Assembly: GCF_001571385.1 (NCBI RefSeq)
Contig: NZ_BCNW01000001.1
Location: forward strand, 1,798,001 to 1,862,000
Reading direction: 5' to 3'
Length of the DNA: 64,000 nucleotides
DNA from: Methanofollis ethanolicus
GTDB lineage: Archaea; Halobacteriota; Methanomicrobia; Methanomicrobiales; Methanofollaceae
Numbering within the stretch: the first letter of the stretch is position 1; each line of letters starts with the position of its first letter. Below the pieces are notes generated by a model. The model had not been told where the DNA came from. It did no database searches and saw nothing but the letters and a program-made list of their open reading frames with translations. This document shows, one piece after another, positions 1 to 64,000 of this stretch. A program made the position numbers and the translations under genes.

Positions 1-1
1 G

Positions 2-2563
2 CCGTATCGGGAGTGGACCGCCGTCGCCCGCACCGGAGACGAGTGTGCAACGGTCGTGCAGGAGTTCGTCCGCGCCCTCGCCACCGAACTGGAGGAGGTC
101 GCACGGTTCAACGTGGGGAAACCCTTCCGCGAACAGAAGTCCCTCCAGACCTATGTCCTCGACGACAGCGAGCGGCGCCTCCTCCTGGAGGCCCTGAAGG
201 GGTGCGACGGCCCCGACGCCGCCCGCCTCCTCGCCTGCTATGCTGGCGAGGGGGAGGCGGCCTTCGTCAGGTACCCGGTCGTCGTCCTCTCCCGCGTCCT
301 CGCCGAGTGCTTCGCCCTCCCGGTCCCGGTCGCCGGCCGCCTCCCCGACGCCCTCGCCGCACTCCTCGGCCCCGACCACCCGGCCTCCTTCAGGCCCTCC
401 TCCCTCTTCTGGCCGGAGACGGGGAACCTCATGAAGAGCGACGCCGTCTATATGGCGTGGTACGAGGGGAAGGCCGAGGCGACATCGTGGATCGAGGGCG
501 AGGTCAGACGGCGCCTGCGGGCCGAAGGCGACCTCCTCGACGCGGTGCGGGACCGCACCACCCCCCACCGCTGGGCCGAGCACTTCTCCTTCCCGGCGCC
601 AACAACCTTCAGGCACCCGGAACTCGCCGACCTCGCCGCCGTCATCAGGGAGGAGACGGCCCTCGACGCCGCCGAGGCACGGCGGGTCCGCTCTCTCCCC
701 CTGAAGGAGGCGGAAAACCTCGGCCTCTGCATCAGGATAGAGTGCCGCGACGGGAGCGGGTGGAACGTCCTCTCCTCCCTCGACGCCGCCACTCTTCCCG
801 ACACAGGCGGCATGCCCAGCTACCTCCTCGTCCCCGACACCGCGGAGGGGGTGGAGGCGGCGCGGGCCTTCGACGACACGCCTTACCTCGCCACCACCGT
901 GCCGCCGGGCGGCGATGTTCGCTTCGCCGGGATCGTCGAGACAGAGGAGAGACGGGGCCGGGTGACCGGCCTCACCCTCGCCATCAGGTCGGCACGCGGT
1001 CAGGGGACCTTCTCGGCAGGCGACCGCGCCCTCCTCTTCCCGCGGGCGACAGACTTCACCTCGTCGGCCATCCTCTCCGAACTCGAGGACTACGACGCCT
1101 CGGACACCAACGACCTCCTCGCCCTCATCAGGGACCCACGCCGCTTCGCCGTCCCCATGGCGCCCCTCTGCACACCCGACCCCGCGGCCCTCGAAGGTCT
1201 CACCCCGAGCCAGAGGGCGGCCTTCGCGCAGATCATGGAAAACCGCCTGACCCTGGTCTGGGGGCCGCCGGGCACCGGGAAGACCCATTTCCTGGCAGAG
1301 ACAATCCAGACAACCGCGCGGGCACGCACCCGGCCCCTCCGCATCGCAGTGAGCGCTCTCACCCACGCAGCGATCGAGAACCTCCTCTTCGAGATCCAGA
1401 ACGCCGTCACCGGGGACATCACCCTGCGGCTCTCGGTGAACAAACTCGAGAAGACGACAAGCCCGAAGGGGCGCGGCCTCCTCGCGCTCACCCGCGACGT
1501 CCTCACCGCCATGACCCGTGTCCCCGACGGCTTCGTCCTCGGCGGGACGGCGAAGAGTTTCCAGAAACACCGCGACCTCCTCCCCGCGTTCGACCTCCTG
1601 ATCATCGACGAGGCATCGCAGATGACATTCGGCGAACTCGCCCTCCTCCTCCCCCTGATCAGGGAAGGCGGGAGACTCGTGCTCGCGGGCGACGACTGCC
1701 AGTTGCCGCCCATCGTGAAGGCGGCGGGCGCCGACCACGAAAAATCGGAGTATCAGGACTCGGTCTTCGCATGGCTGAGGCGGCGGGACACCGGGAGGAG
1801 ATACACCGCGCAACTCCTGGAGAACTGGCGCATGAACAGCACGCTCTCCCGCTTCCCCGCCGAAACCATCTATGGTCCGGGATACACGCCAGCGACGGCA
1901 GAGATAGCGGCCAGGCAGATCATGCGTGCGCCGGCGGACGATGGCCCCTTCGTCGCCTGGGCGCTCGACCCGGCCCACCCCCTCGCCGTCGTCGTGCTCG
2001 AAGAGGTGCGGGCCACCGTGGAGAACACCGCCGAGGCCGCTCTGGTGGCAGACCTGACCGCCGCCCTGCGGTCGTCTCTCCTCCAGCCGGGGTCTGAGGA
2101 GGTCTACCCCGACACGAAGGCCGGCGACGCCGCCTTCTGGAGCAGGGGTTTGTTCGTCGTCAGCCCGCACCACGCCCAGATCGCGGCGATCAAAAAAGCC
2201 CTTGCAGAGAGACGGGGCTGGAAGTCAGAACCCTTTGTGGACACCGTGGACAAGATGCAGGGGCAGCAGTGCGAGGCGGTGGTCGTATCATATGGGGTGA
2301 GCGACCCCGAGACCGCCCTCGCCGAGGCCGCGTTCATCTACAGCAGGAACCGCCTCAACGTATCGGTCACCAGGGCACAGGCGAAGTGCATCGTCTTCCT
2401 CCCGCGCCCTCTCCTGGAACCATCGTTCGACCTCTTCCAGGACCCTGAGACGGCCGAAGGACTGGACTACATGCTGAAGTTGGTTGCGTTCTGCCGGAGA
2501 GAGGGAGAGACAAGGGTATTTTCTCTTCCCGGCTGCGGGAAGGTGTCGGCGTTCAGGGTATGA
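2..2563 (+). CDS. DNA2/NAM7-type superfamily 1 helicase, 5' end outside window
   Basis: This is the C-terminal 853 residues of a large SF1B nucleic-acid helicase; the frame is open to the first bases, so the start lies upstream. Visible motifs in order are Walker A GPPGTGK (nt 1262), the DEAS Walker B box (nt 1606), motif III AGDDCQLPPI (nt 1685), DKMQGQQCEAVVV (nt 2251) and the arginine-finger motif NVSVTRAQ (nt 2357). This is the AAA_11/AAA_12 arrangement of Upf1/DNA2-like enzymes, which unwind DNA or RNA using ATP. About 400 residues precede Walker A and show no motif I recognise; some family members carry a RecB-like nuclease there, which cannot be judged because the N-terminus is missing. 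The substrate is unknown. Confidence 0.9.
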   Translation, partial: PYREWTAVARTGDECATVVQEFVRALATELEEVARFNVGKPFREQKSLQTYVLDDSERRLLLEALKGCDGPDAARLLACYAGEGEAAFVRYPVVVLSRVLAECFALPVPVAGRLPDALAALLGPDHPASFRPSSLFWPETGNLMKSDAVYMAWYEGKAEATSWIEGEVRRRLRAEGDLLDAVRDRTTPHRWAEHFSFPAPTTFRHPELADLAAVIREETALDAAEARRVRSLPLKEAENLGLCIRIECRDGSGWNVLSSLDAATLPDTGGMPSYLLVPDTAEGVEAARAFDDTPYLATTVPPGGDVRFAGIVETEERRGRVTGLTLAIRSARGQGTFSAGDRALLFPRATDFTSSAILSELEDYDASDTNDLLALIRDPRRFAVPMAPLCTPDPAALEGLTPSQRAAFAQIMENRLTLVWGPPGTGKTHFLAETIQTTARARTRPLRIAVSALTHAAIENLLFEIQNAVTGDITLRLSVNKLEKTTSPKGRGLLALTRDVLTAMTRVPDGFVLGGTAKSFQKHRDLLPAFDLLIIDEASQMTFGELALLLPLIREGGRLVLAGDDCQLPPIVKAAGADHEKSEYQDSVFAWLRRRDTGRRYTAQLLENWRMNSTLSRFPAETIYGPGYTPATAEIAARQIMRAPADDGPFVAWALDPAHPLAVVVLEEVRATVENTAEAALVADLTAALRSSLLQPGSEEVYPDTKAGDAAFWSRGLFVVSPHHAQIAAIKKALAERRGWKSEPFVDTVDKMQGQQCEAVVVSYGVSDPETALAEAAFIYSRNRLNVSVTRAQAKCIVFLPRPLLEPSFDLFQDPETAEGLDYMLKLVAFCRREGETRVFSLPGCGKVSAFRV

Positions 2564-2649
2564 ACAATCCCGATCTGAGGAGAGAAATAGATATTTCCAC
2601 ACAGGTGTCCACAATTAATTGAAAAAATATCTAGGATCAAGGCTCATAC

Positions 2650-2669
2650 AATATACAGACATATATATG
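2650..2669 (+). promoter_or_regulatory. Candidate TATA element upstream of ParA-like gene
   Basis: An AT-rich stretch (CAATATACAGACATATATAT) lies in the 110-bp gap after the helicase gene. It is the best archaeal TATA candidate for the ParA-MCP-CheR genes. Its position would place the transcript start at about 2676-2695, which bears on the choice of start codon for the next gene. Confidence 0.4.
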
Positions 2670-2673
2670 AGGA

Positions 2674-3516
2674 TTGAGAATTCTCATAAGAGGTGAAAGG
2701 ATCTCGCGCATCGCATTTGCCCATCATAAGGGAGGCACCGGCAAGACGACGTCATGCCTCAATATAGCCGGGTATCTCCAGACATCGGGCCGGAGTGTGC
2801 TTGTCGTCGACTGCGACCCGCAGGCGAATGCAACCTCGGGCCTCGGCATCGTCCCGGGATCGACTGAAAAGACCGTCTACGATCTTTTCATGAGGCGGTT
2901 CGACGACTATCCCGACGTCTCGCCCGCGGAGGTCATCGTCCAGACAGCGTCGGGCATCGACCTCCTCCCCTCGTCCCTCGACCTCGTCGGCGCGGAACCC
3001 TACCTCTATACCATCGATGACCGGGCGTCTGTCCTGAAAGACGCACTCGACGAGATCGCAGACCTGTACGATATGGTCCTCATCGACACCCCGCCGAGCA
3101 TGGGCCAGCTCGTCATCAACAGCCTTGTCGCGGCGGACCACGCGATCGTCACGCTGGACCCGGGGGTCTTCTCTCTCGGGGGTGTCAGTACCATGAAGAC
3201 GATATTCCAGGACATCCAGACCTGTGCAGGCGGGACTGTCCGCCCGGAGATCGCGATCATCGGCCCGGGAAGCAGAGAGTCTGCTCCACGGAAAGGATTT
3301 TTTTCTTCGTTCTTTCACCGCCTGTTCCCGGCCGATGAAGATGGCGGGATCGAGGCCGAGGTCGCAAAGACTTTCCTGCGGGTCGAGAAAGTGCCGTACT
3401 CTCCCGAAATCCCGATGGCCCAGAAAGAAGGTGTCCCCATCTCCCACTACGCTCCTGCCTGCCCCGCGGGGCGCGTGTACCGGAATATCGCGGCCTTTGT
3501 CGAAGGCTGGAACTGA
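2674..3516 (+). CDS. ParA/MinD-family ATPase next to chemoreceptor
   Basis: The protein (280 aa from the TTG start) is a deviant-Walker-A ATPase of the ParA/Soj/MinD class. It shows HHKGGTGKTT near the N-terminus, the VDCDPQANAT switch region and the Walker B-like VLIDTPPS. Such ATPases position cargo such as plasmids, division proteins or chemoreceptor arrays through ATP-dependent dimerisation. It sits just before a cytoplasmic chemoreceptor and CheR, so array placement or segregation is a reasonable inference; in bacteria ParC does this for polar chemotaxis arrays. An unusual insert of about 30 residues (around 3280-3350) precedes the C-terminal part. The start is uncertain: there is no in-frame ATG, TTG at 2674 has no Shine-Dalgarno sequence, and AGGTGA at 2691-2696 would instead serve a rare ATC start at 2701. 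Confidence 0.8.
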   Translation: MRILIRGERISRIAFAHHKGGTGKTTSCLNIAGYLQTSGRSVLVVDCDPQANATSGLGIVPGSTEKTVYDLFMRRFDDYPDVSPAEVIVQTASGIDLLPSSLDLVGAEPYLYTIDDRASVLKDALDEIADLYDMVLIDTPPSMGQLVINSLVAADHAIVTLDPGVFSLGGVSTMKTIFQDIQTCAGGTVRPEIAIIGPGSRESAPRKGFFSSFFHRLFPADEDGGIEAEVAKTFLRVEKVPYSPEIPMAQKEGVPISHYAPACPAGRVYRNIAAFVEGWN

Positions 3517-3531
3517 GGGGCTGTCTCAAAG

Positions 3532-5931
3532 GTGATGAAGATGATCTCAGGTAAACCAGGAAGAATGGCATTGTTTGCCGCTCCGGCGGCGATACTCGGC
3601 ACAGACAACGACCAGATCGAGGAGACAGGGCAACAGATTGGTGAGAGTATCCGCCCCATCCTCGATGCGCTGAACAGTGCACTGGCCGGAGACCCGTCGG
3701 CCTCCCTCCAGGGGAAAGAGGTCCCCGAGTCCCTCTCTGAACTCGGGACGGCCGTCGAAGAGGCGATCGCACACATACACGATAGCGAGGCCGAGATCGA
3801 GAGGGCCCGGAAGGAGAGCGAGGCCGAGATCGAGAGGGCCCGGAAGGAGCACGAAGCGGCGATCGCACGTCTCCACACGGTCGAGGAAGAGACAGAAAAG
3901 GCCCGGAAGGAGCATGAGGCAGAGATCAAAAAGGTGAGAGAGGAGCGCGAAGCGGCGATCGCACGTCTCCACGAGGTCGAGGAAGAGATCGAGAAGGCTG
4001 GAAAGGAGCGCGAGGAAAGGATCGAGACGATCAGAAAAGAACATGCCGAGATCCTCGACGGCAAAAATGCCCTTGAGGCCGGGATGAAGGTCATCTTCGG
4101 CGAGAACCCGATGCCGATGGTCCTCGTCGACCGCGACCTCAGGGCCCTCGACCTCAATGACGCCTACTGCACCCTGATGGGCGACACCCGCGACCACCTC
4201 CTCAGGGGGACAGGGAGAAAGATCGCGATCAAGCGCCTCTCCGGCGAGGATAACGACGCCGTCTTCTACCGCGGAAAAAAGACCCGCTCCATGCTCGAAG
4301 TCACGGTCGGCGAGGCGAAAAAGACCGTGGAGGAGTACGGCATTCCCATCGCCGGGAAAACAGGACGGACCGAGAAGGCCCTCTTCGTCTTCTACGACAT
4401 GACCGAGACGAAAAACGCCGAGGCAAACCTGAAGGAAGAGATGGCGAAGATCAAGGACCTCCAGATCCGTTCCCAGACCATCGTGGACGAGAACCCCATG
4501 CCCATCCTTCTCCTCAACCCGAAATTCGACGTCGTCGCTGCAAACGAGGCATATGCCTCGATGGCAGGGATCAGGAAGGACACCCTGATCGGCATGAGCG
4601 CTCGCTCGTTCCGGATCCTCGACCAGAAAGGAGAGGGCCTGAAGGGGGCAATTCAAAAGAAAAAGCGGTGTTACGGTGAAGTCACCGTCGAACTCCCCTC
4701 GGGCGTGCACATCCTCGAACAGTACGGCATCCCGATCTATGGCGGCAACGGCAACCTGACCGACCTGATCGTCGTCTACAACGACATCACCGAGCGCCAC
4801 AAAGAGGAGGAAACGATCAAGGCGCTGATGGCCGAAGCCGAAGAACGGGCAGAACAGTTCGAGAAGAATGCCAGAGAGTTGGGCGAGGTTATGGAGAAGG
4901 TCGCGCGGGGCGACATCTCGCAGGAAGCCGCGATCGGCGACGGCGACCTCCTCGCCAGAGTGAAAGAGGACTACAACAGATCTCTTGCAAAGTTCAGGGA
5001 GATCCTCGGCGACGTCAACAGCGCCGTTGCCATCGTGGCGTCGACCTCCAGGGACACGAGCCGCGGGGCCGCCGACATCGGGAAGGCCACCGAACAGGTC
5101 GCCCTCGCCACCCAGCAGTCCTCGGAATCGACACGGTCGCTCCTCCAGGAGATCGAAGAGATCAGGCAGCAGGTCACCGACCTGTCGGCCTCCATCGAGG
5201 AGATCGCCGGGACAACGCAGGAAGTGATGAACCAGGCCGTTGCTTCCTCAGAGGCAGGCCGCGAAGGTGCGGAGATCGGAAAAGTCGCGTGCAAGAAGAT
5301 GGAGGTTGCCAGTGCCATCTCTGAGCAGAGCGTCAGCGAGATCAACGACCTCAACACCAAGATGCATGAGATCACAAAGATCATCAAGTTGATCAACGAG
5401 ATCTCCAACCAGACCAACCTCCTCGCCCTCAACGCCGCCATCGAGGCCGCCAGAGCCGGCGAACACGGGAGAGGATTCTCCGTTGTCGCGGGCGAGATCC
5501 GGAACCTTGCCGGGGACTCGAAGCATGCAAGCGAGCATATCGAAGACCTGATCGCCTCGATCCAGAAAGACAGCGAGAAGACCGCGGCGTCCATGCGCTC
5601 TTCACATAAGGAGATCCAGGACGGCATCGAGAGCGTCAACGCGGCGATCGCGGCCCTGGCAAAGATCGGTGCCGAGATCGATGCCGCCGCGCGGACGGTC
5701 ACCGAGATCACCAGGGCCACCGACGCCCAGGCACAGGCGACAAACACCGTCATGGAGATGATCGTCAGGGCCTCGGAAAACACCAAAGAAAACCTTAGCC
5801 GGGTGGAAGACATGGCCGCCCTTGCAGAGGAGGTCAGCGCCTCCACGCAGGAGGTCGGGAGCGCCGCCCAGGCACTCACCGGCCTCTCCTCGGACCTGAA
5901 GAAGAAAATGGACCACTTTACGATCAACTAA
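3532..5931 (+). CDS. Cytoplasmic methyl-accepting chemotaxis protein with two PAS domains
   Basis: A soluble chemoreceptor of 799 aa. No membrane-spanning segment is visible. After about 75 residues comes a charged coiled coil built from repeats of the type [10 protein letters not shown] (residues ~80-175). Two PAS sensor domains follow (~185-293 and ~308-420), each preceded by an ENPMPM/I-type start. Then comes a HAMP-like linker (~446-483) and a long signalling hairpin whose tip contains [20 protein letters not shown] (~629). It probably senses an intracellular redox or metabolic cue and controls CheA. The start is GTG 3532 or ATG 3535. CheR starts 1 bp after its stop, so receptor and methyltransferase are likely co-expressed. 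Confidence 0.93.
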
Positions 5932-5932
5932 T

Positions 5933-6721
5933 ATGGACGACTTTGCCTCACTCAACAGGACCATCGAACGTATCGTCGGCATACGGACATCGCAGTACAA
6001 GGAAGACTACATCAAGAGGAGAGTGCTCTCGCGGATGCGGATCTCGGGGAACGAGACCTTCGACGAGTACCACCGCTACCTGATCTCACACGAAGGAGAA
6101 AAGGAGGACCTGAGAAACGCCCTCACCATCAACGTCACCGAGTTCTTCCGTGACACAGAGGTCTTCACGGCCGTCGGGCAGAAGGTGCTCCCCGAACTCC
6201 TGAAGAAAAAAACCCGGATCAGGGTCTGGTGCGCCGGGTGCTCGACAGGGGAGGAGGCCTACACCTATGCGATGCTTGTGCGGGACCTCACCCTCACTCA
6301 TGAGATCGACTGCACGATCATCGCCACGGATATCGACAAAATCGTGCTGGAAAAAGCAAAACAGGGCATATACGAGGGACGGTCCCTGAAGAACATGACA
6401 GAGTCGCAGATAAAGCGGCACTTCACCCACAGGGAAGACGGGAAATACGAGGTGAAGCCAGAGGTGAAGGCCCTTGTCAGGTTTTCAAACCATGACCTGA
6501 TGTCGGGCGCCCCGGCCGCACGCTTCCTGGACCTCGTCTCCTGCAGGAACGTGACCATCTACTTCAACGAACAACAGAAGACCGACCTCGCCCTCCTCTT
6601 CCACGGTTCCCTCGGGCAGGGCGGATATTATGTGATGGGCAAGACTGAGTATCTCGGCCGGGACGTCGAACACCTCTTCACGCCGTTCGACTCCCTCCAG
6701 AAGATCTATGTCAAGGCCTGA
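5933..6721 (+). CDS. cheR: Chemotaxis receptor methyltransferase CheR
   Basis: CheR (262 aa) transfers methyl groups from S-adenosylmethionine to receptor glutamates during adaptation. The N-terminal helical domain is followed by the NVTEFFRD motif, the SAM-binding VWCAGCSTGEEAYT motif (residue ~97), an ATDID segment and the conserved LVSCRNVTIYF. Length and motif order are typical. It starts 1 bp after the MCP stop codon, which suggests translational coupling. The 3' end overlaps the convergent gene at 6706 by 16 bp. Confidence 0.96.
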   Translation: MDDFASLNRTIERIVGIRTSQYKEDYIKRRVLSRMRISGNETFDEYHRYLISHEGEKEDLRNALTINVTEFFRDTEVFTAVGQKVLPELLKKKTRIRVWCAGCSTGEEAYTYAMLVRDLTLTHEIDCTIIATDIDKIVLEKAKQGIYEGRSLKNMTESQIKRHFTHREDGKYEVKPEVKALVRFSNHDLMSGAPAARFLDLVSCRNVTIYFNEQQKTDLALLFHGSLGQGGYYVMGKTEYLGRDVEHLFTPFDSLQKIYVKA

Positions 6722-7347
6722 CCACCACTATTTTTTGGGAGGATGTGCTGGTCGATCAGGACGCGGGCCGGCAGTCTGAAGAAAACAGTGTAGGACTTGC
6801 CCGGGTAGACCTCTTTTACGATCCTGAGCGAGCAGTGATCGAGTTCGCCGACAAAGACAGTGTCATAGTGCTTCTCCGCTTCAAGATAATACGCGGTCAG
6901 GGATGCAACCGGGTCGCCTCCACCGCTGCTGAGGATATGGTCGGAGAGGAGAGACCCGATGGAAAGAGGGACGTCGACGCATTTGCCGTCAATGACCAGA
7001 CGGCACTCTGAGGTCTCGATGGTGTGCTGAAGCAGGTACTCGCACTCGATATCGACCCGGTGCGACTCCTGGACAAGCATGGCAACATTCAGAAAATTCA
7101 GGAGCATATCGTAAAAATGGGCTTCGTCCTTCCCTTTCCTGATGACCAGGGCCTTCATGGAGAGATCGCGGACAGAGAGTGGGAGTTCGTCCTCGGCCCG
7201 AATCAATTTCAGGAGTTCTGCACGTCCGGATATCGTTGAAAGGATCTCATGTAATGCTTTACACTGGCGGTAAAAATCCCTCTGAAAAGGAGAGTCGGGA
7301 GAGCCCTGATCTTCAGCCATCATTCTCATCATGAGATGAGACCTCAA
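6706..7347 (-). CDS. Uncharacterised protein convergent with cheR
   Basis: A 213-aa soluble protein with no family I can name. The N-terminal half is predominantly helical (FYRQCKALHEILSTISGRAE...) and resembles the dimerisation helices of histidine-kinase-like proteins. The C-terminal half looks beta-rich and ends in a YTVFFRLPARVLI segment, reminiscent of a kinase-like ATPase end, but there are no N-, G1- or G2-box motifs. It may be a degenerate, kinase-derived scaffold or phosphatase of the taxis locus; that is inference. The initiator may be one of several closely spaced Met codons. The start overlaps the end of the next minus-strand gene (7313-7558), so the two are probably co-transcribed. 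Confidence 0.7.
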   Translation of the reverse strand: MRSHLMMRMMAEDQGSPDSPFQRDFYRQCKALHEILSTISGRAELLKLIRAEDELPLSVRDLSMKALVIRKGKDEAHFYDMLLNFLNVAMLVQESHRVDIECEYLLQHTIETSECRLVIDGKCVDVPLSIGSLLSDHILSSGGGDPVASLTAYYLEAEKHYDTVFVGELDHCSLRIVKEVYPGKSYTVFFRLPARVLIDQHILPKNSGGQALT

Positions 7348-7558
7348 CCTTTGAGAGTCTTTGCATCATCTCCTTGCGTGTTGCAGCCCTCCGGATCTCT
7401 GCAAAAACAACGAAAAAATTCGTGCCAATGACGACAAGGACAAGGATGACACTCATCCCCAGCAGGACCCCCTGTGCAGAGAGGAATGCAGCCCACAGGA
7501 GAGCTACAGACGAGATCAGGTACAAAAAGATCCAGGTCCTGAGATCGGGGATTTCCAT
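7313..7558 (-). CDS. Small two-TM membrane protein
   Basis: An 81-aa protein with two hydrophobic helices (WIFLYLISSVALLWAAFLSA and a following LLGMSVILVLVVIGTNFFVV-type segment) and a charged cytoplasmic tail ending in acidic residues. I chose ATG 7558 over a longer in-frame start because a TATA box (7582-7589) lies 24-31 bp upstream, which would give a leaderless mRNA starting at or next to this codon. Function unknown. Its 3' end overlaps the next gene (6706-7347) by 35 bp, so the pair is probably one transcript. Confidence 0.65.
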   Translation of the reverse strand: MEIPDLRTWIFLYLISSVALLWAAFLSAQGVLLGMSVILVLVVIGTNFFVVFAEIRRAATRKEMMQRLSKVEVSSHDENDG

Positions 7559-7581
7559 AAAGAATAAAGAACAGTTATTTT

Positions 7582-7589
7582 GTATATAG
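7582..7589 (-). promoter_or_regulatory. TATA box for the 7558/7347 gene pair
   Basis: Read on the minus strand the sequence is CTATATACA. The centre is about 27 bp upstream of the ATG at 7558, the archaeal TATA-to-start distance expected for a leaderless transcript. Confidence 0.5.
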
Positions 7590-7635
7590 ATTTCGATTTT
7601 GTCAATTCTGGTCATGGAGACAATACGGGAATAAA

Positions 7636-7645
7636 GTATATAATC
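7636..7645 (+). promoter_or_regulatory. TATA box for the gene at 7705
   Basis: GTATATAATC on the plus strand lies in the divergent intergenic region. A transcript start near 7670 would leave a leader of about 35 nt before ATG 7705. Confidence 0.45.
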
Positions 7646-7704
7646 AAAATCATTTGCGAGAAATAGGGGAATATTTTTCTCTCTCAAATGCCGATCTATG
7701 ATGT

Positions 7705-8304
7705 ATGGCATCAGGAGATCTTCTGAGTGTCGCGGCAGGCGTGGGGATTGTCATCCTCCTTGCCTGTATCACTCATCCGGGCTGGTTTTCCCTCCCTGCG
7801 GCACCAGAGGAGACGACCCCGGGTCTGGCGGTCATGACGCCCACCCCGACCCTGCAGATACCGCAGACCCCTGCACCCTCTGTCGAGGTCCAGAGACTGG
7901 CATATGTTAAAAATCCTGCCCTGCAATACCAGATCCATCTGATTCCCGAGGACAGTCCGGGCCATCTCGGAGCATCCGATCCTTCCTGGCAGGAGTCCAA
8001 TATCAGCACCTTCGCATATCTGGAGGAGTCGCGGGGCGGCGCCACCGACACTTTCACCGTGCCCTATCCGCTCTGGAGGATCAACTGCACCCTCGAGGGG
8101 GGTAGCAGGCCCGAGTCCGCCGGCATCAGCGTGCTGCTCGTCGACGCAAAGGAGAATAAGATCGTCGACGGGGCAGAGGTCAAAGGGCAGGGCACGGTCA
8201 TCAAAAATATCGAGGTCTCAGGGAAGCCATTTTACCTGATCATCAAAACACAAAATTCAGATCCCTTCAGGATCACTCTTGAAACAAAGACCCGGTATCT
8301 CTGA
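7705..8304 (+). CDS. Single-TM extracytoplasmic protein, paralogue of the gene at 25760
   Basis: A 199-aa protein with an N-terminal membrane anchor (DLLSVAAGVGIVILLACI, residues ~5-22), a short Pro/Thr-rich linker (PTPTLQIPQTPAP) and an outward beta-rich domain. It shares with the protein at 25760-26404 the start M-x-x-[AG]-DLLS-x-AAG, the PTPT linker, a VPYPLW/VPVPYW motif and a C-terminal YLIIKT/WFVINT strand, so the two are paralogues. Function unknown. Position at the edge of the taxis/archaellum locus suggests a cell-surface role, possibly in sensing or anchoring; that is inference. Confidence 0.75.
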   Translation: MASGDLLSVAAGVGIVILLACITHPGWFSLPAAPEETTPGLAVMTPTPTLQIPQTPAPSVEVQRLAYVKNPALQYQIHLIPEDSPGHLGASDPSWQESNISTFAYLEESRGGATDTFTVPYPLWRINCTLEGGSRPESAGISVLLVDAKENKIVDGAEVKGQGTVIKNIEVSGKPFYLIIKTQNSDPFRITLETKTRYL

Positions 8305-8380
8305 ACAGACGACAGGTCCCTTTCAGGGACAAAAAAATTCATTTCTTAAAATTTAATACGACATATCCGCATCATCTAGT

Positions 8381-9559
8381 ATGCGCGGCGAGATACTCTC
8401 TGATGCAATCCAGTACGAGAAGATCGAGATGCTCAGACTGGATTTTTTCGGATATATCGAGAAGAATATCTCCAAAATCGACGATAAACTCCCTGTTTTT
8501 TATGGGTATGCTGTTTCTGCACTGGAATCTTCTTTCCCCGATCTTGACGACGAGAGGTACAACGCCTTCATCGACTCGATCTGTTTCAAGATCCTTGACA
8601 CCCCGGGCCGCGCATCGAACGAGGGACGGATCGAACGAGTGATCGAGAGTGCCACCAGACTGAAAAAAGGGAAAAATCCCCGCGCAGGCCTGGAAATCAT
8701 CGCAGGCCTGAAACTGATGAAGTCAGGGGACTTCGAGCATGCCATCCCGTACCTGAGAAAGTACCGCTCCCAGGACATTCTGGTCCACACCTCCCTTGCG
8801 TTCTGTTATTATGCCCTGTCCCTCAAAGAAGTCGCAGGATTCAAAAATATTCCCCGTGCACCCGGGGAGATGGAACTGCGGGCGCGGGAACAGATGATCG
8901 AGATCACCCGCACCCACACAGATGCAGATTCAAACATACCTTTCAAAAACAGCCCGTGGCTTGTGCGCACGTTCTGGTTGATGATCTCCTGTGCCATCGA
9001 CTGGTTCCCGGGCGAGCGGGCCTTCATCAAGATCGGTCTTCAAAAAGCAAAACGAGACCGGAACCACGAAATGAAAGAGCAGTTTCTGAGAATCGCGCAG
9101 ACACGTTTTTTTGATGACAGAGAGTTCCTCCAGGAGGCTTTTTACTCTGCCATCGAAGAGGGCGACGGGGGGAGGGCCGCCGGTGTCGTGAAGCAGATGA
9201 TCCAGCAGTTCCCGGCGAGCGTCGAACCCCTCTACTTCGGGATGCTCCTCTCCCTGCGGACCACCACGCGGTCAGGGTACCAGACATTCAGGAAACAGGC
9301 GATAGAGAAGCGTATGCCACCCTATATTATCGGCCTCCTTGACATTGTCTATTCCCTCCTCTCAGAACGCGAGGCCGAGTCATATATCCAGATCAGGGAC
9401 ATGAAGAAAAAATATCCCTCGATGGACTATTACCTGACCCTCATAAATTATCTGGCGCACGAACTCTTCTCAAAAGACGATAAGCAGGTTAAAAAAGCAA
9501 AAAAAGCACTGATAGATTCCATAGACGCCTATTGCAGACAGACCCTGAAGACACGGTAA
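8381..9559 (+). CDS. TPR-like alpha-helical repeat protein of the taxis locus
   Basis: A 392-aa soluble protein made almost entirely of amphipathic helices, with pieces resembling tetratricopeptide repeats, for example GLKLMKSGDFEHAIPYLRKY (residues ~108-127). No enzymatic motif or membrane segment was seen. Such solenoids usually act as protein-binding scaffolds. It follows the surface protein at 7705 on the same strand with a 76-bp gap containing T-rich and TATA-like sequence, so it may have its own promoter. A role in assembling or regulating the taxis machinery is inferred from location only. Confidence 0.75.
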   Translation: MRGEILSDAIQYEKIEMLRLDFFGYIEKNISKIDDKLPVFYGYAVSALESSFPDLDDERYNAFIDSICFKILDTPGRASNEGRIERVIESATRLKKGKNPRAGLEIIAGLKLMKSGDFEHAIPYLRKYRSQDILVHTSLAFCYYALSLKEVAGFKNIPRAPGEMELRAREQMIEITRTHTDADSNIPFKNSPWLVRTFWLMISCAIDWFPGERAFIKIGLQKAKRDRNHEMKEQFLRIAQTRFFDDREFLQEAFYSAIEEGDGGRAAGVVKQMIQQFPASVEPLYFGMLLSLRTTTRSGYQTFRKQAIEKRMPPYIIGLLDIVYSLLSEREAESYIQIRDMKKKYPSMDYYLTLINYLAHELFSKDDKQVKKAKKALIDSIDAYCRQTLKTR

Positions 9560-10025
9560 GTCAGGGGCACGTCATCCCTCACATGTCGGATCTTCAGGCA
9601 CCCTTGACCACCCTCCTCACACCAGAAGAGCAGGCAGGAACACTGATCCATCGCCACTCCCCGGTCATCTTCATCGCTCCCCGGCATCCCTGTGATTACG
9701 ATGGGGCCGGAAAGACAGAGGAGAGAACGTGAAGAAGGGGGGTGTCGTCTCCGGCGCTTTTTTCGCGAGGGAGTACAGAATAATTTTCCACAGCCAGAGA
9801 TCTCTATCTTCCGGGTACATTCGGGTGGCGAGATTTTGTTCTTGACGTGCCACCAGGGGTGGGGATGACAAACCCCCGTGTCAGGATCTCTATTCTACCT
9901 TCCCGATCCGATTCTGACACAGAGTTCATCCCAGAACTGATCCGAACCTTCATGCACGCCGATGAAAGGACGCACATTCAGTTCTGAAAAATCCAGTTCA
10001 GGCGTCTTGTCCGGGGGGTTTCACT

Positions 10026-10270
10026 CGAAAATCGGCTCTGTAGAAACCATCATGGGAAAGTACTTCCTGAAGCGATAGGGAGAAAAATTCTATTCAGATG
10101 TGCCTGGTCCGGGGGCTGCCGCCCCCGGTCCCCCTGCCACGAGGATAGGGGGTGGAGGGCAGTCCCCTCTTCAAAATGCAGGTTTCCCCCTTTGAGGTCC
10201 AATCCTCGCGCGGGGGTCCGGGGGCAAAAGTCCCCCGGCTAGATCGTGGGGAAGGCAGTGGATCTGTGTA
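10026..10270 (+). repeat. Dispersed intergenic repeat, copy A
   Basis: Modules in order: GAAAATCGGCTCTGTAGAA, a GGGGGCTGCCGCCCCC hairpin, CCCCCTGCCACGAGGATAGG, GGAGGGCAGTCCCCTCTTCA, then GGGGGTCCGGGGGC with a following AGTCCCCCGG and a GTGGGGAAGGCAGTGG tail. The same module order recurs in copies B and C. Confidence 0.6.
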
Positions 10271-10618
10271 CCTCTTCATAGGATCGGAGTTACATCGGCC
10301 GAAGTAGGAGGGTTTACCATGAAAATGATCCCGGGGAACGACTCCCCGGGTTCGCACGGGGCTCTGACTCTCATCGAGCATCCCCTTTCAGAGATGGAAT
10401 CTCCGCCTTCTGCCTTCCCGGCCCTATCGCACTGCGGGGGTCCGGGGGCAAGGAGAAGACCGAAGGTCTTCGAGGCGTCCCCCGGCGCGAGCGTAGAGGA
10501 AGGCACGTTGACCAGCAGATCCCAAAGAACAATTTTCATCCCGTATGCTTGAGCCTGGGGTTCATGCCCGATTCTACAGAGCCCGAAAATCAGAGATTTT
10601 CTCACGGTCGCTATCGCT

Positions 10619-10756
10619 CCCTCCCCCCTACCCCCCATCATTGCGATAGGGGGCGGAGGGCAATCTCCTTCATCAGGATCTCTCTTCCCCGACCCTATCC
10701 TGTTTCGGGGGTCCGGGGGCGTCAGTCCCCCGGTGGAGTGGTGGGGGAAGGCAGTG
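10619..10756 (+). repeat. Dispersed intergenic repeat, copy B
   Basis: Contains GCGATAGGGGGCGGAGGGCA, a CTTCATCAGGATCTC stretch, a CCCCGACCCTATCCTG stretch, GGGGGTCCGGGGGCGTCAGT and GTGGGGGAAGGCAGTGG, matching the second half of copy A. A partial copy (GCGGGGGTCCGGGGGCAAGG) lies at about 10433-10452. Confidence 0.6.
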
Positions 10757-10875
10757 GTTTCGCACGATTCGTCGTCATGGAATTCGGGAAGATATCGACC
10801 CGATCAGGATCTTTTCTCCCGATCCCTGCATGAAGAGGTGGGGGAGTGAACGAGAGTATCGGAATATGCTCACAT

Positions 10876-11916
10876 TCAGGAGACCGGAGAGGTCTCCCCC
10901 GAAAACAGAAGTTTTCTCGGCCCATCAAAGAAAAATCTGATGCGGTCTGTGGCGGCATCGTCAGGATAATAATACCCTATCGCCGTCGGCGTCGAGAACC
11001 AGCACCTGCCGGTGCAGTCCACAAAAACAGTCTTTATGACGTTCGACCAGATGCCGTGGGCCCGGTAGACGTGGTCGAGGACGACGCCGTCCTTCCACTG
11101 GAATAGCCCGTGGTCGGTCGCCACCCAGAGAGAACCGTCTGGGGCGGGGCAGACGTCGTTGATCTCACTGACGCCAAGGTCGCCCGGCGCACGGATCGTC
11201 GTCTCCAGACCGTCGCCGCCCAGGTGGGCGACACAACTCCTGTTGAAGAGGTAGATCCCGCCGAAGGGATCTGTGACCGCATCCGTAAACCCGGTCACCT
11301 GGCGGTCACCGGCAAGGACCGGATAAAACCCGGCACTCCAGTTCTCCCCGACCGCAAAGACGCCATCCACATGGGAAACGCAGTACAGCACCCCGTCGGC
11401 AGGGTCAAGGACGAGGTCGTCTAGGGCATAACTCCCCGGGCCGCCATGGAAAGGCTTGAACCAGGTCCATGACCCATTTTCCAGCCTGTGCATCCCGGCA
11501 TTGTGCGTCTCTATCCAGAGGGCGTCGTCCCAGCGCTGGAGACCGATCACGATAGGGTTCTTGAGTTGCTCCTGGCCGGCTACCACCTCAAAGGCCTGAC
11601 CATTCATCCGCTGCAGTCCCGCAGGAGTCCCTATCCAGAGCATCCCGTCAGGCCCGTAGGCGACCGAGAGAATAAAATCGGAGATGAGCGCGTCTTTCCT
11701 GTACGCAGGAGGATAGTGATAGGTGGTCCAGTTGCCATTATACGACGTCAGGCCCGAGGACGTGGCGAAGACCACCTCACCCTCCGGACCGTTGGTATAA
11801 TCATTCACCAGATATGTCGAATAGGTCGACGATGAGGGCGGGAAGATCACCAGATCGGCAGACACAGGTGCCACGAGAAGAAGAAAAAACAGGAGGGGAA
11901 TTACATCTCGGTGCAT
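10876..11916 (-). CDS. Secreted beta-propeller protein at the end of the taxis operon
   Basis: A 346-aa protein with a Sec signal peptide (MHRDVIPLLFFLLLVAPVSA) followed by repeated propeller blades of the two-component-regulator (Reg_prop) type, for example SVAYGPDGMLWIGTPAGLQR and CPAPDGSLWVATDHGLFQW. There is no transmembrane anchor or kinase domain after the propeller, so it should be exported and free or surface-bound. Its start overlaps the end of cheD by 16 bp, which puts it in the che operon. It could be an extracellular ligand-binding partner for a receptor; that is inference. No close functional assignment is possible. Confidence 0.8.
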   Translation of the reverse strand: MHRDVIPLLFFLLLVAPVSADLVIFPPSSSTYSTYLVNDYTNGPEGEVVFATSSGLTSYNGNWTTYHYPPAYRKDALISDFILSVAYGPDGMLWIGTPAGLQRMNGQAFEVVAGQEQLKNPIVIGLQRWDDALWIETHNAGMHRLENGSWTWFKPFHGGPGSYALDDLVLDPADGVLYCVSHVDGVFAVGENWSAGFYPVLAGDRQVTGFTDAVTDPFGGIYLFNRSCVAHLGGDGLETTIRAPGDLGVSEINDVCPAPDGSLWVATDHGLFQWKDGVVLDHVYRAHGIWSNVIKTVFVDCTGRCWFSTPTAIGYYYPDDAATDRIRFFFDGPRKLLFSGETSPVS

Positions 11917-12395
11917 GTCCCGCTCGCCTTTCTGACCGTGATCTTTCCGTGGTTCTGCGGGAAATACAGCACCGACCGCCCCACCTTCCCGCCGACATCC
12001 TCGGAGATGACCGGGATACGGTGTTCCTGCAGGGACATATGGACAGCCTTGATATTCCGATCGCCGATGTTCAGGTTATTGTCATTGAACCCGAACATAT
12101 TGGCTCCGCCCACCAGTTTTGCCGTGAGCGACCCGTTCCTCGATCCCTGTGCATCCATTCCTTCGAGAAGGACGGCAACAGCCGTATCCGCAAACTTTCC
12201 CGGCCGATCCCTGTGGCCTTTGCTTTCAGGCAACATGACATGCGCCATGCCGCCGATAGAAAGACGCTCATTGTGGAGGATCAGGGCGATGCATGAGCCG
12301 AGACCGATGGTGGTCATCGGCCCGCTGCCCACACAGTACTCCCCAATCCCGATAACCCGCGCATTCACACCGATAGGCTGAAATTCGACCATCAA
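11901..12395 (-). CDS. cheD: Chemoreceptor glutamine deamidase CheD
   Basis: CheD (164 aa) deamidates receptor glutamines and is stimulated by CheC in the CheC/CheD/CheY adaptation system. The catalytic Cys and His motifs are present as GLGSCIAL and GGMAHVMLPES, followed by AKLVGGANMF, GDRN and DVGGKVGR. Length is normal. It begins 7 bp after the cheC stop codon and its end overlaps the propeller gene. The initiator is one of two adjacent ATG codons. Confidence 0.96.
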   Translation of the reverse strand: MMVEFQPIGVNARVIGIGEYCVGSGPMTTIGLGSCIALILHNERLSIGGMAHVMLPESKGHRDRPGKFADTAVAVLLEGMDAQGSRNGSLTAKLVGGANMFGFNDNNLNIGDRNIKAVHMSLQEHRIPVISEDVGGKVGRSVLYFPQNHGKITVRKASGTCTEM

Positions 12396-12402
12396 AATCC
12401 TC

Positions 12403-13023
12403 TCAGGAAGACTGAGCTGGCGAAGTCAGAGATTCAAGGAGGGTGACAAGGTTTTTGAGCAATGTCAGGTCAGGGAAGAGGAGGAGCGTCCCTTCGATCT
12501 CGTTCTGGCCGTTATGAAGGTTCGTCCTGAAGATGACCACTTCGTCCGTATCCTGTGCAACATCCGCAAGGATCGACTGAATGCCTGCATGAGCCATATC
12601 CACGCAGAGAGACGGCGGAGACGGCAACATAACGATGCCGAGCAGTTCGGCGGTCGCATCCAGGAACGCCGAAACCATGATGTTCCCCACCTCGATCAGA
12701 GCGCTCTGGTCCATGTCATTGATCTCCCGATCCATGTCGTTCATGCCAAGCATCGTATTGGTCAGGCATACCGCCGACTTCTGCGGCATATAGAGAACGA
12801 CATACCCCTGTCCATGGGCTTCGCCGGTAATCTGGAAGACAACAAGCGCAGCACATTCGTCATCGATAACCGAGTAGAACTTTGAGATGTCGATGATGGA
12901 GACCGCCGGTACATCCATCTCGATCTGGCTCATGAGCATCTGGGAAAGGGTGGTCGCGGCATGGGCAGCGCCAATGTTTCCGAGTTCTCCCAGTGCATCC
13001 GTCTGTAACGCTGTTAATTGCAT
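12403..13023 (-). CDS. cheC: CheY-P phosphatase CheC
   Basis: CheC (206 aa) removes phosphate from CheY-P and regulates CheD. Both phosphatase active-site helices are visible: ALGELGNIGAAHAATTLS near the N-terminus and ALIEVGNIMVSAFLDA around residue 110, each with the conserved E-x-x-N. The gene lies 10 bp after cheA and 7 bp before cheD in the same operon. Confidence 0.95.
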   Translation of the reverse strand: MQLTALQTDALGELGNIGAAHAATTLSQMLMSQIEMDVPAVSIIDISKFYSVIDDECAALVVFQITGEAHGQGYVVLYMPQKSAVCLTNTMLGMNDMDREINDMDQSALIEVGNIMVSAFLDATAELLGIVMLPSPPSLCVDMAHAGIQSILADVAQDTDEVVIFRTNLHNGQNEIEGTLLLFPDLTLLKNLVTLLESLTSPAQSS

Positions 13024-13033
13024 ACTATGTGCC

Positions 13034-14962
13034 TCATACTATGGTGTTCACATCAAGGACCGGCACCACTTCGCCGTCACCGGGGATGGTGACACCCCCG
13101 ACCCCGGGACAACTTCCGACAAGGGCGCTGAGCGGCTTTACGACGACTTCCTGCTGCCCTTCTACGACATTGGCCAGGATCCCGCATTTCTTTGAACGAT
13201 ACTGAAGGACGACAAGGACTTCGCCCGATTGGAAACTGCCGAACATGTCGTCCAGCGTGTAGAGAGGGAGAACCTCGTCTCTGAGGAGGATCACCCGGCT
13301 GTTGCCGACCCTGTGAATCCCCTCGCTCTTGAGCATTGCCACCTCGACAACATTCGAGATCGGGATTGCGCACCTCTTTCCATTGATCCTGACCATCATC
13401 ACCTCGACGATGGCCATGGTGGGCGGCAGGACAAGTTCGAAACAGGTGCCCTTCCCGTGGACAGACTCGACCTTGATAGACCCCTTCAGGGACTCGATCG
13501 CCGCCCTGACCACGTCAAGACCGACGCCTCTCCCGCTGATATCGGTGATCGTATCGGCGGTCGAGAATCCCGGGTTGAACAGGACGTCGATGATCTGGTC
13601 GTCTGTCAGGGTTGCCGCCTCTTCGGCGGTGTACAGCCCACGGGAAACAGCCTTCTGGCGGACCTTCTCAGAGTTGACCCCGGCACCGTCGTCCTCGATC
13701 CTGATGACGACATTGTCGCGGTCACGCCGGGCCGAGAGGCGCACCAGACCCTTTTCAGGTTTTCCGGCCGCTTTCCTCTCCTCGGGGGGTTCGACACCAT
13801 GGTCGACGGCATTCCTGATCAGGTGGAGGAGGGGGTCGTTGAGGCCGTCCATGACACTCCGGTCAAGTTCGGTGTCGCCGCCCTCGATGACGAACTCGAC
13901 CTCCTTGTGGTCGTGTTGCGCCACGTCCCTGACAACCCGCGGGAGGCGGTTGAAGATGTGGTTCAACGGGATCATCCTGATGTGCATCATCAGGTTCTGC
14001 AGGTCGGCCACAGAGCGGCCCACCATATTCAGGGCCTCGTCAAACTCCTTGATCTGGTTCTTCTGGGCGATCTGCTTGAGACGCCCGCGGTTGATGACAA
14101 GGTCCTCGACCAGGTTCATCATCTGGTCAAGGAGGTGAAGATCGACCCTGAGGTTCTTGATCTCCCGTCCCCGTTCATGGTGATCGGATTTCTGGGACGC
14201 CTCTTCCGGTTTTTTCTGAGGTTTCTGCACCGGGCGAGGAGCATCCCGGTCAACGGTGACGCCGGCGATGTCGGTCCCGGAGACGGCTGCCCTGAGCGCC
14301 TCGGCACCGGCATCGCTCTGGACGACGATCTCGAAGTGGGCCTCGATGTTTCCATTCTCGACCTCCTCCCGGGCAGGTTTCATGGAGACGATCCGGCCGA
14401 TCTCTTCGATGTTGGAGAGGACGATCATCGCCCTGACGTCCTTCATCGAACATTCGGGGACCAGGTCGACCCCGACGACATACATATCGCCGGACCCGGA
14501 GGGAGAGGGTACTTCTTCGGGGTGGGCCTCGTCGACACCGTTGTTTTCTGGTTCGTCGCTAGCCGGCGCGCCGCCATCTCCCCCATTTGTCCAGGCCTCA
14601 AGAGACGAGACCAGGTCGTCGATGGAGTTCCCGGTGTCATCGCCCCCACCGTCGATGGATTCGAGGATGTCATCGATCTGGTCGGTACAGGCGAGGAAAA
14701 GGTCGATGAGAGGGGCAGACGCCTTCAGCTTCCCGTTTCTGATGAGGTCGAAGAGGTCCTCCATCGAATGACAGAGCTTTTCGAGCTTCATATAGCCCAT
14801 CGAGGCCGAGGCGCCCTTGATCGTGTGGGCCGACCGGAAGATCTCATCGATCGTTTCCCGGTCTTCGCACTCTTCAAGGGTCAGGAGGGCCTGGGCGATT
14901 GTGTCAAGGTTCTCCCGGGATTCTGTTACAAACAGTCCCCTGTACTCTTCCATATCAGACAT
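13034..14962 (-). CDS. cheA: Chemotaxis histidine kinase CheA
   Basis: CheA (642 aa) autophosphorylates on the P1 histidine and passes phosphate to CheY and CheB. Domains in order: P1 HPt domain with the phosphorylatable His46 in SAHTIKGASAS; a P2-like region (~190-240); P3 dimerisation helices (~270-330); the P4 HATPase with LIRNAVDHG, DDGAGVN and GRGVGLDVV; and the P5 CheW-like domain (~520-642). It overlaps cheB by 8 bp. No CheW gene is present in the window, so the coupling protein must be encoded elsewhere or P5 acts alone. Confidence 0.97.
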   Translation of the reverse strand: MSDMEEYRGLFVTESRENLDTIAQALLTLEECEDRETIDEIFRSAHTIKGASASMGYMKLEKLCHSMEDLFDLIRNGKLKASAPLIDLFLACTDQIDDILESIDGGGDDTGNSIDDLVSSLEAWTNGGDGGAPASDEPENNGVDEAHPEEVPSPSGSGDMYVVGVDLVPECSMKDVRAMIVLSNIEEIGRIVSMKPAREEVENGNIEAHFEIVVQSDAGAEALRAAVSGTDIAGVTVDRDAPRPVQKPQKKPEEASQKSDHHERGREIKNLRVDLHLLDQMMNLVEDLVINRGRLKQIAQKNQIKEFDEALNMVGRSVADLQNLMMHIRMIPLNHIFNRLPRVVRDVAQHDHKEVEFVIEGGDTELDRSVMDGLNDPLLHLIRNAVDHGVEPPEERKAAGKPEKGLVRLSARRDRDNVVIRIEDDGAGVNSEKVRQKAVSRGLYTAEEAATLTDDQIIDVLFNPGFSTADTITDISGRGVGLDVVRAAIESLKGSIKVESVHGKGTCFELVLPPTMAIVEVMMVRINGKRCAIPISNVVEVAMLKSEGIHRVGNSRVILLRDEVLPLYTLDDMFGSFQSGEVLVVLQYRSKKCGILANVVEGQQEVVVKPLSALVGSCPGVGGVTIPGDGEVVPVLDVNTIV

Positions 14963-15989
14963 TTCCCATCTCCATTGTTCGAACCGTCTTCAGTACCTCA
15001 CGAGGTATATCCGAGAGAGGGAGGACTTTATCGACGCTGTTTCTCTTCAATGCAGAGCGGGCCATCCCATAGACGAGACAGTCTTCCTCTTTGCATACGA
15101 ATACCGTCCCTCCGGCAGCCTTGACATCAACCGCACCTTCGCCACAGTCGTTCCCCATCCCGCTCAGGACAACCGCGAGCGTATTGCGTCCATAGGTCCT
15201 TGCCGCCGATGAGAAGGTCTTGTCAATCGCCGGGCGGACGGCATGGACCGGCGGCGCCGTGGAGTGGACGATCTTCCCTCCGGTTTTCCCCTCTCTGGTG
15301 AGTAATGCGGAGATCACGGAGTGGAACCCCGCCTTACAGACGATGACCTCGCCTTTTTTTATGAGATGCCCGTTCTCGGATTCATGTACGGGAAGAGGAC
15401 AGATCCGGTTGAAACGCTCGGCAAGGGCGGCCGTAAACCCTTCGGGCATATGCTGCGTGATGACGACAGCTGCCGTCATGTCGGGGGAGAGATCTGAGAG
15501 GACACGGTCCAGTTGCTGGAGGCCGCCGGCCGACGAACCAAAGAGGACCACATGGGTGGCAAGCTCGTCTGATACGGAGCTGACTTTTTGCGCCGGCCTG
15601 ATCTCTATCAGATGTCTGATCTTTGCCACAAGTTCTTCTTTCAGGCCACGTACCCGGAAGATGTCCTGCGGTTTCAGCATGAAGTCGTCGGCGCCAAGGC
15701 TCAGGGCCAGGCGGGTGTGTTCGGCGTCCTTCGAGGTGAGAGAACTGAGCATCAGGATCTTGGGACGGTACCCGGCACCTTTCAGCCTCTTCAATACCTC
15801 GATCCCGCTGACCTTCGGCATCTCGATATCGAGTGTCATGGCATCTGGCCTGAGCTCGTCGATCATCCTGAGAGCCTCCTCGCCATCTGAAGCGGAGCCG
15901 ACGATCTCTATTCCCGGGGAAGCACTGAGGGTATCCTTCAGTATCGTCCTGATAAAGATTGAATCATCGACAATAAGCACCCGAATCAT
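14955..15989 (-). CDS. cheB: Receptor methylesterase CheB
   Basis: CheB demethylates receptors when phosphorylated. An N-terminal receiver domain (VDDS, acceptor Asp54 in MTLDIEMPK) is joined by a linker to the esterase domain with the catalytic Ser in FGSSAGG, His in ITQHMPEGF and Asp in SGMGNDCGEG. I prefer ATG 15989; a TTG at 15995 in the same frame overlaps the cheY stop codon and is also possible. It lies between cheY and cheA with overlapping ends. Confidence 0.96.
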   Translation of the reverse strand: MIRVLIVDDSIFIRTILKDTLSASPGIEIVGSASDGEEALRMIDELRPDAMTLDIEMPKVSGIEVLKRLKGAGYRPKILMLSSLTSKDAEHTRLALSLGADDFMLKPQDIFRVRGLKEELVAKIRHLIEIRPAQKVSSVSDELATHVVLFGSSAGGLQQLDRVLSDLSPDMTAAVVITQHMPEGFTAALAERFNRICPLPVHESENGHLIKKGEVIVCKAGFHSVISALLTREGKTGGKIVHSTAPPVHAVRPAIDKTFSSAARTYGRNTLAVVLSGMGNDCGEGAVDVKAAGGTVFVCKEEDCLVYGMARSALKRNSVDKVLPLSDIPREVLKTVRTMEMGNV

Positions 15990-15991
15990 GA

Positions 15992-16354
15992 TCAAGCCCC
16001 AAGGACGTTTTTCACCTCCTCAAGCACTTTCGGCGCCTGGAAGGGCTTGACGATATAGCCTTTCGCACCGGTCTTGACTGCCAGTTTTACCATCTGCTCC
16101 TGACCCACCGCGGTACACATCACAATTTTCGCATTCGGATCGGCCGCGCGGATGTTCTTCAACGCGTCGATGCCGTTCATCTTCGGCATGACCACGTCCA
16201 TCGTAACGAGATCAGGCTTCAGCTCCTGATATCTGGCAATGGCTTCTTCACCGTTTTCTGCTTCGCCAACAATGGTGTGCCCTCCGGAGAAGAGAATGTT
16301 CTTCAGGAGAGTTCGCATGAAGAGCGTGTCATCGACGATAAGGATTCTTCCCAT
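15992..16354 (-). CDS. cheY: Response regulator CheY
   Basis: A 120-aa single-domain receiver that carries the signal from CheA to the archaellum motor through CheF. Acidic pocket DD (residues 8-9), acceptor Asp53 in TMDVVMPKMNG, the Thr in CTAVGQ and the Lys in IVKPF are all present. The ATG at 16354 gives the normal N-terminus MGRILIVDD; a longer frame adds residues that do not belong to the fold. The 76-bp gap before it is one of the few spaces in the operon and is AT-rich. Confidence 0.96.
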   Translation of the reverse strand: MGRILIVDDTLFMRTLLKNILFSGGHTIVGEAENGEEAIARYQELKPDLVTMDVVMPKMNGIDALKNIRAADPNAKIVMCTAVGQEQMVKLAVKTGAKGYIVKPFQAPKVLEEVKNVLGA

Positions 16355-16430
16355 GGTCTTCTCAGATTGTATTTGGGGTATCAAAAATATAAAACTTTCG
16401 TTATTAGAAAAGGGTATAATAATTAATTAT

Positions 16431-17228
16431 TTAAACTTTTGTGGCGTCTGTGATGTACCTGACACCTTTTGTCGTAAGTTTAACCTCTCTCCTGACCATC
16501 ACAACCTCTGCAAGGCCGAGACGGATCAGAGCATCATAGATCTGGTCGATTTCTTTCAGGGATACACCGAGCATATTCTCAATCGACGCCGTATCCATCC
16601 CGCTGTAGACGAGCATGGCGACCTGCGCGGACTTCGGGTCCAGGTCCCCCTCCATATCCATGCTCTTTGTGGCGTCCTTCAGGAAATTATAGAGGATCTG
16701 CAGGGTGGTGAGCGGGCAGAGGACAAAACTGGTGACCACCTCGGTCCCCTCGATATGATCGATCTTCACGACATCTGTGTCCTTCCCCTGCACCTCGCGC
16801 TTGGTCAGTTCGATGGATGCAACGTCGGCAAGAGGGACGCATATCTGCTCCGTATTCGAAAAAAACCAGATGCCCGACTTCAATACATCAATGCCGCCTT
16901 TTTCCCAGCGTGCATCCTTGACAAACACCCCGCCCCTGACAGCCGGGGACATGAAGTAGGCGGCAAGGCGGTAGGCATTACATGTCGCGAGGATATGTCT
17001 TTTCAGAACATTCAGAACTTTTTCGACGGACGCGATCTTTATCGGCTGTTTTTCCTGCCCTTTTATGGTGATGCTAAGGACACTGCCCTTCGCGTCAAGG
17101 TCAAAGATCGACTTGTTCGGGATAGCAAAAGATTTCGGGCCGGTGACCTGGATCTCGTCAGGCCCGGGAGTCAGCTTTGCACCCACCCATTTACCATCAA
17201 TCTCGATTTTAACAGGAACGTCAGTCAT
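16431..17228 (-). CDS. cheF: Archaeal taxis adaptor CheF
   Basis: CheF (265 aa) is the archaea-specific adaptor that binds phosphorylated CheY and docks on the ArlC/D/E switch complex of the archaellum. I recognise it by the N-terminal beta-rich domain, the RGGVFVKDARWEKGGIDVLK-type segment, the IWFFSNTEQICVPLADVASI core and a C-terminal winged-helix-like region (YSGMDTASIENMLGVSLKEI). Its start codon overlaps the stop of the upstream gene by 4 bp, so the unknown membrane protein and CheF are translationally coupled. Confidence 0.9.
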   Translation of the reverse strand: MTDVPVKIEIDGKWVGAKLTPGPDEIQVTGPKSFAIPNKSIFDLDAKGSVLSITIKGQEKQPIKIASVEKVLNVLKRHILATCNAYRLAAYFMSPAVRGGVFVKDARWEKGGIDVLKSGIWFFSNTEQICVPLADVASIELTKREVQGKDTDVVKIDHIEGTEVVTSFVLCPLTTLQILYNFLKDATKSMDMEGDLDPKSAQVAMLVYSGMDTASIENMLGVSLKEIDQIYDALIRLGLAEVVMVRREVKLTTKGVRYITDATKV

Positions 17229-18349
17229 TGTTGCTTCACCTTCTTTTTCCCGGGATTTTTCAAAATACCCAGGGTGTCCTGGAGTCCGGTAACAAGGTCG
17301 TCGGCAGAGACCTTCACATCTTTCAGATCACGCAGCAGGCTGTTATAGTCCTCTTTCCTCTGCTTCTTGGAATCGGTCTTGAGGAGGTCCATGAGCGCAT
17401 CGGAATCTCCTCCCCCCATGGCAAATGCCAGCATGTTCTCCTCTTCCGGCTCTTCTTCGATGACGGGGGCAGGGGGCTGGGGAGGCGCGACAGGCGTGGC
17501 CGGTGCGATCGCCGCCGCAACCGCGTCTGCCACGGGGTCGGGAGAGAGACCGTCCACCTCTGCCGAAAGGTCTGCCTCGTCGGGAAGGTCCAGTTCGTCG
17601 AGGCTGATCTCGTCAAGCCCTGCAAGTTCGCCGTCCAGTTCGTCGATGTCACCGAGGTCTGAAAATTCTTCCAGATCAGACGAATTCGCCTCAAGGATCC
17701 CGGAAACAATCGCATCGTCTGTCGGGGCCATGGGGAGGTCATTGTCAAGGGAGATATCCAGTGACGGAGAGACACCCGACCCATTCTCAAGATCGTCGAG
17801 GTTGAGACTCTCAAGGTCCTCCATGCTGACGTCGAGGAGAGGATCAGACGGTGCGGCGCCGGCGGCAACCCCTGCCCCGGCGATAGGTGCAACAGGCAGG
17901 GCTCCGACAGGATCAGCATCCTGCCCCCTCACCGTGGAGTCAAGCTTCGCGTCGATCTCCTGAAATGTCTTGTCCCTGTGGAGCAGGGTGGCCTTCAGCC
18001 GACCGATGCCGTCATGGACAGCGGCCGGCAGGGAAACGAGGACCGCACCGATCCTGCCTGACGACTCTTTTTTTTGCACGGGCAGGGCCTGAACCTCGGC
18101 CACCTCTTTCCTTTTTTCTCTCCAGGCCCGGACATTCTCCCGGATCATGGCCGGGCGGAGGTCGGAGAGGTGGACGGCGCCAAGGAGGAGGAGCATCAGG
18201 CACCCTACAGCGACCGTTGCCCCGATCAGCAGTTCGATCGGGGGGTCGTAGAGGATGAGGACCGAACCGGCGCCCACAGTCGCGGAAAAGATCAGGAAAC
18301 GCCTGATCTTCGGGTTTATCTCGGGAAATTTTAAGGTCTTCATTTTCAC
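17225..18349 (-). CDS. Two-TM acidic protein between arlJ and cheF
   Basis: A 374-aa protein with two adjacent N-terminal membrane helices (FLIFSATVGAGSVLILY and LLIGATVAVGCLMLLLL), a basic juxtamembrane region, a long low-complexity acidic stretch (Asp/Glu/Ser/Leu, residues ~170-275), a Pro/Ala linker and a basic C-terminal helical domain (SDALMDLLKTDSKKQRKED onward). It overlaps arlJ and cheF by 4 bp on either side. No known family is recognised. Its place between the motor platform and the CheY adaptor suggests a motor- or switch-associated membrane protein; that is inference from synteny. Confidence 0.8.
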   Translation of the reverse strand: MKMKTLKFPEINPKIRRFLIFSATVGAGSVLILYDPPIELLIGATVAVGCLMLLLLGAVHLSDLRPAMIRENVRAWREKRKEVAEVQALPVQKKESSGRIGAVLVSLPAAVHDGIGRLKATLLHRDKTFQEIDAKLDSTVRGQDADPVGALPVAPIAGAGVAAGAAPSDPLLDVSMEDLESLNLDDLENGSGVSPSLDISLDNDLPMAPTDDAIVSGILEANSSDLEEFSDLGDIDELDGELAGLDEISLDELDLPDEADLSAEVDGLSPDPVADAVAAAIAPATPVAPPQPPAPVIEEEPEEENMLAFAMGGGDSDALMDLLKTDSKKQRKEDYNSLLRDLKDVKVSADDLVTGLQDTLGILKNPGKKKVKQQ

Positions 18350-19947
18350 ACCGTTCCAAAGGTAGGGATCTGGAAGAACAATCTGATCATCGGCGGCACG
18401 ATGAGGAACAGGATTCCTGTCAGGGTGAAGAGAAGGGCAGAGAGGAAGTAGTACATATACCGGTCGCCGCCCACCACGATCTTGCCGGCCAGAATGTTCG
18501 AGAGAGTGATCAGCAGGAGGATGGTCGTCACATAGGGCACCATCTTGTCGGCAGGGAAGTTGATGAAGAGGTTCAGGGACCCCGTCATCGACCCTGCAAC
18601 CGAGTCAGGAGAATTTAATGCAGCGCCATTGTCCCCGAGACTCTCCATGACGCTCGCGATCGCCTCGGACATCGTCTCCAGGATCTCGTACAGGGCGAGG
18701 AAGATCGCGACCATGGCCATATGCATCGGCACCAGGAGGACGATAAAACTGGTCGCCACCATGTCGCGCTTCCTGCGCAACAGCACCTGGGAGAGCATCG
18801 ATGACCCGACGATCTTGCCGACGACACCGGGTTCGCCGCCCATGGACACCGAGTCTCGGTAGATGTTCATGTACTTCGCGATGAGATTTGTGCCGCACTC
18901 CCCGATGAACTTCTCCCAGGTGACCGCCTCGTCGAGACCGAGGTTCAACTTCGTGTAGACTGAGTTGATGAGAGGTTCCAGGTTGACAAGGGACTTCCTG
19001 TCGATCTCGCGGATCGCCTCGACGACTGTCGTCCCCTTGCCCTCCATGATCGACCCGATGCCCCTGATAAAGGCAGGAAAGTCCTCGTCCCGCAGGACGA
19101 CATTGTGGTTGTCGATGTAGCCGATGATCCCGAGGGGTGCGAGGATGACACCGACAAGGAGGAAGATCAACCCGGCCTGCACACCGGCAAGAACGAGGAC
19201 GAGCACACTTACTGCCATAATGATGAGGAGCGGCTTTTGCAGCGTGTCGATCATCACCTGCTCCTTCGAGCACCAGCGGTTCATCGACCGGTCGAGCGTC
19301 TTCTCGTCGACAGGCACGGCCTTGTACATCAGGCCGACGCCGAACCCCGAGGTGAGGAGCACCAGGGCATAGGAGGTGTTGAGGGCCGAGTCGATACCGC
19401 TTGGCGCGTAGATCGCCACCGAGATCATGATGATGATCGCGACAAGCATCGAGGAGAAGAGAAGGGCGATATACGCGTCGCCCCACTTCTTCAGCATCTC
19501 GAAACCCTGTTCGAAGGTGTTCCGGTAGACGCTCCTGGCCGTGTTCAGTTCCATGTCCAGGAACTCGTTGTCAGGCACGCCGGACTCGATGGCGTTGGCG
19601 TACCTGTTGAACATGCTCCTGAGCATGTTGTTGTTGACCCGTTCGGCGATTATCCTCAGGCCTTCTGAGTAACTGTAATGCCAGCTGTTGACGAAGAAGA
19701 CCACACGCTGGATATATTTCGTCGAGATGTACTCGTACCTCTTCGCCGTATACTCGAAGAGTTCGGGGCGAGAGACATTGGCCGTCATCGCCGAGGCCAT
19801 ATAGGTGGTCATGAAGACGAGGTCGCCTTCCATCATCTTGTTCTCGGAGATATCGGCGAACGTATTTTTTATCGACCCGACAGACTCGGAAAAGGGGATC
19901 TCGCCCCCGTTCACTTCCAGAATCCTGTCCTTGAGCGACTCGAACAT
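18346..19947 (-). CDS. arlJ: Archaellum membrane platform protein ArlJ (FlaJ)
   Basis: ArlJ (533 aa) is the polytopic membrane protein of the archaellum motor that works with the ATPase ArlI, related to type IV pilus TadC/PilC. At least seven hydrophobic helices are visible in clusters (~residues 155-210, 240-275, 400-425, 470-530), separated by the two cytoplasmic helical domains typical of the family. The gene starts 3 bp after arlI. Confidence 0.95.
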   Translation of the reverse strand: MFESLKDRILEVNGGEIPFSESVGSIKNTFADISENKMMEGDLVFMTTYMASAMTANVSRPELFEYTAKRYEYISTKYIQRVVFFVNSWHYSYSEGLRIIAERVNNNMLRSMFNRYANAIESGVPDNEFLDMELNTARSVYRNTFEQGFEMLKKWGDAYIALLFSSMLVAIIIMISVAIYAPSGIDSALNTSYALVLLTSGFGVGLMYKAVPVDEKTLDRSMNRWCSKEQVMIDTLQKPLLIIMAVSVLVLVLAGVQAGLIFLLVGVILAPLGIIGYIDNHNVVLRDEDFPAFIRGIGSIMEGKGTTVVEAIREIDRKSLVNLEPLINSVYTKLNLGLDEAVTWEKFIGECGTNLIAKYMNIYRDSVSMGGEPGVVGKIVGSSMLSQVLLRRKRDMVATSFIVLLVPMHMAMVAIFLALYEILETMSEAIASVMESLGDNGAALNSPDSVAGSMTGSLNLFINFPADKMVPYVTTILLLITLSNILAGKIVVGGDRYMYYFLSALLFTLTGILFLIVPPMIRLFFQIPTFGTV

Positions 19948-19950
19948 ATC

Positions 19951-21813
19951 TCAGACCTCGATATTCAGGAGACCCTGCTTCTTGATCTTTGAGATCATGT
20001 GGAAGAGGTCCCAGAACTTCGTACAGCCTGCAGCATTCAGCCTGCGCAGGATATTGGCCCTCTTCTCAACTTCGAAATAGATCTCGCTCCTCTTGCTCTC
20101 AGGGATGCCGAGCAGCGTTGCGATCTTGTTTTCAAGGAGGTAACTGCTCCCTTTCCCGCAGAAGACATGCTCGTCCGTGACCGGGTCCCAGTGGAACATC
20201 TCGACAAAGGAGAAACCCTGGGTCTGCGGGTCGTAGCCGACAAGTTCGTTGATGCTGAGCATCCGCCGCACCGTCCCTCCGCCAGGACGGCGGACGGCAC
20301 TCTGGATGATGACGATGTTCAGGTTGTCGACGTGCGTCTTCGGGATGAGGATCGGGTCGCCGCAGAGACGCTGGATCAGTTTCTCGACAGACGCGGCGTG
20401 GAAGGTGCTCATGACAGGGTGGCCGGTCTGCATGGCGGAGAACGCGACGCTCCCCTCGACACCACGGATCTCACCGACCAGGATCTGGTTGGGGCGCTGA
20501 CGGAGGGCGGCCTTCAGGAGGTCGAACATCGTCACATCGGCCCCGTCGCCCTCGCCCTTGCCCTTCGCCTTGGCGACCTCGCGGGTCCAGTTCCGGTGCG
20601 GGACGGTCAGTTCAGGAGTATCCTCGATGGTGACGATCTTGTTCTCCGGCGGGAGGAAGGTGGTGAGGGCGTTGAGGCTCGTCGTCTTGCCGCTTGCCGT
20701 CTCCCCGCTCACGAACATGGACATGCCGTACTCCAGGCAGATCCAGAGATAGGCGGCGGCCGTGTAGTCGCAGGTGTTGGAGTCGATGAGCTGGAGAATG
20801 GAGAGGGGGATCTCGTTCACTTTACGGATGGTGAAGTTGCTCCCGTGCTTGCTCACCTCGGTGCCGTACACGATGTTGATACGGGAACCGTCCGGGAGGG
20901 TGGCGTCCACCACCGGGTTTCTGTACGTGATCGGCCTCTTGATCCGCTCGGCCATCTTGATGACGAAGGCGTCGAGTTCACGGGATTCCGTGAACCCGAT
21001 GACAGACTTCAGACCCCTGAGCATCTTGTGCTCGATGAAGATCGGGCCGACGCCGTCACAGGTGATATCTTCGATATTGGGGTCTGAAAGGAAGGGTTTG
21101 AGGATGCCCATCTCGATCTTGTCGCGGATCATCATGTATTCCAGGGCACGGTATTCGGGGGGGGAGACGACGATCCGCCCGTCGGCGGTCTGCATCAACC
21201 CGGCAAGGACGTCGTCCTCATCGGCTTTTTTCTTTGCCGAAAAGTCGGTGTTGAGGAACGCGACGAGCCGGTCCTTGACGGATTTTTCGGCGACCGTGTC
21301 TGCGGCACCGGGACCGATCTCCTCGCCGGGAACACGGGCATACAGGATCTCGTTGATAAGATTTTTGAGGACCGCGACGCGTTCCTCTTCGGTCACGGGG
21401 TCCTTTTCCAGCGCGTCGAGAAGGTCGATGAGACGCTTTTCGACGACCGGCATCAGTGTGTTGACACTGTGCAGGAACGAGGGTTCGATCGGGATATAGT
21501 AGTTCCTGACGTCCTCGGGATCGGTGAGGATATGGATGAAGGTGTCCTCCCCCACCGGGTAGATGAGGTTGAGGGTCTCAATCTTCCTGACGTCCCGCGT
21601 CAGTTCGGAGAAGAAGAGGGGGATGCCGTAGGTGTTCACCGGGAAGATGTTGAGGTACTCGAGGAGGTGCGGGCACTGTTTGACGTATTCCCGTGCATTT
21701 GTCGGGAGCATCCGGTAGAGTGCCGACGATTCCAGGTCATGATAGCATCCGCTCAGGTCTTCGTTGGCTTCCGTCTTGAAAGGCAGTTGGATCGAGAAGG
21801 GCAGACTGCTCAT
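19951..21813 (-). CDS. arlI: Archaellum motor ATPase ArlI (FlaI)
   Basis: ArlI (620 aa) is the hexameric secretion-type ATPase that drives archaellum assembly and rotation. Visible motifs are Walker A SGETASGKTTS, the Asp box TIEDTPEL, Walker B LVGEIRGVEG and the His box (ATPase core, residues ~345-500), after a long N-terminal domain. It is longer than the about 550 residues usual for the family because of an extended N-terminus. It follows arlH with a 1-bp gap. Confidence 0.97.
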   Translation of the reverse strand: MSSLPFSIQLPFKTEANEDLSGCYHDLESSALYRMLPTNAREYVKQCPHLLEYLNIFPVNTYGIPLFFSELTRDVRKIETLNLIYPVGEDTFIHILTDPEDVRNYYIPIEPSFLHSVNTLMPVVEKRLIDLLDALEKDPVTEEERVAVLKNLINEILYARVPGEEIGPGAADTVAEKSVKDRLVAFLNTDFSAKKKADEDDVLAGLMQTADGRIVVSPPEYRALEYMMIRDKIEMGILKPFLSDPNIEDITCDGVGPIFIEHKMLRGLKSVIGFTESRELDAFVIKMAERIKRPITYRNPVVDATLPDGSRINIVYGTEVSKHGSNFTIRKVNEIPLSILQLIDSNTCDYTAAAYLWICLEYGMSMFVSGETASGKTTSLNALTTFLPPENKIVTIEDTPELTVPHRNWTREVAKAKGKGEGDGADVTMFDLLKAALRQRPNQILVGEIRGVEGSVAFSAMQTGHPVMSTFHAASVEKLIQRLCGDPILIPKTHVDNLNIVIIQSAVRRPGGGTVRRMLSINELVGYDPQTQGFSFVEMFHWDPVTDEHVFCGKGSSYLLENKIATLLGIPESKRSEIYFEVEKRANILRRLNAAGCTKFWDLFHMISKIKKQGLLNIEV

Positions 21814-21814
21814 A

Positions 21815-22561
21815 TCAGACCTTTGCGTAGGTCATCGGGATGATCTTCATGCCGTAGCCGGGGTGGACTTCGAAACTGATGATGTTCCCTGTTGTCTTCT
21901 GCGCCCCCCGCACCTTCACCACTTCGAGCATCATCACGTACTTGTCGCCGACGAGCGCCTTCTTCATGAAGAGGTGGGCGTCGCAGATCGACCTGATGCG
22001 CACCAGGGTGTCGGCCTCGAAGGCGTAGGTGTGCAGGGTGATCAGGATCGTCTTGCCGTGGTCGACGAGGTTCTTGCAGTTCGTGAAGAAGGTGAGGATC
22101 ATGTCGGTCGAGGCGTACTCGGTGAAGAGCGTCAGGGAGTCGATGACCGCGACCTGGGACGTGCTCCTCTGGATATGAGTGATGATCGTCTGGAGGACGC
22201 CCTGCATGTCCTCCTTGTTCCACTCGAAACCGACGGTATGGAGGGGGTAGATCCGCATGTAGCCCCAGGCAAAGTAGTCCGAGATGTCAAGGCTCATCGA
22301 CTCCATCTGGTTGATGAAACTCTTGGTGGTGTTCTCGGTGGTGAAGAGGTCGACATTGAGCCCCTGTTTCATGGCGCCCCAGACGATCTGCTGGGTCAGG
22401 ACGCTCTTGCCTGTATCGTTCTCCCCTTCGATGAGGGTTAAGGACTCGAGGGGGAGGCCGTCTGCGATCTTCTTGTCGAGTTCTTTGTTCCCGGTGGAGA
22501 GGATCTTCTTGTCACTGCCGCCAAGGAGGTCGCTAAGGGATTCTTTTGATTCGTCTGCCAT
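21815..22561 (-). CDS. arlH: Archaellum motor regulator ArlH (FlaH)
   Basis: ArlH (248 aa) is a RecA/KaiC-like ATP-binding protein that forms a ring under ArlI in the motor complex. Walker A is GENDTGKSVL and Walker B is VAVIDSLTLF, as in the family, which binds ATP but hydrolyses it poorly. It sits between arlF and arlI with gaps of 4 and 1 bp. Confidence 0.96.
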   Translation of the reverse strand: MADESKESLSDLLGGSDKKILSTGNKELDKKIADGLPLESLTLIEGENDTGKSVLTQQIVWGAMKQGLNVDLFTTENTTKSFINQMESMSLDISDYFAWGYMRIYPLHTVGFEWNKEDMQGVLQTIITHIQRSTSQVAVIDSLTLFTEYASTDMILTFFTNCKNLVDHGKTILITLHTYAFEADTLVRIRSICDAHLFMKKALVGDKYVMMLEVVKVRGAQKTTGNIISFEVHPGYGMKIIPMTYAKV

Positions 22562-22565
22562 GTTC

Positions 22566-23042
22566 TCACCTGAGATATGCGGAGTCCGAGATGCCGTTCG
22601 GCGTCGTTACCTGGGCCCAGTCCGGCTGGTTGCCCTCGTACTGGATGGAGATGTTCATCGTCTCGCCCGGGTCGAGTTCATGGGGATGGATGATGTCGGG
22701 CTGGATCGAGGTCCACGACCAGGTGCCGGCGCCGCCCGAGGAACTGTAGGGATAGTAGACCGGGGTGCCGTTCTCCACGGCGGTGAAGACCGCCATCCGG
22801 TCGAACGTCAGGACAGGTTCGCTGCCTGTGTTTTCCACGAGCACATAGATGGTCCCGGCATCGACGGTGTGGCCGACGATCGCGACCGACGTATGGAGAC
22901 GGGACTCCTGCACCTGGACCTGGTCCTTGTGGGCGGTGGCGACCACGTCCGCGGTGACGAGGATGCCGCCGATGATCGCGTACGCGACGACCACGAGAAG
23001 AACGATGGAGATTGCCGCCGTGACCAGTGACCCCGCCCCCAT
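22566..23042 (-). CDS. arlF: Archaellum stator subunit ArlF
   Basis: A 158-aa protein with an N-terminal hydrophobic, pilin-like helix (LVTAAISIVLLVVVAYAII) and an outward beta-sandwich domain. ArlF and ArlG form the pseudoperiplasmic stator that contacts the S-layer. I assign this gene as ArlF because it begins MG-, as many ArlF proteins do, but its position after the neighbour would also fit ArlG; the two names may need swapping. Confidence 0.8.
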   Translation of the reverse strand: MGAGSLVTAAISIVLLVVVAYAIIGGILVTADVVATAHKDQVQVQESRLHTSVAIVGHTVDAGTIYVLVENTGSEPVLTFDRMAVFTAVENGTPVYYPYSSSGGAGTWSWTSIQPDIIHPHELDPGETMNISIQYEGNQPDWAQVTTPNGISDSAYLR

Positions 23043-23045
23043 GCT

Positions 23046-23525
23046 TCATGCACCTGCCGTGAATTCTGTGGACCTCACCGTCCCGCCGGGCAGCACGATC
23101 TGGAAGTAGACGACATCTCCGGAGGTATCAGGGAGAAGATTGGTGGTGGCGTCGATCCGGACCGTCGCACCGGGTTGCCAGTAGTCGGGGCCGCCGTCGA
23201 GGATGGTGAAGGTCCAGGTGCCGTAGGAGATCCTGTCGAAATCGCCGGTCTTCCCGATAAAAATATCTGCGCCCTCCAGGTCATTCGCCGCGATCCTGAC
23301 TGAGCCGACATTTTTCAGCCAGATCTTTGCGGTCTGGCCGGAGGCCGAGGCAAAAGTGTTGATGACCTTGACGTCTGTGCGGACCTGTCGATCCACGGCA
23401 TGGGATGTCGATCCTGCCGTGTCAGAGATGGTATAAATTATGGGAAAGATTGCGTTGACGAGCACGCCGGCCGCTATTACAGCACCGATGAGCAATATAG
23501 CAGTCGTAATGGTTTCGCTCGACAT
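23046..23525 (-). CDS. arlG: Archaellum stator subunit ArlG
   Basis: A 159-aa protein with an N-terminal helix (TITTAILLIGAVIAAGVLVN) followed by an immunoglobulin-like outward domain with the WLKNVGS strand common to ArlF/ArlG. Assigned ArlG from the SETITTAI start; see the neighbour for the F/G ambiguity. It lies 14 bp after the arlC/D/E gene and 3 bp before arlF. Confidence 0.8.
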   Translation of the reverse strand: MSSETITTAILLIGAVIAAGVLVNAIFPIIYTISDTAGSTSHAVDRQVRTDVKVINTFASASGQTAKIWLKNVGSVRIAANDLEGADIFIGKTGDFDRISYGTWTFTILDGGPDYWQPGATVRIDATTNLLPDTSGDVVYFQIVLPGGTVRSTEFTAGA

Positions 23526-23539
23526 CCATCATATCCTTT

Positions 23540-24319
23540 TCAGATCCTTTCCAGCGATTTCACCCAGTCGTCGCCGGAGTCTTTCCCGGTCTCTTCCGTC
23601 TTTGCCCTTTCGCCTTTTGCACGCTTCTGGTCCATCAGCACCTCGATCATGTCTCTGTCCAGTGCGGTGTCGTTCGGGTCGAGGATACGGTTCAGGACAT
23701 AGAGTTCTGAGACGAACTCTTCGGCCTTCATCTCGTCGACTTCGCCGAGAGAGGCGGGCATGAGCCGTGCGATCTCCTTGACCTGGGAGACTTCCTCGTG
23801 AGAGAGGTAGCCCATCGAGGCATAGGAGTCGAGCATCATTTCCAGGCGGTCGTAGCCGTATTTCTTGACGGCCTTGCCGGTCCACTCAAAGAGGCGGTGG
23901 ACTTTCTGGAGGCGGAGTTTCTCCTGCCTGGGCTGCTGGACTGCGGCCTGGGTGGCGGCGAGGTGCGCATGGAGGTTGGCAAGGAGGTTCTCGTCGGCCT
24001 TGAAGGCGGCAAGGTCGTCACCTGCCTTTGCCTTCGGTTTCTGCACGGGTGTGTCGGGTACGGCCTCGTCTTCGACCTCGTCCTCGGCGTCGTCTTCGGC
24101 CTCCTCTTTCTTCGCCGCCGGCATCGATCCCATGCCGCCTGCCGCGAAGACGAAGGGGTTCTCCATCTCGTTCATCCGCTCCCTGATATCGATGAGGAGT
24201 TTCTTGACCGAGATCTTAACGAGGTCAACCTCACGCTCCAGGTTCGCAAGTTTGACCTCGGGGTCGTCGGCCGATGCGGCACCAAGGATCTGGTCAACCT
24301 GAGACTGATTTACCGTCAT
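23540..24319 (-). CDS. Archaellum switch-complex protein ArlC/D/E
   Basis: A 259-aa protein of the ArlC/D/E family, the cytoplasmic ring that receives CheF/CheY-P. It has an N-terminal coiled coil (DPEVKLANLEREVDLVKISV), an acidic/Lys linker (~75-115) and the C-terminal ArlD/E domain (RLFEWTGKAVKKYGYDRLEM ... MGYLSHEEV). Only one gene represents the three proteins that are separate in Methanococcus. Confidence 0.9.
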   Translation of the reverse strand: MTVNQSQVDQILGAASADDPEVKLANLEREVDLVKISVKKLLIDIRERMNEMENPFVFAAGGMGSMPAAKKEEAEDDAEDEVEDEAVPDTPVQKPKAKAGDDLAAFKADENLLANLHAHLAATQAAVQQPRQEKLRLQKVHRLFEWTGKAVKKYGYDRLEMMLDSYASMGYLSHEEVSQVKEIARLMPASLGEVDEMKAEEFVSELYVLNRILDPNDTALDRDMIEVLMDQKRAKGERAKTEETGKDSGDDWVKSLERI

Positions 24320-24354
24320 TCCACGTCACCATTCCCTTTTTCAGAGTTTGACCT

Positions 24355-24370
24355 CAAAAAAAAGGGGGTT
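24355..24370 (-). terminator. U-tract terminator after the second archaellin gene
   Basis: On the minus strand CCCCC is followed by eight T residues (24356-24363), 23 bp after the arlB stop codon. Archaeal terminators are typically such U-tracts. Partial termination here would make archaellin mRNA more abundant than motor mRNA. Confidence 0.5.
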
Positions 24371-24385
24371 AGTAGATTCAAATCC

Positions 24386-24994
24386 TCACTCGAAGAGGAG
24401 GGTAACGTTGTCGACCTGTGTCGGCACGTACTTCTTCAGCTGGAGGGTCGCACCGACCGCAGGCTTGAGTTCAATGCCGAACTGGTCGCCGGAGACTGCA
24501 GTTGCAGACTTCGGGATCGAGACGTTAATCAGGAACTGCTCGCCCCTCTGCACGAGGGTGTCGTCGTTCCCGTTCAGGATCTGCTCGACAGACCAGTTGC
24601 CTGCACCGGGGACGCCGGGAGTAATCTTACCGGTCTTTCTGTCCACAGAGGGACTCCGGTTGACGACGTACTGGCCGCCCTTATCGGTATAGGTCATCAG
24701 GACGTCTCCGACATCATAGGCGCTGCCGCCGGCAGTCGTCGAGATGGTGAAGAGGACGTTCGTCAGATTGTCATGGGTGGTCGTGTTGCCAAGGCCGACG
24801 ACATTGCCGACGATTTCGACACTCGAACTGGCCTGCGCCATACTGCTGTGGACGACTTCCTGGCTCTTCTGGGAGGTGAAGAAACCAGCGCCGAGCATCA
24901 CATACGAGAAGACCGCTGCGACCACAACAAATGCAATGAGCACGATTGCAGCCTCAAGGCCGGTAAATGCTTCTTCCTGCTTGAAAGATCTCAT
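24386..24994 (-). CDS. arlB2: Archaellin ArlB, second copy
   Basis: A major archaellum filament subunit (202 aa). The class III signal peptide is MRSFKQEEAFTG, with cleavage by the prepilin peptidase before LEAAIVLIAFVVVAAVFSYV, the assembly helix. The rest is the outward beta-barrel domain. It shares almost the whole first 45 residues (EAFTGLEAAIVLIAF ... GFFTSQKSQEVVH) with the copy upstream and diverges after that. It follows that copy by 12 bp. Confidence 0.96.
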   Translation of the reverse strand: MRSFKQEEAFTGLEAAIVLIAFVVVAAVFSYVMLGAGFFTSQKSQEVVHSSMAQASSSVEIVGNVVGLGNTTTHDNLTNVLFTISTTAGGSAYDVGDVLMTYTDKGGQYVVNRSPSVDRKTGKITPGVPGAGNWSVEQILNGNDDTLVQRGEQFLINVSIPKSATAVSGDQFGIELKPAVGATLQLKKYVPTQVDNVTLLFE

Positions 24995-25006
24995 TTCTGT
25001 CTCACC

Positions 25007-25561
25007 TCAGTACACTTCATAGTATCTGTCATCGACAATGCGCGTGGGGGCGGTCCGTGCGAGGGACAGCGCGGCACCGACCGACGGCTTCACATCGATG
25101 GTGAAGACCTGCTTCGGGCTGACGCTAACAGTATCCAGGGGCACATTAACTTTCACCAGTTCGCCGGCCTCAAGGAGGCTGTCGGTGTCGGTATCGTTGT
25201 TGTACCAGGTGTATCCTACCTGCGTACTGTTCAGCAACACAAAGGCGTTGTCTGTGGTCACCGCATATGCAGTCCTGCTGAGGTCGACGGGTGTACCGCC
25301 GGAGGTCAACTGGAGGTAAAAGGTCGCATTGGCCAGCTTGTCACTGGCGCCACCTATCACGACGACGCTGCCCGCCAGGTCGACTGACGAGCTCGTCTGG
25401 GAGGTCGCCGTGTGGACGACTTCCTGGCTCTTCTGGGAGGTGAAGAAACCAGCGCCGAGCATCATGTACGAGAACACAGCGGCCACGACGACGAAGGCGA
25501 TCAGGACGATCGCTGCCTCGAGACCGGTGAATGCCTCATCATTCTTTCCGAATTTTCTCAT
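25007..25561 (-). CDS. arlB1: Archaellin ArlB, first copy
   Basis: The first gene of the archaellum/chemotaxis operon (184 aa). The signal peptide MRKFGKNDEAFTG precedes the same assembly helix as in arlB2. The outer domain is shorter and divergent, so the filament may be built from two subunits. A Shine-Dalgarno GGGTGA lies just upstream of ATG 25561, and a TATA box is at 25633-25640. Confidence 0.96.
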   Translation of the reverse strand: MRKFGKNDEAFTGLEAAIVLIAFVVVAAVFSYMMLGAGFFTSQKSQEVVHTATSQTSSSVDLAGSVVVIGGASDKLANATFYLQLTSGGTPVDLSRTAYAVTTDNAFVLLNSTQVGYTWYNNDTDTDSLLEAGELVKVNVPLDTVSVSPKQVFTIDVKPSVGAALSLARTAPTRIVDDRYYEVY

Positions 25562-25632
25562 AACTTCACCCTGATTGATCAGTGAACGCTGGACCTTTCC
25601 AACATTCCTACACTATTGATTTGTGTATTGAC

Positions 25633-25640
25633 ATATATAG
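25633..25640 (-). promoter_or_regulatory. TATA box of the archaellum operon
   Basis: On the minus strand ATCTATATATGTC lies about 75 bp before arlB1. A start near 25608 would give a leader of about 47 nt that includes the GGGTGA ribosome-binding site. This is the only strong TATA-like sequence before the long minus-strand operon. Confidence 0.6.
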
Positions 25641-25759
25641 ATTCCGTTTTCAGCCAGATACAGATTTGTGGATTTATACCCTAAACACAGCATAATGAAC
25701 GAGGATATACAAAAAAAGTATTATCGTCCCAGGAGTACCATCTTCAGGAAGGTGATAAA

Positions 25760-26404
25760 ATGGAACGGGCAGATCTCCTCAGTCTCGCCGCCGGGCTGGT
25801 CATTGTAATCGTCATCGCGCTTTTCATCAAGCCGATGATCGCGGCGGCACCGGTCAACCAGACACTTCCGGGAAGCGATCCCGCGCAGGTGACGTTCGCC
25901 CCGACACCCACGCCCCTCATGCCAGGGTGGGACGGGAAGGTCCGGGATATCGGGTTTGTCGACCCGGCGACATACCATCTGAATATCACGGACGAGCAGG
26001 TCAGGTGGAGAGAGACTCCCTCCGGGGATGTCAGGAAAGACACCATGGTCCCCTATGCCACGATCCGCGGCACGGGGAGCGGGACAACCGAGATCATCCA
26101 TGTCCCGGTGCCGTACTGGGAACTGCGCTATGATGCCGACCCGTACAACACCGAATTCGGGTACCTCAATGTCCAGGTGATGGACGCCGCGGACCCCAAC
26201 AGGTTTGTCAGGATCGTCACCCTCCAGCGCGCAGACCTCGTCACGGCAGAAAACGCGACTGCAGAGTGGAAAAACGAGAACTGGAAAGAAACTTTCTATG
26301 AGGGGCAGAGAGACTACTGGTTCGTGATCAACACCCGGTGCATCAGGTCGTACACGCTCCAGGTCATGGTGCCGGAGAAGTACGTCCCGGGGGACATCCA
26401 GTAA
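25760..26404 (+). CDS. Single-TM extracytoplasmic protein, paralogue of the gene at 7705
   Basis: A 214-aa protein with an N-terminal anchor (DLLSLAAGLVIVIVIALFI), a FAPTPTPLMPG linker and an outward beta-rich domain. It shares with the protein at 7705 the DLLS-x-AAG start, the PTPT linker, VPVPYWEL and a C-terminal YWFVINT strand. A good Shine-Dalgarno (GGAAGGTGATAAA) precedes the ATG. It is divergent from arlB1, so both could share the 200-bp control region. A surface or archaellum-associated role is likely but not shown. Confidence 0.75.
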   Translation: MERADLLSLAAGLVIVIVIALFIKPMIAAAPVNQTLPGSDPAQVTFAPTPTPLMPGWDGKVRDIGFVDPATYHLNITDEQVRWRETPSGDVRKDTMVPYATIRGTGSGTTEIIHVPVPYWELRYDADPYNTEFGYLNVQVMDAADPNRFVRIVTLQRADLVTAENATAEWKNENWKETFYEGQRDYWFVINTRCIRSYTLQVMVPEKYVPGDIQ

Positions 26405-26687
26405 CAGATCTTTTCTCAGAATATTTTTTCCCTTCCCTGGCAGGGACGCTCCCCTGTACGCCCCGGCACAGAGACCGGAACAGAATTTTTCAGACCTGAA
26501 TGTGAGTTATGCCATCGACGTGACCGGGGGTCCTGATCTGTGTTGGGACAACCTCCATGAAAAATGTCAGGGAGTTTCAAAGAACCGCCTGAAATTTCGT
26601 TTCACGAGCGGCCCTACAAAGGCATACTTTTCAAGAACCGAAGACATCAAACATCTTCGGGAAAGGGATTAAGAAAACAGATCCTTG
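26405..26687. other. Intergenic region before the integrated elements
   Basis: No gene seen. It contains a T-rich stretch just after the 25760 gene (TATTTTTTCCC, probable terminator) and an inverted repeat CCGAAGA/TCTTCGG (about 26638-26661) directly before the attachment site. Confidence 0.5.
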
Positions 26688-26709
26688 AAGCCTCAGCCGG
26701 GCTTAACTC
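26661..26709. repeat. Left attachment site (attL) of element 1
   Basis: Holds GGGATTAAGAA (26665-26675) and AAGCCTCAGCCGGGCTTAA. The last part matches the 3' end of tRNA-Thr at 48149. GGGATTAAGAA sits exactly 12 bp before AAGCCTCAGCCG both here and beside the tRNA gene. The junction copy at 34.77 kb shares AGCCTCAGCCGGGCTTAA. Confidence 0.8.
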
Positions 26710-26724
26710 AATATGTTCATATCC

Positions 26725-26748
26725 CCATACACTAATAGGAGTGTATGG
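26725..26748. promoter_or_regulatory. Perfect palindrome over the integrase start codon
   Basis: CCATACACT and AGTGTATGG form a perfect 9-bp inverted repeat with a 6-bp spacer. The second arm contains the integrase ATG (26745). It could be an operator for self-regulation, or an mRNA hairpin that hides the start. Confidence 0.55.
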
Positions 26749-27995
26749 AAGCAAGCGCCAACTATTTCCATGAACAGGGAGAGCCGGGATACTGGGATCA
26801 GCAGTTAAAGAAAGCCGAGGCGGACGGTCGGATTGACAGCCGGGACGCCGCTCTGGTTCGTCGGTACATCAACTACAAACAGGGTGGGCGAGGCATCAGC
26901 CACATGCGGTCCACAAAGATATCTCAGATCCTTGTTTCATGGAAGCAGGTGCTCCCCGTCCCGTGGAGCGAAGCAACGATCGACGATCTTTTTGCTGCCC
27001 GGGTACGGTTGACATCGATGAAAAATTCCCGGGGCCGGCCATACAAGCAGAACACCATCAGCGACCACATACGGATTTTGAAAGGTTTTTACAAGTGGTT
27101 GGCCGCCCGGGGTTACTCAACGATCAGAACGGATGAACTCGCCGAACTCAAACCTCCAGCGACCGACACCGAGACCACCGACCCCGGCGACCTCATGACA
27201 GCGGAGGAACTCGCCGCAATGATCAAGGCGTGCAAGACGCACCGGGACCGGGCGATCATCGCCGTCACCTATGAGACAGGGGCGCGGATCGGAGAGGTGG
27301 CGCGCCTGAAGTGGTCTGATATACAATTCGATAAGTACGGGGTGCGGTGCACGATCAACGACACAAAAGAGCGGAAGAAACGCTATCCCCGCCTGATAAA
27401 TTCTACTGCTTATCTCGCTGCCTGGAGGAACGGGTATTACGGGCCAGCCGCAGAAGGGGACGCATATGTTTTTGTTTCCACGGACGGCGAGCCGCTGAAA
27501 TACCGGGCAATATCGCAGGTGATCGAGCGGGCGGCAGATCGGGCAAACATCAAGAAGCGGATACACCCACACCTCTTCAGGAAATCACGGATTACCGAAC
27601 TGGTCAAAAAGAACTATCAGGAGTCGGTCATCAAGGAAACGTTTTGGGCCAACCCCGACACACAAATGTTTCGGACCTACCTGAAACTGTCGGAAAAGGA
27701 CATCGACGACGAATTTCTCCGGAAGGCGGGGCTAAAGACAGAGAGTGAGATCGACGCGGACGACGACAAGCCCAAGCAGTGTATGTTCTGTCTCGCGGTC
27801 AACCCGCCCGGGTCGCGGTTCTGCCGGATGTGCACCAAACCGCTGACCGCCGAGGCCGCCGACGCAGTCAGGGAAGCCGAGAAGAAGATAGAGGCCACAC
27901 CCGAATATGAATCCCTCCTCGCCGCCATGAAAGAGCAGGTCAGGCGGGAGATGGCGAGCGAGGCGACAGCAGACAGCGCGCCGAAGTCGGTGTGA
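26745..27995 (+). CDS. Tyrosine integrase of element 1 with C-terminal zinc ribbon
   Basis: A 416-aa site-specific recombinase. It has an N-terminal SAM-like core-binding domain (~20-130), then the catalytic domain with ETGARIGEVARLKW (catalytic Arg), HPHLFRKSR (His and second Arg; the usual second His is Lys) and the nucleophile Tyr in MFRTYLKL. A C-terminal zinc ribbon CMFC...CRMC (~345-370) and a helical tail follow, a layout common in archaeal integrases. It lies 37 bp inside the left attachment site, which fits its job of inserting the element at the tRNA-Thr 3' end. It is a homologue of the integrase at 34825. Confidence 0.93.
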   Translation: MEASANYFHEQGEPGYWDQQLKKAEADGRIDSRDAALVRRYINYKQGGRGISHMRSTKISQILVSWKQVLPVPWSEATIDDLFAARVRLTSMKNSRGRPYKQNTISDHIRILKGFYKWLAARGYSTIRTDELAELKPPATDTETTDPGDLMTAEELAAMIKACKTHRDRAIIAVTYETGARIGEVARLKWSDIQFDKYGVRCTINDTKERKKRYPRLINSTAYLAAWRNGYYGPAAEGDAYVFVSTDGEPLKYRAISQVIERAADRANIKKRIHPHLFRKSRITELVKKNYQESVIKETFWANPDTQMFRTYLKLSEKDIDDEFLRKAGLKTESEIDADDDKPKQCMFCLAVNPPGSRFCRMCTKPLTAEAADAVREAEKKIEATPEYESLLAAMKEQVRREMASEATADSAPKSV

Positions 27996-28068
27996 GGAAC
28001 GTATATTAACCCGGCGAGAGACAGTATGTATGTCTTGACACGTCTAACCCGTGTGGAGATGATGAGAT

Positions 28069-28230
28069 ATGGCCCAGAAAATTGAATTAGGTCTCTACCT
28101 GGAAGGCGACGACGCCCGCCGCTTTGAAAAATATATGGCGGACCCCGATCGGTATGACACCCCGGAGGGGCGGGAGATGACCCGCTGGGTAAGCGCCCAC
28201 GGAAAGGAACTGGTAAAGTCCATCCGCTGA
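28069..28230 (+). CDS. 53-aa protein before GNAT gene, possible antitoxin
   Basis: A small acidic/basic protein (MAQKIELGLYLEGDDARRFE...) with a strong ribosome-binding site (GGAGATGATGAG). It ends 38 bp before the GNAT gene on the same strand. It starts with a beta-strand-like KIELGLYL and continues with helices, so it could be a ribbon-helix-helix-like protein, but I cannot show that. Position before a TacT-type toxin candidate suggests an antitoxin. Confidence 0.6.
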   Translation: MAQKIELGLYLEGDDARRFEKYMADPDRYDTPEGREMTRWVSAHGKELVKSIR

Positions 28231-28268
28231 AGTTCCCTTCCCTTTTCTGCCCATTTTGCACGATCACC

Positions 28269-28808
28269 ATGCCCTCAGAGAATCCCGCCACGGATGCCAG
28301 GCTACCGAAGATACCCTTATCTGATCTGTCCTTTGAGCGTCTCACGGGGGACCACGATATCCTGTCCTTTTCCTGCAAACATTCGGAACTGACCGACTAC
28401 CTCGCCTCTGACGCATTGAAAAATCAGGAGGCCCATGTCGCCGTTACCTACCTCGTCATGTATGAAGGGAAGTGCGTGGGGTACTTCTCGCTCCTCAACG
28501 ACAGCATCATCAAGAAGGATATCGATCCCGAGGAGGACAAAGAGTGGTATGCCCATTCCTACTATCCTGCGATCAAGATAGCCCGGCTCGCCACGCACCA
28601 TGACTACGAAGGGAGGGACATCGGGCGGTCCATGCTCACCGTGATCCGGTCGATAGCGACAACCGTGTCTGGGTATTCCGGGTGCTGTGTCCTCACCGTC
28701 GATGCCAAACCCGATGCAGAATCATTTTATGAAAGGTTCGGGTTTCACCGGGCGCTGAAGACCAAAAAGAAGACCACGATACCGATGTATCGCTGCAATA
28801 TTTTCTGA
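28269..28808 (+). CDS. GNAT acetyltransferase, TacT toxin-like
   Basis: A 179-aa GNAT-fold protein. The N-terminal FSCKHSELTDYLASDA matches the F-x-C-x(4)-LDxYL signature of toxin-type GNATs (TacT/AtaT), which acetylate charged tRNA. The acetyl-CoA loop is the segment HDYEGRDIGRSML (R-x-x-G-x-G normally; here GRDIGR), and the C-terminal SFYERFGFHRA carries the catalytic Tyr region. No separate RHH antitoxin of the DUF1778 type is present; the only candidate is the 53-aa protein upstream. It could instead be a housekeeping acetyltransferase. Confidence 0.8.
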   Translation: MPSENPATDARLPKIPLSDLSFERLTGDHDILSFSCKHSELTDYLASDALKNQEAHVAVTYLVMYEGKCVGYFSLLNDSIIKKDIDPEEDKEWYAHSYYPAIKIARLATHHDYEGRDIGRSMLTVIRSIATTVSGYSGCCVLTVDAKPDAESFYERFGFHRALKTKKKTTIPMYRCNIF

Positions 28809-28847
28809 ATATTGTCTGTGTGGGAAGAGCGAGTCGGGAAGCGGGGA

Positions 28848-29873
28848 TCACTGAATTATCTTTTTTCTCATGGTGCCATATTTTCGGTAAAATGCCTGCC
28901 GGCAGGCCGATTTGCCGCAGGTTATTTTATCAGCCCTACCAACGATGAGATCCCCACAGATTGGGCACACTCTTTCTTGCGATACGGCGTTCCTCTCTTT
29001 GCGTAATTCTATGAACTTTCTCTGTTTACACGCTGGCGAACAAAATTTTCTTGATTTGTTGAGTGCAGCGAATACTCTCCCACAAGATTCACACCTCAAC
29101 TTGTAGTAATGGGTTTTATCCACGATATCGGCTTTGACGACCTCACAAAGGCTTTTGTTGATACGTGGGTACTGTGCCGTCGGTCCCGTATCCACGCGCT
29201 CCCAGTTTAAGTACGCTATATGGAGAGAGGTACCGGAGAATGGACGCTCGGAAGGAAGGGGAGGTGCTATACTTTTCCGGAAATTCCACCCCACATAACC
29301 CTCACTTACCCGTTGGAGGATATACCCTGGAGTTGTGGATTCTGGTGCGTGATTCCGAATCTCATCACTCCCTTTTTCAAGTTCCTGCAATATTTTACGG
29401 CGCTGATACTGGGTGTGTTCTTGTTCTTGGAAATATTGGTCACATCTGGGATATACCCTTGATAAGTGGTCTTCCGGGACGGGTCCTGGGCCAAATTGAG
29501 ATACTGTTTCAATTAAGTCCTCGGCTAGTGCTATCATCCCAAGCACGAGTATCACTCTCTGGTGGGCTTCTCCGGTGAAATAATTGTTTATCCCCGGGTA
29601 AAATATCGATAATTGGTCATCTGGGATGTCTTTGAGACCGGATAGACATGCGGTTTCTGTCAAATAGTCGATGTATTCGAGCGATTGGAGGTATTTTTCA
29701 CCAATCGATCTGGGATTCAACACCCACATGAATTCAGGGGGGATAGCATCTCCATTGCAGTACGCCATCTGTGCGGAGAGGGCAGCCGCCCAAAAAAATT
29801 TCTCATACCCAAAATTGGTGTCGACTTCGCATAATTTCGGGTTTATCCTGAATTTTGGAGGACTCTTTCCCAT
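28848..29873 (-). CDS. AT-rich gene for double zinc-finger protein
   Basis: A 341-aa protein of unknown function with two zinc-binding motifs near the C-terminus: CESCGRVF...CSPACKQRK (~264-290, like the CGNR finger) and CPICG...CGKSACRQAFYRK (~305-330). The N-terminal 230 residues show no known domain. The gene is clearly richer in A/T than its neighbours and is on the opposite strand, so it looks like a separately acquired cargo gene. CGNR-like fingers usually bind nucleic acid, so a regulatory or defence role is possible. Its start overlaps no gene; the nearest promoter-like sequence is in the 90 bp up to 29964. Confidence 0.7.
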   Translation of the reverse strand: MGKSPPKFRINPKLCEVDTNFGYEKFFWAAALSAQMAYCNGDAIPPEFMWVLNPRSIGEKYLQSLEYIDYLTETACLSGLKDIPDDQLSIFYPGINNYFTGEAHQRVILVLGMIALAEDLIETVSQFGPGPVPEDHLSRVYPRCDQYFQEQEHTQYQRRKILQELEKGSDEIRNHAPESTTPGYILQRVSEGYVGWNFRKSIAPPLPSERPFSGTSLHIAYLNWERVDTGPTAQYPRINKSLCEVVKADIVDKTHYYKLRCESCGRVFAALNKSRKFCSPACKQRKFIELRKERNAVSQERVCPICGDLIVGRADKITCGKSACRQAFYRKYGTMRKKIIQ

Positions 29874-29963
29874 TATCTTGTTTTTGTGCGCATGTCACAA
29901 TTAATGTTTCGGTAAAATCTATGTTTCAAGCACTTTGTGTATTCTGGAGTATTAATACAGTTC

Positions 29964-30227
29964 ATGGAAATCGAACCGTATTACAACGCGGTCGACGCCG
30001 GCGCAATCCTAGGTGCGTCCCCCCAGACCGTGGGGCGCTGGATTCGCTCCGGCGAACTCCGAGCAACAAAAATCGGGCGGCGCTGGAAAATCAGGGAGTC
30101 CGATCTGGAGGCATTCATCGAAAAAATGGGCCACAACACGGGGGAGGGCAAGCAAGCGCCAACCTGTTCCGCCCCTTCCCCCGGTAACCGACACGCACCC
30201 ATGGAGGGGACGGCCGATGAGTACTGA
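29964..30227 (+). CDS. MerR-like HTH protein (excisionase family)
   Basis: An 87-aa protein with one helix-turn-helix of the excisionase/HTH_17 type: YYNAVDAGAILGASPQTVGR then WIRSGELRATKIGRRWKIRE. Such proteins direct excision or regulate early element genes. I chose ATG 29964 because it begins right at the HTH domain; a longer in-frame start (29937) adds no domain. It overlaps the next small gene by 11 bp. Confidence 0.8.
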   Translation: MEIEPYYNAVDAGAILGASPQTVGRWIRSGELRATKIGRRWKIRESDLEAFIEKMGHNTGEGKQAPTCSAPSPGNRHAPMEGTADEY

Positions 30228-30399
30228 TACCACTCAGGCAGTTATCAATCCGATCGTCTCCATCGATCGCGAGGTCTACGAACATCTTTCACCCCTCCAC
30301 CGGGCCGCTGCCGATCTCATGATCTCTCACGGGACCTGCAAAATCGTGGGGGAGGCCCGGGCGTGCCATAAAAACCTTCCTGCCGGGGGGATCAAATGA
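30217..30399 (+). CDS. 60-aa hypothetical protein before SF3 helicase
   Basis: A small protein (MSTDTTQAVINPIVSIDREV...) with no known domain. It overlaps the HTH gene before it by 11 bp and the helicase gene after it by 4 bp (ATGA), so it is translated with them as part of the replication operon of element 1. Confidence 0.6.
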   Translation: MSTDTTQAVINPIVSIDREVYEHLSPLHRAAADLMISHGTCKIVGEARACHKNLPAGGIK

Positions 30400-32444
30400 G
30401 CGGAACGGCATTTCTCCTGCCCGAAAATCGGGCGGCCCTTATCATCCGGGGTTCGGGTTTCGACACCTTGGCAGCACTGAACAGTGTCAGTGATCCATGG
30501 ATATCTGAAATCCGGTCGGTTCTTACTTCCCGGTCTGCCCAACGCCATGGGACGATCAACGATGTGCCCCATCTGTGGGTTGGCCTTCAGGTCGCACCGC
30601 CGATAAGCGATCGGGCTGCACCAGGACCAGGCATCGAGATCGCACCCCCAGGTGATGAGATCCTTCTCACCGACGACTTGGCAGACGAGTGGACACGGAC
30701 GATCAAGACCGGCAAGTCGATCCCGGCCAGTCCGATCAGAAAAAACAGCCTCGACCATTTCATTCAGTGGGTTCACGAGCGGGCTGAGGTGCAGCAACAA
30801 CAAAAACCTATATCTGAAGAGCACCCCGCAGCGACGGAGGAGAACCGCCCGATCATCGACGATGAAGCCATTGACCGCGCCGACGCTCATGCTATTGCAT
30901 CGGTGCTTCGGTTAAATCGGCTTAATGTTCCCGATGACTTCGAATCTCTTCCCATCGACAAGGCCCGGGCCCTCGCAAAACAAATCACCCGAAGTCCAGA
31001 GGCACGCACAGCAGCCGAGGCCCTCAGAGAAGAAGAACGGCGGGCGAAGGAGAAGCGCACCGAGAGAGACCGTTACCCGTCATTTGCGAGGCGGTCGGAT
31101 AAGGGTGTCCGCCTCGATAACGCAGCGGTTGGTGCGTATATCCGCGAACGTCTGCACGCTCTGACGTTTAACCAGCGTCTCTTCATCTACGACCGGACAA
31201 CCGGGCTGTACGTGGAGGACGCGGGGCAGGTCGGTAGCCTGATCCAAGAGATTGCAGAAGTGGTCGAGTTCAATGGGTCTATTACCTCTGCAAAGCGTGA
31301 AATCATGTCTTACATCCGGGATCACAACATTGCCCCCGAATATCCCTTCGACCATTACCCAAATGCCTTGCCCCTGGCAAATGGGGTTCTTGAAATCAAT
31401 TGGGATACGGAAATCGCAACACTGTGCCCATACTCCCCGGAACACCGTTTCACACAGAAATGGCCCGCTACCTTTGACGCCAGCGCGGACCCCAAACCGA
31501 TTCATGAGGTTCTACGGCAGTATGTTGATGATGAGGAGGTGTTTGCCCTTCTTCAACTCCCTGCGCAGGCGATCCTGCACTTCTGCGGTTTCGGTCCTTT
31601 CAAAAGGTCGTACATCTTTGAGGGTCCTTCAAACGGCGGCAAATCCACCTATCTGGTGGACCTCTTAAACCGGCTTTTCGGTGCTGAAAACATCTCAGGT
31701 GCAAGCCTACAGGCGATCGGGAGGGACCGTTTTGTTACATCTTCGATCGGATCGGCCGTGATCAACCGATGCGATGACCTTTCAGACGTGCCTGTTGAGA
31801 ATGTCGGGCCGTTCAAGGCGCTGACTGGGTCCTTTTCGCATGACATTGAGAAGAAGTTTCAGACGCCCTACCGGAGCCGGGTGACCGCCGTACACGCCTT
31901 CAGTACAAACGCACCCCCGACGGTTCCAGACAACGTACTCTTTGATGCGGCATTCTGGAGTCGGTGGGTCTATCTTCGGTTCAACAACGTCTTCGAGGTG
32001 GACCCCGGATTTGTCTCCCGCACCTTCACCCCTGCGGCGATCGCGGGACTTTTCAACGAAGTTCTGAAGGTCGCGTTTGAGATCCGTCGTAATGGTCGCC
32101 TTCTCTATGAACAGGACCCCGGCGAGGTTCGGGCAGTCTGGCAGAGTGCCGCCAATCCGTTCCAAAAGTTCGTGAGCGAGGAGATGCTGAGCACCCAGAA
32201 CCCTACTCTCTTTGAGAAGGGGCAACTCCTCCGCGCCTTCCGGGCATGGTGTGGGGCGAACGATATCAACCCCCGGAAACTCCCGAGCACGATCACCGGC
32301 TTCACTCAGATGATCTATGCCTCTGGTTTTACGACCACTCGTAGAGGCTCAAAAAATGAGCAGGAGTGGAAATATGAGGCCCGGTACACCTGGAAAGCAA
32401 ATAGTCGATATCAAAAGAGCGCGGAGGGGATCGGGAGCATATGA
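30396..32444 (+). CDS. D5/P4-type SF3 primase-helicase of element 1
   Basis: A 682-aa replication protein. The N-terminal 210 residues are weakly conserved and may hold a degenerate primase domain. Then comes a D5-N-like region (~240-390) and the SF3 helicase core with Walker A EGPSNGGKSTYLVDLL (~410), Walker B-like NRCDDLSD, and sensor motif AFSTNAPP. A C-terminal winged-helix-like domain follows (KFVSEEML...RAFRAWCGAN). This family loads on origins of plasmids, P4-like satellites and archaeal viruses, so the element likely replicates autonomously when excised. Iteron-like repeats lie directly downstream. Confidence 0.88.
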   Translation: MSGTAFLLPENRAALIIRGSGFDTLAALNSVSDPWISEIRSVLTSRSAQRHGTINDVPHLWVGLQVAPPISDRAAPGPGIEIAPPGDEILLTDDLADEWTRTIKTGKSIPASPIRKNSLDHFIQWVHERAEVQQQQKPISEEHPAATEENRPIIDDEAIDRADAHAIASVLRLNRLNVPDDFESLPIDKARALAKQITRSPEARTAAEALREEERRAKEKRTERDRYPSFARRSDKGVRLDNAAVGAYIRERLHALTFNQRLFIYDRTTGLYVEDAGQVGSLIQEIAEVVEFNGSITSAKREIMSYIRDHNIAPEYPFDHYPNALPLANGVLEINWDTEIATLCPYSPEHRFTQKWPATFDASADPKPIHEVLRQYVDDEEVFALLQLPAQAILHFCGFGPFKRSYIFEGPSNGGKSTYLVDLLNRLFGAENISGASLQAIGRDRFVTSSIGSAVINRCDDLSDVPVENVGPFKALTGSFSHDIEKKFQTPYRSRVTAVHAFSTNAPPTVPDNVLFDAAFWSRWVYLRFNNVFEVDPGFVSRTFTPAAIAGLFNEVLKVAFEIRRNGRLLYEQDPGEVRAVWQSAANPFQKFVSEEMLSTQNPTLFEKGQLLRAFRAWCGANDINPRKLPSTITGFTQMIYASGFTTTRRGSKNEQEWKYEARYTWKANSRYQKSAEGIGSI

Positions 32445-32471
32445 TTTATTCCAAAATTCGTATGCAGGTAT

Positions 32472-32560
32472 CTAAGATATCCAACATTTTTCTAAACCTT
32501 ATACGCGATAAAGAATATTATAGAGAGGGGGGATATCTTGGAAAAAGTTGGATATCTTGG
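32472..32560. repeat. Iteron-like repeats after the SF3 helicase gene
   Basis: GGATATCTTGG occurs twice in direct orientation (32531-32541 and 32550-32560). An inverted match, AAGATATCCAACATTTTTC, lies at 32474-32492 and pairs with GAAAAAGTTGGATATCTT (32541-32558) with one base missing. The DNA between them is AT-rich. Such repeats next to a replication helicase are typical of origins or autoregulatory operators. Confidence 0.55.
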
Positions 32561-32597
32561 ATGCGGGAGGATCGCATAAATCCCACAGGGGCATAAA

Positions 32598-32732
32598 ATG
32601 CAGCCCCATCAATGCCATGACTGTGGTGGCACCCTCAAACGCGTCCCCGGTGGTCGGTATTGCTTCCGGTGTGGTCGGTACGTATCGTGGTCCGGTAGGG
32701 TCCGACCGTCGCCCAAACTCCAGAAAATGTGA
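32598..32732 (+). CDS. 44-aa zinc-ribbon protein
   Basis: A tiny protein with a single zinc ribbon (C6-x2-C9 and C22-x2-C25, in CHDCGGTLKRVPGGRYCFRCG) and a basic tail. Small zinc ribbons are common in archaeal viruses and plasmids and often bind nucleic acid. It begins right after the iteron-like repeats. Recognised by its cysteine pattern. Confidence 0.6.
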   Translation: MQPHQCHDCGGTLKRVPGGRYCFRCGRYVSWSGRVRPSPKLQKM

Positions 32733-32813
32733 GAGGGCGGGTAATTTCCCCCAGTCCCCCCCCCCCCCAACTCGCTTTTTTCCCTTAACCATCCCCGCCA
32801 TCAGGATAAGCCC

Positions 32814-33146
32814 CTATCTCCACGTTTGGACCCTGAATTCTCGACGACGGCCAGCCCTCGCCCAATACGTGCGAGAGGCCAGGACGCGGACCCGCACCCC
32901 ACGCGCGGGAGTCTGATAGGCAGAGCGCACGAGCCAACCCGATATAGAGAGTCGCGCACCGAGGGAGACGATCCCGAAGTGGTCCGCAACCATCGCCCCC
33001 GTGATCCACACAGGACCAGGACCGGCCTCGGTAGCGTCCAGGTAGTCCCGAACCAGATCAGGGACCAGCCCCCGGCGATGACGAGCCAGGGCAACAGAGG
33101 ACAGGCCAGGGATGTGATCGGTGTACATTACGGCTATTTTTGTCAT
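32814..33146 (-). CDS. Hypothetical basic protein, possible HTH
   Basis: A 110-aa basic protein (MTKIAVMYTDHIPGLSSVAL...). The segment WITGAMVADHFGIVSLGARLSI could form a helix-turn-helix, and the C-terminus is Arg-rich. It lies downstream of the terminator hairpin of the membrane-protein gene on the same strand. Overlapping frames are also open, so this is a tentative gene. Confidence 0.4.
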   Translation of the reverse strand: MTKIAVMYTDHIPGLSSVALARHRRGLVPDLVRDYLDATEAGPGPVWITGAMVADHFGIVSLGARLSISGWLVRSAYQTPARGVRVRVLASRTYWARAGRRREFRVQTWR

Positions 33147-33156
33147 GATAACACCA

Positions 33157-33181
33157 GGAAAAAAGGGGGGACAATCCCCCA
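33157..33181 (-). terminator. Hairpin with T-tract after the membrane-protein gene
   Basis: On the minus strand GGGGGATTGTCCCCCC is followed by six T residues. It is an intrinsic-type terminator about 80 bp after the stop codon of the gene at 33260-33625. Confidence 0.55.
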
Positions 33182-33259
33182 GAACCCCCGAAGGGGTGAC
33201 CGGCCACAGGTCGGAGGGTTTGGCTGGTAATCGGCGGCATCACAAGAAGAAGTGGACCC

Positions 33260-33625
33260 CTACTGCCCTCCCTGCGCAGGCCTCATCCTCATGATGGCAA
33301 AGATCACGAGGGACAGGATCGAGACCATCACGGCAAGGATCAGCAGACTGGAGGTCTGAGTCCAGATTTCCGCCCCGGTCGTCATGTCGGCGTTGGTGGT
33401 GGAATTCCACTGAGAACCCGCAGGAATGCTGACGCTGTTATCAATGTTGAACCCGATTACAGGCGCAATCGAGAAAACGGCCACAAGGGTGATGATTCCA
33501 ATTGCAGTACCGGTGACGGCATCGATCATGCCGAAACCGTCGTCGTTCAGGAGAATAGAACGCTGTTTCGCTTCAGCCCATGCCTTCAGAGAGACACAAG
33601 CCCGGAGAACCGATTCAAGAGCCAA
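33260..33625 (-). CDS. Two-TM membrane protein, possible virion protein
   Basis: A 121-aa protein with two strong membrane helices (TGTAIGIITLVAVFSIAPVI, ~38-58, and SSLLILAVMVSILSLVIFAI, ~91-111) separated by a polar Thr/Asn-rich loop, with a charged N-terminus. This layout resembles the small membrane/capsid proteins of pleolipo- or spindle-shaped archaeal viruses, but there is no motif that proves it. It has its own strong terminator, suggesting high expression. Alternatively it is a holin-like or other membrane protein of a conjugative plasmid. Confidence 0.6.
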   Translation of the reverse strand: MALESVLRACVSLKAWAEAKQRSILLNDDGFGMIDAVTGTAIGIITLVAVFSIAPVIGFNIDNSVSIPAGSQWNSTTNADMTTGAEIWTQTSSLLILAVMVSILSLVIFAIMRMRPAQGGQ

Positions 33626-33669
33626 TTGTTCATTATCACGCTCCGATGATCAGACAATGGATGCCAAAG

Positions 33670-33679
33670 CATATATTTG
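33670..33679 (+). promoter_or_regulatory. TATA box for the gene at 33701
   Basis: CATATATTTG about 25-30 bp upstream of ATG 33701, in the gap between two divergent genes. The spacing suits a very short leader, although AAGGGAG before the ATG is also a good ribosome-binding site. Confidence 0.45.
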
Positions 33680-33700
33680 TTTTGCACATAAGGGAGATAA

Positions 33701-34132
33701 ATGAGTAGAGAAAGATATACACATGTGAAACCAGAACCAAACACCAATGCTATTGAAAACAAGATGGAGAAAACAGAGATCGAGATCCTCCGGCACCTTC
33801 AGAAAGCAGGAGTCAGCAAAGAAGACGCAATCGAGATCATGAGCCTGGCCGAAGACCACGAGACATATGTGATCCTGAAAATTGCCGAAATGGTGAACCA
33901 GGCCGCAAAGGAAGTGAGCCAGGGAGCGATCACCCCTGACGAAGGGTTCACCAGGATCATGATCAGGATGTTCATCCCCAAAGGCCCCCAGGTGAGCGAA
34001 GAGGAGGCCCACAAGATCAGAGAATACCGGGAAGACGGGTATTCGATCAGGCAGATCGCAAATGTGTTTCAGCGATCCACAGAGACGATCCACCGACTGA
34101 CAAAAGACATTGAAACCAAACAAACACCATAA
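33701..34132 (+). CDS. HTH DNA-binding protein of element 1
   Basis: A 143-aa protein with a helical N-terminal half, possibly a dimerisation domain, and a C-terminal resolvase-type HTH: HKIREYREDGYSIRQIANVF then QRSTETIHRL. It is divergent from the two-TM protein, so it may control that gene and itself. It is likely the regulator of element 1; an anti-sigma or ribbon fold is not seen. Confidence 0.7.
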   Translation: MSRERYTHVKPEPNTNAIENKMEKTEIEILRHLQKAGVSKEDAIEIMSLAEDHETYVILKIAEMVNQAAKEVSQGAITPDEGFTRIMIRMFIPKGPQVSEEEAHKIREYREDGYSIRQIANVFQRSTETIHRLTKDIETKQTP

Positions 34133-34513
34133 GGCACGCAAGCCCTCTCCCTGTCAGATCAAAGGGGAAAAGGGAAACTTTTCAACTATATAGGGGGCCC
34201 CATGAACAATATCGGTCCGCGTGCCCACTCCCCGTTAACCAATAGAGAGACGCACACGATCGCTGCCGCCCACCGCCGTTCAGCATGTCGATCGAGAGAA
34301 GGTATCATAGGTGACGGCGGGGCGACTGTATCCGAAATCTCAACTGTGGGACGACAGAGGGCGGTGTCCCAGGGCATATGAGTAACGAAGATAAGGCAAC
34401 TATAGGGGACAGAATAGGGAGCCACCACAAGAGATCTATAGTCGCTGAAAATTGCTTCTTTTTGAGTAACCCGAAAGGGATATTATGACGGGGCGAACAG
34501 AGAGTGTTGATAA
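34133..34513. other. Gene-poor stretch in element 1
   Basis: No gene that I can support. Two similar AACTATA-GGGG motifs occur (about 34184 and 34397). Open frames on both strands are short and lack domain signatures. Confidence 0.4.
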
Positions 34514-34663
34514 TCAGATATCCGGATCGCCCACAAACGATCCGCACACAGGACACCACCAGCCCACCGGCACCCAAGCGCGCTTACCCTCGACCTGTCG
34601 CCGGACATGCGCCCGGTACATCCTGGCGGCACACCTCGCACAGTGCGGTTCATTCTCTCGCAT
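34514..34663 (-). CDS. 49-aa zinc-ribbon protein
   Basis: A tiny basic protein with two CxxC knuckles: C8-A-R-C11 and C37-P-V-C40, separated by a basic helix (RMYRAHVRRQVEGKRAW). The cysteine pairs strongly favour this minus-strand frame over the longer plus-strand frames across it. A TATA-like TTTTTAAAC lies about 25 bp upstream of ATG 34663, consistent with a leaderless transcript. It probably binds nucleic acid or a protein partner. Confidence 0.55.
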   Translation of the reverse strand: MRENEPHCARCAARMYRAHVRRQVEGKRAWVPVGWWCPVCGSFVGDPDI

Positions 34664-34771
34664 GGCATACCATAATCAACAGTGTCGGTTTAAAAATGTT
34701 GTGCACCCACAAAGGGACAGCTGAGGCACCAAAAGCCACCAGTTTCAAAAAGACTTGCACAAAAGTAAAAG

Positions 34772-34812
34772 AGCCTCAGCCGGGCTTAAGGAAACGAAGT
34801 TCCTAAGCCCTA
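34772..34812. repeat. Junction attachment site between elements 1 and 2
   Basis: AGCCTCAGCCGGGCTTAA is identical over 18 bp to the left site at 26.69 kb and shares AGCCTCAGCCG with the tRNA-Thr 3' end. It continues into an inverted repeat, GGGCTTAAGGAA/TTCCTAAGCCC (34782-34811). It lies 36 bp before the second integrase, the same arrangement as at the left end. Confidence 0.8.
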
Positions 34813-34824
34813 CATTACCCTTAT

Positions 34825-36066
34825 ATGCAGAAGCACCTATTACTCCTCATGACGAACGGTCGTTTTCACGAATTGCCCCAGACCTACCGCGAATATGAAA
34901 AACGATCGATCCAGAAAGCAATTGATGACGGTCGTTTGACGAAGGGAGACGCGGCCCTTCTCTCCGAGTTTGTTGCAGAGGAGGCCGCCACCAAAAATCT
35001 CTCCCCACAGAGGCGGTACAAACTGGCATACACCCTCTGCACAGCGTCACAGTTTTTCCCCTCTGTGGATGACCTTTCCTTGACCGAAGTGTACGACGGC
35101 TTCGATGCGATCCGACAGGCCCGGAAGCCGAACGGCGACCCCTACAAACAGAACACGGTGGCGGACTTGACGAAGATATCAAAGCGGTTCCTGATCTTCC
35201 TGGCAGCGAACCAGCACATATCCGTCCCCGCGGCGAAGATCGAGAAGATCCGTACATCTAACTTCGATGTCCAGACGAAGACGGCCGAGGACATTCTCAC
35301 AGAGGAGGAAGTGAAGGCGATCATAGACGCCACGCGGTCTGTCAGATACAGGGCCATGATTGCCGTCATGTACGAAGGTGGCCTGCGGGCGATCGATGTG
35401 GCAAGCCTCCGGTGGAAGGACGTCTCGTTCTTCCCGTGGGGCGCGCGGATCAGAACCGACGAGAAGACGGGGTTCGAGCGCTCGATCCCGATCATCTCCT
35501 ATACGCAATATCTCGCAGAATGGAAGGCGTCATACCCCGGCACCCCCGAGGGCGAGAATTTTGTTTTTGTCAATATGCGAGGTTTACCAATGCAATATCG
35601 CGGTTTTTCCAAGGCAATTGGAATCTTCGCCAAGGAAGCCGGGATCGAGAAGCACATCACGCCCCATATCTTCCGACACAGTCGGATCACTCACGCTCTC
35701 CGGGGCGGCCTCCAGGAAACGATCGCAAAGAAAACATTCTGGGGCAACGAGGGCACCGAGATGATCAAGACCTATGCTCACCTCGTCGATGGTGATGCCG
35801 ACCGGGCATTCGCTGCCCTCGCCGGTGTGGAGATAGAGGAGACACGGCCGAGTACCGCCCTCGATCCGGTCCAGTGCGATCAGTGCCACACAATCAATGT
35901 CCCCGGAGCTCAACATTGTCACCGGTGCGGTGCCGGGCTAACTCCCGAGGCGCGGAGGAATGCGGAAGGGGTTCTGTCAGAACTTCAGGCACTCCTTAGC
36001 GAAGACCCCGCCTTTGCCATCGAAGCCATCCAGCGCATACGTGAGAAGCACTCTACGCGGGTTTAA
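34825..36066 (+). CDS. Tyrosine integrase of element 2 with C-terminal zinc ribbon
   Basis: A 413-aa recombinase homologous to the one at 26745 over its whole length. It shows GGLRAIDVASLRW (catalytic Arg), TPHIFRHSRITH (His, Arg, His) and the nucleophile Tyr in EMIKTYAHLV. A C-terminal zinc ribbon CDQCHTIN...CHRCG (~350-372) follows. The sequences differ enough that the two elements were acquired separately instead of being duplicated in place. It lies directly after the junction attachment site. Confidence 0.93.
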   Translation: MQKHLLLLMTNGRFHELPQTYREYEKRSIQKAIDDGRLTKGDAALLSEFVAEEAATKNLSPQRRYKLAYTLCTASQFFPSVDDLSLTEVYDGFDAIRQARKPNGDPYKQNTVADLTKISKRFLIFLAANQHISVPAAKIEKIRTSNFDVQTKTAEDILTEEEVKAIIDATRSVRYRAMIAVMYEGGLRAIDVASLRWKDVSFFPWGARIRTDEKTGFERSIPIISYTQYLAEWKASYPGTPEGENFVFVNMRGLPMQYRGFSKAIGIFAKEAGIEKHITPHIFRHSRITHALRGGLQETIAKKTFWGNEGTEMIKTYAHLVDGDADRAFAALAGVEIEETRPSTALDPVQCDQCHTINVPGAQHCHRCGAGLTPEARRNAEGVLSELQALLSEDPAFAIEAIQRIREKHSTRV

Positions 36067-36205
36067 CCTCGGGCCGCACAAGGTGCGCGACACCGACAAA
36101 ACAGAGCAGGAGAAGGCATAAATTTACTAAATTACTCAAATTTCGTCAGTCAGTTAGCCTTTAATAATTTTGAATACCATATCTAAATATGCTAAAACAA
36201 AGCGA
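36067..36205. other. AT-rich intergenic stretch in element 2
   Basis: From about 36118 to 36200 the DNA is mostly A/T (ATAAATTTACTAAATTACTC and similar) and precedes three palindromes. No gene is seen. It fits a DNA-unwinding element or a promoter region. Confidence 0.45.
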
Positions 36206-36313
36206 CCGCTGCTATCGTGCCCGCGATAGCAGCGGGCCACATCCGACATCGATACGATCGATGGGATGTATCCGAACTATCCCAACCCTGGGATAGTTAT
36301 CTATTAGATAACT
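36206..36313. repeat. Three successive perfect palindromes, origin-like
   Basis: CCGCTGCTATCG/CGATAGCAGCGG (36206-36235), AACTATCCCA/TGGGATAGTT (36275-36298) and AGTTATCT/AGATAACT (36295-36313) are perfect inverted repeats; the last two overlap by 4 bp. A fourth one, TTTAGCA/TGCTAAA, touches the start codon at 36383. Together with the AT-rich DNA before them they look like a replication origin or a multi-operator control region. Confidence 0.6.
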
Positions 36314-36382
36314 GTCTACAAAAGGATTTCGGTATACCATCCTCGGATGTGGGTTCGCTTTTTTTAGCAGCGGAAGTGCTAA

Positions 36383-36613
36383 ATGACCAAAAAAAGAGAA
36401 AGCAGACCGGATGGTGTAGATCGGGCTATCCTCAAATTCGTGCAGACCTCCCGGCAGGGCGCGACCATCTCCCAGATCCATCGAGAAGTATGCCCCTCCA
36501 AAAGAGAGGCACTCGTTCGCTACCGGATCGTCACCCTTGAACGTACAGGCCTTCTTCGATGCGGGTGCGTGCTGGGCCGGATTTTGGTCCTGCCAAAGGA
36601 GGTGTCCACATGA
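36383..36613 (+). CDS. Winged-helix regulator of element 2
   Basis: A 76-aa protein with a compact winged helix: VDRAILKFVQTSRQGATISQ then IHREVCPSKREALVRYRIVT, and a short wing ending LLRCGCVLG. It follows the palindromic region directly and may bind it. The stop overlaps the next start (ATGA). Confidence 0.7.
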   Translation: MTKKRESRPDGVDRAILKFVQTSRQGATISQIHREVCPSKREALVRYRIVTLERTGLLRCGCVLGRILVLPKEVST

Positions 36614-36771
36614 TAGCCGAGACGACAATCCCCTCCCGGACGATAAAACCCGACGTTCTTGCGGCCCTGAAAAAGACTCACCCTATCGAAGGGGCAGCGG
36701 CAGAGATTTTGATCAAGCGTGGCGTATGGTGTCTCGAAGCGCCTGAAAGGACGGTGAGCAAAATTGCATAA
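36610..36771 (+). CDS. 53-aa hypothetical protein
   Basis: A small protein (MIAETTIPSRTIKPDVLAAL...) with a central helix and no known domain. Its ATG overlaps the preceding stop, and its TAA overlaps the next ATG (TAATG), so it sits in a run of coupled genes. Confidence 0.55.
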   Translation: MIAETTIPSRTIKPDVLAALKKTHPIEGAAAEILIKRGVWCLEAPERTVSKIA

Positions 36772-36926
36772 TGAAGGCAGCGCCCCTCGCCGCCCTCGCC
36801 ACTCTTACTTTGGGCGCCCTTTATCTAAAAAGGTTCCGGCGCGACGAGATACCGCATGCCACCGGGCGACAAAGGACCTCCCTGTGGTATGCCGTTCGTG
36901 TGGAACGATCTGCGGCGCGTTCCTGA
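36771..36926 (+). CDS. 51-aa single-TM small protein
   Basis: Begins MKAAPLAALATLTLGALYL, a short hydrophobic helix, followed by KRFRRDE and a basic tail. The start overlaps the preceding stop by one base (TAATG). It shares 43 bp with the next zinc-protein frame. It could be a membrane-associated peptide of element 2; the coding potential is moderate. Confidence 0.4.
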   Translation: MKAAPLAALATLTLGALYLKRFRRDEIPHATGRQRTSLWYAVRVERSAARS

Positions 36927-37009
36927 CGAATGACGGCGCGTGCCCTCTCCTCGTGTGTGTTGGGTGCGCCCTCCGCGACGATGTCCGCTTCAAGGAGGCC
37001 ACTGCGTGA
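36884..37009 (+). CDS. 41-aa double-CxxC zinc protein
   Basis: The GTG start at 36884 has an AAGGA ribosome-binding site and gives a protein with CRSCGTIC and CPLLVCVGC, four or more zinc-binding cysteines. A longer version from TTG 36764 is open, but its first 40 residues are basic and low in structure. The stop overlaps the next GTG (GTGA). Confidence 0.5.
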   Translation: MVCRSCGTICGAFLTNDGACPLLVCVGCALRDDVRFKEATA

Positions 37010-37956
37010 TCGCGGCAAACGCCCCTGCTGCCATCGTGCCAGGGAAGACGACGAGCTTCGGACCGGTCACGCTTCTTGAAGGGATCTCGCTGACGATCTC
37101 AGCCACCCGTGGTGGTGGATGGGTCACAACCCTCTCCCGCGGCAATGAGGCGCTCGTCGAAGACCGCGCCGCCACCCTGCCGTGGATCGACCCTCGCGGA
37201 CCCGGGAGGCTTGCAGCCAAACTGCATGAAGCCCGCCCCACCCTCGATCAAAAAGCGATCAAGGGCGGTCTTCAGGATATTTTCGAGGCCGTCAAGAGTT
37301 CACCAGATAGCCCCGCCCTCGTCTCCGCGGCGGTCGAACGGGCGATCGGCGAGACGGCGGGGGTAAAGATCGAGATGTCAGACCCACCCGTCTACATCAT
37401 CGAACTTACCGGCGGGGAACGTCTGATCTTCCAGAACAGAGAGCTTGCCGACCCACGGCCGGGGAACCTCAATGATCGATGGCTCGCTACGCACCCTGGG
37501 GACGCTCTTGATGCGACCGGCAAGGACTTCAAAGAAATTCGGAACTACTGGTTCGGCATAGCGGAGCGGGTAGAACCGACAGGGGTTGGATCGCAGTGGG
37601 AGCCGGTCGCTGAAGCTCTTCAGATCCGACTCGCACCTCTCCCTGTAGGCACCGACAAGGACAGCCTTCTCAAGTATGGCCTTTTCCTCGAAGAGCAGCC
37701 CGATAAATCGACGATCCTCTGGGTAGCGAGCAACATTATCGAGTCGGTACTCAAAGACCACGGAAAATCTATCACGGACAGCACCTTCCCCGAATTTCTC
37801 CAGAGGGATAGGGATCTCCTGGTCAGATCACACCGCTTTCGTATAGGCAAACTCCGATGCCGCGCGTGGGGATTTAACCCGGATTTCCGGCCGGATGACG
37901 TCGGGATCACCAACCTTGAGACTCTTGTCGACGAGGATGAGGGGGATCAGCCATGA
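37006..37956 (+). CDS. Unknown protein upstream of the helicase
   Basis: A 316-aa protein without a recognised domain. The GTG start has a strong Shine-Dalgarno (AAGGAGG) 7-8 bases away, and GTGA overlaps the previous stop. Mixed alpha/beta composition; a C-terminal region (ILWVASNIIESVLKDHGKSI) suggests a helical DNA-binding part. It precedes the UvrD-like helicase and primase in the same overlapping series, so a replication role such as origin recognition or helicase loading is plausible. Confidence 0.7.
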   Translation: MIAANAPAAIVPGKTTSFGPVTLLEGISLTISATRGGGWVTTLSRGNEALVEDRAATLPWIDPRGPGRLAAKLHEARPTLDQKAIKGGLQDIFEAVKSSPDSPALVSAAVERAIGETAGVKIEMSDPPVYIIELTGGERLIFQNRELADPRPGNLNDRWLATHPGDALDATGKDFKEIRNYWFGIAERVEPTGVGSQWEPVAEALQIRLAPLPVGTDKDSLLKYGLFLEEQPDKSTILWVASNIIESVLKDHGKSITDSTFPEFLQRDRDLLVRSHRFRIGKLRCRAWGFNPDFRPDDVGITNLETLVDEDEGDQP

Positions 37957-38249
37957 CCTCGTCCCAGGCACCCCCTTATGTCCTGCGCGTGAGGAACACA
38001 TTCGCACGAAAACGTGCGAACTTGTTTTTAGCCGGGACGGTTGGGACGGTTGGGACACCCCAGAGTGGTGTGAGTATTAGCCTGATCGGAGACTCATTTG
38101 AGATGAATTTCTGTCCCACCCTCAACTTGTGTTACCCTGGTCACTCGGGACAGATCCCCATCCTAACACGATCACGAGCCGATGTAGTGTACGAAAGAGA
38201 GGATCGATCTTCCCTCGTGCGCGATATAATGGAGGCGATCGGGGCATGA
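37953..38249 (+). CDS. 98-aa hypothetical protein
   Basis: A small protein linked by ATGA overlaps on both sides to the unknown protein and the helicase. N-terminal part is basic (VRNTFARKRANLFLAG); no motif recognised. Confidence 0.55.
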   Translation: MTSSQAPPYVLRVRNTFARKRANLFLAGTVGTVGTPQSGVSISLIGDSFEMNFCPTLNLCYPGHSGQIPILTRSRADVVYEREDRSSLVRDIMEAIGA

Positions 38250-39967
38250 CCGCCGAACTGATCCGGTGGCGGGGAGGACCTGGCGCCGGGAAAAGCACGA
38301 CCCTGATCGAGTATGTTCGGTCCGAGGTGGATGCCGGCACGAAGATCGGTGACATTGTTGTAATGACCTTTAGCCGCAGCCAGGCCGCCGACCTTGCAAG
38401 CCGCCTACATGATGCGGTTTTCCCTGACGCGCCCGCAAAGGAGGTCCTGAGGTTGTGTGCGACGATTCACGGCATGGCTCTCAGAGCGTGCATGACCGCC
38501 GGTCTGATCGAGGACCCGCGTCAGCAGGTGATCCAACCCGGCGACCGGAGGAAGGCACCGATCTATCAGGCCTTCATGAATGAGCGCGGTCTCGAGTACG
38601 ACCCTCTGCTCGGTACCGACGAGGACGAGGACCGCAGTCGTGCCGACCTACCGACCGGGAACGCATTGATCACCCTCAACGCCTATCTCCAGGCTACTCT
38701 CTGCGGCCCCGAAGAATGGCGCAAGGCGGTCGCCGATCTCGGCCTCGGTGTCTCAAATCTTGTGGGGTCGGTTGAAGACCTCCTCCGAGCATGGGCAGCA
38801 TACAAGGCCGAGCGCGGGCTTTTCGAGCACGAAGACTACGTACGCCTTGCCCTCGATCACGAACTCCCGCCCCCCGCCCCGGCCCTGTTCGTCGATGAGT
38901 ATCAGGATGTCAGCCCGGCACAGAACGCCCTGATTGAGCAGTGGATCAACCATCCGGACACTCGCCGGGTCTATGTGGCCGGCGACGAGGACCAGAGCAT
39001 CTATGGCTTCCGCGGATGTGATCCCTCTCTCTTCCTCTCCCTCGCAGCAGAGGACCGGGGAGCACGGCCCGACGGCAGCCGGCCGACCTCGCACCGGTGC
39101 CCCGCCCGGATCATGGAGACGGCCGAAACGATCCTCGGACACCCGGCAAACGTCTCCCCTTGTAGCCGCAAGGGGCAGGTCCACCATGTCCGGCCCGGCA
39201 ATGCCGAAACCCTCGCCCGACAGGTGGAGGTCGCGGTCAAGTACGCCCGGACTAAAGAAGAGCGGCAGCCGGTCTTCGTCCTCAGTCGATTCAGGAAAGG
39301 TGCCGGCAGCCTCGCCCGCGCCCTGAGTGCGGCCGGGGTTCCCTGCGGCGACATCAAGCCGGGGAGGGTGCGGTTCTGGACATCGGCGAGGATCGGCAGG
39401 TCCCGCGACAGCCTCGAACCGACGACGATCAGCCCGTGGACCCTGAAGACGGCGATCGCCCGCTACCTCGCCGGGTGCGACATCGACCCGATCCCGGCGA
39501 ACGAGGCCGAGGCCCTCGCCCTTGCGGCCCTCGTCGGCAAGAAGCGATCCGCCGCCCTCACTGACCTGAGGATCAAGGCGAATCAGGGGCCGGTCCGCCT
39601 GGGCGACGTGTATGCCTGGACCGATGGCCGACAGGGGGACCGGATCTTCGACAGGCTCAACATGAGGCCGTGGCTCGTCCGACAGATTCGGGCATGTCTC
39701 GCCCGGGAAGCCCGGCGCGGCTACGAGATCACGCCCGAAATGGTGAAGGTGGACACGATCCACGCGGCGAAGGGTCTTGAGGCGGCCGTGGTCCTCCTGC
39801 ACACCGGATATCTGAAGGGCCGCCTGGACGACCTCAGGATGCCGGACCGACGAGCAGAAGAGAGGAGGGTGTACTTTGTCAGTGCGACCCGGGCAAGCCA
39901 CGCCCTTCTCCTTCTGGACTATGGCGAGGGGCCGGTGTGCCCGATCCTTGAAGGGGTGGGTGCGTGA
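38246..39967 (+). CDS. UvrD/PcrA-like SF1A DNA helicase of element 2
   Basis: A 573-aa helicase. Walker A GGPGAGKSTTL (~10), motif II DEYQDVSPAQ (~214), motif III GDEDQSIYGFRG (~243), motif V TIHAAKGLEAAVV (~505) and motif VI YFVSATRASH (~545) are in the usual order. UvrD-type helicases unwind 3'-to-5'. In this operon, ahead of a primase, it probably acts as the replicative or restart helicase. The ATG at 38246 overlaps the preceding stop and the end overlaps the primase GTG. Confidence 0.9.
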   Translation: MTAELIRWRGGPGAGKSTTLIEYVRSEVDAGTKIGDIVVMTFSRSQAADLASRLHDAVFPDAPAKEVLRLCATIHGMALRACMTAGLIEDPRQQVIQPGDRRKAPIYQAFMNERGLEYDPLLGTDEDEDRSRADLPTGNALITLNAYLQATLCGPEEWRKAVADLGLGVSNLVGSVEDLLRAWAAYKAERGLFEHEDYVRLALDHELPPPAPALFVDEYQDVSPAQNALIEQWINHPDTRRVYVAGDEDQSIYGFRGCDPSLFLSLAAEDRGARPDGSRPTSHRCPARIMETAETILGHPANVSPCSRKGQVHHVRPGNAETLARQVEVAVKYARTKEERQPVFVLSRFRKGAGSLARALSAAGVPCGDIKPGRVRFWTSARIGRSRDSLEPTTISPWTLKTAIARYLAGCDIDPIPANEAEALALAALVGKKRSAALTDLRIKANQGPVRLGDVYAWTDGRQGDRIFDRLNMRPWLVRQIRACLAREARRGYEITPEMVKVDTIHAAKGLEAAVVLLHTGYLKGRLDDLRMPDRRAEERRVYFVSATRASHALLLLDYGEGPVCPILEGVGA

Positions 39968-41160
39968 TCGACTGGACACCCCTTCTTGAAGACGCATGCC
40001 GGTTCTACGAGCGGCATCTCACTGACGAGCACCGCGCCTTCCTCCTCGCCCGCTACGGTTTCCAGCCATGGTTTGCGGAGAGGGCACGGATCGGATATGC
40101 CCCGGCAGACGGCGACGCCCTTCTTCAGCACCTCATGGACAGGGGATACAGCGGAGAGGAGATCGTCGGGTCCGGCCTCGTGCAGCGGTGGACGGTAGAG
40201 GGAAGGACCGGCGTTGCCGATCACTTCCGCGGCCGTCTCGTCTTCCCCTATTTGGGCGAGGGGGGGATGCCCCTCTACTTCATTGCCCGGGCAACCGACG
40301 AGACGCCAACACACGGCGACGAGGTGCCAGCGAAGTATAAGAAGCAGATCGTCACCGACGCCGGACCGAAAGAACCGATCTTCGGTGCATGGTCCGTGAT
40401 CGAGGGCGGACCTCTGATCGTCACCGAGGGGATCGCCGACGCCCTCGCGGTCCACCAGGCGTGTCGGTCGTGCCTCAGCCCGGTGACAACGAGCTTCAAG
40501 CAGGAGCGGATCGACGAGGCCGCTGCATACTGCACGCGGGCCGGCCCCGTCTACCTCATCAACGACAACGAGGAGAGCGGGGCCGGCCTGAAAGGAGCGA
40601 CGAAGACCGCCCTTGCCCTCCTCGCCCACGGGATCGGGAAGGTGTACATCGGCACCCTCCCGCGTCCTGAGGGGAGGGAGAAGATCGATATGAACGACTT
40701 CCTCAGGGAGGGCGGCGACCTCGCACAGGTCCTCGCCGAAGCGGTCCCGGCCGACGAGCACCCGGCGGTGAAGGAGGAGAAGAAAAAGGCGATCCAGGCA
40801 AGTGTTGCCGCCCTGCGGTCCTCCCTCGCCCGGCAGCGGTGGCAGGCGAGCGGGAAGAAGAAGAACGGTGACGACATCGAGGACCTGAAGCGCCGCATGC
40901 CTTCCCTCAGTGCCTACACCGGCGTTGCTCCGGGGAAGAGAGGACCGCACCCCGTCTATGGATCGACCCACGGCGACAACTTCGCCATATCCACAGACGG
41001 CGAGACATGGACCTCCTTCCATTGTGGGAACGAGACGGGAAAGGGCGGCAACATCTTCAAACTGATCGCCCTGGAGCAGGGATTCCTCCCCGACGAGGAC
41101 ATGCCCCTCCGGGGCGAGGCGTTCAAGCAGACGATCGAGTATTGCAAGGAGCGGTGGTAA
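39964..41160 (+). CDS. DnaG-type primase with Toprim domain, permuted layout
   Basis: A 398-aa primase. The N-terminal half is a DnaG catalytic core: HFRGRLVFPYLGEGG (~81), the Toprim Glu in IVTEGIADALAV (~152) and the acidic NDNEESGAG (~197). The C-terminal part (~320-398) resembles the zinc-finger domain usually found at the N-terminus of primases (HPVYGSTHGDNFAIS, TSFHCGNETGKGGNIFKLIA), so the order is swapped. GTG start overlaps the helicase stop; the end overlaps the next ATG (TAATG). Confidence 0.85.
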   Translation: MIDWTPLLEDACRFYERHLTDEHRAFLLARYGFQPWFAERARIGYAPADGDALLQHLMDRGYSGEEIVGSGLVQRWTVEGRTGVADHFRGRLVFPYLGEGGMPLYFIARATDETPTHGDEVPAKYKKQIVTDAGPKEPIFGAWSVIEGGPLIVTEGIADALAVHQACRSCLSPVTTSFKQERIDEAAAYCTRAGPVYLINDNEESGAGLKGATKTALALLAHGIGKVYIGTLPRPEGREKIDMNDFLREGGDLAQVLAEAVPADEHPAVKEEKKKAIQASVAALRSSLARQRWQASGKKKNGDDIEDLKRRMPSLSAYTGVAPGKRGPHPVYGSTHGDNFAISTDGETWTSFHCGNETGKGGNIFKLIALEQGFLPDEDMPLRGEAFKQTIEYCKERW

Positions 41161-41471
41161 TGACCGATTCAGCACCCAGAACTGCCGCCGGGACATTCGC
41201 GTCCGAAAGGGAACCCGGCAAAGCTCTTGAACGGGACGAGCTCGCCCGAATGCTCTCCGATGTTCTGAAAAATCTTCACGGCCGATTGACAGCCCCGCGT
41301 TTCAAGACGAAGAAGGCCGACAGCGAGATGTTGAGTATGGCGAGGGTGTTTGTCCAGGCGATCACGGCCCTTGACGGTCTGATCAAGAACTCAGAACTCC
41401 AGGAGATAGAGCAGAGGTTATCGGCCCTCGAAGAACCGATAAAAGAACGAGAAAAGCCAAACAGAGCGTGA
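41160..41471 (+). CDS. 103-aa helical protein after primase
   Basis: A small, mostly helical protein (DVLKNLHGRLTAPRFKTKKA ... EIEQRLSALE). No family recognised. Its ATG overlaps the primase stop by 1 bp, so it belongs to the same operon. A single-strand-binding, loader or structural role cannot be distinguished. Confidence 0.6.
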   Translation: MTDSAPRTAAGTFASEREPGKALERDELARMLSDVLKNLHGRLTAPRFKTKKADSEMLSMARVFVQAITALDGLIKNSELQEIEQRLSALEEPIKEREKPNRA

Positions 41472-41475
41472 TAAG

Positions 41476-41997
41476 ATGAGATCGTTAAACAAAAGGATGG
41501 AGAAAGTGGAGGACAACCTAAGCCCCGAAAAGACCGCCGGGTATCTGAAATCTCTGATACGGCAGGTAGCAGACACCGACGACCCCGCCGAAGCCGCCGC
41601 ACTCCGGCGCATAGCATCTCGCGTCGCACGATGCGAGACGGGGGAGAAGGCCACCAGAGTAAAGGAAATTCTCATTGACGGCGCGGTGTCCGCCATAGCA
41701 CGCGAGATCTTCTGTGCAAACATGAATGTCGTCGTGTGGAGGGTTCGGTACTGGAAAGCCCAGCTTGAAAAGGCCGATATCCTTCTGGCAGTAGCAGAAG
41801 AGGCCGGACATGCCGAAGCAGTGACCCGTGGTAAAGAAACCCGAAAAACGCTTGCCCGGGGACTGGATCAAGCCGTCCGGGACCTCACTGACACCATCAA
41901 TGCCCCCGAGTGGGACGATGCGGGGGTGGAAGTCCCCGAGGTTCCTGAAGACCTCGCCGACATGATACCGGCACGCCCCCGAAACGAAGGCCGATGA
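41476..41997 (+). CDS. 173-aa helical protein of unknown function
   Basis: Almost entirely alpha-helical, acidic at the C-terminus (VEVPEVPEDLADMIP). The middle contains IFCANMNVVVWRVRYWKAQL. No family recognised. It lies between the replication operon and the tail genes; it could be a head-tail or regulatory protein. Confidence 0.6.
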   Translation: MRSLNKRMEKVEDNLSPEKTAGYLKSLIRQVADTDDPAEAAALRRIASRVARCETGEKATRVKEILIDGAVSAIAREIFCANMNVVVWRVRYWKAQLEKADILLAVAEEAGHAEAVTRGKETRKTLARGLDQAVRDLTDTINAPEWDDAGVEVPEVPEDLADMIPARPRNEGR

Positions 41998-42042
41998 ACA
42001 CCCCGCCGGCAGGGTCACGCCGGCACACCAAGAGATGAGAGT

Positions 42043-42309
42043 ATGAAACAGACCCCCTGTATAATTGATCTCACGACGGACGAGAATGCCGCCACGATCG
42101 CAGCAGAGTATCAGAACGCCGCCGCGGACTTCGAGATTGCCCGGAAGTCCATCGGAGAGATCGTAGCCGACTGGCACCCCGAACTCGAAGAGCAGGTAAA
42201 CCGAGCTTCGCAGAGTTTCGGATCGCAGCTCAAAGAACTCTTCCCTGGTGGGGAGGGTATACCCCCACTCGAACGGCCCATGTATAACCCTCTGGAGGTG
42301 CGGAGATGA
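42043..42309 (+). CDS. 88-aa hypothetical protein before tail chaperones
   Basis: Starts MKQTPCIIDLTTDENAATIA and contains a helical middle (EYQNAAADFEIARKSIGEIV). Its end overlaps the next start by 4 bp. A role in tail assembly is possible by position only. Confidence 0.55.
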   Translation: MKQTPCIIDLTTDENAATIAAEYQNAAADFEIARKSIGEIVADWHPELEEQVNRASQSFGSQLKELFPGGEGIPPLERPMYNPLEVRR

Positions 42310-42647
42310 TCCAGGACTTCTCGATCTTCGTCCCCGACCCCGTGACCCTCCGGATCGGTAGGGCTAACCAGGTCAAGGACCTCGACCTCTCCGTTATCCC
42401 GGCGAAGTCCAGCCTCAGGATCATCCACTTTTACGAGGAGAAGGACGGGAAGGACGCAACCTCTGAGGAGGTCGTGAACCTTGCCGCCGGCGTCCTCCAC
42501 GACATCGACCCCGGCGTCACTGAAGAGTGGCTGTGGAAGAACTACAGCCTGCGCGATCTCACGAGGATCGCCACCTTCGTCCTTGAACGGGCAGCGACCC
42601 AGGAAAGCGCCACCCCGGCCACAGGAGAGGCCGCAAAAAACGTGTGA
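42306..42647 (+). CDS. Tail assembly chaperone, upstream frame (gpG-like)
   Basis: A 113-aa protein directly before the second chaperone frame and the tape measure, the position held by gpG in tailed viruses. It has a beta-strand N-terminus and a helical C-terminus (EEWLWKNYSLRDLTRIATFV). The last codons are GCA AAA AAC GTG TGA, which contain the heptamer A_AAA_AAC. It is assigned as a chaperone from position, size and the frameshift signal, not from direct sequence identity. Confidence 0.7.
   Translation: MIQDFSIFVPDPVTLRIGRANQVKDLDLSVIPAKSSLRIIHFYEEKDGKDATSEEVVNLAAGVLHDIDPGVTEEWLWKNYSLRDLTRIATFVLERAATQESATPATGEAAKNV
42623..42641 (+). promoter_or_regulatory. -1 programmed frameshift site: slippery A_AAA_AAC with upstream AGGAG
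   Basis: The heptamer AAAAAAC (42635-42641) is in the X_XXY_YYZ phase of the first frame, two codons before its stop. AGGAG (42623-42627) lies 7 nt upstream of it, the position where a Shine-Dalgarno stimulates slippage in bacterial dnaX. A -1 slip leads directly into the frame that starts at 42644. AGGAG is 16 nt from that GTG, too far for normal initiation there. Confidence 0.75.
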
Positions 42648-42961
42648 TCGAGCTTGGGAGGATTGTCGCACGGATGGGGCGCACCTACGGGTGGACCCCT
42701 CGGCAAATCCTTTCCGAGCTCAGTCTCGGACAGATGGCAACCCTTCACCGATATGCCCAGGAGATGGACGGATTGATCCCTCGTAAGATCGACAACGGGC
42801 CAGACGCGGACGCGTTCGGGAAGCATGGGGATGATGGACCGGACGTGGACGCGATCGAGGCCCGGTATGGCAGCATGATCAAGCGGCAAACCGCAGAAAC
42901 ATTCGATGTCGCGACGATCGAACGGATCACCGGACTGAAAGTGAAGCGAGGCAAAGCATGA
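42644..42961 (+). CDS. Tail assembly chaperone, downstream frame (gpT-like)
   Basis: A 105-aa frame that can be read as the T part of a G-T fusion after a -1 slip at 42635, or from GTG 42644, which overlaps the upstream stop (GTGA). The segment YGWTPRQILSELSLGQMATL is like the G-W-x-P-x-E/Q-I-x-x-L pattern of phage T domains. The fusion protein would run from 42306 to 42961. It ends at the tape-measure start. Confidence 0.7.
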   Translation: MIELGRIVARMGRTYGWTPRQILSELSLGQMATLHRYAQEMDGLIPRKIDNGPDADAFGKHGDDGPDVDAIEARYGSMIKRQTAETFDVATIERITGLKVKRGKA

Positions 42962-45300
42962 CCGAAGAGGTAATCAACAGGCTCGTCGTGGAGATCGTCG
43001 GCGACTCGTCCGGCCTTGTCTCCGCATTCGACGAGGCCGCAAAAGTTTCCACGAATTTTGAGGATCGTCTGAAAGCGGTCGGATCGAGTTTCACCCAGAC
43101 CGGAAAGGACCTCACTCTTACGGTCACGGCCCCCCTCGCCCTCGCAGGTGCAGCCGCCCTGAAGATGGCCGGGGACGCAGAAGAGACGCAGAGCAAGTTC
43201 AATACCGTCTTCGGAGAGATGGCCGCCGATGCCGAAGCGTGGGCAGATAAGTTCGGCGGTGCCGTCGGCCGATCCCGCACCGACTTGAAGGCGACGTCCG
43301 CCACCTTCGGTGACATGCTCCAGGGCATGGGTGCGACCCGTGAGGAGTCCCTGAAACTCGCGGAGGCCATGACACAGCTCGGTGTCGATATCGCCTCTTT
43401 CTCGAACTCCACAGACGAGGAGGCGTGGATCTCCCTGAGGTCTGCCGTAACCGGCGAATATGAGGCGATGAAGAAGTACGGCGTTGTCCTCAACGAAGCC
43501 GCCGTGAATCAGGAACTTCTCAACATGGGTGTCGCCGGCGGGGCCGCCGAGGCCACAAACGCCGAGAAAGCACAGGCTCGCCTGAACCTGATCATGCAGG
43601 CGACCACAAACGCCCAGGGCGACGCCGAGCGAACCGCCGGGTCGTTCTCAAATCAGATGAAGGCCCTCACCGGCGACCTGAAGGACGTGACCGAGGAACT
43701 CGGGGCCGAGCTGATCCCCCTCGCCCAGGACGGGATCGCCCTCGCCCGTGGGGGTCTGGAGACCTTCAAGAACCTCGACGACGGGACAAAGAGGATGGTC
43801 GTCTCCGTCGCCGCCCTCGCTGCCGCCACGGGTCCTGCTCTCGTCGTGGGAGGGAAAATGCTCACCCTCGCCGGCGACACATCCGTGGCGTACAAGAAGT
43901 TCCACGTCCTCCTCGATGAGAAGGTCATCCCCGGCCTGAAATCGCAGATCGCACAGATGAAGATCGCCGGCAGCACGGCCCGCGCGACCGCCCTCTCGAT
44001 GGGGGTCCTTGCAGCAGCCACAGCGGGACTTGCAGCGGGGATAATCCTCACAAACCGCTACATTGACGAGGCCGAGGAGAAATCGAAGCGTTTGAAGGAC
44101 GCGATCGACGCCCTCGCCGACTCGTCCGGCCACTCGTCCGAGGAACTCCGCGACCTCGCCCGCAGGCTCCGGGAGGGTGCAGACGCCTCGCAGTTTTACG
44201 CGTCGGCCCTGAAGTCGATAGGCTCCCCGATGGCAAACGTAAACGCCGCCCTCGGCGTGATGACCCCTGAAATGAACAAGGCGAGCCAGGAAACCCGAGA
44301 TGCTGGTGCCGACCTCCTCGAGTACCGGGCAAACCTCCTGGACTTTGCATCGGCGGCAGAGGTGAGGATGCGCGATGTCACGGCGACCTACGAAACCCAC
44401 CGCACGAAGGTCGAAGAACTCAGAGGTCAGTACGACGAGTTGAAGACCTCGATCGATCGCGCCCTCGGGATCGAGGAGGACATCGACGACCAGAGCCGCG
44501 CCGTGGAGAGGACCGAGATCCGCAAGATCCGGGCGGATCGGGATCTCAAAGACCTCGAAGACGAGATCGCCGAAAAAGAACGGGAGATGGCCACCGGGGA
44601 GTATGGCAGCATCGACGAGAGGGAGAAGGCCGAGGAGGATCTCGCCGACCTCAAGCTCCGACACCGGGAGGCGACCCTGAACCTCGCTGACGCCGAGGAC
44701 GCCCTTCAGGACGCACAGGAGAGATCAAAGGACCTTGCCACAGAGAAAGCGGCCCTGGAAAAGAAGCTCGGCGATGAGGGGGTCGAAGGGGCAAAGAAAC
44801 GCCTCGAAGAGATCGGAAAGACCCTCGAAGACGAGACCGCCAAGATGGATACCGCCTACAAGGAGCGGGAGGACCTCAGGCTGAAGCATGACAGCGCTAT
44901 GCTGGAGTTCGACAAAACAACCCTCCAGACGACCGTGGAGAACTGGCAGAAACTCGCCAAGTATTACCAGGACAACCCGATCGTCCGCACTGTCGGGGTT
45001 CAGGTTGCAGGCGAGGACGGCAGCGTTCAGATCTTCGTCCCCGAGGCCCCTGCTTTGAACTTCACAATGCCGGACTTCGGCAACCCCTACGCCGACACCA
45101 AGGGTGCAAACGCGGTGGCCCCAGTCGCCACCCCTACCGCAGCGGCCCCCTCCCACAACGAGACGGTGTTGGTAAGCAAGAAGGGGGACGTCGTGATCGA
45201 GAGCATTGTGGTGAACTCCCCGAAGGCGGATGCAAGCACGATGGTGTATGAACTGCGGAGGACCATGCGGGATATGTACCGCGAGAGTACAATGGGGTGA
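42958..45300 (+). CDS. Tail tape measure protein
   Basis: A 780-aa tape measure protein of the TP901-like family. The N-terminal part carries the phage TMP signature (LTVTAPLALAGAAALKMAGD ... SKFNTVFGEMAADAEAWADK). Hydrophobic helices follow (~275-360). Then comes a long charged coiled coil (~455-650, with blocks such as EIAEKEREMATGEYGS) and a Thr/Ala-rich end. By the phage rule of roughly 0.15 nm per residue it would set a tail of about 115-120 nm; that is an inference. It overlaps the chaperone frame by 4 bp. No tail tube, baseplate or head genes follow. Confidence 0.9.
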   Translation: MTEEVINRLVVEIVGDSSGLVSAFDEAAKVSTNFEDRLKAVGSSFTQTGKDLTLTVTAPLALAGAAALKMAGDAEETQSKFNTVFGEMAADAEAWADKFGGAVGRSRTDLKATSATFGDMLQGMGATREESLKLAEAMTQLGVDIASFSNSTDEEAWISLRSAVTGEYEAMKKYGVVLNEAAVNQELLNMGVAGGAAEATNAEKAQARLNLIMQATTNAQGDAERTAGSFSNQMKALTGDLKDVTEELGAELIPLAQDGIALARGGLETFKNLDDGTKRMVVSVAALAAATGPALVVGGKMLTLAGDTSVAYKKFHVLLDEKVIPGLKSQIAQMKIAGSTARATALSMGVLAAATAGLAAGIILTNRYIDEAEEKSKRLKDAIDALADSSGHSSEELRDLARRLREGADASQFYASALKSIGSPMANVNAALGVMTPEMNKASQETRDAGADLLEYRANLLDFASAAEVRMRDVTATYETHRTKVEELRGQYDELKTSIDRALGIEEDIDDQSRAVERTEIRKIRADRDLKDLEDEIAEKEREMATGEYGSIDEREKAEEDLADLKLRHREATLNLADAEDALQDAQERSKDLATEKAALEKKLGDEGVEGAKKRLEEIGKTLEDETAKMDTAYKEREDLRLKHDSAMLEFDKTTLQTTVENWQKLAKYYQDNPIVRTVGVQVAGEDGSVQIFVPEAPALNFTMPDFGNPYADTKGANAVAPVATPTAAAPSHNETVLVSKKGDVVIESIVVNSPKADASTMVYELRRTMRDMYRESTMG

Positions 45301-45327
45301 GGGTCCCCTCCTCCATTTGATTATTTC

Positions 45328-45666
45328 TCAGCGACGGCCCCACCGCGTGAAATCCTCTTCTAACCAGGGGCGTTCATACCACATCTGCAGCTCATAGTAA
45401 ACCTTGACCTCCCCTATGGGGTCAGGGTCGGAGCAGGCGGCGATCCGGTATCGGTCGTGGGCTCCATCGTATTCAAGGACCGTCATCAGATGCGTTTCCG
45501 GGGATGAGTTCAGGTACTTGTGGGCCACGATAAGATCGTCGGTCTGAAACAGAGGATGCGGAACCAGAAGCGCCCACCCCGCAACGAGGGTTACAAGGGC
45601 GCAAAGGACGATCGCGAGGACGGGGTATGCTCGATTCATATATCGGGGAATGTGCTCCTCGGGCAT
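45328..45666 (-). CDS. Single-TM surface protein of element 2
   Basis: From the Met before PEEHIPRYMNRAYPV this is a 112-aa protein with one TM helix (PVLAIVLCALVTLVAGWALL) and an outward domain of about 75 residues containing VLEYDGAHDRYRIAACSD and WYERPWLEED. It resembles the lipoprotein encoded next to it at 45754. A longer start (45714) is possible. Function unknown; superinfection exclusion or surface display are options. Confidence 0.6.
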   Translation of the reverse strand: MPEEHIPRYMNRAYPVLAIVLCALVTLVAGWALLVPHPLFQTDDLIVAHKYLNSSPETHLMTVLEYDGAHDRYRIAACSDPDPIGEVKVYYELQMWYERPWLEEDFTRWGRR

Positions 45667-45753
45667 ATATGATAATCGGCGGGGGTGCGACCATCTTCTC
45701 ACCGGGCGAAACACCCCTAAAAAAGAATTGGATCGGTGCTCCTAGGGAGAGAC

Positions 45754-46083
45754 CTACAATCTAAGGGTGATCATTTTGAGATCGTCAATATCTACATGCC
45801 CTAATTTGTATTTATAAATCATTTCAGCACAACTCCTATCCTCCCACGTTTTCGTATCTATATCTGCCCTCATCCACCGACCCAATCCATCGCGGTGAAT
45901 AAACGTTATAAAATATTGATCTAACGTCTCGTCGTAGTCAAGAACCACATATGCTACGTCCTGATATCCATCTTCAAAAGAGATAACATCTCCGGGGTGG
46001 TATTTTGCCTTGGAGAGCCCCTCGCACCCCCCGACAAGGATTGCAGATATTAAGAGAATGCAGAAAACAAATTGCGCCTTCAT
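45754..46083 (-). CDS. Small lipoprotein of element 2
   Basis: A 109-aa protein with a lipoprotein signal peptide (MKAQFVFCILLISAILVGGC, lipobox ending at Cys20) and an outward domain (YVVLDYDETLDQYFITFIHR, TKTWEDRSC). The pattern [VL]-x-[LE]-YD-x(3)-D-x-Y-x-I is shared with the neighbour at 45328, so the two are probably paralogues with different anchors. Temperate elements often express lipoproteins that block superinfection; that role is inference here. Confidence 0.65.
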   Translation of the reverse strand: MKAQFVFCILLISAILVGGCEGLSKAKYHPGDVISFEDGYQDVAYVVLDYDETLDQYFITFIHRDGLGRWMRADIDTKTWEDRSCAEMIYKYKLGHVDIDDLKMITLRL

Positions 46084-46154
46084 AAAAGGCTTTTATCATC
46101 ACAACGGCTGAAAAATATTCCTATTTGGGATTCCAGGATCTAGGGATAAGGGGC

Positions 46155-46337
46155 TCACGCCCCGTCTTTTATCTTCGAGACGATCAGACGGAAGTGATCG
46201 ATGTCAATCTCGATTGATACCTCCTCCCCCTCCTCAAACGGGAACTGAGAGTCTCCTACAACCGCCGACGGGATCGAGAGATATTTTGTCTTTGCGCGAC
46301 CCGCCGAAACCAGGCGGCCCTTTCCTTCGGTGACCAT
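46155..46337 (-). CDS. AbrB-like 60-aa DNA-binding protein
   Basis: A short protein, MVTEGKGRLVSAGRAKTKYL then SIPSAVVGDSQFPFEEGEEV, with the KxxLxIPxxVxxDxxFxFxxGEEVxI pattern of swapped-hairpin AbrB/SpoVT regulators. I chose ATG 46337 because the extra N-terminal residues of the longer frame are outside the fold. It is divergent from the gene at 46426 and the gap between them holds repeated TTACAC/GTGTAA sites that it could bind. Confidence 0.65.
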   Translation of the reverse strand: MVTEGKGRLVSAGRAKTKYLSIPSAVVGDSQFPFEEGEEVSIEIDIDHFRLIVSKIKDGA

Positions 46338-46402
46338 TACACTGTATATTACACCGTAAAGTATATATGCATGCCTGCCATACATTGTATTGTACACGTG
46401 TA
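46336..46402. promoter_or_regulatory. Divergent control region with repeated TTACAC/GTGTAA sites
   Basis: ATTACAC occurs at 46336-46342 and 46348-46354, 12 bp apart, followed by the palindrome TACACGTGTA at 46393-46402. TATA-like AAGTATATAT lies between them (46358-46367). The first site overlaps the start of the AbrB-like gene. Confidence 0.5.
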
Positions 46403-46425
46403 AAACACACAGAGGATTGAGACAG

Positions 46426-46899
46426 ATGATGACACAGACAGGAAAAATCACCCGGGCTCACGAGGCCCTGAGGATCGAACTTGAAGCGCGGCCAGGGGAG
46501 TATCTCGTGGTCGGCGCGTCGGATGCCCGAGAACTCGTCGCCACTGGCGCAACGGTCCCCCTCTACCAGATCATCAGGGGCGACGACGTGGACATCGTGC
46601 AGGAGGCCGGGACCGCGTACGGGACGAAGACAGGGAAGGGGATCGCCCTCCACATCACGACCGGCCTGCCGGTCGTCCCGACCATGTATGCAAGCCGGGC
46701 AGCGGTGGAAGCGGTGCACAGGGGCGCACGGACCACCGCACCGGTCAGCGCCCCCGAGGACCGCCCCGCTCACCAGCAGGAGCCAGCGAAGAGGACCGAC
46801 GCGTGGGACTCGTCCCGCCTGAAGCGCGGCTTTGGTGATGCGGCCAACCCACCGAGAGGAGGAGGAAGGCCCGCGCCCTCCCCTGTGATCGTGGTGTGA
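46426..46899 (+). CDS. 157-aa hypothetical protein of element 2
   Basis: A protein with a compact N-terminal alpha/beta domain (HEALRIELEARPGEYLVVGA ... YQIIRGDDVDIVQEAGTAYG) and a Pro/Arg-rich disordered tail. An AGAGGA ribosome-binding site precedes the adjacent ATGs. No family recognised. It is divergent from the AbrB-like regulator. Confidence 0.6.
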   Translation: MMTQTGKITRAHEALRIELEARPGEYLVVGASDARELVATGATVPLYQIIRGDDVDIVQEAGTAYGTKTGKGIALHITTGLPVVPTMYASRAAVEAVHRGARTTAPVSAPEDRPAHQQEPAKRTDAWDSSRLKRGFGDAANPPRGGGRPAPSPVIVV

Positions 46900-47208
46900 G
46901 CTCACCGCCCCCGATGACGACTCTGCCCGGGGTCTGAGGGAGCATCAAACCTGCCCAAACCTCAAGTGTGAGAAAATGTCTGGAACGACGGCGACTCTGC
47001 CCGACCCCCTGCCCCGTCCCGGGGCATAAATACGGAATACTGCGGAACCGAGGCGGGGACCGCACCCCGCCCCCTCTTTTCTGGCGCCGACACCGCGCTT
47101 ATACCGTGCGTACGCGTTGTGCTAACCGCGTCGACGCGGTGGATCAACTGCACCGACAAAGATCGAAATCTTTTACCCCTCCCGAACATGGAGGAATGAG
47201 GGAATCCA
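46900..47208. other. Gene-free 309-bp stretch
   Basis: No gene seen. A GACGACTCTGCCCGGG-like motif occurs twice in similar form (about 46916 and 46988). A good ribosome-binding site (GGAGGAATGAGGG) for the next gene is at its end. Confidence 0.4.
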
Positions 47209-47805
47209 ATGGTGGAGTTAGATCTCGATATCAGTATTAATCTGGCCATTAATACGAAGAAAGAAGAATACGTCCCGTTTCTCGTAACGGGGGGAAAATG
47301 CACGGAAATCCTCACCATGGTGTGGGTACATAATCGGGATGCTTTTGCCGACCGGATCGCGTTCGCCGGCCGATTCGGGGCTTCCACGGTTTCAGTTCAC
47401 AATGGCATATCGTGGCTGGGTTTCTCCGGACCTGCTCCTTATGGATGGGAACCGTGCCGGGAGACGTTCTTGGGGTATGAATATTATTATTCCAATGTCA
47501 GGAATTACGAACCATCTGATCCAGAGATCAAAACGGAGATCGAGTCGCTATCTCATTTGTACGATCGGGATGATCTGGCTCAATTTATCGACTGTCCTGT
47601 AACCCTCGACGAGGAAGATATCATCCGTCCCCCGTACTTCGAGAGGGTGGGCACCTCATATGTGCTCTGGATCTCAAAGGCGGATGTCGCCGCAGGGTAT
47701 CGACCCCCCGGTGAGTCGCGGCAGTTGAAGATGTCTGAATATTGGGATATGGTGGAGCAGATCGGGGCACCTGGGGAGAGCGACCCGCCATATCAAGCCG
47801 CCTGA
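47209..47805 (+). CDS. 198-aa hypothetical protein at the right end of element 2
   Basis: A mixed alpha/beta protein, acidic, with aromatic-rich blocks (GWEPCRETFLGYEYYYSNVR). No family recognised. It has a strong ribosome-binding site and stands alone near the attachment site, a usual place for cargo genes of integrated elements. It might be an exclusion or defence gene, but nothing in the sequence proves it. Confidence 0.6.
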   Translation: MVELDLDISINLAINTKKEEYVPFLVTGGKCTEILTMVWVHNRDAFADRIAFAGRFGASTVSVHNGISWLGFSGPAPYGWEPCRETFLGYEYYYSNVRNYEPSDPEIKTEIESLSHLYDRDDLAQFIDCPVTLDEEDIIRPPYFERVGTSYVLWISKADVAAGYRPPGESRQLKMSEYWDMVEQIGAPGESDPPYQAA

Positions 47806-48148
47806 GGTTTGAATACAAATCATTCGGCGCGACAGCAGATGCGCGCAGATGGCCGCAAGCAGGGCGTCGGGTGTGATTCATCGCCCCCTGCGGCACGACG
47901 ATCTGAAGGCCGTGAGAAACGAAGGAAAATACATATTTCTCCCGGGGCATGGGGGGTATGTGCAGATACCCCGGGCAACAGCGGAATGATCGCACCGGCC
48001 CCAAAAACATGAAGTTTTGCAGGCGATTCGATGAACGGAGACAAACGCACACCCCGCCGCACTCAGAAACCTTGCAAAACTTTGCCCTTAGAAAAGAGGC
48101 CCAATTTGGGCGTATTTTTTATGTGGGATTAAGAACTCACGTTCTTTA
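47806..48148. other. Non-coding DNA next to the tRNA-Thr attachment site
   Basis: No convincing gene. AGTTTTGCAGG (about 48012) and CCTTGCAAAACT (about 48072) form a spaced inverted repeat. Near an attachment site these could be integrase arm-binding sites. Confidence 0.4.
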
Positions 48149-48160
48149 AGCCTCAGCCGA
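48130..48160. repeat. Right attachment site within tRNA-Thr 3' end
   Basis: GGATTAAGAA, 12 bp, then AAGCCTCAGCCG, matching the left site in sequence and spacing. The second part is the 3' end of the tRNA-Thr gene, which stays intact at this end. Confidence 0.8.
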
Positions 48161-48221
48161 GATTTGAACTCGGGACCTTGTCCTTACCAAGGACACGCTC
48201 TACCAGCTGAGCCACTGAGGC
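48149..48221 (-). tRNA. tRNA-Thr (anticodon GGT)
   Basis: The 73-nt minus-strand sequence folds with acceptor stem GCCTCAG/CTGAGGC and discriminator T. The D arm is GCTC/GAGC, the anticodon stem TGTCC/GGACA with loop TTGGTAA, and the T arm CCGAG/CTCGG with TTCAAAT. Anticodon GGT reads Thr codons. No CCA is encoded. Its 3' end is the integration target of the two elements. Confidence 0.96.
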
Positions 48222-48321
48222 ACGGATGCATTACAATATAGAGCATATCCGGTATAAAAAAGTGTTGATAGTTCCAGATGTGAGATCAAATAATAAAAAA
48301 TGTATATTCCGGACATATGCC

Positions 48322-49032
48322 TCATAAATAGGGACGTAGTGCAGAAATACTTGATTTCACCCCGTCAATGCCCTCGACCTCGATCACCGGCACAAGACCG
48401 TTCTGTCCGACCGCTTCCATCACCGCGGCGACGTCGATGGTGCCCGACCCGACCGCGGAGTGGGTGTCTGCGGTCCCGTCATTATCATGGATGTGGATAT
48501 GGTCGATCGGCACCTGCAGGAATGCGGGGAGACACCCCTTGATATGGGCGTGGCCGACGTCGAGGGCGAAGCCCGCGCCCTCGGGGAGGGGGAGTTCGTC
48601 CGGTGTCTGGAGGAAGAAAAATTCCCAGGCCATGTTCTCCACCGCATACCTGACAGACCGTTCTTCTGCCGCCGCGGAGAGGTCGGCAAGGGAGCGGGCA
48701 AACTGCCTCCGCGCCCTCTCCCTGTCTGCTGGCCATGCAAAGTACCCCGGATGGACCACCACGTCGGCGTCCACCTCAGCGGCGATGGCGAAGCAGTCAT
48801 TGATCACCCTGACGCTCGCCTCCCTGATAGGTTCCAGGGTGCTTGCAATATTGACGCTCCGGGACGGCGCGTGGATGGAGTACCGGAGGTCGTAGGAGAG
48901 GAGGGGTTCGGCACTCTCGATAAAGTGGCAACCGTCGTCCATCACCTCGACATAGTCGGTCAACCCGGCGATCTGGTCGAGGGCATCGGGGAGAGGGCGG
49001 GAGTGGAGCGCGTACGTGGAGACGCCATACAT
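48322..49032 (-). CDS. Sugar phosphate isomerase/epimerase family TIM-barrel protein
   Basis: A 236-aa protein of the AP endonuclease 2/xylose isomerase-like TIM-barrel superfamily. Metal-ligand type motifs are VVVHPGY (~92), YAVENM (~130), ALDVGHAH (~157) and DHIHIHDNDG (~178), ending with PVIEVEG. Length is at the short end of the family. The substrate cannot be told from sequence. It begins the normal chromosome after the integrated elements and stands alone. Confidence 0.85.
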   Translation of the reverse strand: MYGVSTYALHSRPLPDALDQIAGLTDYVEVMDDGCHFIESAEPLLSYDLRYSIHAPSRSVNIASTLEPIREASVRVINDCFAIAAEVDADVVVHPGYFAWPADRERARRQFARSLADLSAAAEERSVRYAVENMAWEFFFLQTPDELPLPEGAGFALDVGHAHIKGCLPAFLQVPIDHIHIHDNDGTADTHSAVGSGTIDVAAVMEAVGQNGLVPVIEVEGIDGVKSSISALRPYL

Positions 49033-49133
49033 GGGAGAGCATTGTCCTGAGGTTCATAAAACGCTTCCCCGCACCCTGCGGCAACAGGTGGTTTCTTGCC
49101 CGTCCGCGCCCATACTCCCCCGGTGATTCTGCA

Positions 49134-50072
49134 ATGCCCTATCGTCATCTCTTTGGCCCGGTCCCGTCGCGGCGACTCGGGATATCCCTCGGCATCGACC
49201 TGGTGCCCCTGAAGACCTGTTCTTACAACTGCGTCTACTGCGAGTGCGGGCCGACGACGGCGCTCACCACAGAGAGGAAGGAGTACGTCCCGACCGGGGA
49301 CGTGATCGCGGAACTCCGGTCCTACCTCTCGACCTCGCCCCGTCTCGACTACGTCACCCTTGCCGGGTCGGGGGAACCGACCCTTCACAGCGGGATCGGC
49401 GAGATCATACGGGTGGTCAAATCCGAGTTTCCCGCATATCGCGTCGCCGTCCTCACGAACGGCAGTCTCCTCTCCGACCCGGAGGTGCGGCGCGCCCTCC
49501 ACGATGCAGACCTCGTCGTCCCGACCCTGAACGCCGTCTCCGACGCACCCTTCAGGAAGATCTGCAGACCGCACAGGAGCATTTCACCGGAAACCCTGAT
49601 CGAAGGCCTCATCGCGTTTCGCAAAAGTTTTTCCGGGGAGATCTGGCTCGAAGTCTTCATCGTGCCGGGCGTCAACGACAACGACGCGGAGGTCGGGAAG
49701 ATCGCCGACGCCGTGCGGGAGATCATGCCCGACCGCGTCCAGTTGAACACCCTCGACCGCCCCGGCGCCGCGGCCTGGGTGCGGCCTGCCGACAGGAAGA
49801 CCCTCGACCACATCGCCTCCCTGATCACGGCGACGCCTGTCGACATCGTCGGCGGCCTCCCGTCGCGGGGGGAGATCGACAGTTTCCACCAGGAAAGCGC
49901 CGACACCATCCTGGCCCTTGTCAGGCGTCGCCCCTGCACCCTCGACGACCTTGCGCACGCCACCGGCATGCACAGGAACGAGGTCGGGAAGTACCTCCAG
50001 TACCTCCTGGAGAACCATCTCATCGAAGCAAAAAGAGCGGAGAGAGGAACATTTTTCCTTTCCGTCTCATGA
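49134..50072 (+). CDS. Radical SAM protein with C-terminal winged helix
   Basis: A 312-aa radical SAM enzyme. The iron-sulfur cluster motif is CSYNCVYC (Cys residues ~24-31), after FGPVPSRRLGISLGID. LAGSGEPTLH is the glycine-rich SAM loop. The C-terminal 65 residues form a winged helix (TLDDLAHATGMHRNEVGKYL). This is a widespread archaeal/anaerobe family of unknown reaction. It overlaps the convergent MscS gene by 6 bp. Confidence 0.88.
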   Translation: MPYRHLFGPVPSRRLGISLGIDLVPLKTCSYNCVYCECGPTTALTTERKEYVPTGDVIAELRSYLSTSPRLDYVTLAGSGEPTLHSGIGEIIRVVKSEFPAYRVAVLTNGSLLSDPEVRRALHDADLVVPTLNAVSDAPFRKICRPHRSISPETLIEGLIAFRKSFSGEIWLEVFIVPGVNDNDAEVGKIADAVREIMPDRVQLNTLDRPGAAAWVRPADRKTLDHIASLITATPVDIVGGLPSRGEIDSFHQESADTILALVRRRPCTLDDLAHATGMHRNEVGKYLQYLLENHLIEAKRAERGTFFLSVS

Positions 50073-51098
50073 TTTTTTGATGTGCACGTCCATCTGGGGG
50101 AAGGGGATCTCGATCCCCTCCTCCCTGAACCTCTCATCTATCCTCGTGTTGATGAAGTCCTGCACATCCCAGGCCATGTTGAAGGCCTTCGCCCAGACGA
50201 TGGGGGTGAAGTTGAGGCTCGAGTCGGCGAATTCCAGGAAATAGACCGTCGGTGGCGGGTACCTGAGCACGCATGCCGAACGCTCGACCGCCTCGTTGGC
50301 GATCTCAAGCAGGATCTCCTTCACCCTCTTGACGTCCGAGCCATAGGCGACAGAGACCGGGATCTTGATCTTCAGCCGCACCTCGGGGAGGGCGTAGTTG
50401 ATGATCACCGAGTTCGCAATCTTGGAGTTCGGGATGGTGAGGAGTTGATAGTCGAGGGTCTGGATGCGGGTGCTCCGCGGGCCGACGCTGATGACGTCCC
50501 CGAGGTAGTCGTCGATCTTGATCCGATCACCCATCTTGAAGGGCTTGTCCATCACGATCAGCGCCCCGCCGAAGAAGTTGGAGAGGAGGTCCTGCGCCGC
50601 GAGGGCCACGGCGACACCGGCGATGCCCGCCCCGGCAAGGAGAGGCGTGATGTCGATATCGAGGGTGCTCAGGATGAGCAGGAAGGCGATGAACCAGATG
50701 ACGTACTTCACCGCGATCTCAAGGACGTCGATGATCCGGTCGTCGACCTCGCTCTCCGTCCGCGACGCCATCCACCGGCCGTACAGGTGGATGAAGTTGT
50801 ACGAGAAACTCGAAGCCACCCATGCCCCGATGATGATGTAGAAGGCATTGAGGTACTTCGAGTCGAGGATGTACTCGTACTTCGGCGGGATGATGCCCGA
50901 CGAGACGATGGCGAGGTATGCGGTGACGACGAGGACCGTGATGATGAGGGGTTTTCCCGTCGCCGCAACGAGGATATCGTCGATCTTTGACTCTGTCTTT
51001 TCCGCGCGTTTCAGCAACCAGTGATAGACCCAGTACAGGACCACCGATCCGATGAGCCCCGCAAAGAGGAGAAGAACAGCGTAGAGGGGGTCGCCCAT
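50067..51098 (-). CDS. MscS-family mechanosensitive channel
   Basis: A 343-aa small-conductance mechanosensitive channel that opens under membrane tension. Several TM helices precede the pore-lining TM3 (PLLAGAGIAGVAVALAAQDL, then NFFGGALIVMDKPFKMGDRI), the hallmark of the family. The beta domain and C-terminal cytoplasmic cage follow. I chose ATG 51098 as start because it directly precedes the first TM helix. Confidence 0.93.
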   Translation of the reverse strand: MGDPLYAVLLLFAGLIGSVVLYWVYHWLLKRAEKTESKIDDILVAATGKPLIITVLVVTAYLAIVSSGIIPPKYEYILDSKYLNAFYIIIGAWVASSFSYNFIHLYGRWMASRTESEVDDRIIDVLEIAVKYVIWFIAFLLILSTLDIDITPLLAGAGIAGVAVALAAQDLLSNFFGGALIVMDKPFKMGDRIKIDDYLGDVISVGPRSTRIQTLDYQLLTIPNSKIANSVIINYALPEVRLKIKIPVSVAYGSDVKRVKEILLEIANEAVERSACVLRYPPPTVYFLEFADSSLNFTPIVWAKAFNMAWDVQDFINTRIDERFREEGIEIPFPQMDVHIKKS

Positions 51099-51145
51099 AA
51101 TGAGTACACTTATGCAGGGAGACACGTATTAACTATGAGGATTCC

Positions 51146-52174
51146 ATGGCAACAGGAGACAAACTGAAGGCTGCGCTCCACGAGATCGTGGACCGTAACT
51201 ATACGTTTATGCACATCTGCGGCACGCACGAGGCTGCCATCGCCAGATCCGGTCTGCGCAGCGTCCTCCCCGAGGGCCTGCACATCGTGATGGGGCCGGG
51301 CTGTCCTGTCTGTATCACACCGCAGGGAGAAATCGACGCCGCCCTTGAGTTTGTCGAGAAAGGGTGTATCGTCGCCACCTACGGCGACCTCCTCCGGGTC
51401 CCGGGCACGAAGGGCACTCTTGAGTCCTGTGGTGGGGACGTGCGCGTGGTGCAGGGCATCCACAAGGCCGTCGAGATCGCGGAGAAGACCGATAAGGAGG
51501 TCGTCTTCATATCGGTCGGCTTCGAGACGACTGTCCCGACGGTCGCCGCGACCATCCTCTCCCACCCGCCCGAGAACTTTTCCATCCTCTCCTGTCACCG
51601 CCTTGTCCCGCCGGCGATGCAGTGGCTCCTCGAACAGGGCGAGGCCTCCCTCGACGGCTTCCTCCTCCCGGGCCATGTCTGCGTGGTGGCGGGATACGAA
51701 GAATACGAGCAGTTCCCGGTACCGCAGGTCGTCGGCGGCTTCGAGCCCGAGGACATCCTCCTCGGCCTCCTGATGCTGGTGAAACAGGTGAAGGAAGGAA
51801 GGCACGAGGTCGAGAACGCCTACCCGCGTGCGGTCTGCCGGGAGGGGAACCCAAAGGCGAAGGCACTCATCTCCGAGGTTTTCGACACGGTCGATGTCGA
51901 GTGGCGGGGTTTCCCGGTGATCCCGAAATCAGGGCTCTGCCTGAAAGACAAATTTTCCCAATACGATGCCAGAAAAAAATTCGATATCGAGATCAAGCAC
52001 GTCGAGAAGGTCTCGGGCTGCATCTGCGACCGGGTCCTGCGGGGGATCGCACAGCCGACCGACTGCAAACTCTTCGGGAAAGTCTGCACCCCGAGGACGC
52101 CGGTCGGCCCCTGCATGGTCAGCCACGAGGGCGCCTGCAAGATCTGGAACCTCTATCATGTCCGTCATCTCTGA
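51146..52174 (+). CDS. hypD: Hydrogenase maturation protein HypD
   Basis: HypD (342 aa) works with HypC to assemble the Fe(CN)2CO part of the [NiFe]-hydrogenase centre, needed for hydrogen-using methanogenesis. Signature motifs are FMHICGTHEAAI, GPGCPVCITP, GFETTVPT and PGHVCVV, and the C-terminal cluster cysteines in GCICDRVLRG and GKVCTPRTPVGPC. Length is typical. No other hyp gene is next to it. Confidence 0.97.
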   Translation: MATGDKLKAALHEIVDRNYTFMHICGTHEAAIARSGLRSVLPEGLHIVMGPGCPVCITPQGEIDAALEFVEKGCIVATYGDLLRVPGTKGTLESCGGDVRVVQGIHKAVEIAEKTDKEVVFISVGFETTVPTVAATILSHPPENFSILSCHRLVPPAMQWLLEQGEASLDGFLLPGHVCVVAGYEEYEQFPVPQVVGGFEPEDILLGLLMLVKQVKEGRHEVENAYPRAVCREGNPKAKALISEVFDTVDVEWRGFPVIPKSGLCLKDKFSQYDARKKFDIEIKHVEKVSGCICDRVLRGIAQPTDCKLFGKVCTPRTPVGPCMVSHEGACKIWNLYHVRHL

Positions 52175-52222
52175 TGGCGGCGCAATCATTTTTATACCCG
52201 TCGAGCCAACATATACAGGCCT

Positions 52223-52294
52223 GTCCCGGTAGGGTAGTGGACATCCTGAAAGCCTCCGGAGCTTTCGACCCGGGTTCGAATCCCGGCCGGGGCG
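52223..52294 (+). tRNA. tRNA-Arg (anticodon CCG)
   Basis: A 72-nt cloverleaf with acceptor stem GTCCCGG/CCGGGGC (one G-T pair), discriminator G, D arm around GGGTAGTGGACATCC, and anticodon stem AAAGC/GCTTT with loop CTCCGGA. The T arm is CCGGG/CCCGG with TTCGAAT. Anticodon CCG reads the Arg codon CGG. No CCA encoded. Confidence 0.92.
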
Positions 52295-52644
52295 TCTTCC
52301 TGTTTTTCCGATCTGTGTTTTTTCCAGACCCTATCCCGTACGAGAGCACGCCCCCTGTGCTCCGTTCAGCAAGGCCGGAAGCCTCTTTGATTTCAATCTT
52401 ATTCTCACACACCATGCCGGCGATAGGGGGTTCTGTGAATCGTAGTTGGATTCAGACACATTATGGATTAAAACCATATAATATACCTATGTATAAAAAA
52501 GACTGGCGATCTGTGCTGATATAAATAACAATCATTGAAATAGAATGTCTACACATTCAAATTCAGTGTAGCGGGCGGCACTCCAGACAACAAACACCTC
52601 ACAAAGCACACCTGTTGGGATCCTTGCACCCCGGCAGAGGCACC
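52295..52644 (+). promoter_or_regulatory. 350-bp intergenic region with TATA elements
   Basis: T-rich DNA after tRNA-Arg (TGTTTTTCC, TGTGTTTTTTCC) probably ends its transcript. Two TATA-like sites follow: ATATAATATA near 52480 and GATATAAAT at 52519-52527. The second would give a leader of about 95 nt before the sensor gene. No gene was seen. Confidence 0.45.
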
Positions 52645-54354
52645 ATGAAGATACTGACATTCATCGCCATCGTCACCATCTGTACGGCACTCGCCCTGAT
52701 CGCCGGCATCTTCGGGGCAGCGCACCTCATACTCGACCAGAACCTTGAGATGTCAGAGACTGAGACAATGAGCGAGGACTTTACCCTCGTGCGACATGGA
52801 CTCAGGGCGCAACTCGACGACCTCACACTCCTCTGCACGGACTACGCCACATGGGACGACACCTACGCCTTTGTCCAGAGCCCGCACGAGGCCTATCTCC
52901 GGTCGAACCTCGTCCCGGAGACCTTCTGCTTATCTCACCTTGACACGATTCTGATCTTCGACGCCGAAGGCGCCCTCCTCTACGGAGCCGCGTATGACCG
53001 TCCAAACAGGAGCCTCGTCCCCGCAGACCCAGCCCTTCTCACGTACCTGCGTGCACATGGCATTTCTCCCGCTGTTGCGTCGTCCGGCGAGGTCACCACA
53101 GGACTGGTCCCCCTCCCGCAGGGGCCGATGATGGTCTCGGCCGCGCCCGTGCTCAGGAGTTCGGGGGAAGGCCCCGCACAGGGCACGCTCGTATTCGGGC
53201 GCGATCTTGCCGGGGGCGAGGCTGCCAGGATCCGGGATATCACCGGCCTCGACATCACCTTCTTCCTGCCCGGAGACCCTGCGGCACTCGCCGGCATTGC
53301 CGGGACCGACCTCCCCAACGGCGAGAACACCCCTGTGATCGTCAGGTCTCCTGACGGCGCGACGATCTCGGGGGTGGCCCGTATCACAGACATCGCCGGC
53401 GAACCGGCACTTTTCGCACGCCTTGACACGCCGCGGGATGGATATTTCAGGAACCGTGATATCATCTCCGCCCTCGTCGCCGTCATCGTCGCGGTCTGTG
53501 CGGGTTTCGGCCTCCTTCTCATCGGTACGATCTACTTCACGGTCATCCGCCGTTTTGAAGATATCAGCAGAACGGTCACAGCGATCCGAAAGGATCAGGA
53601 CTTCTCCCACCGCCTCCCCCCCGGAAAGACCGACGAGATGATGATGCTCTCCACATCGGTCAACGACCTCCTCTCCTTCCTTGAAGAGTACATCGCGGAA
53701 AAGGAGAGAGCAAAACAGATCCTTGAGGAGTCGAGGGAGAAATACTGCCAGTTGTTCCAGACGGCCACTGATGCGATCACCATCATCCGCAGAGGCCAAT
53801 TTTCAGACTGCAACCAGAGGGCGCTGGAGATGCTCGGCTGGCAGAAGGAAGAGATGGTCCTCCACTCCCCGCTCGATATCTCCCCGGAATTCCAACCCGA
53901 CGGCAGGCGGTCTGCGGAGGCGTGGCAGGAGTATTATGACAGGGCGTGCAGGCACGATTCTCCCCGTTTCGAGTGGCGGACCCTGAGACAGGACGGCACA
54001 TATGTCGATACCGAGGTCACCCTCACGCGCTTCGACCTGGCGTCAGCACCCTATCTCCTTGCCATCGCGCGGGACATCACCGGGAGAAAGGAGGAGGAAA
54101 GGCTCAAGGCAGAGGCATTCGCCCGGATCGAAGAGAACCTGGAGCAGTTTGCCATCCTCAACGACGAGATCAGGAACCCCCTCCAGGTCATCCAGGCCGT
54201 CATCGAGATGCATGCCGGCGACGAGAAGGAGATCGTGCTGGAGCAGGTCAGGCGCATCGACAGACTCGTGGACGACCTGGACGCCGGGTATATCGAGTCA
54301 GAAAAAGTGCGTGACTTCCTCAAAAAACACTACCACTTCGGAAAAAAGGAATGA
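52645..54354 (+). CDS. Membrane PAS sensor without kinase domain
   Basis: A 569-aa sensor. It has one TM helix (~3-25), an extracellular CHASE4-like domain (~50-265, with DDLTLLCTDYATWDDTYAFV), a second TM (~275-300), HAMP (~300-355), and a PAS domain (~370-490). The end (~500-569) resembles a HisKA helix, but the H-box reads LNDEIRNPLQ with Glu where the phospho-accepting His would be. No HATPase domain follows. It therefore cannot be a standard histidine kinase and may act as a partner or decoy sensor. ATG 52645 directly precedes the first TM helix; a TTG at 52615 is less likely. Confidence 0.85.
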   Translation: MKILTFIAIVTICTALALIAGIFGAAHLILDQNLEMSETETMSEDFTLVRHGLRAQLDDLTLLCTDYATWDDTYAFVQSPHEAYLRSNLVPETFCLSHLDTILIFDAEGALLYGAAYDRPNRSLVPADPALLTYLRAHGISPAVASSGEVTTGLVPLPQGPMMVSAAPVLRSSGEGPAQGTLVFGRDLAGGEAARIRDITGLDITFFLPGDPAALAGIAGTDLPNGENTPVIVRSPDGATISGVARITDIAGEPALFARLDTPRDGYFRNRDIISALVAVIVAVCAGFGLLLIGTIYFTVIRRFEDISRTVTAIRKDQDFSHRLPPGKTDEMMMLSTSVNDLLSFLEEYIAEKERAKQILEESREKYCQLFQTATDAITIIRRGQFSDCNQRALEMLGWQKEEMVLHSPLDISPEFQPDGRRSAEAWQEYYDRACRHDSPRFEWRTLRQDGTYVDTEVTLTRFDLASAPYLLAIARDITGRKEEERLKAEAFARIEENLEQFAILNDEIRNPLQVIQAVIEMHAGDEKEIVLEQVRRIDRLVDDLDAGYIESEKVRDFLKKHYHFGKKE

Positions 54355-54362
54355 GAACCTCT

Positions 54363-55979
54363 TCAGAGGTCCCGGAGCATGCTCCCGAACTGCGGGAGGA
54401 AGTCCTTCTTCCGTGACATCACGCCCGGAAGCCGCCGGGGCTGCTCCGTAATTCCCAGTTTTGCCAGGTGGCCATCCTCTGCCGCGGCAAAGAGGTCGCT
54501 GCCGTTCTCGAAGACATTGGTGAAGAGGGCGAGGAAAAAGTCGCTCCCTGTTTCCTGGCGGAGGGCGTTGACCTTCTCCTTGATCTCGTCAGCATGCACG
54601 GTGCTGAACTCGAAGGAGGGGACGGTCACCTGCGCGATGACCACCTTCTTCTCAAAGAGGTTGTAGTGCTTGGTATCCCTGAGGAGAAGGTCGTGGAGGG
54701 GGACATTTTCCAGTTCTATCCCCCGCTGGACAAGTTCCATGCCATAGGCCACCGGGTCCACGCCCGCGATGCCGGCCAGGTAGTCCACGACTTTTTCGTC
54801 CTCGGGAGTCGTCGTCGACATCTTCAGGGCGAGGGTGTCGGAGAGGACGCCCGAGAGCAGCAGGCCTGCCGTCTGCTCGGTCGGTTCGACCCCCTTCTCG
54901 ATGAACATCCTGGTGATGATCGTCGAGGTCGACCCCACGGGATCATTCAGGAATTTTATCGGTTTCAGGGTGGTGATCGCCCCGAGACGGTGGTGGTCGA
55001 TGATCTCCAGCACGTCAGCCTTCTCGATACCGTCCACCGCCTGCGAGAACTCGTTGTGGTCGACAAGGATCACCGACTTGCGGATGTCGTCGACGAAGGT
55101 GTTCCGCGAGATCATGCCGAGCAGGCGGTTGTCGTTTTCGACCACGCAGGCCGTCCTGTACTTGGAGTTCGAGACGACGTCCTTCACGTATTCGAGGGGG
55201 TCGGCCATGCTCACCCGCGGCACGTCGGTCGCCATTACCATACCTGCCGGCAGGGAGAGATTAATCATCTTGCCGACACCGAAGGCATCGAGGGCGGTCG
55301 AGAGGACGGCGACGTTCCGCGTCTTTGCGGCATTGATGACGCGCTCGCCAACCGGCGAATTGTCGGCGAGGATGAGCGCGGCGATCCCGGCCGAGATCAG
55401 GGCGAGCTGGGCCGGTTCGTTGTCCCCGACGATGGCGACGTCACAGGGCGAGAGCCGCGAGAGGGAGACATGGAGGGCGTCTATTGCCATGTACACCCTC
55501 CCTTCCAGGAGGTCCGGGCCGGGCACGAGGATCTGGGCGTTCAGGATCTTTGCCAGGGTCTGGAGTTTGATCGGCGTGATGGCGAGTTGCTCGATCTTCG
55601 TCCGGGTCACATAGGCGCGGGCCAGGCCATGTTCGCTCATAAGGCCGAGGAGGATGCCGTTGTCGTCGACGATCGGCATGTTGCGCACGCCGTGTTCGTC
55701 CATCATGGCGACGACCTCGATCGTCGGAATGTCGGCATGGGCGCTGACCGGATAGGTGAAGGGCAGGTCGGAGACATTGGGCTCGACGCTCTCGATCAGG
55801 GCCGGCGCCTCGGTGCCGAACCGTTCAAGGACAAAACCCGTCTCGGGATTGACTTCGCCGCACCGCGCAGGGACATACTTCCCTGCCTCCTCACGGTTCA
55901 GGAGTTCGGCATAACCTATGGCGCTGCAGATACTGTCGGTATCAGGGTGCCTGTGCCCGATCACATAGACCTTGTTCAT
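54363..55979 (-). CDS. Mn-dependent inorganic pyrophosphatase with CBS and DRTGG domains
   Basis: A DHH-family (family II) pyrophosphatase. The N-terminal metal motif is VIGHRHPDTDSICSA, the DHH motif is EIIDHHRLG (~335), and DHH partner motifs include VGSTSTII. Between them lie two CBS domains with a DRTGG domain inserted (~65-290), which in relatives bind adenine nucleotides and regulate activity. The C-terminal DHHA2 domain closes the site. It would hydrolyse pyrophosphate made in biosynthesis. Alternative Met codons lie 6 and 15 bases upstream. Confidence 0.93.
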   Translation of the reverse strand: MNKVYVIGHRHPDTDSICSAIGYAELLNREEAGKYVPARCGEVNPETGFVLERFGTEAPALIESVEPNVSDLPFTYPVSAHADIPTIEVVAMMDEHGVRNMPIVDDNGILLGLMSEHGLARAYVTRTKIEQLAITPIKLQTLAKILNAQILVPGPDLLEGRVYMAIDALHVSLSRLSPCDVAIVGDNEPAQLALISAGIAALILADNSPVGERVINAAKTRNVAVLSTALDAFGVGKMINLSLPAGMVMATDVPRVSMADPLEYVKDVVSNSKYRTACVVENDNRLLGMISRNTFVDDIRKSVILVDHNEFSQAVDGIEKADVLEIIDHHRLGAITTLKPIKFLNDPVGSTSTIITRMFIEKGVEPTEQTAGLLLSGVLSDTLALKMSTTTPEDEKVVDYLAGIAGVDPVAYGMELVQRGIELENVPLHDLLLRDTKHYNLFEKKVVIAQVTVPSFEFSTVHADEIKEKVNALRQETGSDFFLALFTNVFENGSDLFAAAEDGHLAKLGITEQPRRLPGVMSRKKDFLPQFGSMLRDL

Positions 55980-56317
55980 GATCATCCCCCGCAAAGAGTG
56001 CGGATAGTGTCTTTATCTGTACGTCCCGCCTCTTTATCTCCTTGCCCCCGGTACCCTCCCGAAGCACAACGCACGCCCGGGCGGAAAAACACAAAAGATA
56101 AAGGTGGCCCTGCGGAGTGAACGGCCCTGTGGTGCCGCGTCGGAAGAGGGGAGTGATGGCAACCCCCTCAAGATCTCCCTCTCTCTTTTCCCCGGACCAA
56201 TCCTTGAGCGGGGACGACCGAAGAGAGTCGAGAAAATCTGTGACGCTGTCCGGGGGCTGCCTCCGGGGGAGAGTTTGGGATAGGCGGTGGATCGGTGTTC
56301 TCCACCAGAGGCCTACC
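55980..56317. other. Intergenic region with partial dispersed repeat
   Basis: Contains a degenerate copy (about 56161-56290) of the repeat at 10.0-10.8 and 63.0 kb: CCTCAAGATCTCCCTCTCTC, CCCCGGACCAATCCTTGAGC, GTCCGGGGGCTGCCTCCGGG and GGGATAGGCGGTGG. No gene seen. Confidence 0.5.
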
Positions 56318-56890
56318 TCACTTCTTCAGGGCAAGGCCTGCCGAGAAGGCCTTTGCTATCTCCGGGCCGACGGCATGGTACGCACGGCCCGCGGAGTCGT
56401 AGACAAAAGGCATGACCTTTGTGAGGTCAGGCACGCCGTCGGGCCCGAGCACCGACTCGTCCACCTTGACGTCCAGTATCTCGCCGATGAACTGGGTATG
56501 GACGCCGACCTCCATGCTCCCGGTGAGCCTGCACTCAAGGACGACCGGGAACTCAGCGACATAGGGCGCATCGACGAGGTCGCTCCTGACCGCGGTCAGT
56601 CCGGCCGTCGCGATCTTGTCGGCGTGCCTCCCCGACTCGATCCCGAAGTAGTCTGCCGCGGCGACATGGACGGCAGACGGGATGCAGACGGTAAACGCCT
56701 TCTGCTGCTGGATGTTCTCGTAGGTCATCCGCACTTTCTGGATCGAGACAGCCACCGACGGCGGGTTGGACGAGCAGATCCCTCCCCATGCCGCGGTCAT
56801 GGCATCGGGGTTGCCGTCGGCATCATAGGTGCAGACGATCAGTACAGGATGAGGATAAAGAAGCGGCCGCGCGCCGCAGGATCTCTTCAT
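56318..56890 (-). CDS. Flavin reductase-like (flavoredoxin) protein
   Basis: A 190-aa flavoprotein of the flavin reductase/flavoredoxin family, which binds FMN and passes electrons in anaerobes. Motifs are YPHPVLIVCTYDADGNPDAM, AWGGICSSNPP, VAVSIQ and FTVCIPSA. I chose ATG 56890 since upstream residues do not match the fold. Usually a single-domain cytoplasmic protein; its electron partners are unknown here. Confidence 0.88.
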   Translation of the reverse strand: MKRSCGARPLLYPHPVLIVCTYDADGNPDAMTAAWGGICSSNPPSVAVSIQKVRMTYENIQQQKAFTVCIPSAVHVAAADYFGIESGRHADKIATAGLTAVRSDLVDAPYVAEFPVVLECRLTGSMEVGVHTQFIGEILDVKVDESVLGPDGVPDLTKVMPFVYDSAGRAYHAVGPEIAKAFSAGLALKK

Positions 56891-57100
56891 GCCCACAGAA
56901 TAGACGCCATACCTGAAGTCTGTTGCGCCAGGACCCTGCGATCTCCGGCACCACCGGGACGGCCTGTTCCCCGAGCAAGACTGGATACTCTCGATTTGGG
57001 CGTGAACTGCCCGAGAAACGACTTTTTGCCCGGGGAACCCGGTGGCGGGAAGATTCTTATTATCTCGCACCCTATTATTCAGGTCATCTCAGGACCCGGC

Positions 57101-58129
57101 ATGGCAGCAGATAAACAGGAATACACCCCTTCTGACGAGGAAAACCAGGAATCGATCGATCAGGAGATCGCGGACCTGATCCTTTCCCTCAAAGACCCGA
57201 ATATTACGGTCAGATGGGAGGCGATCGGGACTCTGGTCGATATCGGAGCCGGGGCTGTCCCGCAGATCTGTGAAGCCGTGAAGGATGAGAATAAATTCGT
57301 GCGCTGGGGTGCTGCCGAGGCTCTGGGACGTATTGGTGACGATCGAGGAGTCAGGCCCCTGATCACCGCGTTAAAGGACAGGGACAAGGATGTCAGGTGG
57401 AAGGCGGCGATCAGTCTCGGCGGCATGCAGGCACAGGAGGCGGTCTGCCCCCTGATCCAGACCCTGCACGACGATGACCCCGATGTCAGGTGGGGGGCCG
57501 CCACCGCCCTCGGCGAGATCGGCGATCACCGTGCCGTTGAATATCTCCTCGACGCCCTGAAGGACAGGCGGGACAGGGACGGGCGGGACGGCGCCATCTT
57601 CGCGCTCGGTGAACTCCATGACCCGCGGGCCGTGGCCCCCCTCATCGAGGCCCTCGAAGACCGCAACTACGAGATCAGGTTCGAGGCTGCGAAGGCCCTC
57701 GGCAAGATCGGAGACCAGAGAGCAGAAAGGCCTCTGATCAACCGTATCAAAGATGAAAACTGGGAGGTGCGCCTTGTCGCCGCCGAAGCGCTGGTCAGGG
57801 TCGGCGGGCAGGACACGACCGATGTCCTTCTGCCCCTCCTCACCGACGACGCCCCCGACGTCCGCCGGACCGCCATCGAGATCCTCGGCGAGATCGGGGG
57901 CCCAGCGGCCGTCGGCCCTCTTGTCGCCGTCCTCAGGCATGACGAAAATTGCCGCTACGAAGCCGCGGAGGCCCTCGGAAAGATCGGAGACCCCGGCGCC
58001 TTCGAGCCACTTCAGAAGATCTACGAGTTCTGCGACCCCTATGTCAGGGTCGCCGTCCTCAACGCGATGTCCGTGATCCTCTTAAAAATGAAAAGTAAAA
58101 CGAACGCCGGCCAGGTCAACGGACAATAA
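57101..58129 (+). CDS. HEAT-repeat (PBS-lyase-like) protein
   Basis: A 342-aa solenoid with about nine repeats of ~31 residues of the type VRWGAAEALGRIGDDRGVRP and IRFEAAKALGKIGDQRAERP. Such E/Z-type HEAT repeats make protein-binding scaffolds. No catalytic motif is seen. ATG 57101 directly precedes the domain. The end overlaps the convergent UspA gene by 14 bp. Partner proteins are unknown. Confidence 0.9.
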   Translation: MAADKQEYTPSDEENQESIDQEIADLILSLKDPNITVRWEAIGTLVDIGAGAVPQICEAVKDENKFVRWGAAEALGRIGDDRGVRPLITALKDRDKDVRWKAAISLGGMQAQEAVCPLIQTLHDDDPDVRWGAATALGEIGDHRAVEYLLDALKDRRDRDGRDGAIFALGELHDPRAVAPLIEALEDRNYEIRFEAAKALGKIGDQRAERPLINRIKDENWEVRLVAAEALVRVGGQDTTDVLLPLLTDDAPDVRRTAIEILGEIGGPAAVGPLVAVLRHDENCRYEAAEALGKIGDPGAFEPLQKIYEFCDPYVRVAVLNAMSVILLKMKSKTNAGQVNGQ

Positions 58130-58565
58130 GGACCGGAGTCTCGATCTCTCCTGCAATATCGCTGAGGGTACCGCCAAGAGAGGGTTTCGCACTCCTGCCA
58201 TGGGCTCCCATGACCACAAGCGCGTACCCGCCATCCCTGACCTCCCTGACGATCTCCTCTCTTCTGTCGCCGTCCCGGATCTTTGTCGTGCACCGGCACC
58301 CTTCGCCATGACAGAAGTCCCAGACCGCGGCCAGTTCGGTCTCGATGTTCCGGCGCATATCCTGCCAGATATTCTGTTCATAGGTCCCGATGATATCGCA
58401 CTTGTCACTCTGGGTGCAATAGTTGAAGGCCATCGTCCGCGCCTCGCGCCTGTCGAGGACCGAGAGGAGGAGGACGTCAGCGTCCTTCTTTTTGGCGATG
58501 GAAACCGCATGGAGTGCCCCTTTGTGACTCCACTTCGACCCGTCGATTAATACCAGAATTTTCAT
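58116..58565 (-). CDS. Universal stress protein UspA-like (149 aa)
   Basis: A UspA-fold nucleotide-binding protein. It begins MKILVLIDGSKWSHKGALHA and has the ATP-binding motif VMGAHGRSAKPSLGGTLSDI (G-x2-G-x9-G-S/T type). I chose ATG 58565. It ends the cluster UspA-permease-permease-UspA, four bases after the permease at 58570, so it is co-transcribed. It may regulate the permeases, as Usp domains do in several transporters. Confidence 0.9.
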   Translation of the reverse strand: MKILVLIDGSKWSHKGALHAVSIAKKKDADVLLLSVLDRREARTMAFNYCTQSDKCDIIGTYEQNIWQDMRRNIETELAAVWDFCHGEGCRCTTKIRDGDRREEIVREVRDGGYALVVMGAHGRSAKPSLGGTLSDIAGEIETPVLIVR

Positions 58566-58569
58566 ATCA

Positions 58570-59844
58570 TCACCAGAAATACCGCAACCATAGGATTCCA
58601 AGGCCGACCGCCACGCTGACGATAAGAACGACCATCCCTACCTTTAGGAACTCGACAAAGCTGATATTTATGCCTTGCCGCTCGGCGATCCCGATGACGA
58701 CGACGTTCGCCGAGGCGCCGATCGCGGTCCCGTTGCCGCCGAGACATGCTCCGAGGGAGAGGGCCCACCAGAGGGGGTACACGTCCATCGTCTGCCCCAT
58801 GTCGGTGATCAGGGGGATGAGGGTTGCGGTCAGGGGGATATTGTCCACGATCGCCGAGGCGAAGGCCGCAAACCAGGCGATGATAAACATCGCCTCTTCC
58901 GTCGAGTCGACATGGCCGACCACGAAGGAGGCGAGCTGCGAGATGAGACCGGTCTCCACCAGGGCACCGACCACGATGAAGAGGCCGCCGAAGAAGAAGA
59001 GCGCGGGCCACTCGATCTTCTCGAAGATCTCCTCGGGAGGCACGCGACTCCAGAAGAGGATAAACGCAGCGCCGGTCAGCGCGACGATCGCCGGTTCGAG
59101 CCCGAGTTTATCGTGGATGAAGAAGAGGAAGACCACGAGCAGGATCGTGACGACAGACTTCATGAAGAGAGACCGGTCCAGGATCGCCGCACGCTCGTCA
59201 AGGGCGTCGATGGTCTGGCTGATCCCGACCCTCTCCTCCTCGCCGATCCGCATCGACCTCCCGAAGATCAGGACGAGAAGGAGGAGGATGACGACGAAGT
59301 CGACGACCGCGATAGGCCCCATGTTGATGAGGAAGTCGTTGAAGGTGAGGCCTGCGGCAGACCCGATCATGATATTCGGCGGGTCGCCGATGAGGGTCGC
59401 AGTCCCCCCGATATTCGATGCGAAGATCTCGGAGAGGAGGAAGGGCACAGGGTTCAGTTTCATCAGCGTCGTGATGTAGAGGAGCATGGGGGTGAGGAGG
59501 AGGACGGTCGTCACGTTGTCAAGGAACGCCGAGACAACTGCGGTCACCAGGGAGAAGAGGATCAGGACCCTGATGGGGCTGCCTTTCGCGAGTTTCGCAG
59601 TCCGTATTGCAATATATTCAAAGAGACCGCTCTTGCGCGTGGTGTTCACGATGATCATCATGCCCATCAGGAGGAAGATCGTCCCGAGGTCGAGATACTC
59701 GGGGATCTTCTCCCAGGGAACAATATGGGCAAAGACGATGACGGCGGCCCCGGCCATCGCCGCAACCGCGCGGTGGATACGCTCGTCGATGATCAGGGCA
59801 TACGTGAAGAGGAAGACGGCAATCGCAATCAGTTCAGCATACAT
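58570..59844 (-). CDS. ArsB/NhaD-type ion permease, copy 2
   Basis: A 424-aa membrane protein with about eleven TM helices of the ion-transporter (ArsB/NhaD/SLC13-like) superfamily. Conserved motifs are FLDNVTTVLLLTPMLL, GDPPNIMIGSAAG, VDNIPLTATLIPLI and GGNGTAIGASANVVVIG. The substrate is unknown; sodium/proton exchange or oxyanion export are the usual options. It is closely similar to the next gene, including long near-identical DNA stretches (for example around 59149-59218 and 60541-60610), so the pair arose by tandem duplication. Confidence 0.9.
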   Translation of the reverse strand: MYAELIAIAVFLFTYALIIDERIHRAVAAMAGAAVIVFAHIVPWEKIPEYLDLGTIFLLMGMMIIVNTTRKSGLFEYIAIRTAKLAKGSPIRVLILFSLVTAVVSAFLDNVTTVLLLTPMLLYITTLMKLNPVPFLLSEIFASNIGGTATLIGDPPNIMIGSAAGLTFNDFLINMGPIAVVDFVVILLLLVLIFGRSMRIGEEERVGISQTIDALDERAAILDRSLFMKSVVTILLVVFLFFIHDKLGLEPAIVALTGAAFILFWSRVPPEEIFEKIEWPALFFFGGLFIVVGALVETGLISQLASFVVGHVDSTEEAMFIIAWFAAFASAIVDNIPLTATLIPLITDMGQTMDVYPLWWALSLGACLGGNGTAIGASANVVVIGIAERQGINISFVEFLKVGMVVLIVSVAVGLGILWLRYFW

Positions 59845-59969
59845 CGCCCTTCACCTCCGGCAGGGGACCATCGGAGTCCCCTCAGAATGGACGTCATGAT
59901 TATTTCCAGAATAATGTCTCCCACTGACCTCTTGAATATGAGGGAGAGAGGGGGAGAAAAAACCCCTCA

Positions 59970-61241
59970 TCAGCCGTACATCAGGAGGAGGACGCCGAGG
60001 CCCGCGGCCACGGTGATGACGAGGACGAGCATCCCCATCTTCAGGAAGTCCATGAAGGTGATGGAGACACCCTCGCGCTCGGCGATCCCGATGACAACGA
60101 CGTTTGCAGAGGCGGCGATGGCGGTTCCGTTGCCTCCCAGGCATGCGCCAAGGGAGAGGGCCCACCAGAGGGGGTACACGTCCATCGTCTGCCCCATCTC
60201 GGTGATCAGGGGGATGAGAGTCGCGGTCAGGGGGATGTTGTCCACGATCGCCGAGGCGAAGGCTGCAAACCAGGCGATGATGATCATCGCCTCTGTCGTG
60301 GAGTCGACATGGCCGATGACGAAGGAGGCGAGCTGCGAGATGAGCCCGGTCTCCACCAGGGCGCCGACCACGATGAAGAGGCCGCCGAAGAAGAAGAGCG
60401 CGGGCCACTCGATCTTCTCGAAGATCTCCTCCGGGGGAACACGGCTCCAGATGAGGATGATCGCGGCGCCTGTCAGGGCGATGATCGCCGGTTCGAGTTC
60501 GAGCTGGGCATGGATGAAGAAGAGGAAGACCACGAGCAGGATCGTGACGACAGACTTCATGAAGAGAGACCGGTCCAGGATCGCCGCACGCTCGTCAAGG
60601 GCGTCGATGGTACTGGCGATCGTCTCCTGCTCATCGGGTTTCACCCTGAGGGTGCGGCCGTAGATGAGGTAGAGCATGACGAGCATGATCACCATGTCGA
60701 CCACGACGACCGGCCCCATGTTCATGAGAAACTCGTTGAAGGTGAGGCCTGCCGCGGAGGCGATCATGATGTTCGGGGGGTCGCCGATGAGGGTCGCCGC
60801 GCCGCCGACATTGGAGGCGAAGATCTCGGAGACCAGGAAAGGCACAGGGTTGAGTTTCATCAATTTGGCGATATAGAGGAGCATGGGAGTGAGGAGGAGG
60901 ACGGTCGTCACGTTGTCAAGGAACGCCGAGACGACTGCGGTCACGAGAGAGAAGAGGATCAGGACTCTCATCGGGCTGCCTTTCGCCAGTTTCGCTGTCC
61001 GTATTGCGATGTATTCAAAGAGACCGCTCTTTCGTGCGGTGTTCACGATGATCATCATGCCCATCAGGAGGAAGATCGTCCCGAGGTCGAGATACTCCGG
61101 GATCTTCTCCCAGGGAACGATATGGGCAAAGACGATGACGGCGGCACCGGCCATCGCCGCAACCGCGCGGTGGATGCGCTCGTCGATGATCAGTGCGTAC
61201 GTAATGATGAATACTGCTATTGCGATGATTTCTGCGTTCAT
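59970..61241 (-). CDS. ArsB/NhaD-type ion permease, copy 1
   Basis: A 423-aa paralogue of the gene at 58570 with the same motifs (GDPPNIMIASAAG, GGNGTAIAASANVVVIG). Differences cluster in cytoplasmic loops, such as a distinct segment after the central TM helices (RTLRVKPDEQE against RSMRIGEEERV). A 125-bp gap with no repeats separates the copies. It follows the UspA gene at 61250 by 8 bp. Confidence 0.9.
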   Translation of the reverse strand: MNAEIIAIAVFIITYALIIDERIHRAVAAMAGAAVIVFAHIVPWEKIPEYLDLGTIFLLMGMMIIVNTARKSGLFEYIAIRTAKLAKGSPMRVLILFSLVTAVVSAFLDNVTTVLLLTPMLLYIAKLMKLNPVPFLVSEIFASNVGGAATLIGDPPNIMIASAAGLTFNEFLMNMGPVVVVDMVIMLVMLYLIYGRTLRVKPDEQETIASTIDALDERAAILDRSLFMKSVVTILLVVFLFFIHAQLELEPAIIALTGAAIILIWSRVPPEEIFEKIEWPALFFFGGLFIVVGALVETGLISQLASFVIGHVDSTTEAMIIIAWFAAFASAIVDNIPLTATLIPLITEMGQTMDVYPLWWALSLGACLGGNGTAIAASANVVVIGIAEREGVSITFMDFLKMGMLVLVITVAAGLGVLLLMYG

Positions 61242-61249
61242 CAGGGTCC

Positions 61250-61834
61250 TCAGTAGACGATGATCGGGATGTTCGCCATCTGGGCGAGTCTGAGAGTGAC
61301 CGAACTGAGCGGTGCGATCTCGGTGGTCTGCGTGCCGTACGTCTTCGAAACAGCGATGAGGTCGGATTCCTGCATCAGTTCAAGAATATTGTCGAACTTC
61401 TTCCCGGCAAACATCCTGCTCGTCACCGAGAGGCCGGCGCCTTCGAGAGACGCGATCGCACGGTTGAGCAGGTCTTCCCCGAAAGACTCCCTTTTCCGCC
61501 TGAACTCGGCGATCGCCTTCTCGTCAAGGCTGTCCTCGACGATCCTGATCACCTCCATGTCGATGATATAGACAAGGGTGACCTTCGCGCCTTCATAACT
61601 CGAAAGAGTCTCGTACAGGGCGGGCGGGATCTCCTTCACGAAATAATCCAGAGGCATGAGGATGGACGAGACCTCAGGGACGACCATCTCCTCCTCGGTG
61701 AGGAGGAACTCCCTGTACTCCCTGGCGACCGCTTCATATCGTGTCCCGGCCACGTCCTTGAACTTGCGCTGCAATAATGAAGTGAAATACCCCATCGTGA
61801 TCTCATCAATGGTGCGGTCGGGATTTATTAACAC
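61250..61834 (-). CDS. UspA-like protein at the head of the permease cluster (194 aa)
   Basis: A longer universal-stress-type protein. The C-terminal half holds the fold (KVTLVYIIDMEVIRIVEDSL ... DLIAVSKTYGTQTTEIAPLS SVTLRLAQMANIPIIVY in pieces). The G-x2-G-x9-G loop is altered (SKTYGTQTTEIAPLSSV), so ATP binding is uncertain. The N-terminal ~65 residues are extra compared with simple UspA proteins. It precedes the permeases directly, in the same transcript. Confidence 0.85.
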   Translation of the reverse strand: MLINPDRTIDEITMGYFTSLLQRKFKDVAGTRYEAVAREYREFLLTEEEMVVPEVSSILMPLDYFVKEIPPALYETLSSYEGAKVTLVYIIDMEVIRIVEDSLDEKAIAEFRRKRESFGEDLLNRAIASLEGAGLSVTSRMFAGKKFDNILELMQESDLIAVSKTYGTQTTEIAPLSSVTLRLAQMANIPIIVY

Positions 61835-61856
61835 TTTCCCGGAGGCGGGAGCGGCC

Positions 61857-62393
61857 CTACCAGGCTACGGGCCGGTCCAGTTTCTCCCGGCAAACAGAAC
61901 AGAGCGTCATTTTCTTCCTGTCGAGTTCGGAGAGGGTGGCAGGTTTGAACATGACGCACTCGGGGTCCTGGCAGTGGTCGAGCCCGAAGAGGTGGCCGAT
62001 CTCGTGGGCGCCTTCCTTTGCCGCCCTGTCGGCGAGGTCGTCGAAGTCATCTGTCCTCCCGTAGAACCCGTTGCCCAACCGGGCAATAGAAAGGACGGCA
62101 CACCCGGTCTGGGGACGGGCAAGGCCGAAGACGAAATCGCAGTCGCCGACAAAGAGGTCATGGGTGACGACAAGGAGTGCGGGACCGGCATATTCTCCCA
62201 TCTTTTTCATGAACAGGAGACGGCCGAGGACGGCGCCAGCGTCGTACTGGTTTCTTTCAGGGTGGTAACCGTTGATCAGGGCCTCGGCAGCGGCGTTATC
62301 GACCGGCATGCCGAGGATCATCTCGATGCGCCTGGCCGTCGGCAACTGGAGGCCTGAGGGCACCTGATGATCCCATATAATCGTGACACCCAT
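61857..62393 (-). CDS. amzA: Archaemetzincin metalloprotease
   Basis: AmzA (178 aa) is a zinc protease of the metzincin clan. The active-site motif HEIGHLFGLDHCQDPECVM carries three zinc ligands and the catalytic Glu, followed by the second zinc site C-x-V-CREKL at the end. Length is typical of archaeal members. The natural substrate is unknown. It is divergent from the UPF0146 gene 15 bp away. Confidence 0.95.
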   Translation of the reverse strand: MGVTIIWDHQVPSGLQLPTARRIEMILGMPVDNAAAEALINGYHPERNQYDAGAVLGRLLFMKKMGEYAGPALLVVTHDLFVGDCDFVFGLARPQTGCAVLSIARLGNGFYGRTDDFDDLADRAAKEGAHEIGHLFGLDHCQDPECVMFKPATLSELDRKKMTLCSVCREKLDRPVAW

Positions 62394-62408
62394 GGTACCT
62401 AGATCATC

Positions 62409-62810
62409 GTGGCATGTGAGTATAAACGTATTGAATCCTTAATCGGCGCCTATCTCTCGAAAAATTACCGGGATGTCATCGAGATCGGGATCGGCAGGAA
62501 CACCGATGTCGCCGCGGCCTGCGCACGGGCGGGCCTCCGGGTCAGGGCGACGGACATCAGGCAGATCCCGCCTGTCGAGAGCGTGGAGGGCCGGGTGGAC
62601 GATGTCTTCGACCCCGACTTCCCCTGGTACAGGGGGGCCGACCTCATCTATGCGGTGCGGCCGGGCGTGGAGATGGTGCCGTCGATGATCGACCTTGCCC
62701 GGGCAGTCGGCTGCGACCTTATCGTCTACCACCTGGGCAACGAGATCTACCTGGACGGCGGGGAGGCCATCGACTGCGGCGTGGTCCTTCACAGGTACGT
62801 GCGGGCCTGA
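62409..62810 (+). CDS. UPF0146 family protein (Rossmann-like)
   Basis: A 133-aa archaeal protein of unknown role with a small methyltransferase-like Rossmann fold: VIEIGIGRNTDVAAACARAG, RATDI and LIYAVRPGVEM. Starts with GTG 62409. Short for a methyltransferase and lacks a catalytic domain; SAM binding is possible but unproved. Confidence 0.88.
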   Translation: MACEYKRIESLIGAYLSKNYRDVIEIGIGRNTDVAAACARAGLRVRATDIRQIPPVESVEGRVDDVFDPDFPWYRGADLIYAVRPGVEMVPSMIDLARAVGCDLIVYHLGNEIYLDGGEAIDCGVVLHRYVRA

Positions 62811-63277
62811 GGGGGGTCGGCGCAAGAGAGGGGGCGGGAGGAAGTACCTGGAGGGGATGTAGGCTGTGGGAAATGTTCTTTTCTCTCCCCGATCTTTCCT
62901 GAAAGTGGAGGGAACGAACGTCAGCGGTTCGAGAAAATTTTTGATTTTCGGGCTCTGCGAATTCCCGCTCTGGATGCCTGTGCCGGGGGGCTGCTGCCCC
63001 CCGGACCCCCTGCCATTACGATAGGGGCAGGGTTGGCATACTCCCTCTTCAAGATCTCCATTCTTTCTTCCCGGGGCCAATCCTGAGCGGGGGTCTGGGG
63101 GCGTAGTCCCCCAGTAAAAAAAAAGGGGAAGGCGGGGGTTCCGCTCTCCCTCCCAGCGATCACCGGGGAGACGATCGATCCGAACATGAGGATTCCGATA
63201 CAGCCCGTCAGTACACTTCAGAAGAGGAAAGAGGTGGCGAGGGCGCGTGTTCCCGCTCCGTGCATGACGACGTCCTG
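62811..63277. other. Intergenic region with dispersed repeat
   Basis: No gene seen. Most of it is copy C of the repeat described at 10.0 kb. It lies after UPF0146 and after the end of rfcL (convergent genes). Confidence 0.55.
62936..63150 (+). repeat. Dispersed intergenic repeat, copy C
   Basis: Module order is as in copy A: GATTTTCGGGCTCTGCGAA, GGGGGGCTGCTGCCCCCC, CCCCCTGCCATTACGATAGG, CTCCCTCTTCAAGATCTCC, CCGGGGCCAATCCTGAGCGG, GGTCTGGGGGCGTAGTCCCC and a GGGGAAGGCGGGGG tail. Confidence 0.6.
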
Positions 63278-64000
63278 TCAGAAGGAGTCGAAGAGGGTTG
63301 CCTGGGTGGCGGCGGGTTTCTTCTCCTCCTCCGCGGGCGGGTCTTTCTCCGCGACAGGGGCCGGTGCCGGTTCGGGGGGGGCCTCCTCCTTCTTCGCTTC
63401 CTTCTTCTTTTTTGGTTTTTCTGCCGCCTTCATCTCCTTGATGATCGCCTTCGCCCGTTCCTTATCGTGGATGAAGAAGTTCAGTTCGTCGACATCGAGG
63501 GCGAGTTCCCGCGCAACAGGTTCGGGGTTCTCTTCCACGAGGAGGGTGATCAGGGTGAGGTACTCCTCCCTGATGGTGTGCTGGGGGAGGGAGAGGGAGC
63601 GGGAGAGTTTCTGCATCACCGACTCGCGCACCGCCTTCCCCTTTTTCGCTCCCCCCATCTTCCGCCAGCGGGAGGGGGGCATGATCCTGTCGTGGACACC
63701 GGCGCCGCAAGCCGCCACCTTGACGCCAAGGGTCATCATGGCACTGGCATATCTCCAGAGCATGTAGTACTGGCGGCGGTTGGTGAGGCCGAGCCACTCG
63801 TCGGCACGCGAGAGGGGGGCATATGCCCGGGCCACAGCCTTCCCGTCCTTCATCGCCGGCAGGTTCCCCTCGATCCACTGGACCATGGTGTCAGGGGTGT
63901 CCTGCACCTGCCTGGCCTTCGCCAGGAGTTCGTAGTCGGGTTTTCCCGAGAAGATGGCGGCGACGAGGTCGAAGATCGTCGACCGCTCGTCTTTCTGCGA
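63278..64000 (-). CDS. rfcL: Replication factor C large subunit, C-terminal part
   Basis: The last 240 codons of the clamp loader large subunit; the frame is open to the window edge, so the N-terminal AAA+ domain is outside. Recognised by the C-terminal collar helices (IFDLVAAIFSGKPDY, LTNRRQYYMLWRYASAMMTL), the Lys/Glu/Pro-rich tail and the terminal PCNA-binding motif QATLFDSF. RfcL with RfcS loads the sliding clamp on DNA. Confidence 0.93.
   Translation of the reverse strand, partial: SQKDERSTIFDLVAAIFSGKPDYELLAKARQVQDTPDTMVQWIEGNLPAMKDGKAVARAYAPLSRADEWLGLTNRRQYYMLWRYASAMMTLGVKVAACGAGVHDRIMPPSRWRKMGGAKKGKAVRESVMQKLSRSLSLPQHTIREEYLTLITLLVEENPEPVARELALDVDELNFFIHDKERAKAIIKEMKAAEKPKKKKEAKKEEAPPEPAPAPVAEKDPPAEEEKKPAATQATLFDSF

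Follow-up and report, generated by a model that had tools for sequence, protein, structure and literature searches.

Two integrative elements in tandem at a tRNA-Thr(GGT) gene of Methanofollis ethanolicus, one of them a candidate satellite of head-tailed viruses with tail genes of its own

How many mobile elements occupy the 3′ end of the tRNA-Thr(GGT) gene of Methanofollis ethanolicus, and of what kind are they? In the window (the whole 64,000-nucleotide stretch of contig NZ_BCNW01000001.1 that was analysed), an earlier note had placed tRNA-Thr-derived sites at 26.69, 34.77 and 48.15 kb and had read the DNA between them as two integrated elements. The tandem stands up to analysis, but a tail-chaperone and tape-measure block in the second element, and with it the satellite-like look of that element, were missed. 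The reading that we favor, with a probability of roughly 0.6, is that two unrelated integrative elements lie at this tRNA gene and that the second one, element 2, is a satellite of head-tailed viruses that supplies parts of a chimeric tail.

The sequence AGCCTCAGCCG occurs three times in the window, at 26689, 34772 and 48149, as expected from the three sites initially described. An intact tRNA-Thr(GGT) gene, the target, is predicted by ARAGORN at 48149-48221 on the minus strand, and the core copy at 48149 is its 3′ end (attR), in agreement with the original description of the third site. On the plus strand, the copy at 26689..26706 is attL, with the core followed by GGCTTAA and the native tRNA trailer to its left, and the copy at 34772..34789, attM, is the junction between element 1 and element 2. 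The core common to all three sites is 11 bp long and spans the discriminator base, the acceptor stem and three T-stem bases; the outer two sites agree over 12 bp. The exact match claimed for the first two sites extends over 18 bp: AGCCTCAGCCGGGCTTAA is present at 26689-26706 and 34772-34789 and nowhere else in the window, for which the chance expectation is 0.02 matches with up to three mismatches. The extra length of the 18-mer comes from GGGCTTAA, which both elements have on the integrase side, and does not reflect more extensive identity to the tRNA. A search of the whole 2.71-Mb genome with the degenerate form AGCCTCAGCCGRGMTT returned three matches, namely both 18-mer sites and the tRNA copy.

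Each 18-mer is followed by an integrase gene, with measured gaps of 38 bp (start at 26745) and 35 bp (start at 34825) in place of the 36-37 bp first given. Integrase 1 (416 aa; 26745..27995, plus strand) and integrase 2 (413 aa; 34825..36066, plus strand) are both tyrosine integrases that match Phage_integrase (PF00589; E 2.6e-26 and 8.1e-24, respectively), whereas the zinc ribbon ascribed to them is represented only by sub-threshold matches with visible CxxC pairs. With 33-34% identity to each other, the two proteins are homologous but diverged, as previously described; a search of viral contigs with integrase 2 gave no match. Thus, direct repeats of the tRNA 3′ end are found at both ends, and an integrase gene adjoins one end, as in tRNA-targeting elements.

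At each outer end, the motif GGGATTAAGAA does lie 12 bp ahead of the core, but its two copies have different origins and are not one repeat. Next to 26689 it is chromosomal, with a near-identical flank beside the tRNA in the unoccupied genomes G005 and G008; given that the tRNA-adjacent sequence of these genomes (GGGTTAAGAAAACAGATCCT..AAGCC) matches the window flank left of 26689, this flank is chromosomal, which makes the copy at 48125 an arm of element 2 itself. Accordingly, GGGATTAAGAA was rejected as a shared outer repeat of a single 21.5-kb unit, its left copy being the native trailer in relatives. The integrase-side arm of element 2, GGGCTTAAGGAAAC-gaa-GTTCCTAAGCCC (34782..34810, plus strand), pairs in inverted orientation with the right arm, GGGATTAAGAAC-tcac-GTTCTTTAAGCC (48125..48152, plus strand), and the resulting order, GGGATTAAGAAC-tcac-GTTCTTTAAGCC-[TCAGCC]-GGGCTTAAGGAAAC-gaa-GTTCCTAAGCCC, may be interpreted as four half-sites that flank, within the acceptor stem, a centre of six bases. 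Of the 11 elements examined, 10 show such inverted pairing, in one and the same register, between the sequence to the left of the right core and the sequence that follows the integrase-side core (scores 9-20, reached by 0 to 15 of 300 shuffles). The exception is element 1, with a score of 4 that all 300 shuffles reached, and its right arm may have decayed; with its two arms unpaired, it is predicted to excise less readily than element 2. Furthermore, the trailer in G010 pairs with the integrase-side arm of element 1 (score 9), so that the trailers of unoccupied sites could be what lost elements left behind or, conversely, the arms may mimic trailers. The right arm of element 1 agrees with the G010 trailer at 18 of the 21 bases to the left of the core, which raised the notion that the middle site is native flank, with element 1 displaced; this was set aside as unneeded because arms of this integrase type resemble trailers.

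The genomes of relatives bear directly on the number of acquisitions. In G005, the left (10871-26469, 96% identity) and right (48126-50220, 93% identity) flanks of the window lie on one contig, separated by ~300 bp of largely unmatched intergenic DNA, with no insertion. In G010, the flanks are likewise contiguous across an empty site (86-91% identity), and in G008 the tRNA is followed by the same native trailer, which is consistent with an unoccupied site as far as the contig reaches, ~118 bp further on. No att copy was found within the 10 to 18 kb of DNA examined to the left of the tRNA in the congeners G001, G003, G006 and G007. The empty sites that the earlier note proposed to seek in related genomes are thus present, contiguous, in G005 and G010, and the whole 21.5 kb conserved as one unit, which that note set against its own interpretation, is carried by no congener; hence the stretch consists of two separately acquired elements, of 8.08 kb and 13.38 kb. 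The claim of serial acquisition as opposed to duplication is supported by these empty sites, by the divergence of the integrases, by the lack of any replication gene in common between elements 1 and 2, and by other species in which members of the element 2 family stand alone at tRNA-Thr or tRNA-Phe. Tandem insertion at tRNA genes is an ordinary phenomenon. Tandem genomic islands at tRNA genes in general (Islander database, PMC4383910) likewise reflect serial tyrosine-integrase insertion at one tRNA 3′ end, and the present tandem differs from them in its cargo alone.

Related arrangements in other genomes suggest a family of elements with a flexible composition. A single element at tRNA-Thr in G009 combines an int2-type integrase and an element-2-like right arm with an element-1-like primase. 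In G011, a 6.6-kb element lies beside tRNA-Thr and is preceded by an att copy and by remnants of another element (an integrase C-terminus, a 53-aa gene and a GNAT gene); this is a second, comparable tandem case in which one partner has decayed. Related elements of 8.8-16.5 kb are present at tRNA-Thr(GGT), tRNA-Thr(TGT) and tRNA-Phe(GAA) in other genera; the relatives with names are Methanoculleus, Methanogenium and a Methanomicrobiaceae, the host genus being another genus of Methanomicrobiales. Moreover, L167, at tRNA-Thr(CGT), joins an int1-type integrase to the cassette of element 2 that consists of the 338-aa protein, UvrD and primase, and modules have therefore been exchanged. Against this background, a single composite element of 21.5 kb with an internal att-like repeat is scarcely credible: no genome was seen to have just one of the two elements, as such a composite would predict, but members of the element 2 family stand alone elsewhere with an att pair of their own, two full integrases are present, and the replication genes of elements 1 and 2 are found in separate elements elsewhere.

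Element 1 (8083 bp; 26689..34771, plus strand) is bounded by att sites at the tRNA-Thr 3′ end and is absent from G005 and G010. In addition to integrase 1, it encodes a GNAT acetyltransferase (28269..28808, plus strand; phrog_1758), a 341-aa protein with a zinc-binding C-terminal part (28848..29873, minus strand; weak HNH-like PHROG match) and, by profile matches, an HTH_17 DNA-binding protein that is a candidate excisionase or regulator (29937..30227, plus strand), a D5_N/DUF5906 primase-helicase as the replication protein of the element (30396..32444, plus strand) and an HTH_38 regulator (33701..34132, plus strand). On gene content it resembles a plasmid or a satellite; neither tail nor head genes were found in it and, with no virion gene to support a satellite assignment, we leave it as plasmid-like.

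Element 2 (13377 bp; 34772..48148, plus strand), the candidate virus satellite, is likewise att-bounded, is absent from congeners and belongs to a family represented in other genera. Like virus satellites, it has integration and replication genes of its own: integrase 2 is accompanied by a 338-aa replication-cassette protein (36940..37956, plus strand), the homologue of which lies beside UvrD and primase in L167, a UvrD-type helicase (38129..39967, plus strand; PF00580, E 1.5e-20; phrog_1967) and a DnaG-type primase with a toprim domain (39964..41160, plus strand; PF08275, PF13362). A 154-aa protein after the primase, kept in several elements, was aligned as a possible small-terminase remnant. 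Near the tRNA end, a small AbrB-like protein (46155..46451, minus strand; fold recognised by eye) and its partner gene (46390..46899, plus strand) form a right-end module that is conserved in the element family. An assignment as a defence island was rejected; in PADLOC, the helicase had nothing beyond generic matches (UvrD/GajB), and the match of the HTH protein (IetA) was weak.

The virion gene set of element 2 is incomplete, again as in virus satellites, with just a tail assembly chaperone and a tape measure found. Outside these genes, the ORFs scanned with Pfam and PHROGs revealed no capsid, portal, terminase, tube, baseplate or other tail gene, and no hub gene was recognised; thus, the major capsid protein, portal and large terminase expected of a head-tailed provirus (Caudoviricetes) were not found in it. 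Among the comparison loci, head genes were detected in the M. cariaci provirus and the large terminase in Methanoculleus virus Blf4. When the ORFs of five viral or proviral loci were compared with element 2, the matches were confined to the chaperone/tape-measure block.

This block starts with a G-like tail assembly chaperone (42306..42647, plus strand), identified by its predicted fold and by homologues that immediately precede the tape-measure gene of head-tailed viruses, and continues with a T-like extension (42644..42961, plus strand) that, on homology and the frame junction, would be reached via a predicted -1 frameshift. The tail tape measure protein follows (780 aa; 42958..45300, plus strand; phrog_1533, E 2.6e-17), with 44% identity to the annotated Blf4 tape measure over ~70% of the query. 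Two tail-chaperone ORFs with a frameshift before the tape measure are the known G/GT arrangement. Homologues of the two ORFs precede the tape measure in eight viral contigs, including the M. cariaci provirus, which has genes for portal, protease, major head protein, head closure, tail terminator and distal tail proteins. The slippery heptamer A AAA AAC (42635..42641, plus strand) is in phase with the zero frame, 13 nt before the end of the stop, in all nine loci (element 2 and the eight viral contigs), and a -1 shift at this point would join both chaperone ORFs in every one of them; Blf4 and element L186 show the same placement. The AlphaFold model of the first ORF (mean pLDDT 72) resembles a tail-assembly-chaperone fold: in a BFVD fold search, tail assembly chaperones ranked first and third with probability 1.00 and E values of 4e-3 and 2e-2, respectively, none passing E 0.001, and a PDB fold search with the model returned nothing significant.

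Blf4 (MZ171369; PMC8540584) shares the chaperone/frameshift/tape-measure block with element 2 but is a complete lytic head-tailed virus of 37 kb, whereas element 2 has this block alone. The cultured virus has a 125-nm tail (PMC8540584), and its tape measure is 820 aa long; it is a relative of the type of virus that is the likely helper. If tail length scales with the tape measure, the 780 residues of the element 2 protein would give a tail of about 119 nm. No relative of the tape measure of element 2 was found elsewhere in the host genome, and hence no resident helper is known.

Tape-measure genes recur in similar elements of other Methanomicrobiales: L093, L095/L096 and L186 each combine an int2-type integrase and a primase with a tape measure at tRNA-Phe, and no capsid or portal gene was found in any of them. 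L186, with att copies 16.5 kb apart, also has the chaperones, the frameshift site and a large terminase, and L095 with L096 has its attL on the second contig. No recognisable chaperone was found in L093 and L095 despite the tape measure, although missing genes are less certain here because L093 begins within its integrase gene and L095/L096 is divided between two contigs. When 14 tape measures were placed in one tree, the proteins of the four elements did not form one clade: well-supported branches require a minimum of three switches between element and virus, and the L095 tape measure is nearest to that of the M. cariaci provirus. This topology points to repeated capture of tape-measure genes by the elements, with the caution that the tree has long branches, among them that of element 2, with L094.

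These observations bear on two further interpretations. The chaperone and tape-measure genes are viral in origin, and decayed elements do occur at such sites, as the G011 remnant illustrates; element 2 could thus be a decaying head-tailed provirus with these genes as leftovers. We consider this unlikely, since the 780-aa frame and the frameshift heptamer are intact, as are the integrase and replication genes, and other genera have small elements of like layout whose tape measures belong to different lineages. Quite improbable is the proposition that both elements are integrative plasmids that use no helper and that the tail genes are incidental cargo: element 1 would fit it (integrase, HTH, D5-type primase-helicase, GNAT), and L167 has the replication cassette of element 2 without a tape measure, but a tape measure is present in four elements and L186 adds a large terminase.

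Taking element 2 as a satellite, we propose that both elements used one attB, the 3′ end of tRNA-Thr(GGT), at successive times. Each integrase would recombine inside the acceptor stem (about TCAGCC), between inverted arm sites, and each element would restore the tRNA end and bring its own trailer. In the simplest order, element 1 would have been inserted first and element 2 next, into the tRNA-proximal site. Element 2 would integrate and replicate with its own genes, whereas a helper virus would supply the head, tail tube and baseplate and package the element; with its own chaperone, made via the -1 frameshift, and its own tape measure, element 2 would give its particles a chimeric tail.

The PLE satellites provide a precedent, with genes for a tape measure, a chaperone and a hub protein and with tail proteins that enter chimeric tails (PMC12987554); we infer by analogy that the tail genes of element 2 may be used in the same way. 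Like PLE11 of Vibrio cholerae (PMC12987554), element 2 is integrated and encodes replication genes, a tail assembly chaperone and a tape measure, with the other structural parts presumably drawn from a helper; it differs in its archaeal host, in having no recognised baseplate hub gene and in a tail source that is siphovirus-like, not contractile. The likeness is one of gene content, and neither shared integrase or replication genes nor PLE membership is claimed. Tail assembly is also a known target of satellites and defence systems (PMC11364771, PMC12987554), and the tape measure and chaperone of a satellite might poison helper tail assembly, as interference or defence, instead of serving as virion parts. 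This, too, seems unlikely for element 2, because both chaperone frameshift products are kept, as assembly needs, and Tai and Rta, the inhibitors known so far, fall short of a full tape measure.

If element 2 is, as we favor, a satellite that contributes virion parts, bacterial PICIs and cfPICIs offer another parallel as small integrated helper-dependent islands, some cfPICIs having a putative tmp (PMC12987554, Ext. Data Fig. 10); however, cfPICIs encode capsids, none of which is detectable in element 2. According to the PLE study, tape measures had not been reported from any other satellite; the study goes on to present putative ones from PLE-like elements and cfPICIs (PMC12987554). In the open-licence papers searched, no archaeal satellite with a tape measure was found.

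Thus, the tandem is ordinary, one tRNA gene being a repeatedly used landing site, and the new part, as read from the genes, is the candidate archaeal chimeric-tail satellite. Generalizing further, we give even odds to the existence of a class of satellites in Methanomicrobiales that is defined by tRNA integration, repeated capture of tape measures (in two cases with a frameshifted chaperone) and chimeric tails, and that is convergent with the bacterial PLEs. Replacement of the helper's tape measure by a satellite was first described in 2026, for bacteria; the recurrence of a candidate class in several genera of methanogenic archaea would point to exchange of the tail ruler as a general satellite strategy. 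Furthermore, archaeal tailed viruses would gain a class of satellites that is testable with a cultured virus type such as Blf4.

A second candidate satellite, with a richer gene set than that of element 2, is the related element L186, which occupies 16.5 kb at a tRNA-Phe gene in another genome of the Methanomicrobiales (G153:C58, 287-16743). It encodes an integrase, a methyltransferase, a primase, tail chaperones, a tape measure protein and a large terminase, the last of which apparently occupies two ORFs, and no capsid or portal gene was recognised within these 16.5 kb. In the Methanogenium cariaci provirus (L097/L147), the tape-measure gene is split between two reading frames and the match to the major head protein likewise spans two ORFs; thus, this provirus may be decaying.

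The right arm of element 1 (window 34712-34771) shows no pairing with the integrase-side arm of the same element, in contrast to ten other elements, whereas the trailer of the congener G010 does pair with that arm. Elsewhere, the host genome encodes one more integrase related to those of the two elements (C1:596858-598006; L031; 39% to integrase 1). Its gene begins close to a tRNA-Ser gene, at a distance of approximately 110 bp from the 3′ end of the latter.

Relative to its neighbours, the block comprising the tRNA-Thr and the xylose-isomerase-like gene is inverted in the congeners G001 (L036), G003 (L035), G006 (L038) and G007 (L037), with the window, G005 and G010 taken as the reference orientation. 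Farther to the left, approximately 960 bp (window 9900-10880) not present in G005 form a mosaic of modules with matches at 111 sites across the host genome, frequently as pieces of 100-280 bp in varied order; the segment belongs to an abundant interspersed repeat family.

Follow-up and report, generated by a model that had tools for sequence, protein, structure and literature searches.

A putative tail chaperone pair with a conserved -1 frameshift signal in a capsid-less integrated element of Methanofollis ethanolicus

The chaperone cassette and its slippery site

The window analysed here comprises 64,000 nt of the Methanofollis ethanolicus genome (assembly GCF_001571385.1, contig NZ_BCNW01000001.1, positions 1,798,001-1,862,000, forward strand). 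Two small open reading frames, ORF1 and ORF2, are found directly 5' of a tape measure gene (Table 1), in the arrangement of a G/GT cassette, and the last 4 nt of ORF2 are shared with the start of the tape measure gene. The cassette is preceded by a primase gene and small unknown genes, and the major tail protein gene that is its usual (not universal) neighbour was not found.

The last codons of ORF1 read GCA (42633-35) AAA AAC GTG TGA (42645-47) and include the heptamer A_AAA_AAC in the phase of ORF1. After a -1 slip the C of the heptamer is read again, giving CGT GTG ATC GAG CTT, which is the frame of ORF2 and stays open to 42961. An earlier note on this DNA had described this junction, the phase of the heptamer and the entry into ORF2; re-reading of the coordinates proved it exact. 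The distances it gave for an AGGAG, located 7 nt 5' of the heptamer and 16 nt 5' of the GTG at 42644 (the codon at which ORF2 would start if it stood alone), were likewise confirmed. A point absent from the note is that this GTG overlaps the ORF1 stop codon (GTGA), and stop-start coupling therefore had to be tested by comparison.

The in-frame pattern nnA-AAA-AAC is rare: it was encountered twice per 26,123 codon triplets in the ORFs of at least 250 aa of the window, and 0 times per 34,757 codon triplets in six other loci. Given this rarity, the chance of finding such a site within the last ~15 codons of a given ORF is about 5e-4, conservation left aside.

Table 1. Features of the tandem insertion at tRNA-Thr and of the chaperone junction (positions in the window)
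Feature	Position	Strand	Evidence or remark
Tandem element A, separate, 8.1 kb	26689-34782		attL core 26689-26699; same tRNA-Thr site
Left att core CGGCTGAGGCT, common to the neighbouring element	34772-34782		repeat of the core
Tyrosine integrase	34825-36066	+	PF00589 8e-24; 45% to L014 and 48% to L122 integrases
UvrD-family helicase	38129-39967	+	PF00580 1.5e-20, phrog_1967 2.5e-45
DnaG/Toprim primase-like protein	39964-41160	+	PF08275, PF13362, phrog_47
Two small proteins between primase and ORF1	41476-41997, 42043-42309	+	no family matched
ORF1, putative G-like tail assembly chaperone, 113 aa, ATG start	42306-42647	+	homologous to M. cariaci, Blf4 and others; predicted fold
AGGAG, proposed SD-like stimulator, without support	42623-42627	+	pairing not significant, not conserved
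Slippery heptamer A_AAA_AAC, phase of ORF1	42635-42641	+	same heptamer and phase in 16/16 pairs
-1 frame extension (T-like domain), product RVIELGRIVARMGRTYGWTP...	42641-42961	+	Y-x-W motif invariant in homologues
GTGA, possible ORF2 start overlapping the ORF1 stop	42644-42647	+	alternative: stop-start coupling
Tape measure protein, 780 aa, uninterrupted	42958-45300	+	phrog_1533 2.6e-17, other tape-measure families
Two lipoprotein-like ORFs	45328-45714, 45754-46083	-	homologues downstream of the L013 tape measure
AbrB-like regulator, downstream of the tape measure	46155-46451	-	homologues in L013 and L014
Right att core, tRNA-Thr 3' end	48149-48159		empty sites in same-genus G009 and G011
tRNA-Thr (GGT), integration target	48149-48221	-

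Identity of the proteins

The structure predicted for ORF1 (pLDDT 81) consists of a beta hairpin and four helices. In a fold search against viral models the best named matches were tail assembly chaperones, at ranks 3, 6, 8 and 13, including that of Halobacterium phage ChaoS9, with probabilities of 0.99-1.00 and, for the first two, an E-value of about 0.01 (best 6e-3). Sequence profiles gave only weak matches for ORF1 (phrog_893, E 0.01) and no family match for ORF2, for which the model was also poor (pLDDT 66); sequence and fold searches of the PDB returned nothing relevant. The predicted fold thus supports, though it does not prove, a role of ORF1 as a tail assembly chaperone. The earlier note had read the pair as G/GT chaperones, in line with this resemblance and with the identity of the next gene.

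If the pair works as in lambda, the short chaperone would coat the tape measure protein encoded immediately downstream, and tail tube subunits would be recruited by the T part; this chaperone activity is inferred. The lambda G/G-T pair differs in that it belongs to a full tail operon, whereas the cassette of the window is not preceded by a tail tube gene; the lambda heptamer differs from A_AAA_AAC as well. That ORF1 and ORF2 represent the archaeal equivalent of lambda G and G-T appears fairly probable when judged jointly with the satellite role discussed below.

Conservation of the heptamer and the frame relation

Profile searches of the order and the phylum brought the set of distinct chaperone pairs to 16, from the Methanomicrobiales and from more distant members of the phylum, several of them in another family. 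All 16 carry A_AAA_AAC in phase, and no exception was found among the pairs recovered; the conservation of heptamer and frame relation in homologues, proposed in the note as a test, therefore holds. The first homologous pair was that of a Methanogenium cariaci provirus (G134, L015), with ORF1 33% and ORF2 58% identical, where ORF1 ends in ACA AAA AAC GGG TGA. In the lytic Methanoculleus bourgensis virus Blf4 the end reads AGC GAA AAA AAC CGG TGA. The distance from the heptamer to the ORF1 stop varies from 0 to 42 nt across the 16 pairs, which indicates that the site, and not the stop, is the conserved element. In ORF2 the Y-x-W motif is invariant among the homologues.

An alignment of 11 representatives, whose ORF1 products share 18-30% identity with the window copy, contains only two invariant ORF1 columns, K111 and N112, which are encoded by AAA (11/11) and AAC (11/11). 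The D, A, P, L, T, Y and G columns of the same alignment use two to four codons each (e.g. D GAT6/GAC4; A GCA5/GCC4/GCG1; Y TAT6/TAC5), which shows that enough time has passed for synonymous sites to diverge. With the K-N pair as given, codon usage would produce the heptamer at an expected frequency of 2 to 9% per locus; the 11 representatives share ancestry and are not 11 independent trials.

A few loci stand apart. In L049 (G454) ORF1 is broken by an in-frame stop, but the heptamer and the T domain beyond it persist; this is probably a decaying provirus. The M. cariaci provirus has its tape measure split in two frames (L015, 4860-7324), through decay or an assembly error. A weak ORF2 match in G132 (L020) lay inside an unrelated gene and was dropped, and a match from the Planctomycetaceae (L023), with only a YGWTPxQI stretch in common, was left unused. 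No relatives of ORF1 were found in the viral contigs searched with ORF1 alone.

Frameshifting and other routes to the second frame

These observations make it very probable that ORF1 and ORF2 are joined by a -1 frameshift on A_AAA_AAC. Most ribosomes would halt at the TGA at 42645 and release the short chaperone, while a minority would slip back by one base on the heptamer, with re-pairing of the Lys and Asn tRNAs, to produce a G-T-like fusion ...EAAKNRVIELGR... Slippage itself and its efficiency are inferred.

Two other mechanisms could give access to ORF2. Under stop-start coupling, ribosomes terminating at the TGA at 42645 would re-initiate at the GTG at 42644, and two separate proteins would result instead of a fusion. 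Stop-start overlaps are frequent among ordinary genes, and the GTGA is found in M. cariaci and Blf4 as well as in the window; it is, however, not conserved, whereas the heptamer is, down to its frozen synonymous sites. In G463, the most similar setting, GTA replaces GTG and TAA replaces TGA while the heptamer is intact. Moreover, eight of the 16 loci (G463 and seven others) offer no ORF2 start at a distance of up to 12 nt from the site, the next start in the seven being located just 5' of or within the conserved Y-x-W region. Coupled or internal initiation can therefore not be the shared mechanism, and we regard it as a very improbable explanation of the pair, although at the window junction itself re-initiation at the GTG could add some ORF2 product. 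Slippage of the RNA polymerase on the A run, by which one A is added to some of the mRNAs, would also open the ORF2 frame and give a fusion. The run measures six A in the window and in M. cariaci and seven in several other loci, which is short for efficient polymerase slippage. Such slippage would not need the C that always follows the A run and completes an exact X_XXY_YYZ heptamer in phase; we consider it equally improbable.

With regard to stimulators, the note had proposed that the AGGAG acts as in dnaX, for which no support was found. Duplexes between the 16S anti-SD and the 24 nt that precede the heptamer were compared with those of shuffled sequences (window P=0.09, Blf4 0.52, G116 0.75), and in none of the three did the duplex exceed the shuffles; in Blf4 and G116 any SD-like pairing is weak or lacking. 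Likewise, no 3' stem of unusual stability was detected when the 60 nt downstream were folded and compared with shuffles (window z -0.3). As no stimulator was found, the frameshift efficiency may be low. The E. coli dnaX frameshift is stimulated by both an SD and a hairpin. Neither is supported in the window. Both sites have an A-rich heptamer of the X_XXY_YYZ type that follows a stretch rich in purines, but the comparison finds no support beyond the heptamer class, and dnaX has A_AAA_AAG (PMC5009743) where the window has A_AAA_AAC.

The 13.4-kb carrier element

An element of 13.4 kb, integrated at a tRNA-Thr gene, harbours the cassette. The core CGGCTGAGGCT occurs three times (Table 1), and the insertion therefore consists of two tandem elements, each with its integrase gene first (26745 and 34825); the chaperone pair belongs to the right-hand one. 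Element A encodes, besides the integrase at 26745, an excisionase-like HTH protein and a D5 primase (30396), and has no tape measure. The tRNA-Thr site is empty in two genomes of the same genus (G009 and G011).

Among the scanned ORFs of 34772-48159 no portal, major capsid or terminase families were found, and no head or tail-tube genes were recognised in that interval. Compared with seven tailed-virus loci of related hosts, only the chaperones and the tape measure are held in common. An ordinary tailed provirus was set aside once the ends of the element had been mapped. The archaeal element in which the earlier note placed the chaperone pair is thus not a tailed provirus, the head, portal and tail-tube genes of such viruses not being recognised in it.

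Elements with a tape measure and without portal or capsid were found in four genera, one in each (the window, L122, L014 and L013), all made up of an integrase and/or a primase, a tape measure and a tRNA at the right end. The element L122 (G463) measures 16.5 kb between direct repeats TGCCCCCACCCGGATTT at a tRNA-Phe; it encodes an integrase, a D5-type primase, a split terminase, an ORF1/ORF2 pair with A_AAA_AAC and a tape measure, and no portal or capsid gene was found. Its terminase large subunit consists of two overlapping ORFs (G463:C58, 7246-8741), one matching phrog_7579 (the ATPase part) and the other phrog_27743 (the second part). In L014 (G130) an integrase, a tape measure, an AbrB-like gene and a right-end tRNA-Phe are present, and in L013 (G057), the left end of which falls outside the compared sequence, a primase, a tape measure, an AbrB-like gene and a right-end tRNA-Phe; both lack the chaperones. 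L013 has homologues of the ORFs 3' of the tape measure; they too follow its tape measure gene, on the same strand. The AbrB-like gene, common to the window, L013 and L014, was tried as a marker of the element family and rejected, its homologues being too widespread.

In the compared set the tape measure of the window is nearest to those of Blf4 and G075 (38-39%; further comparisons with Blf4 gave 38-44%), that of L013 to M. cariaci (73-77%), and those of L122 and L014 to G460 (61% and 55%, respectively). For L013, L122 and L014 the nearest copy in this set is in each case that of a tailed virus and not of another element, which suggests that the tape measures of the elements have been captured repeatedly from local viruses.

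Satellite or decayed provirus

Since a tape measure and chaperones serve no purpose unless a tail tube is available, the element presumably comes into play when a tailed virus infects the host. As no head or tail-tube genes were recognised, both structures would have to come from such a co-infecting virus, and the element's own tape measure and chaperones would then redirect the tail assembly of this helper. A satellite that redirects helper tails is the most economical reading of the gene content, and we think it rather probable that the 13.4-kb element is a satellite. The same degree of confidence applies to the statement as a whole, i.e. that the chaperones are made by frameshifting and are carried by a satellite that redirects helper tail assembly. 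Typical of satellites, the element is discrete and integrated, with an integrase and att sites; it has replication genes and no full head set, and it is recurrent (window, L122, L014 and L013).

The main rival is that the frameshift is real and the carrier a decayed tailed provirus that kept its chaperones and tape measure. Proviruses do decay through deletion, the tape measure resembles those of tailed viruses of related hosts, and L122 has kept a split terminase. Decay does not readily agree with the state of the element, which still has its two att sites and a full-length integrase, and whose replication genes are intact and 780-aa tape measure unbroken, nor with the similar make-up of four elements in four genera, all without portal or capsid, of which L013, L014 and the window have the AbrB-like gene in common. 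We therefore deem a decayed provirus unlikely, and favour the satellite. It is possible, too, that the element acts as a decoy that spoils helper tails.

A search with phrog_2 found no helper virus in the host genome, but its sensitivity is limited, since the terminase of the M. cariaci provirus (G134) escaped it as well. A weak phrog_2 match to a 1051-aa frame in the host was read as unrelated. A search of the host genomes with the Blf4 terminase gave nothing either, and it too missed a known provirus.

The small integrated satellites P4, SaPI and AH14b (PMC4936722) similarly have integrase and replication genes and no head genes. The element of the window, a candidate satellite, differs from them in being archaeal and in bringing its own tape measure and tail chaperones. 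Where P4 and SaPI redirect capsid size, the counterpart proposed here would be a piracy directed at the tail. Within the Methanomicrobiales, small integrated Methanosphaerula elements without capsid genes, with the prim-pol arCOG07809, have been proposed as satellites and linked to fuselloviruses (PMC4158269), but tape measures and tail chaperones are not mentioned there. A literature search, which was not exhaustive, found no capsid-less Methanomicrobiales satellite with a tape measure and chaperones. More tentatively, the four elements might represent a family of tRNA-integrated Methanomicrobiales satellites with their own tape measure, two of them with a G/GT pair, that take over the tail length or tip specificity of a helper and borrow its head and tail tube.

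Known cases in archaea and significance

The earlier note called an archaeal example this clear worth testing. It is not the first clear one, since the mechanism has already been predicted for haloarchaeal viruses: -1 frameshifting in HVTV-1 and HCTV-1, -2 and -5, with A_AAA_AAC in HCTV-2, and +1 frameshifting in HSTV-2 (PMC5009743, PMC8211752). The slippery site of Hardycor1 is G_GGA_AAT (PMC7911831). The phage tail chaperone family of frameshifts, with lambda G/G-T, is that of Xu et al. 2004, as cited in PMC7911831 and PMC5009743. We checked the record of HCTV-2 (Haloarcula californiae tailed virus 2), in which the identical heptamer is found in GCA AAA AAC TGA and a joined chaperone CDS is annotated. 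As in the window, the heptamer is located at the end of ORF1 and is followed by a -1 extension and then the tape measure (PMC5009743). HCTV-2 is likened to the window by heptamer and gene order; it differs in that it is a complete virus of haloarchaea, in which capsid and tail-tube genes are present and the T domain has 164 codons.

Blf4, the ORF1, ORF2 and tape measure of which are homologous to those of the window, is also a complete virus with a full tail operon, as is HCTV-2. In its record (L035, MZ171369, 13342-13602) no frameshift is annotated and the second small CDS (13441-13602) is truncated, whereas reading on from the heptamer in the -1 frame yields an 86-aa extension; the Blf4 paper does not mention a frameshift.

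Two further loci show other signals. In the Methanobacterium phage psiM2 (L132, AF065411) ORF19 contains an in-phase A_AAA_AAG (13712-13718), 57 nt 5' of the stop; a -1 shift there opens 76 codons with a GWSLREIL motif, 5' of a tail protein gene. Judged from its sequence, this is an unannotated chaperone frameshift of the dnaX type. The chaperone pair of L012, a related provirus (G075:C118, 11031-11051), is of another type: its ORF1 ends in CGG TCC TTT CGG TCG AAG TGA, with ORF2 in the +1 frame and the +1 motif UCC_UUU_CGG. Motifs of this type are used by influenza A. A similar +1 motif, TTT-CGC, has been proposed for HF1 haloviruses (PMC7230728).

For archaea, frameshifting in tail chaperones was known chiefly from a small number of haloviruses; the present data extend it to viruses of methanogens, where one heptamer is deeply conserved. 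The annotation of Blf4, an isolated virus, is corrected, and the fusion can be tested there by mass spectrometry. What is new is the context, a frameshift pair in a capsid-less element. If the satellite reading is true, an archaeal element would keep only the tail-ruler module of a virus together with its translational ratio control. Helper takeover by such a route would be new for a satellite, and what the G:GT ratio is for could then be tested outside a full virus.
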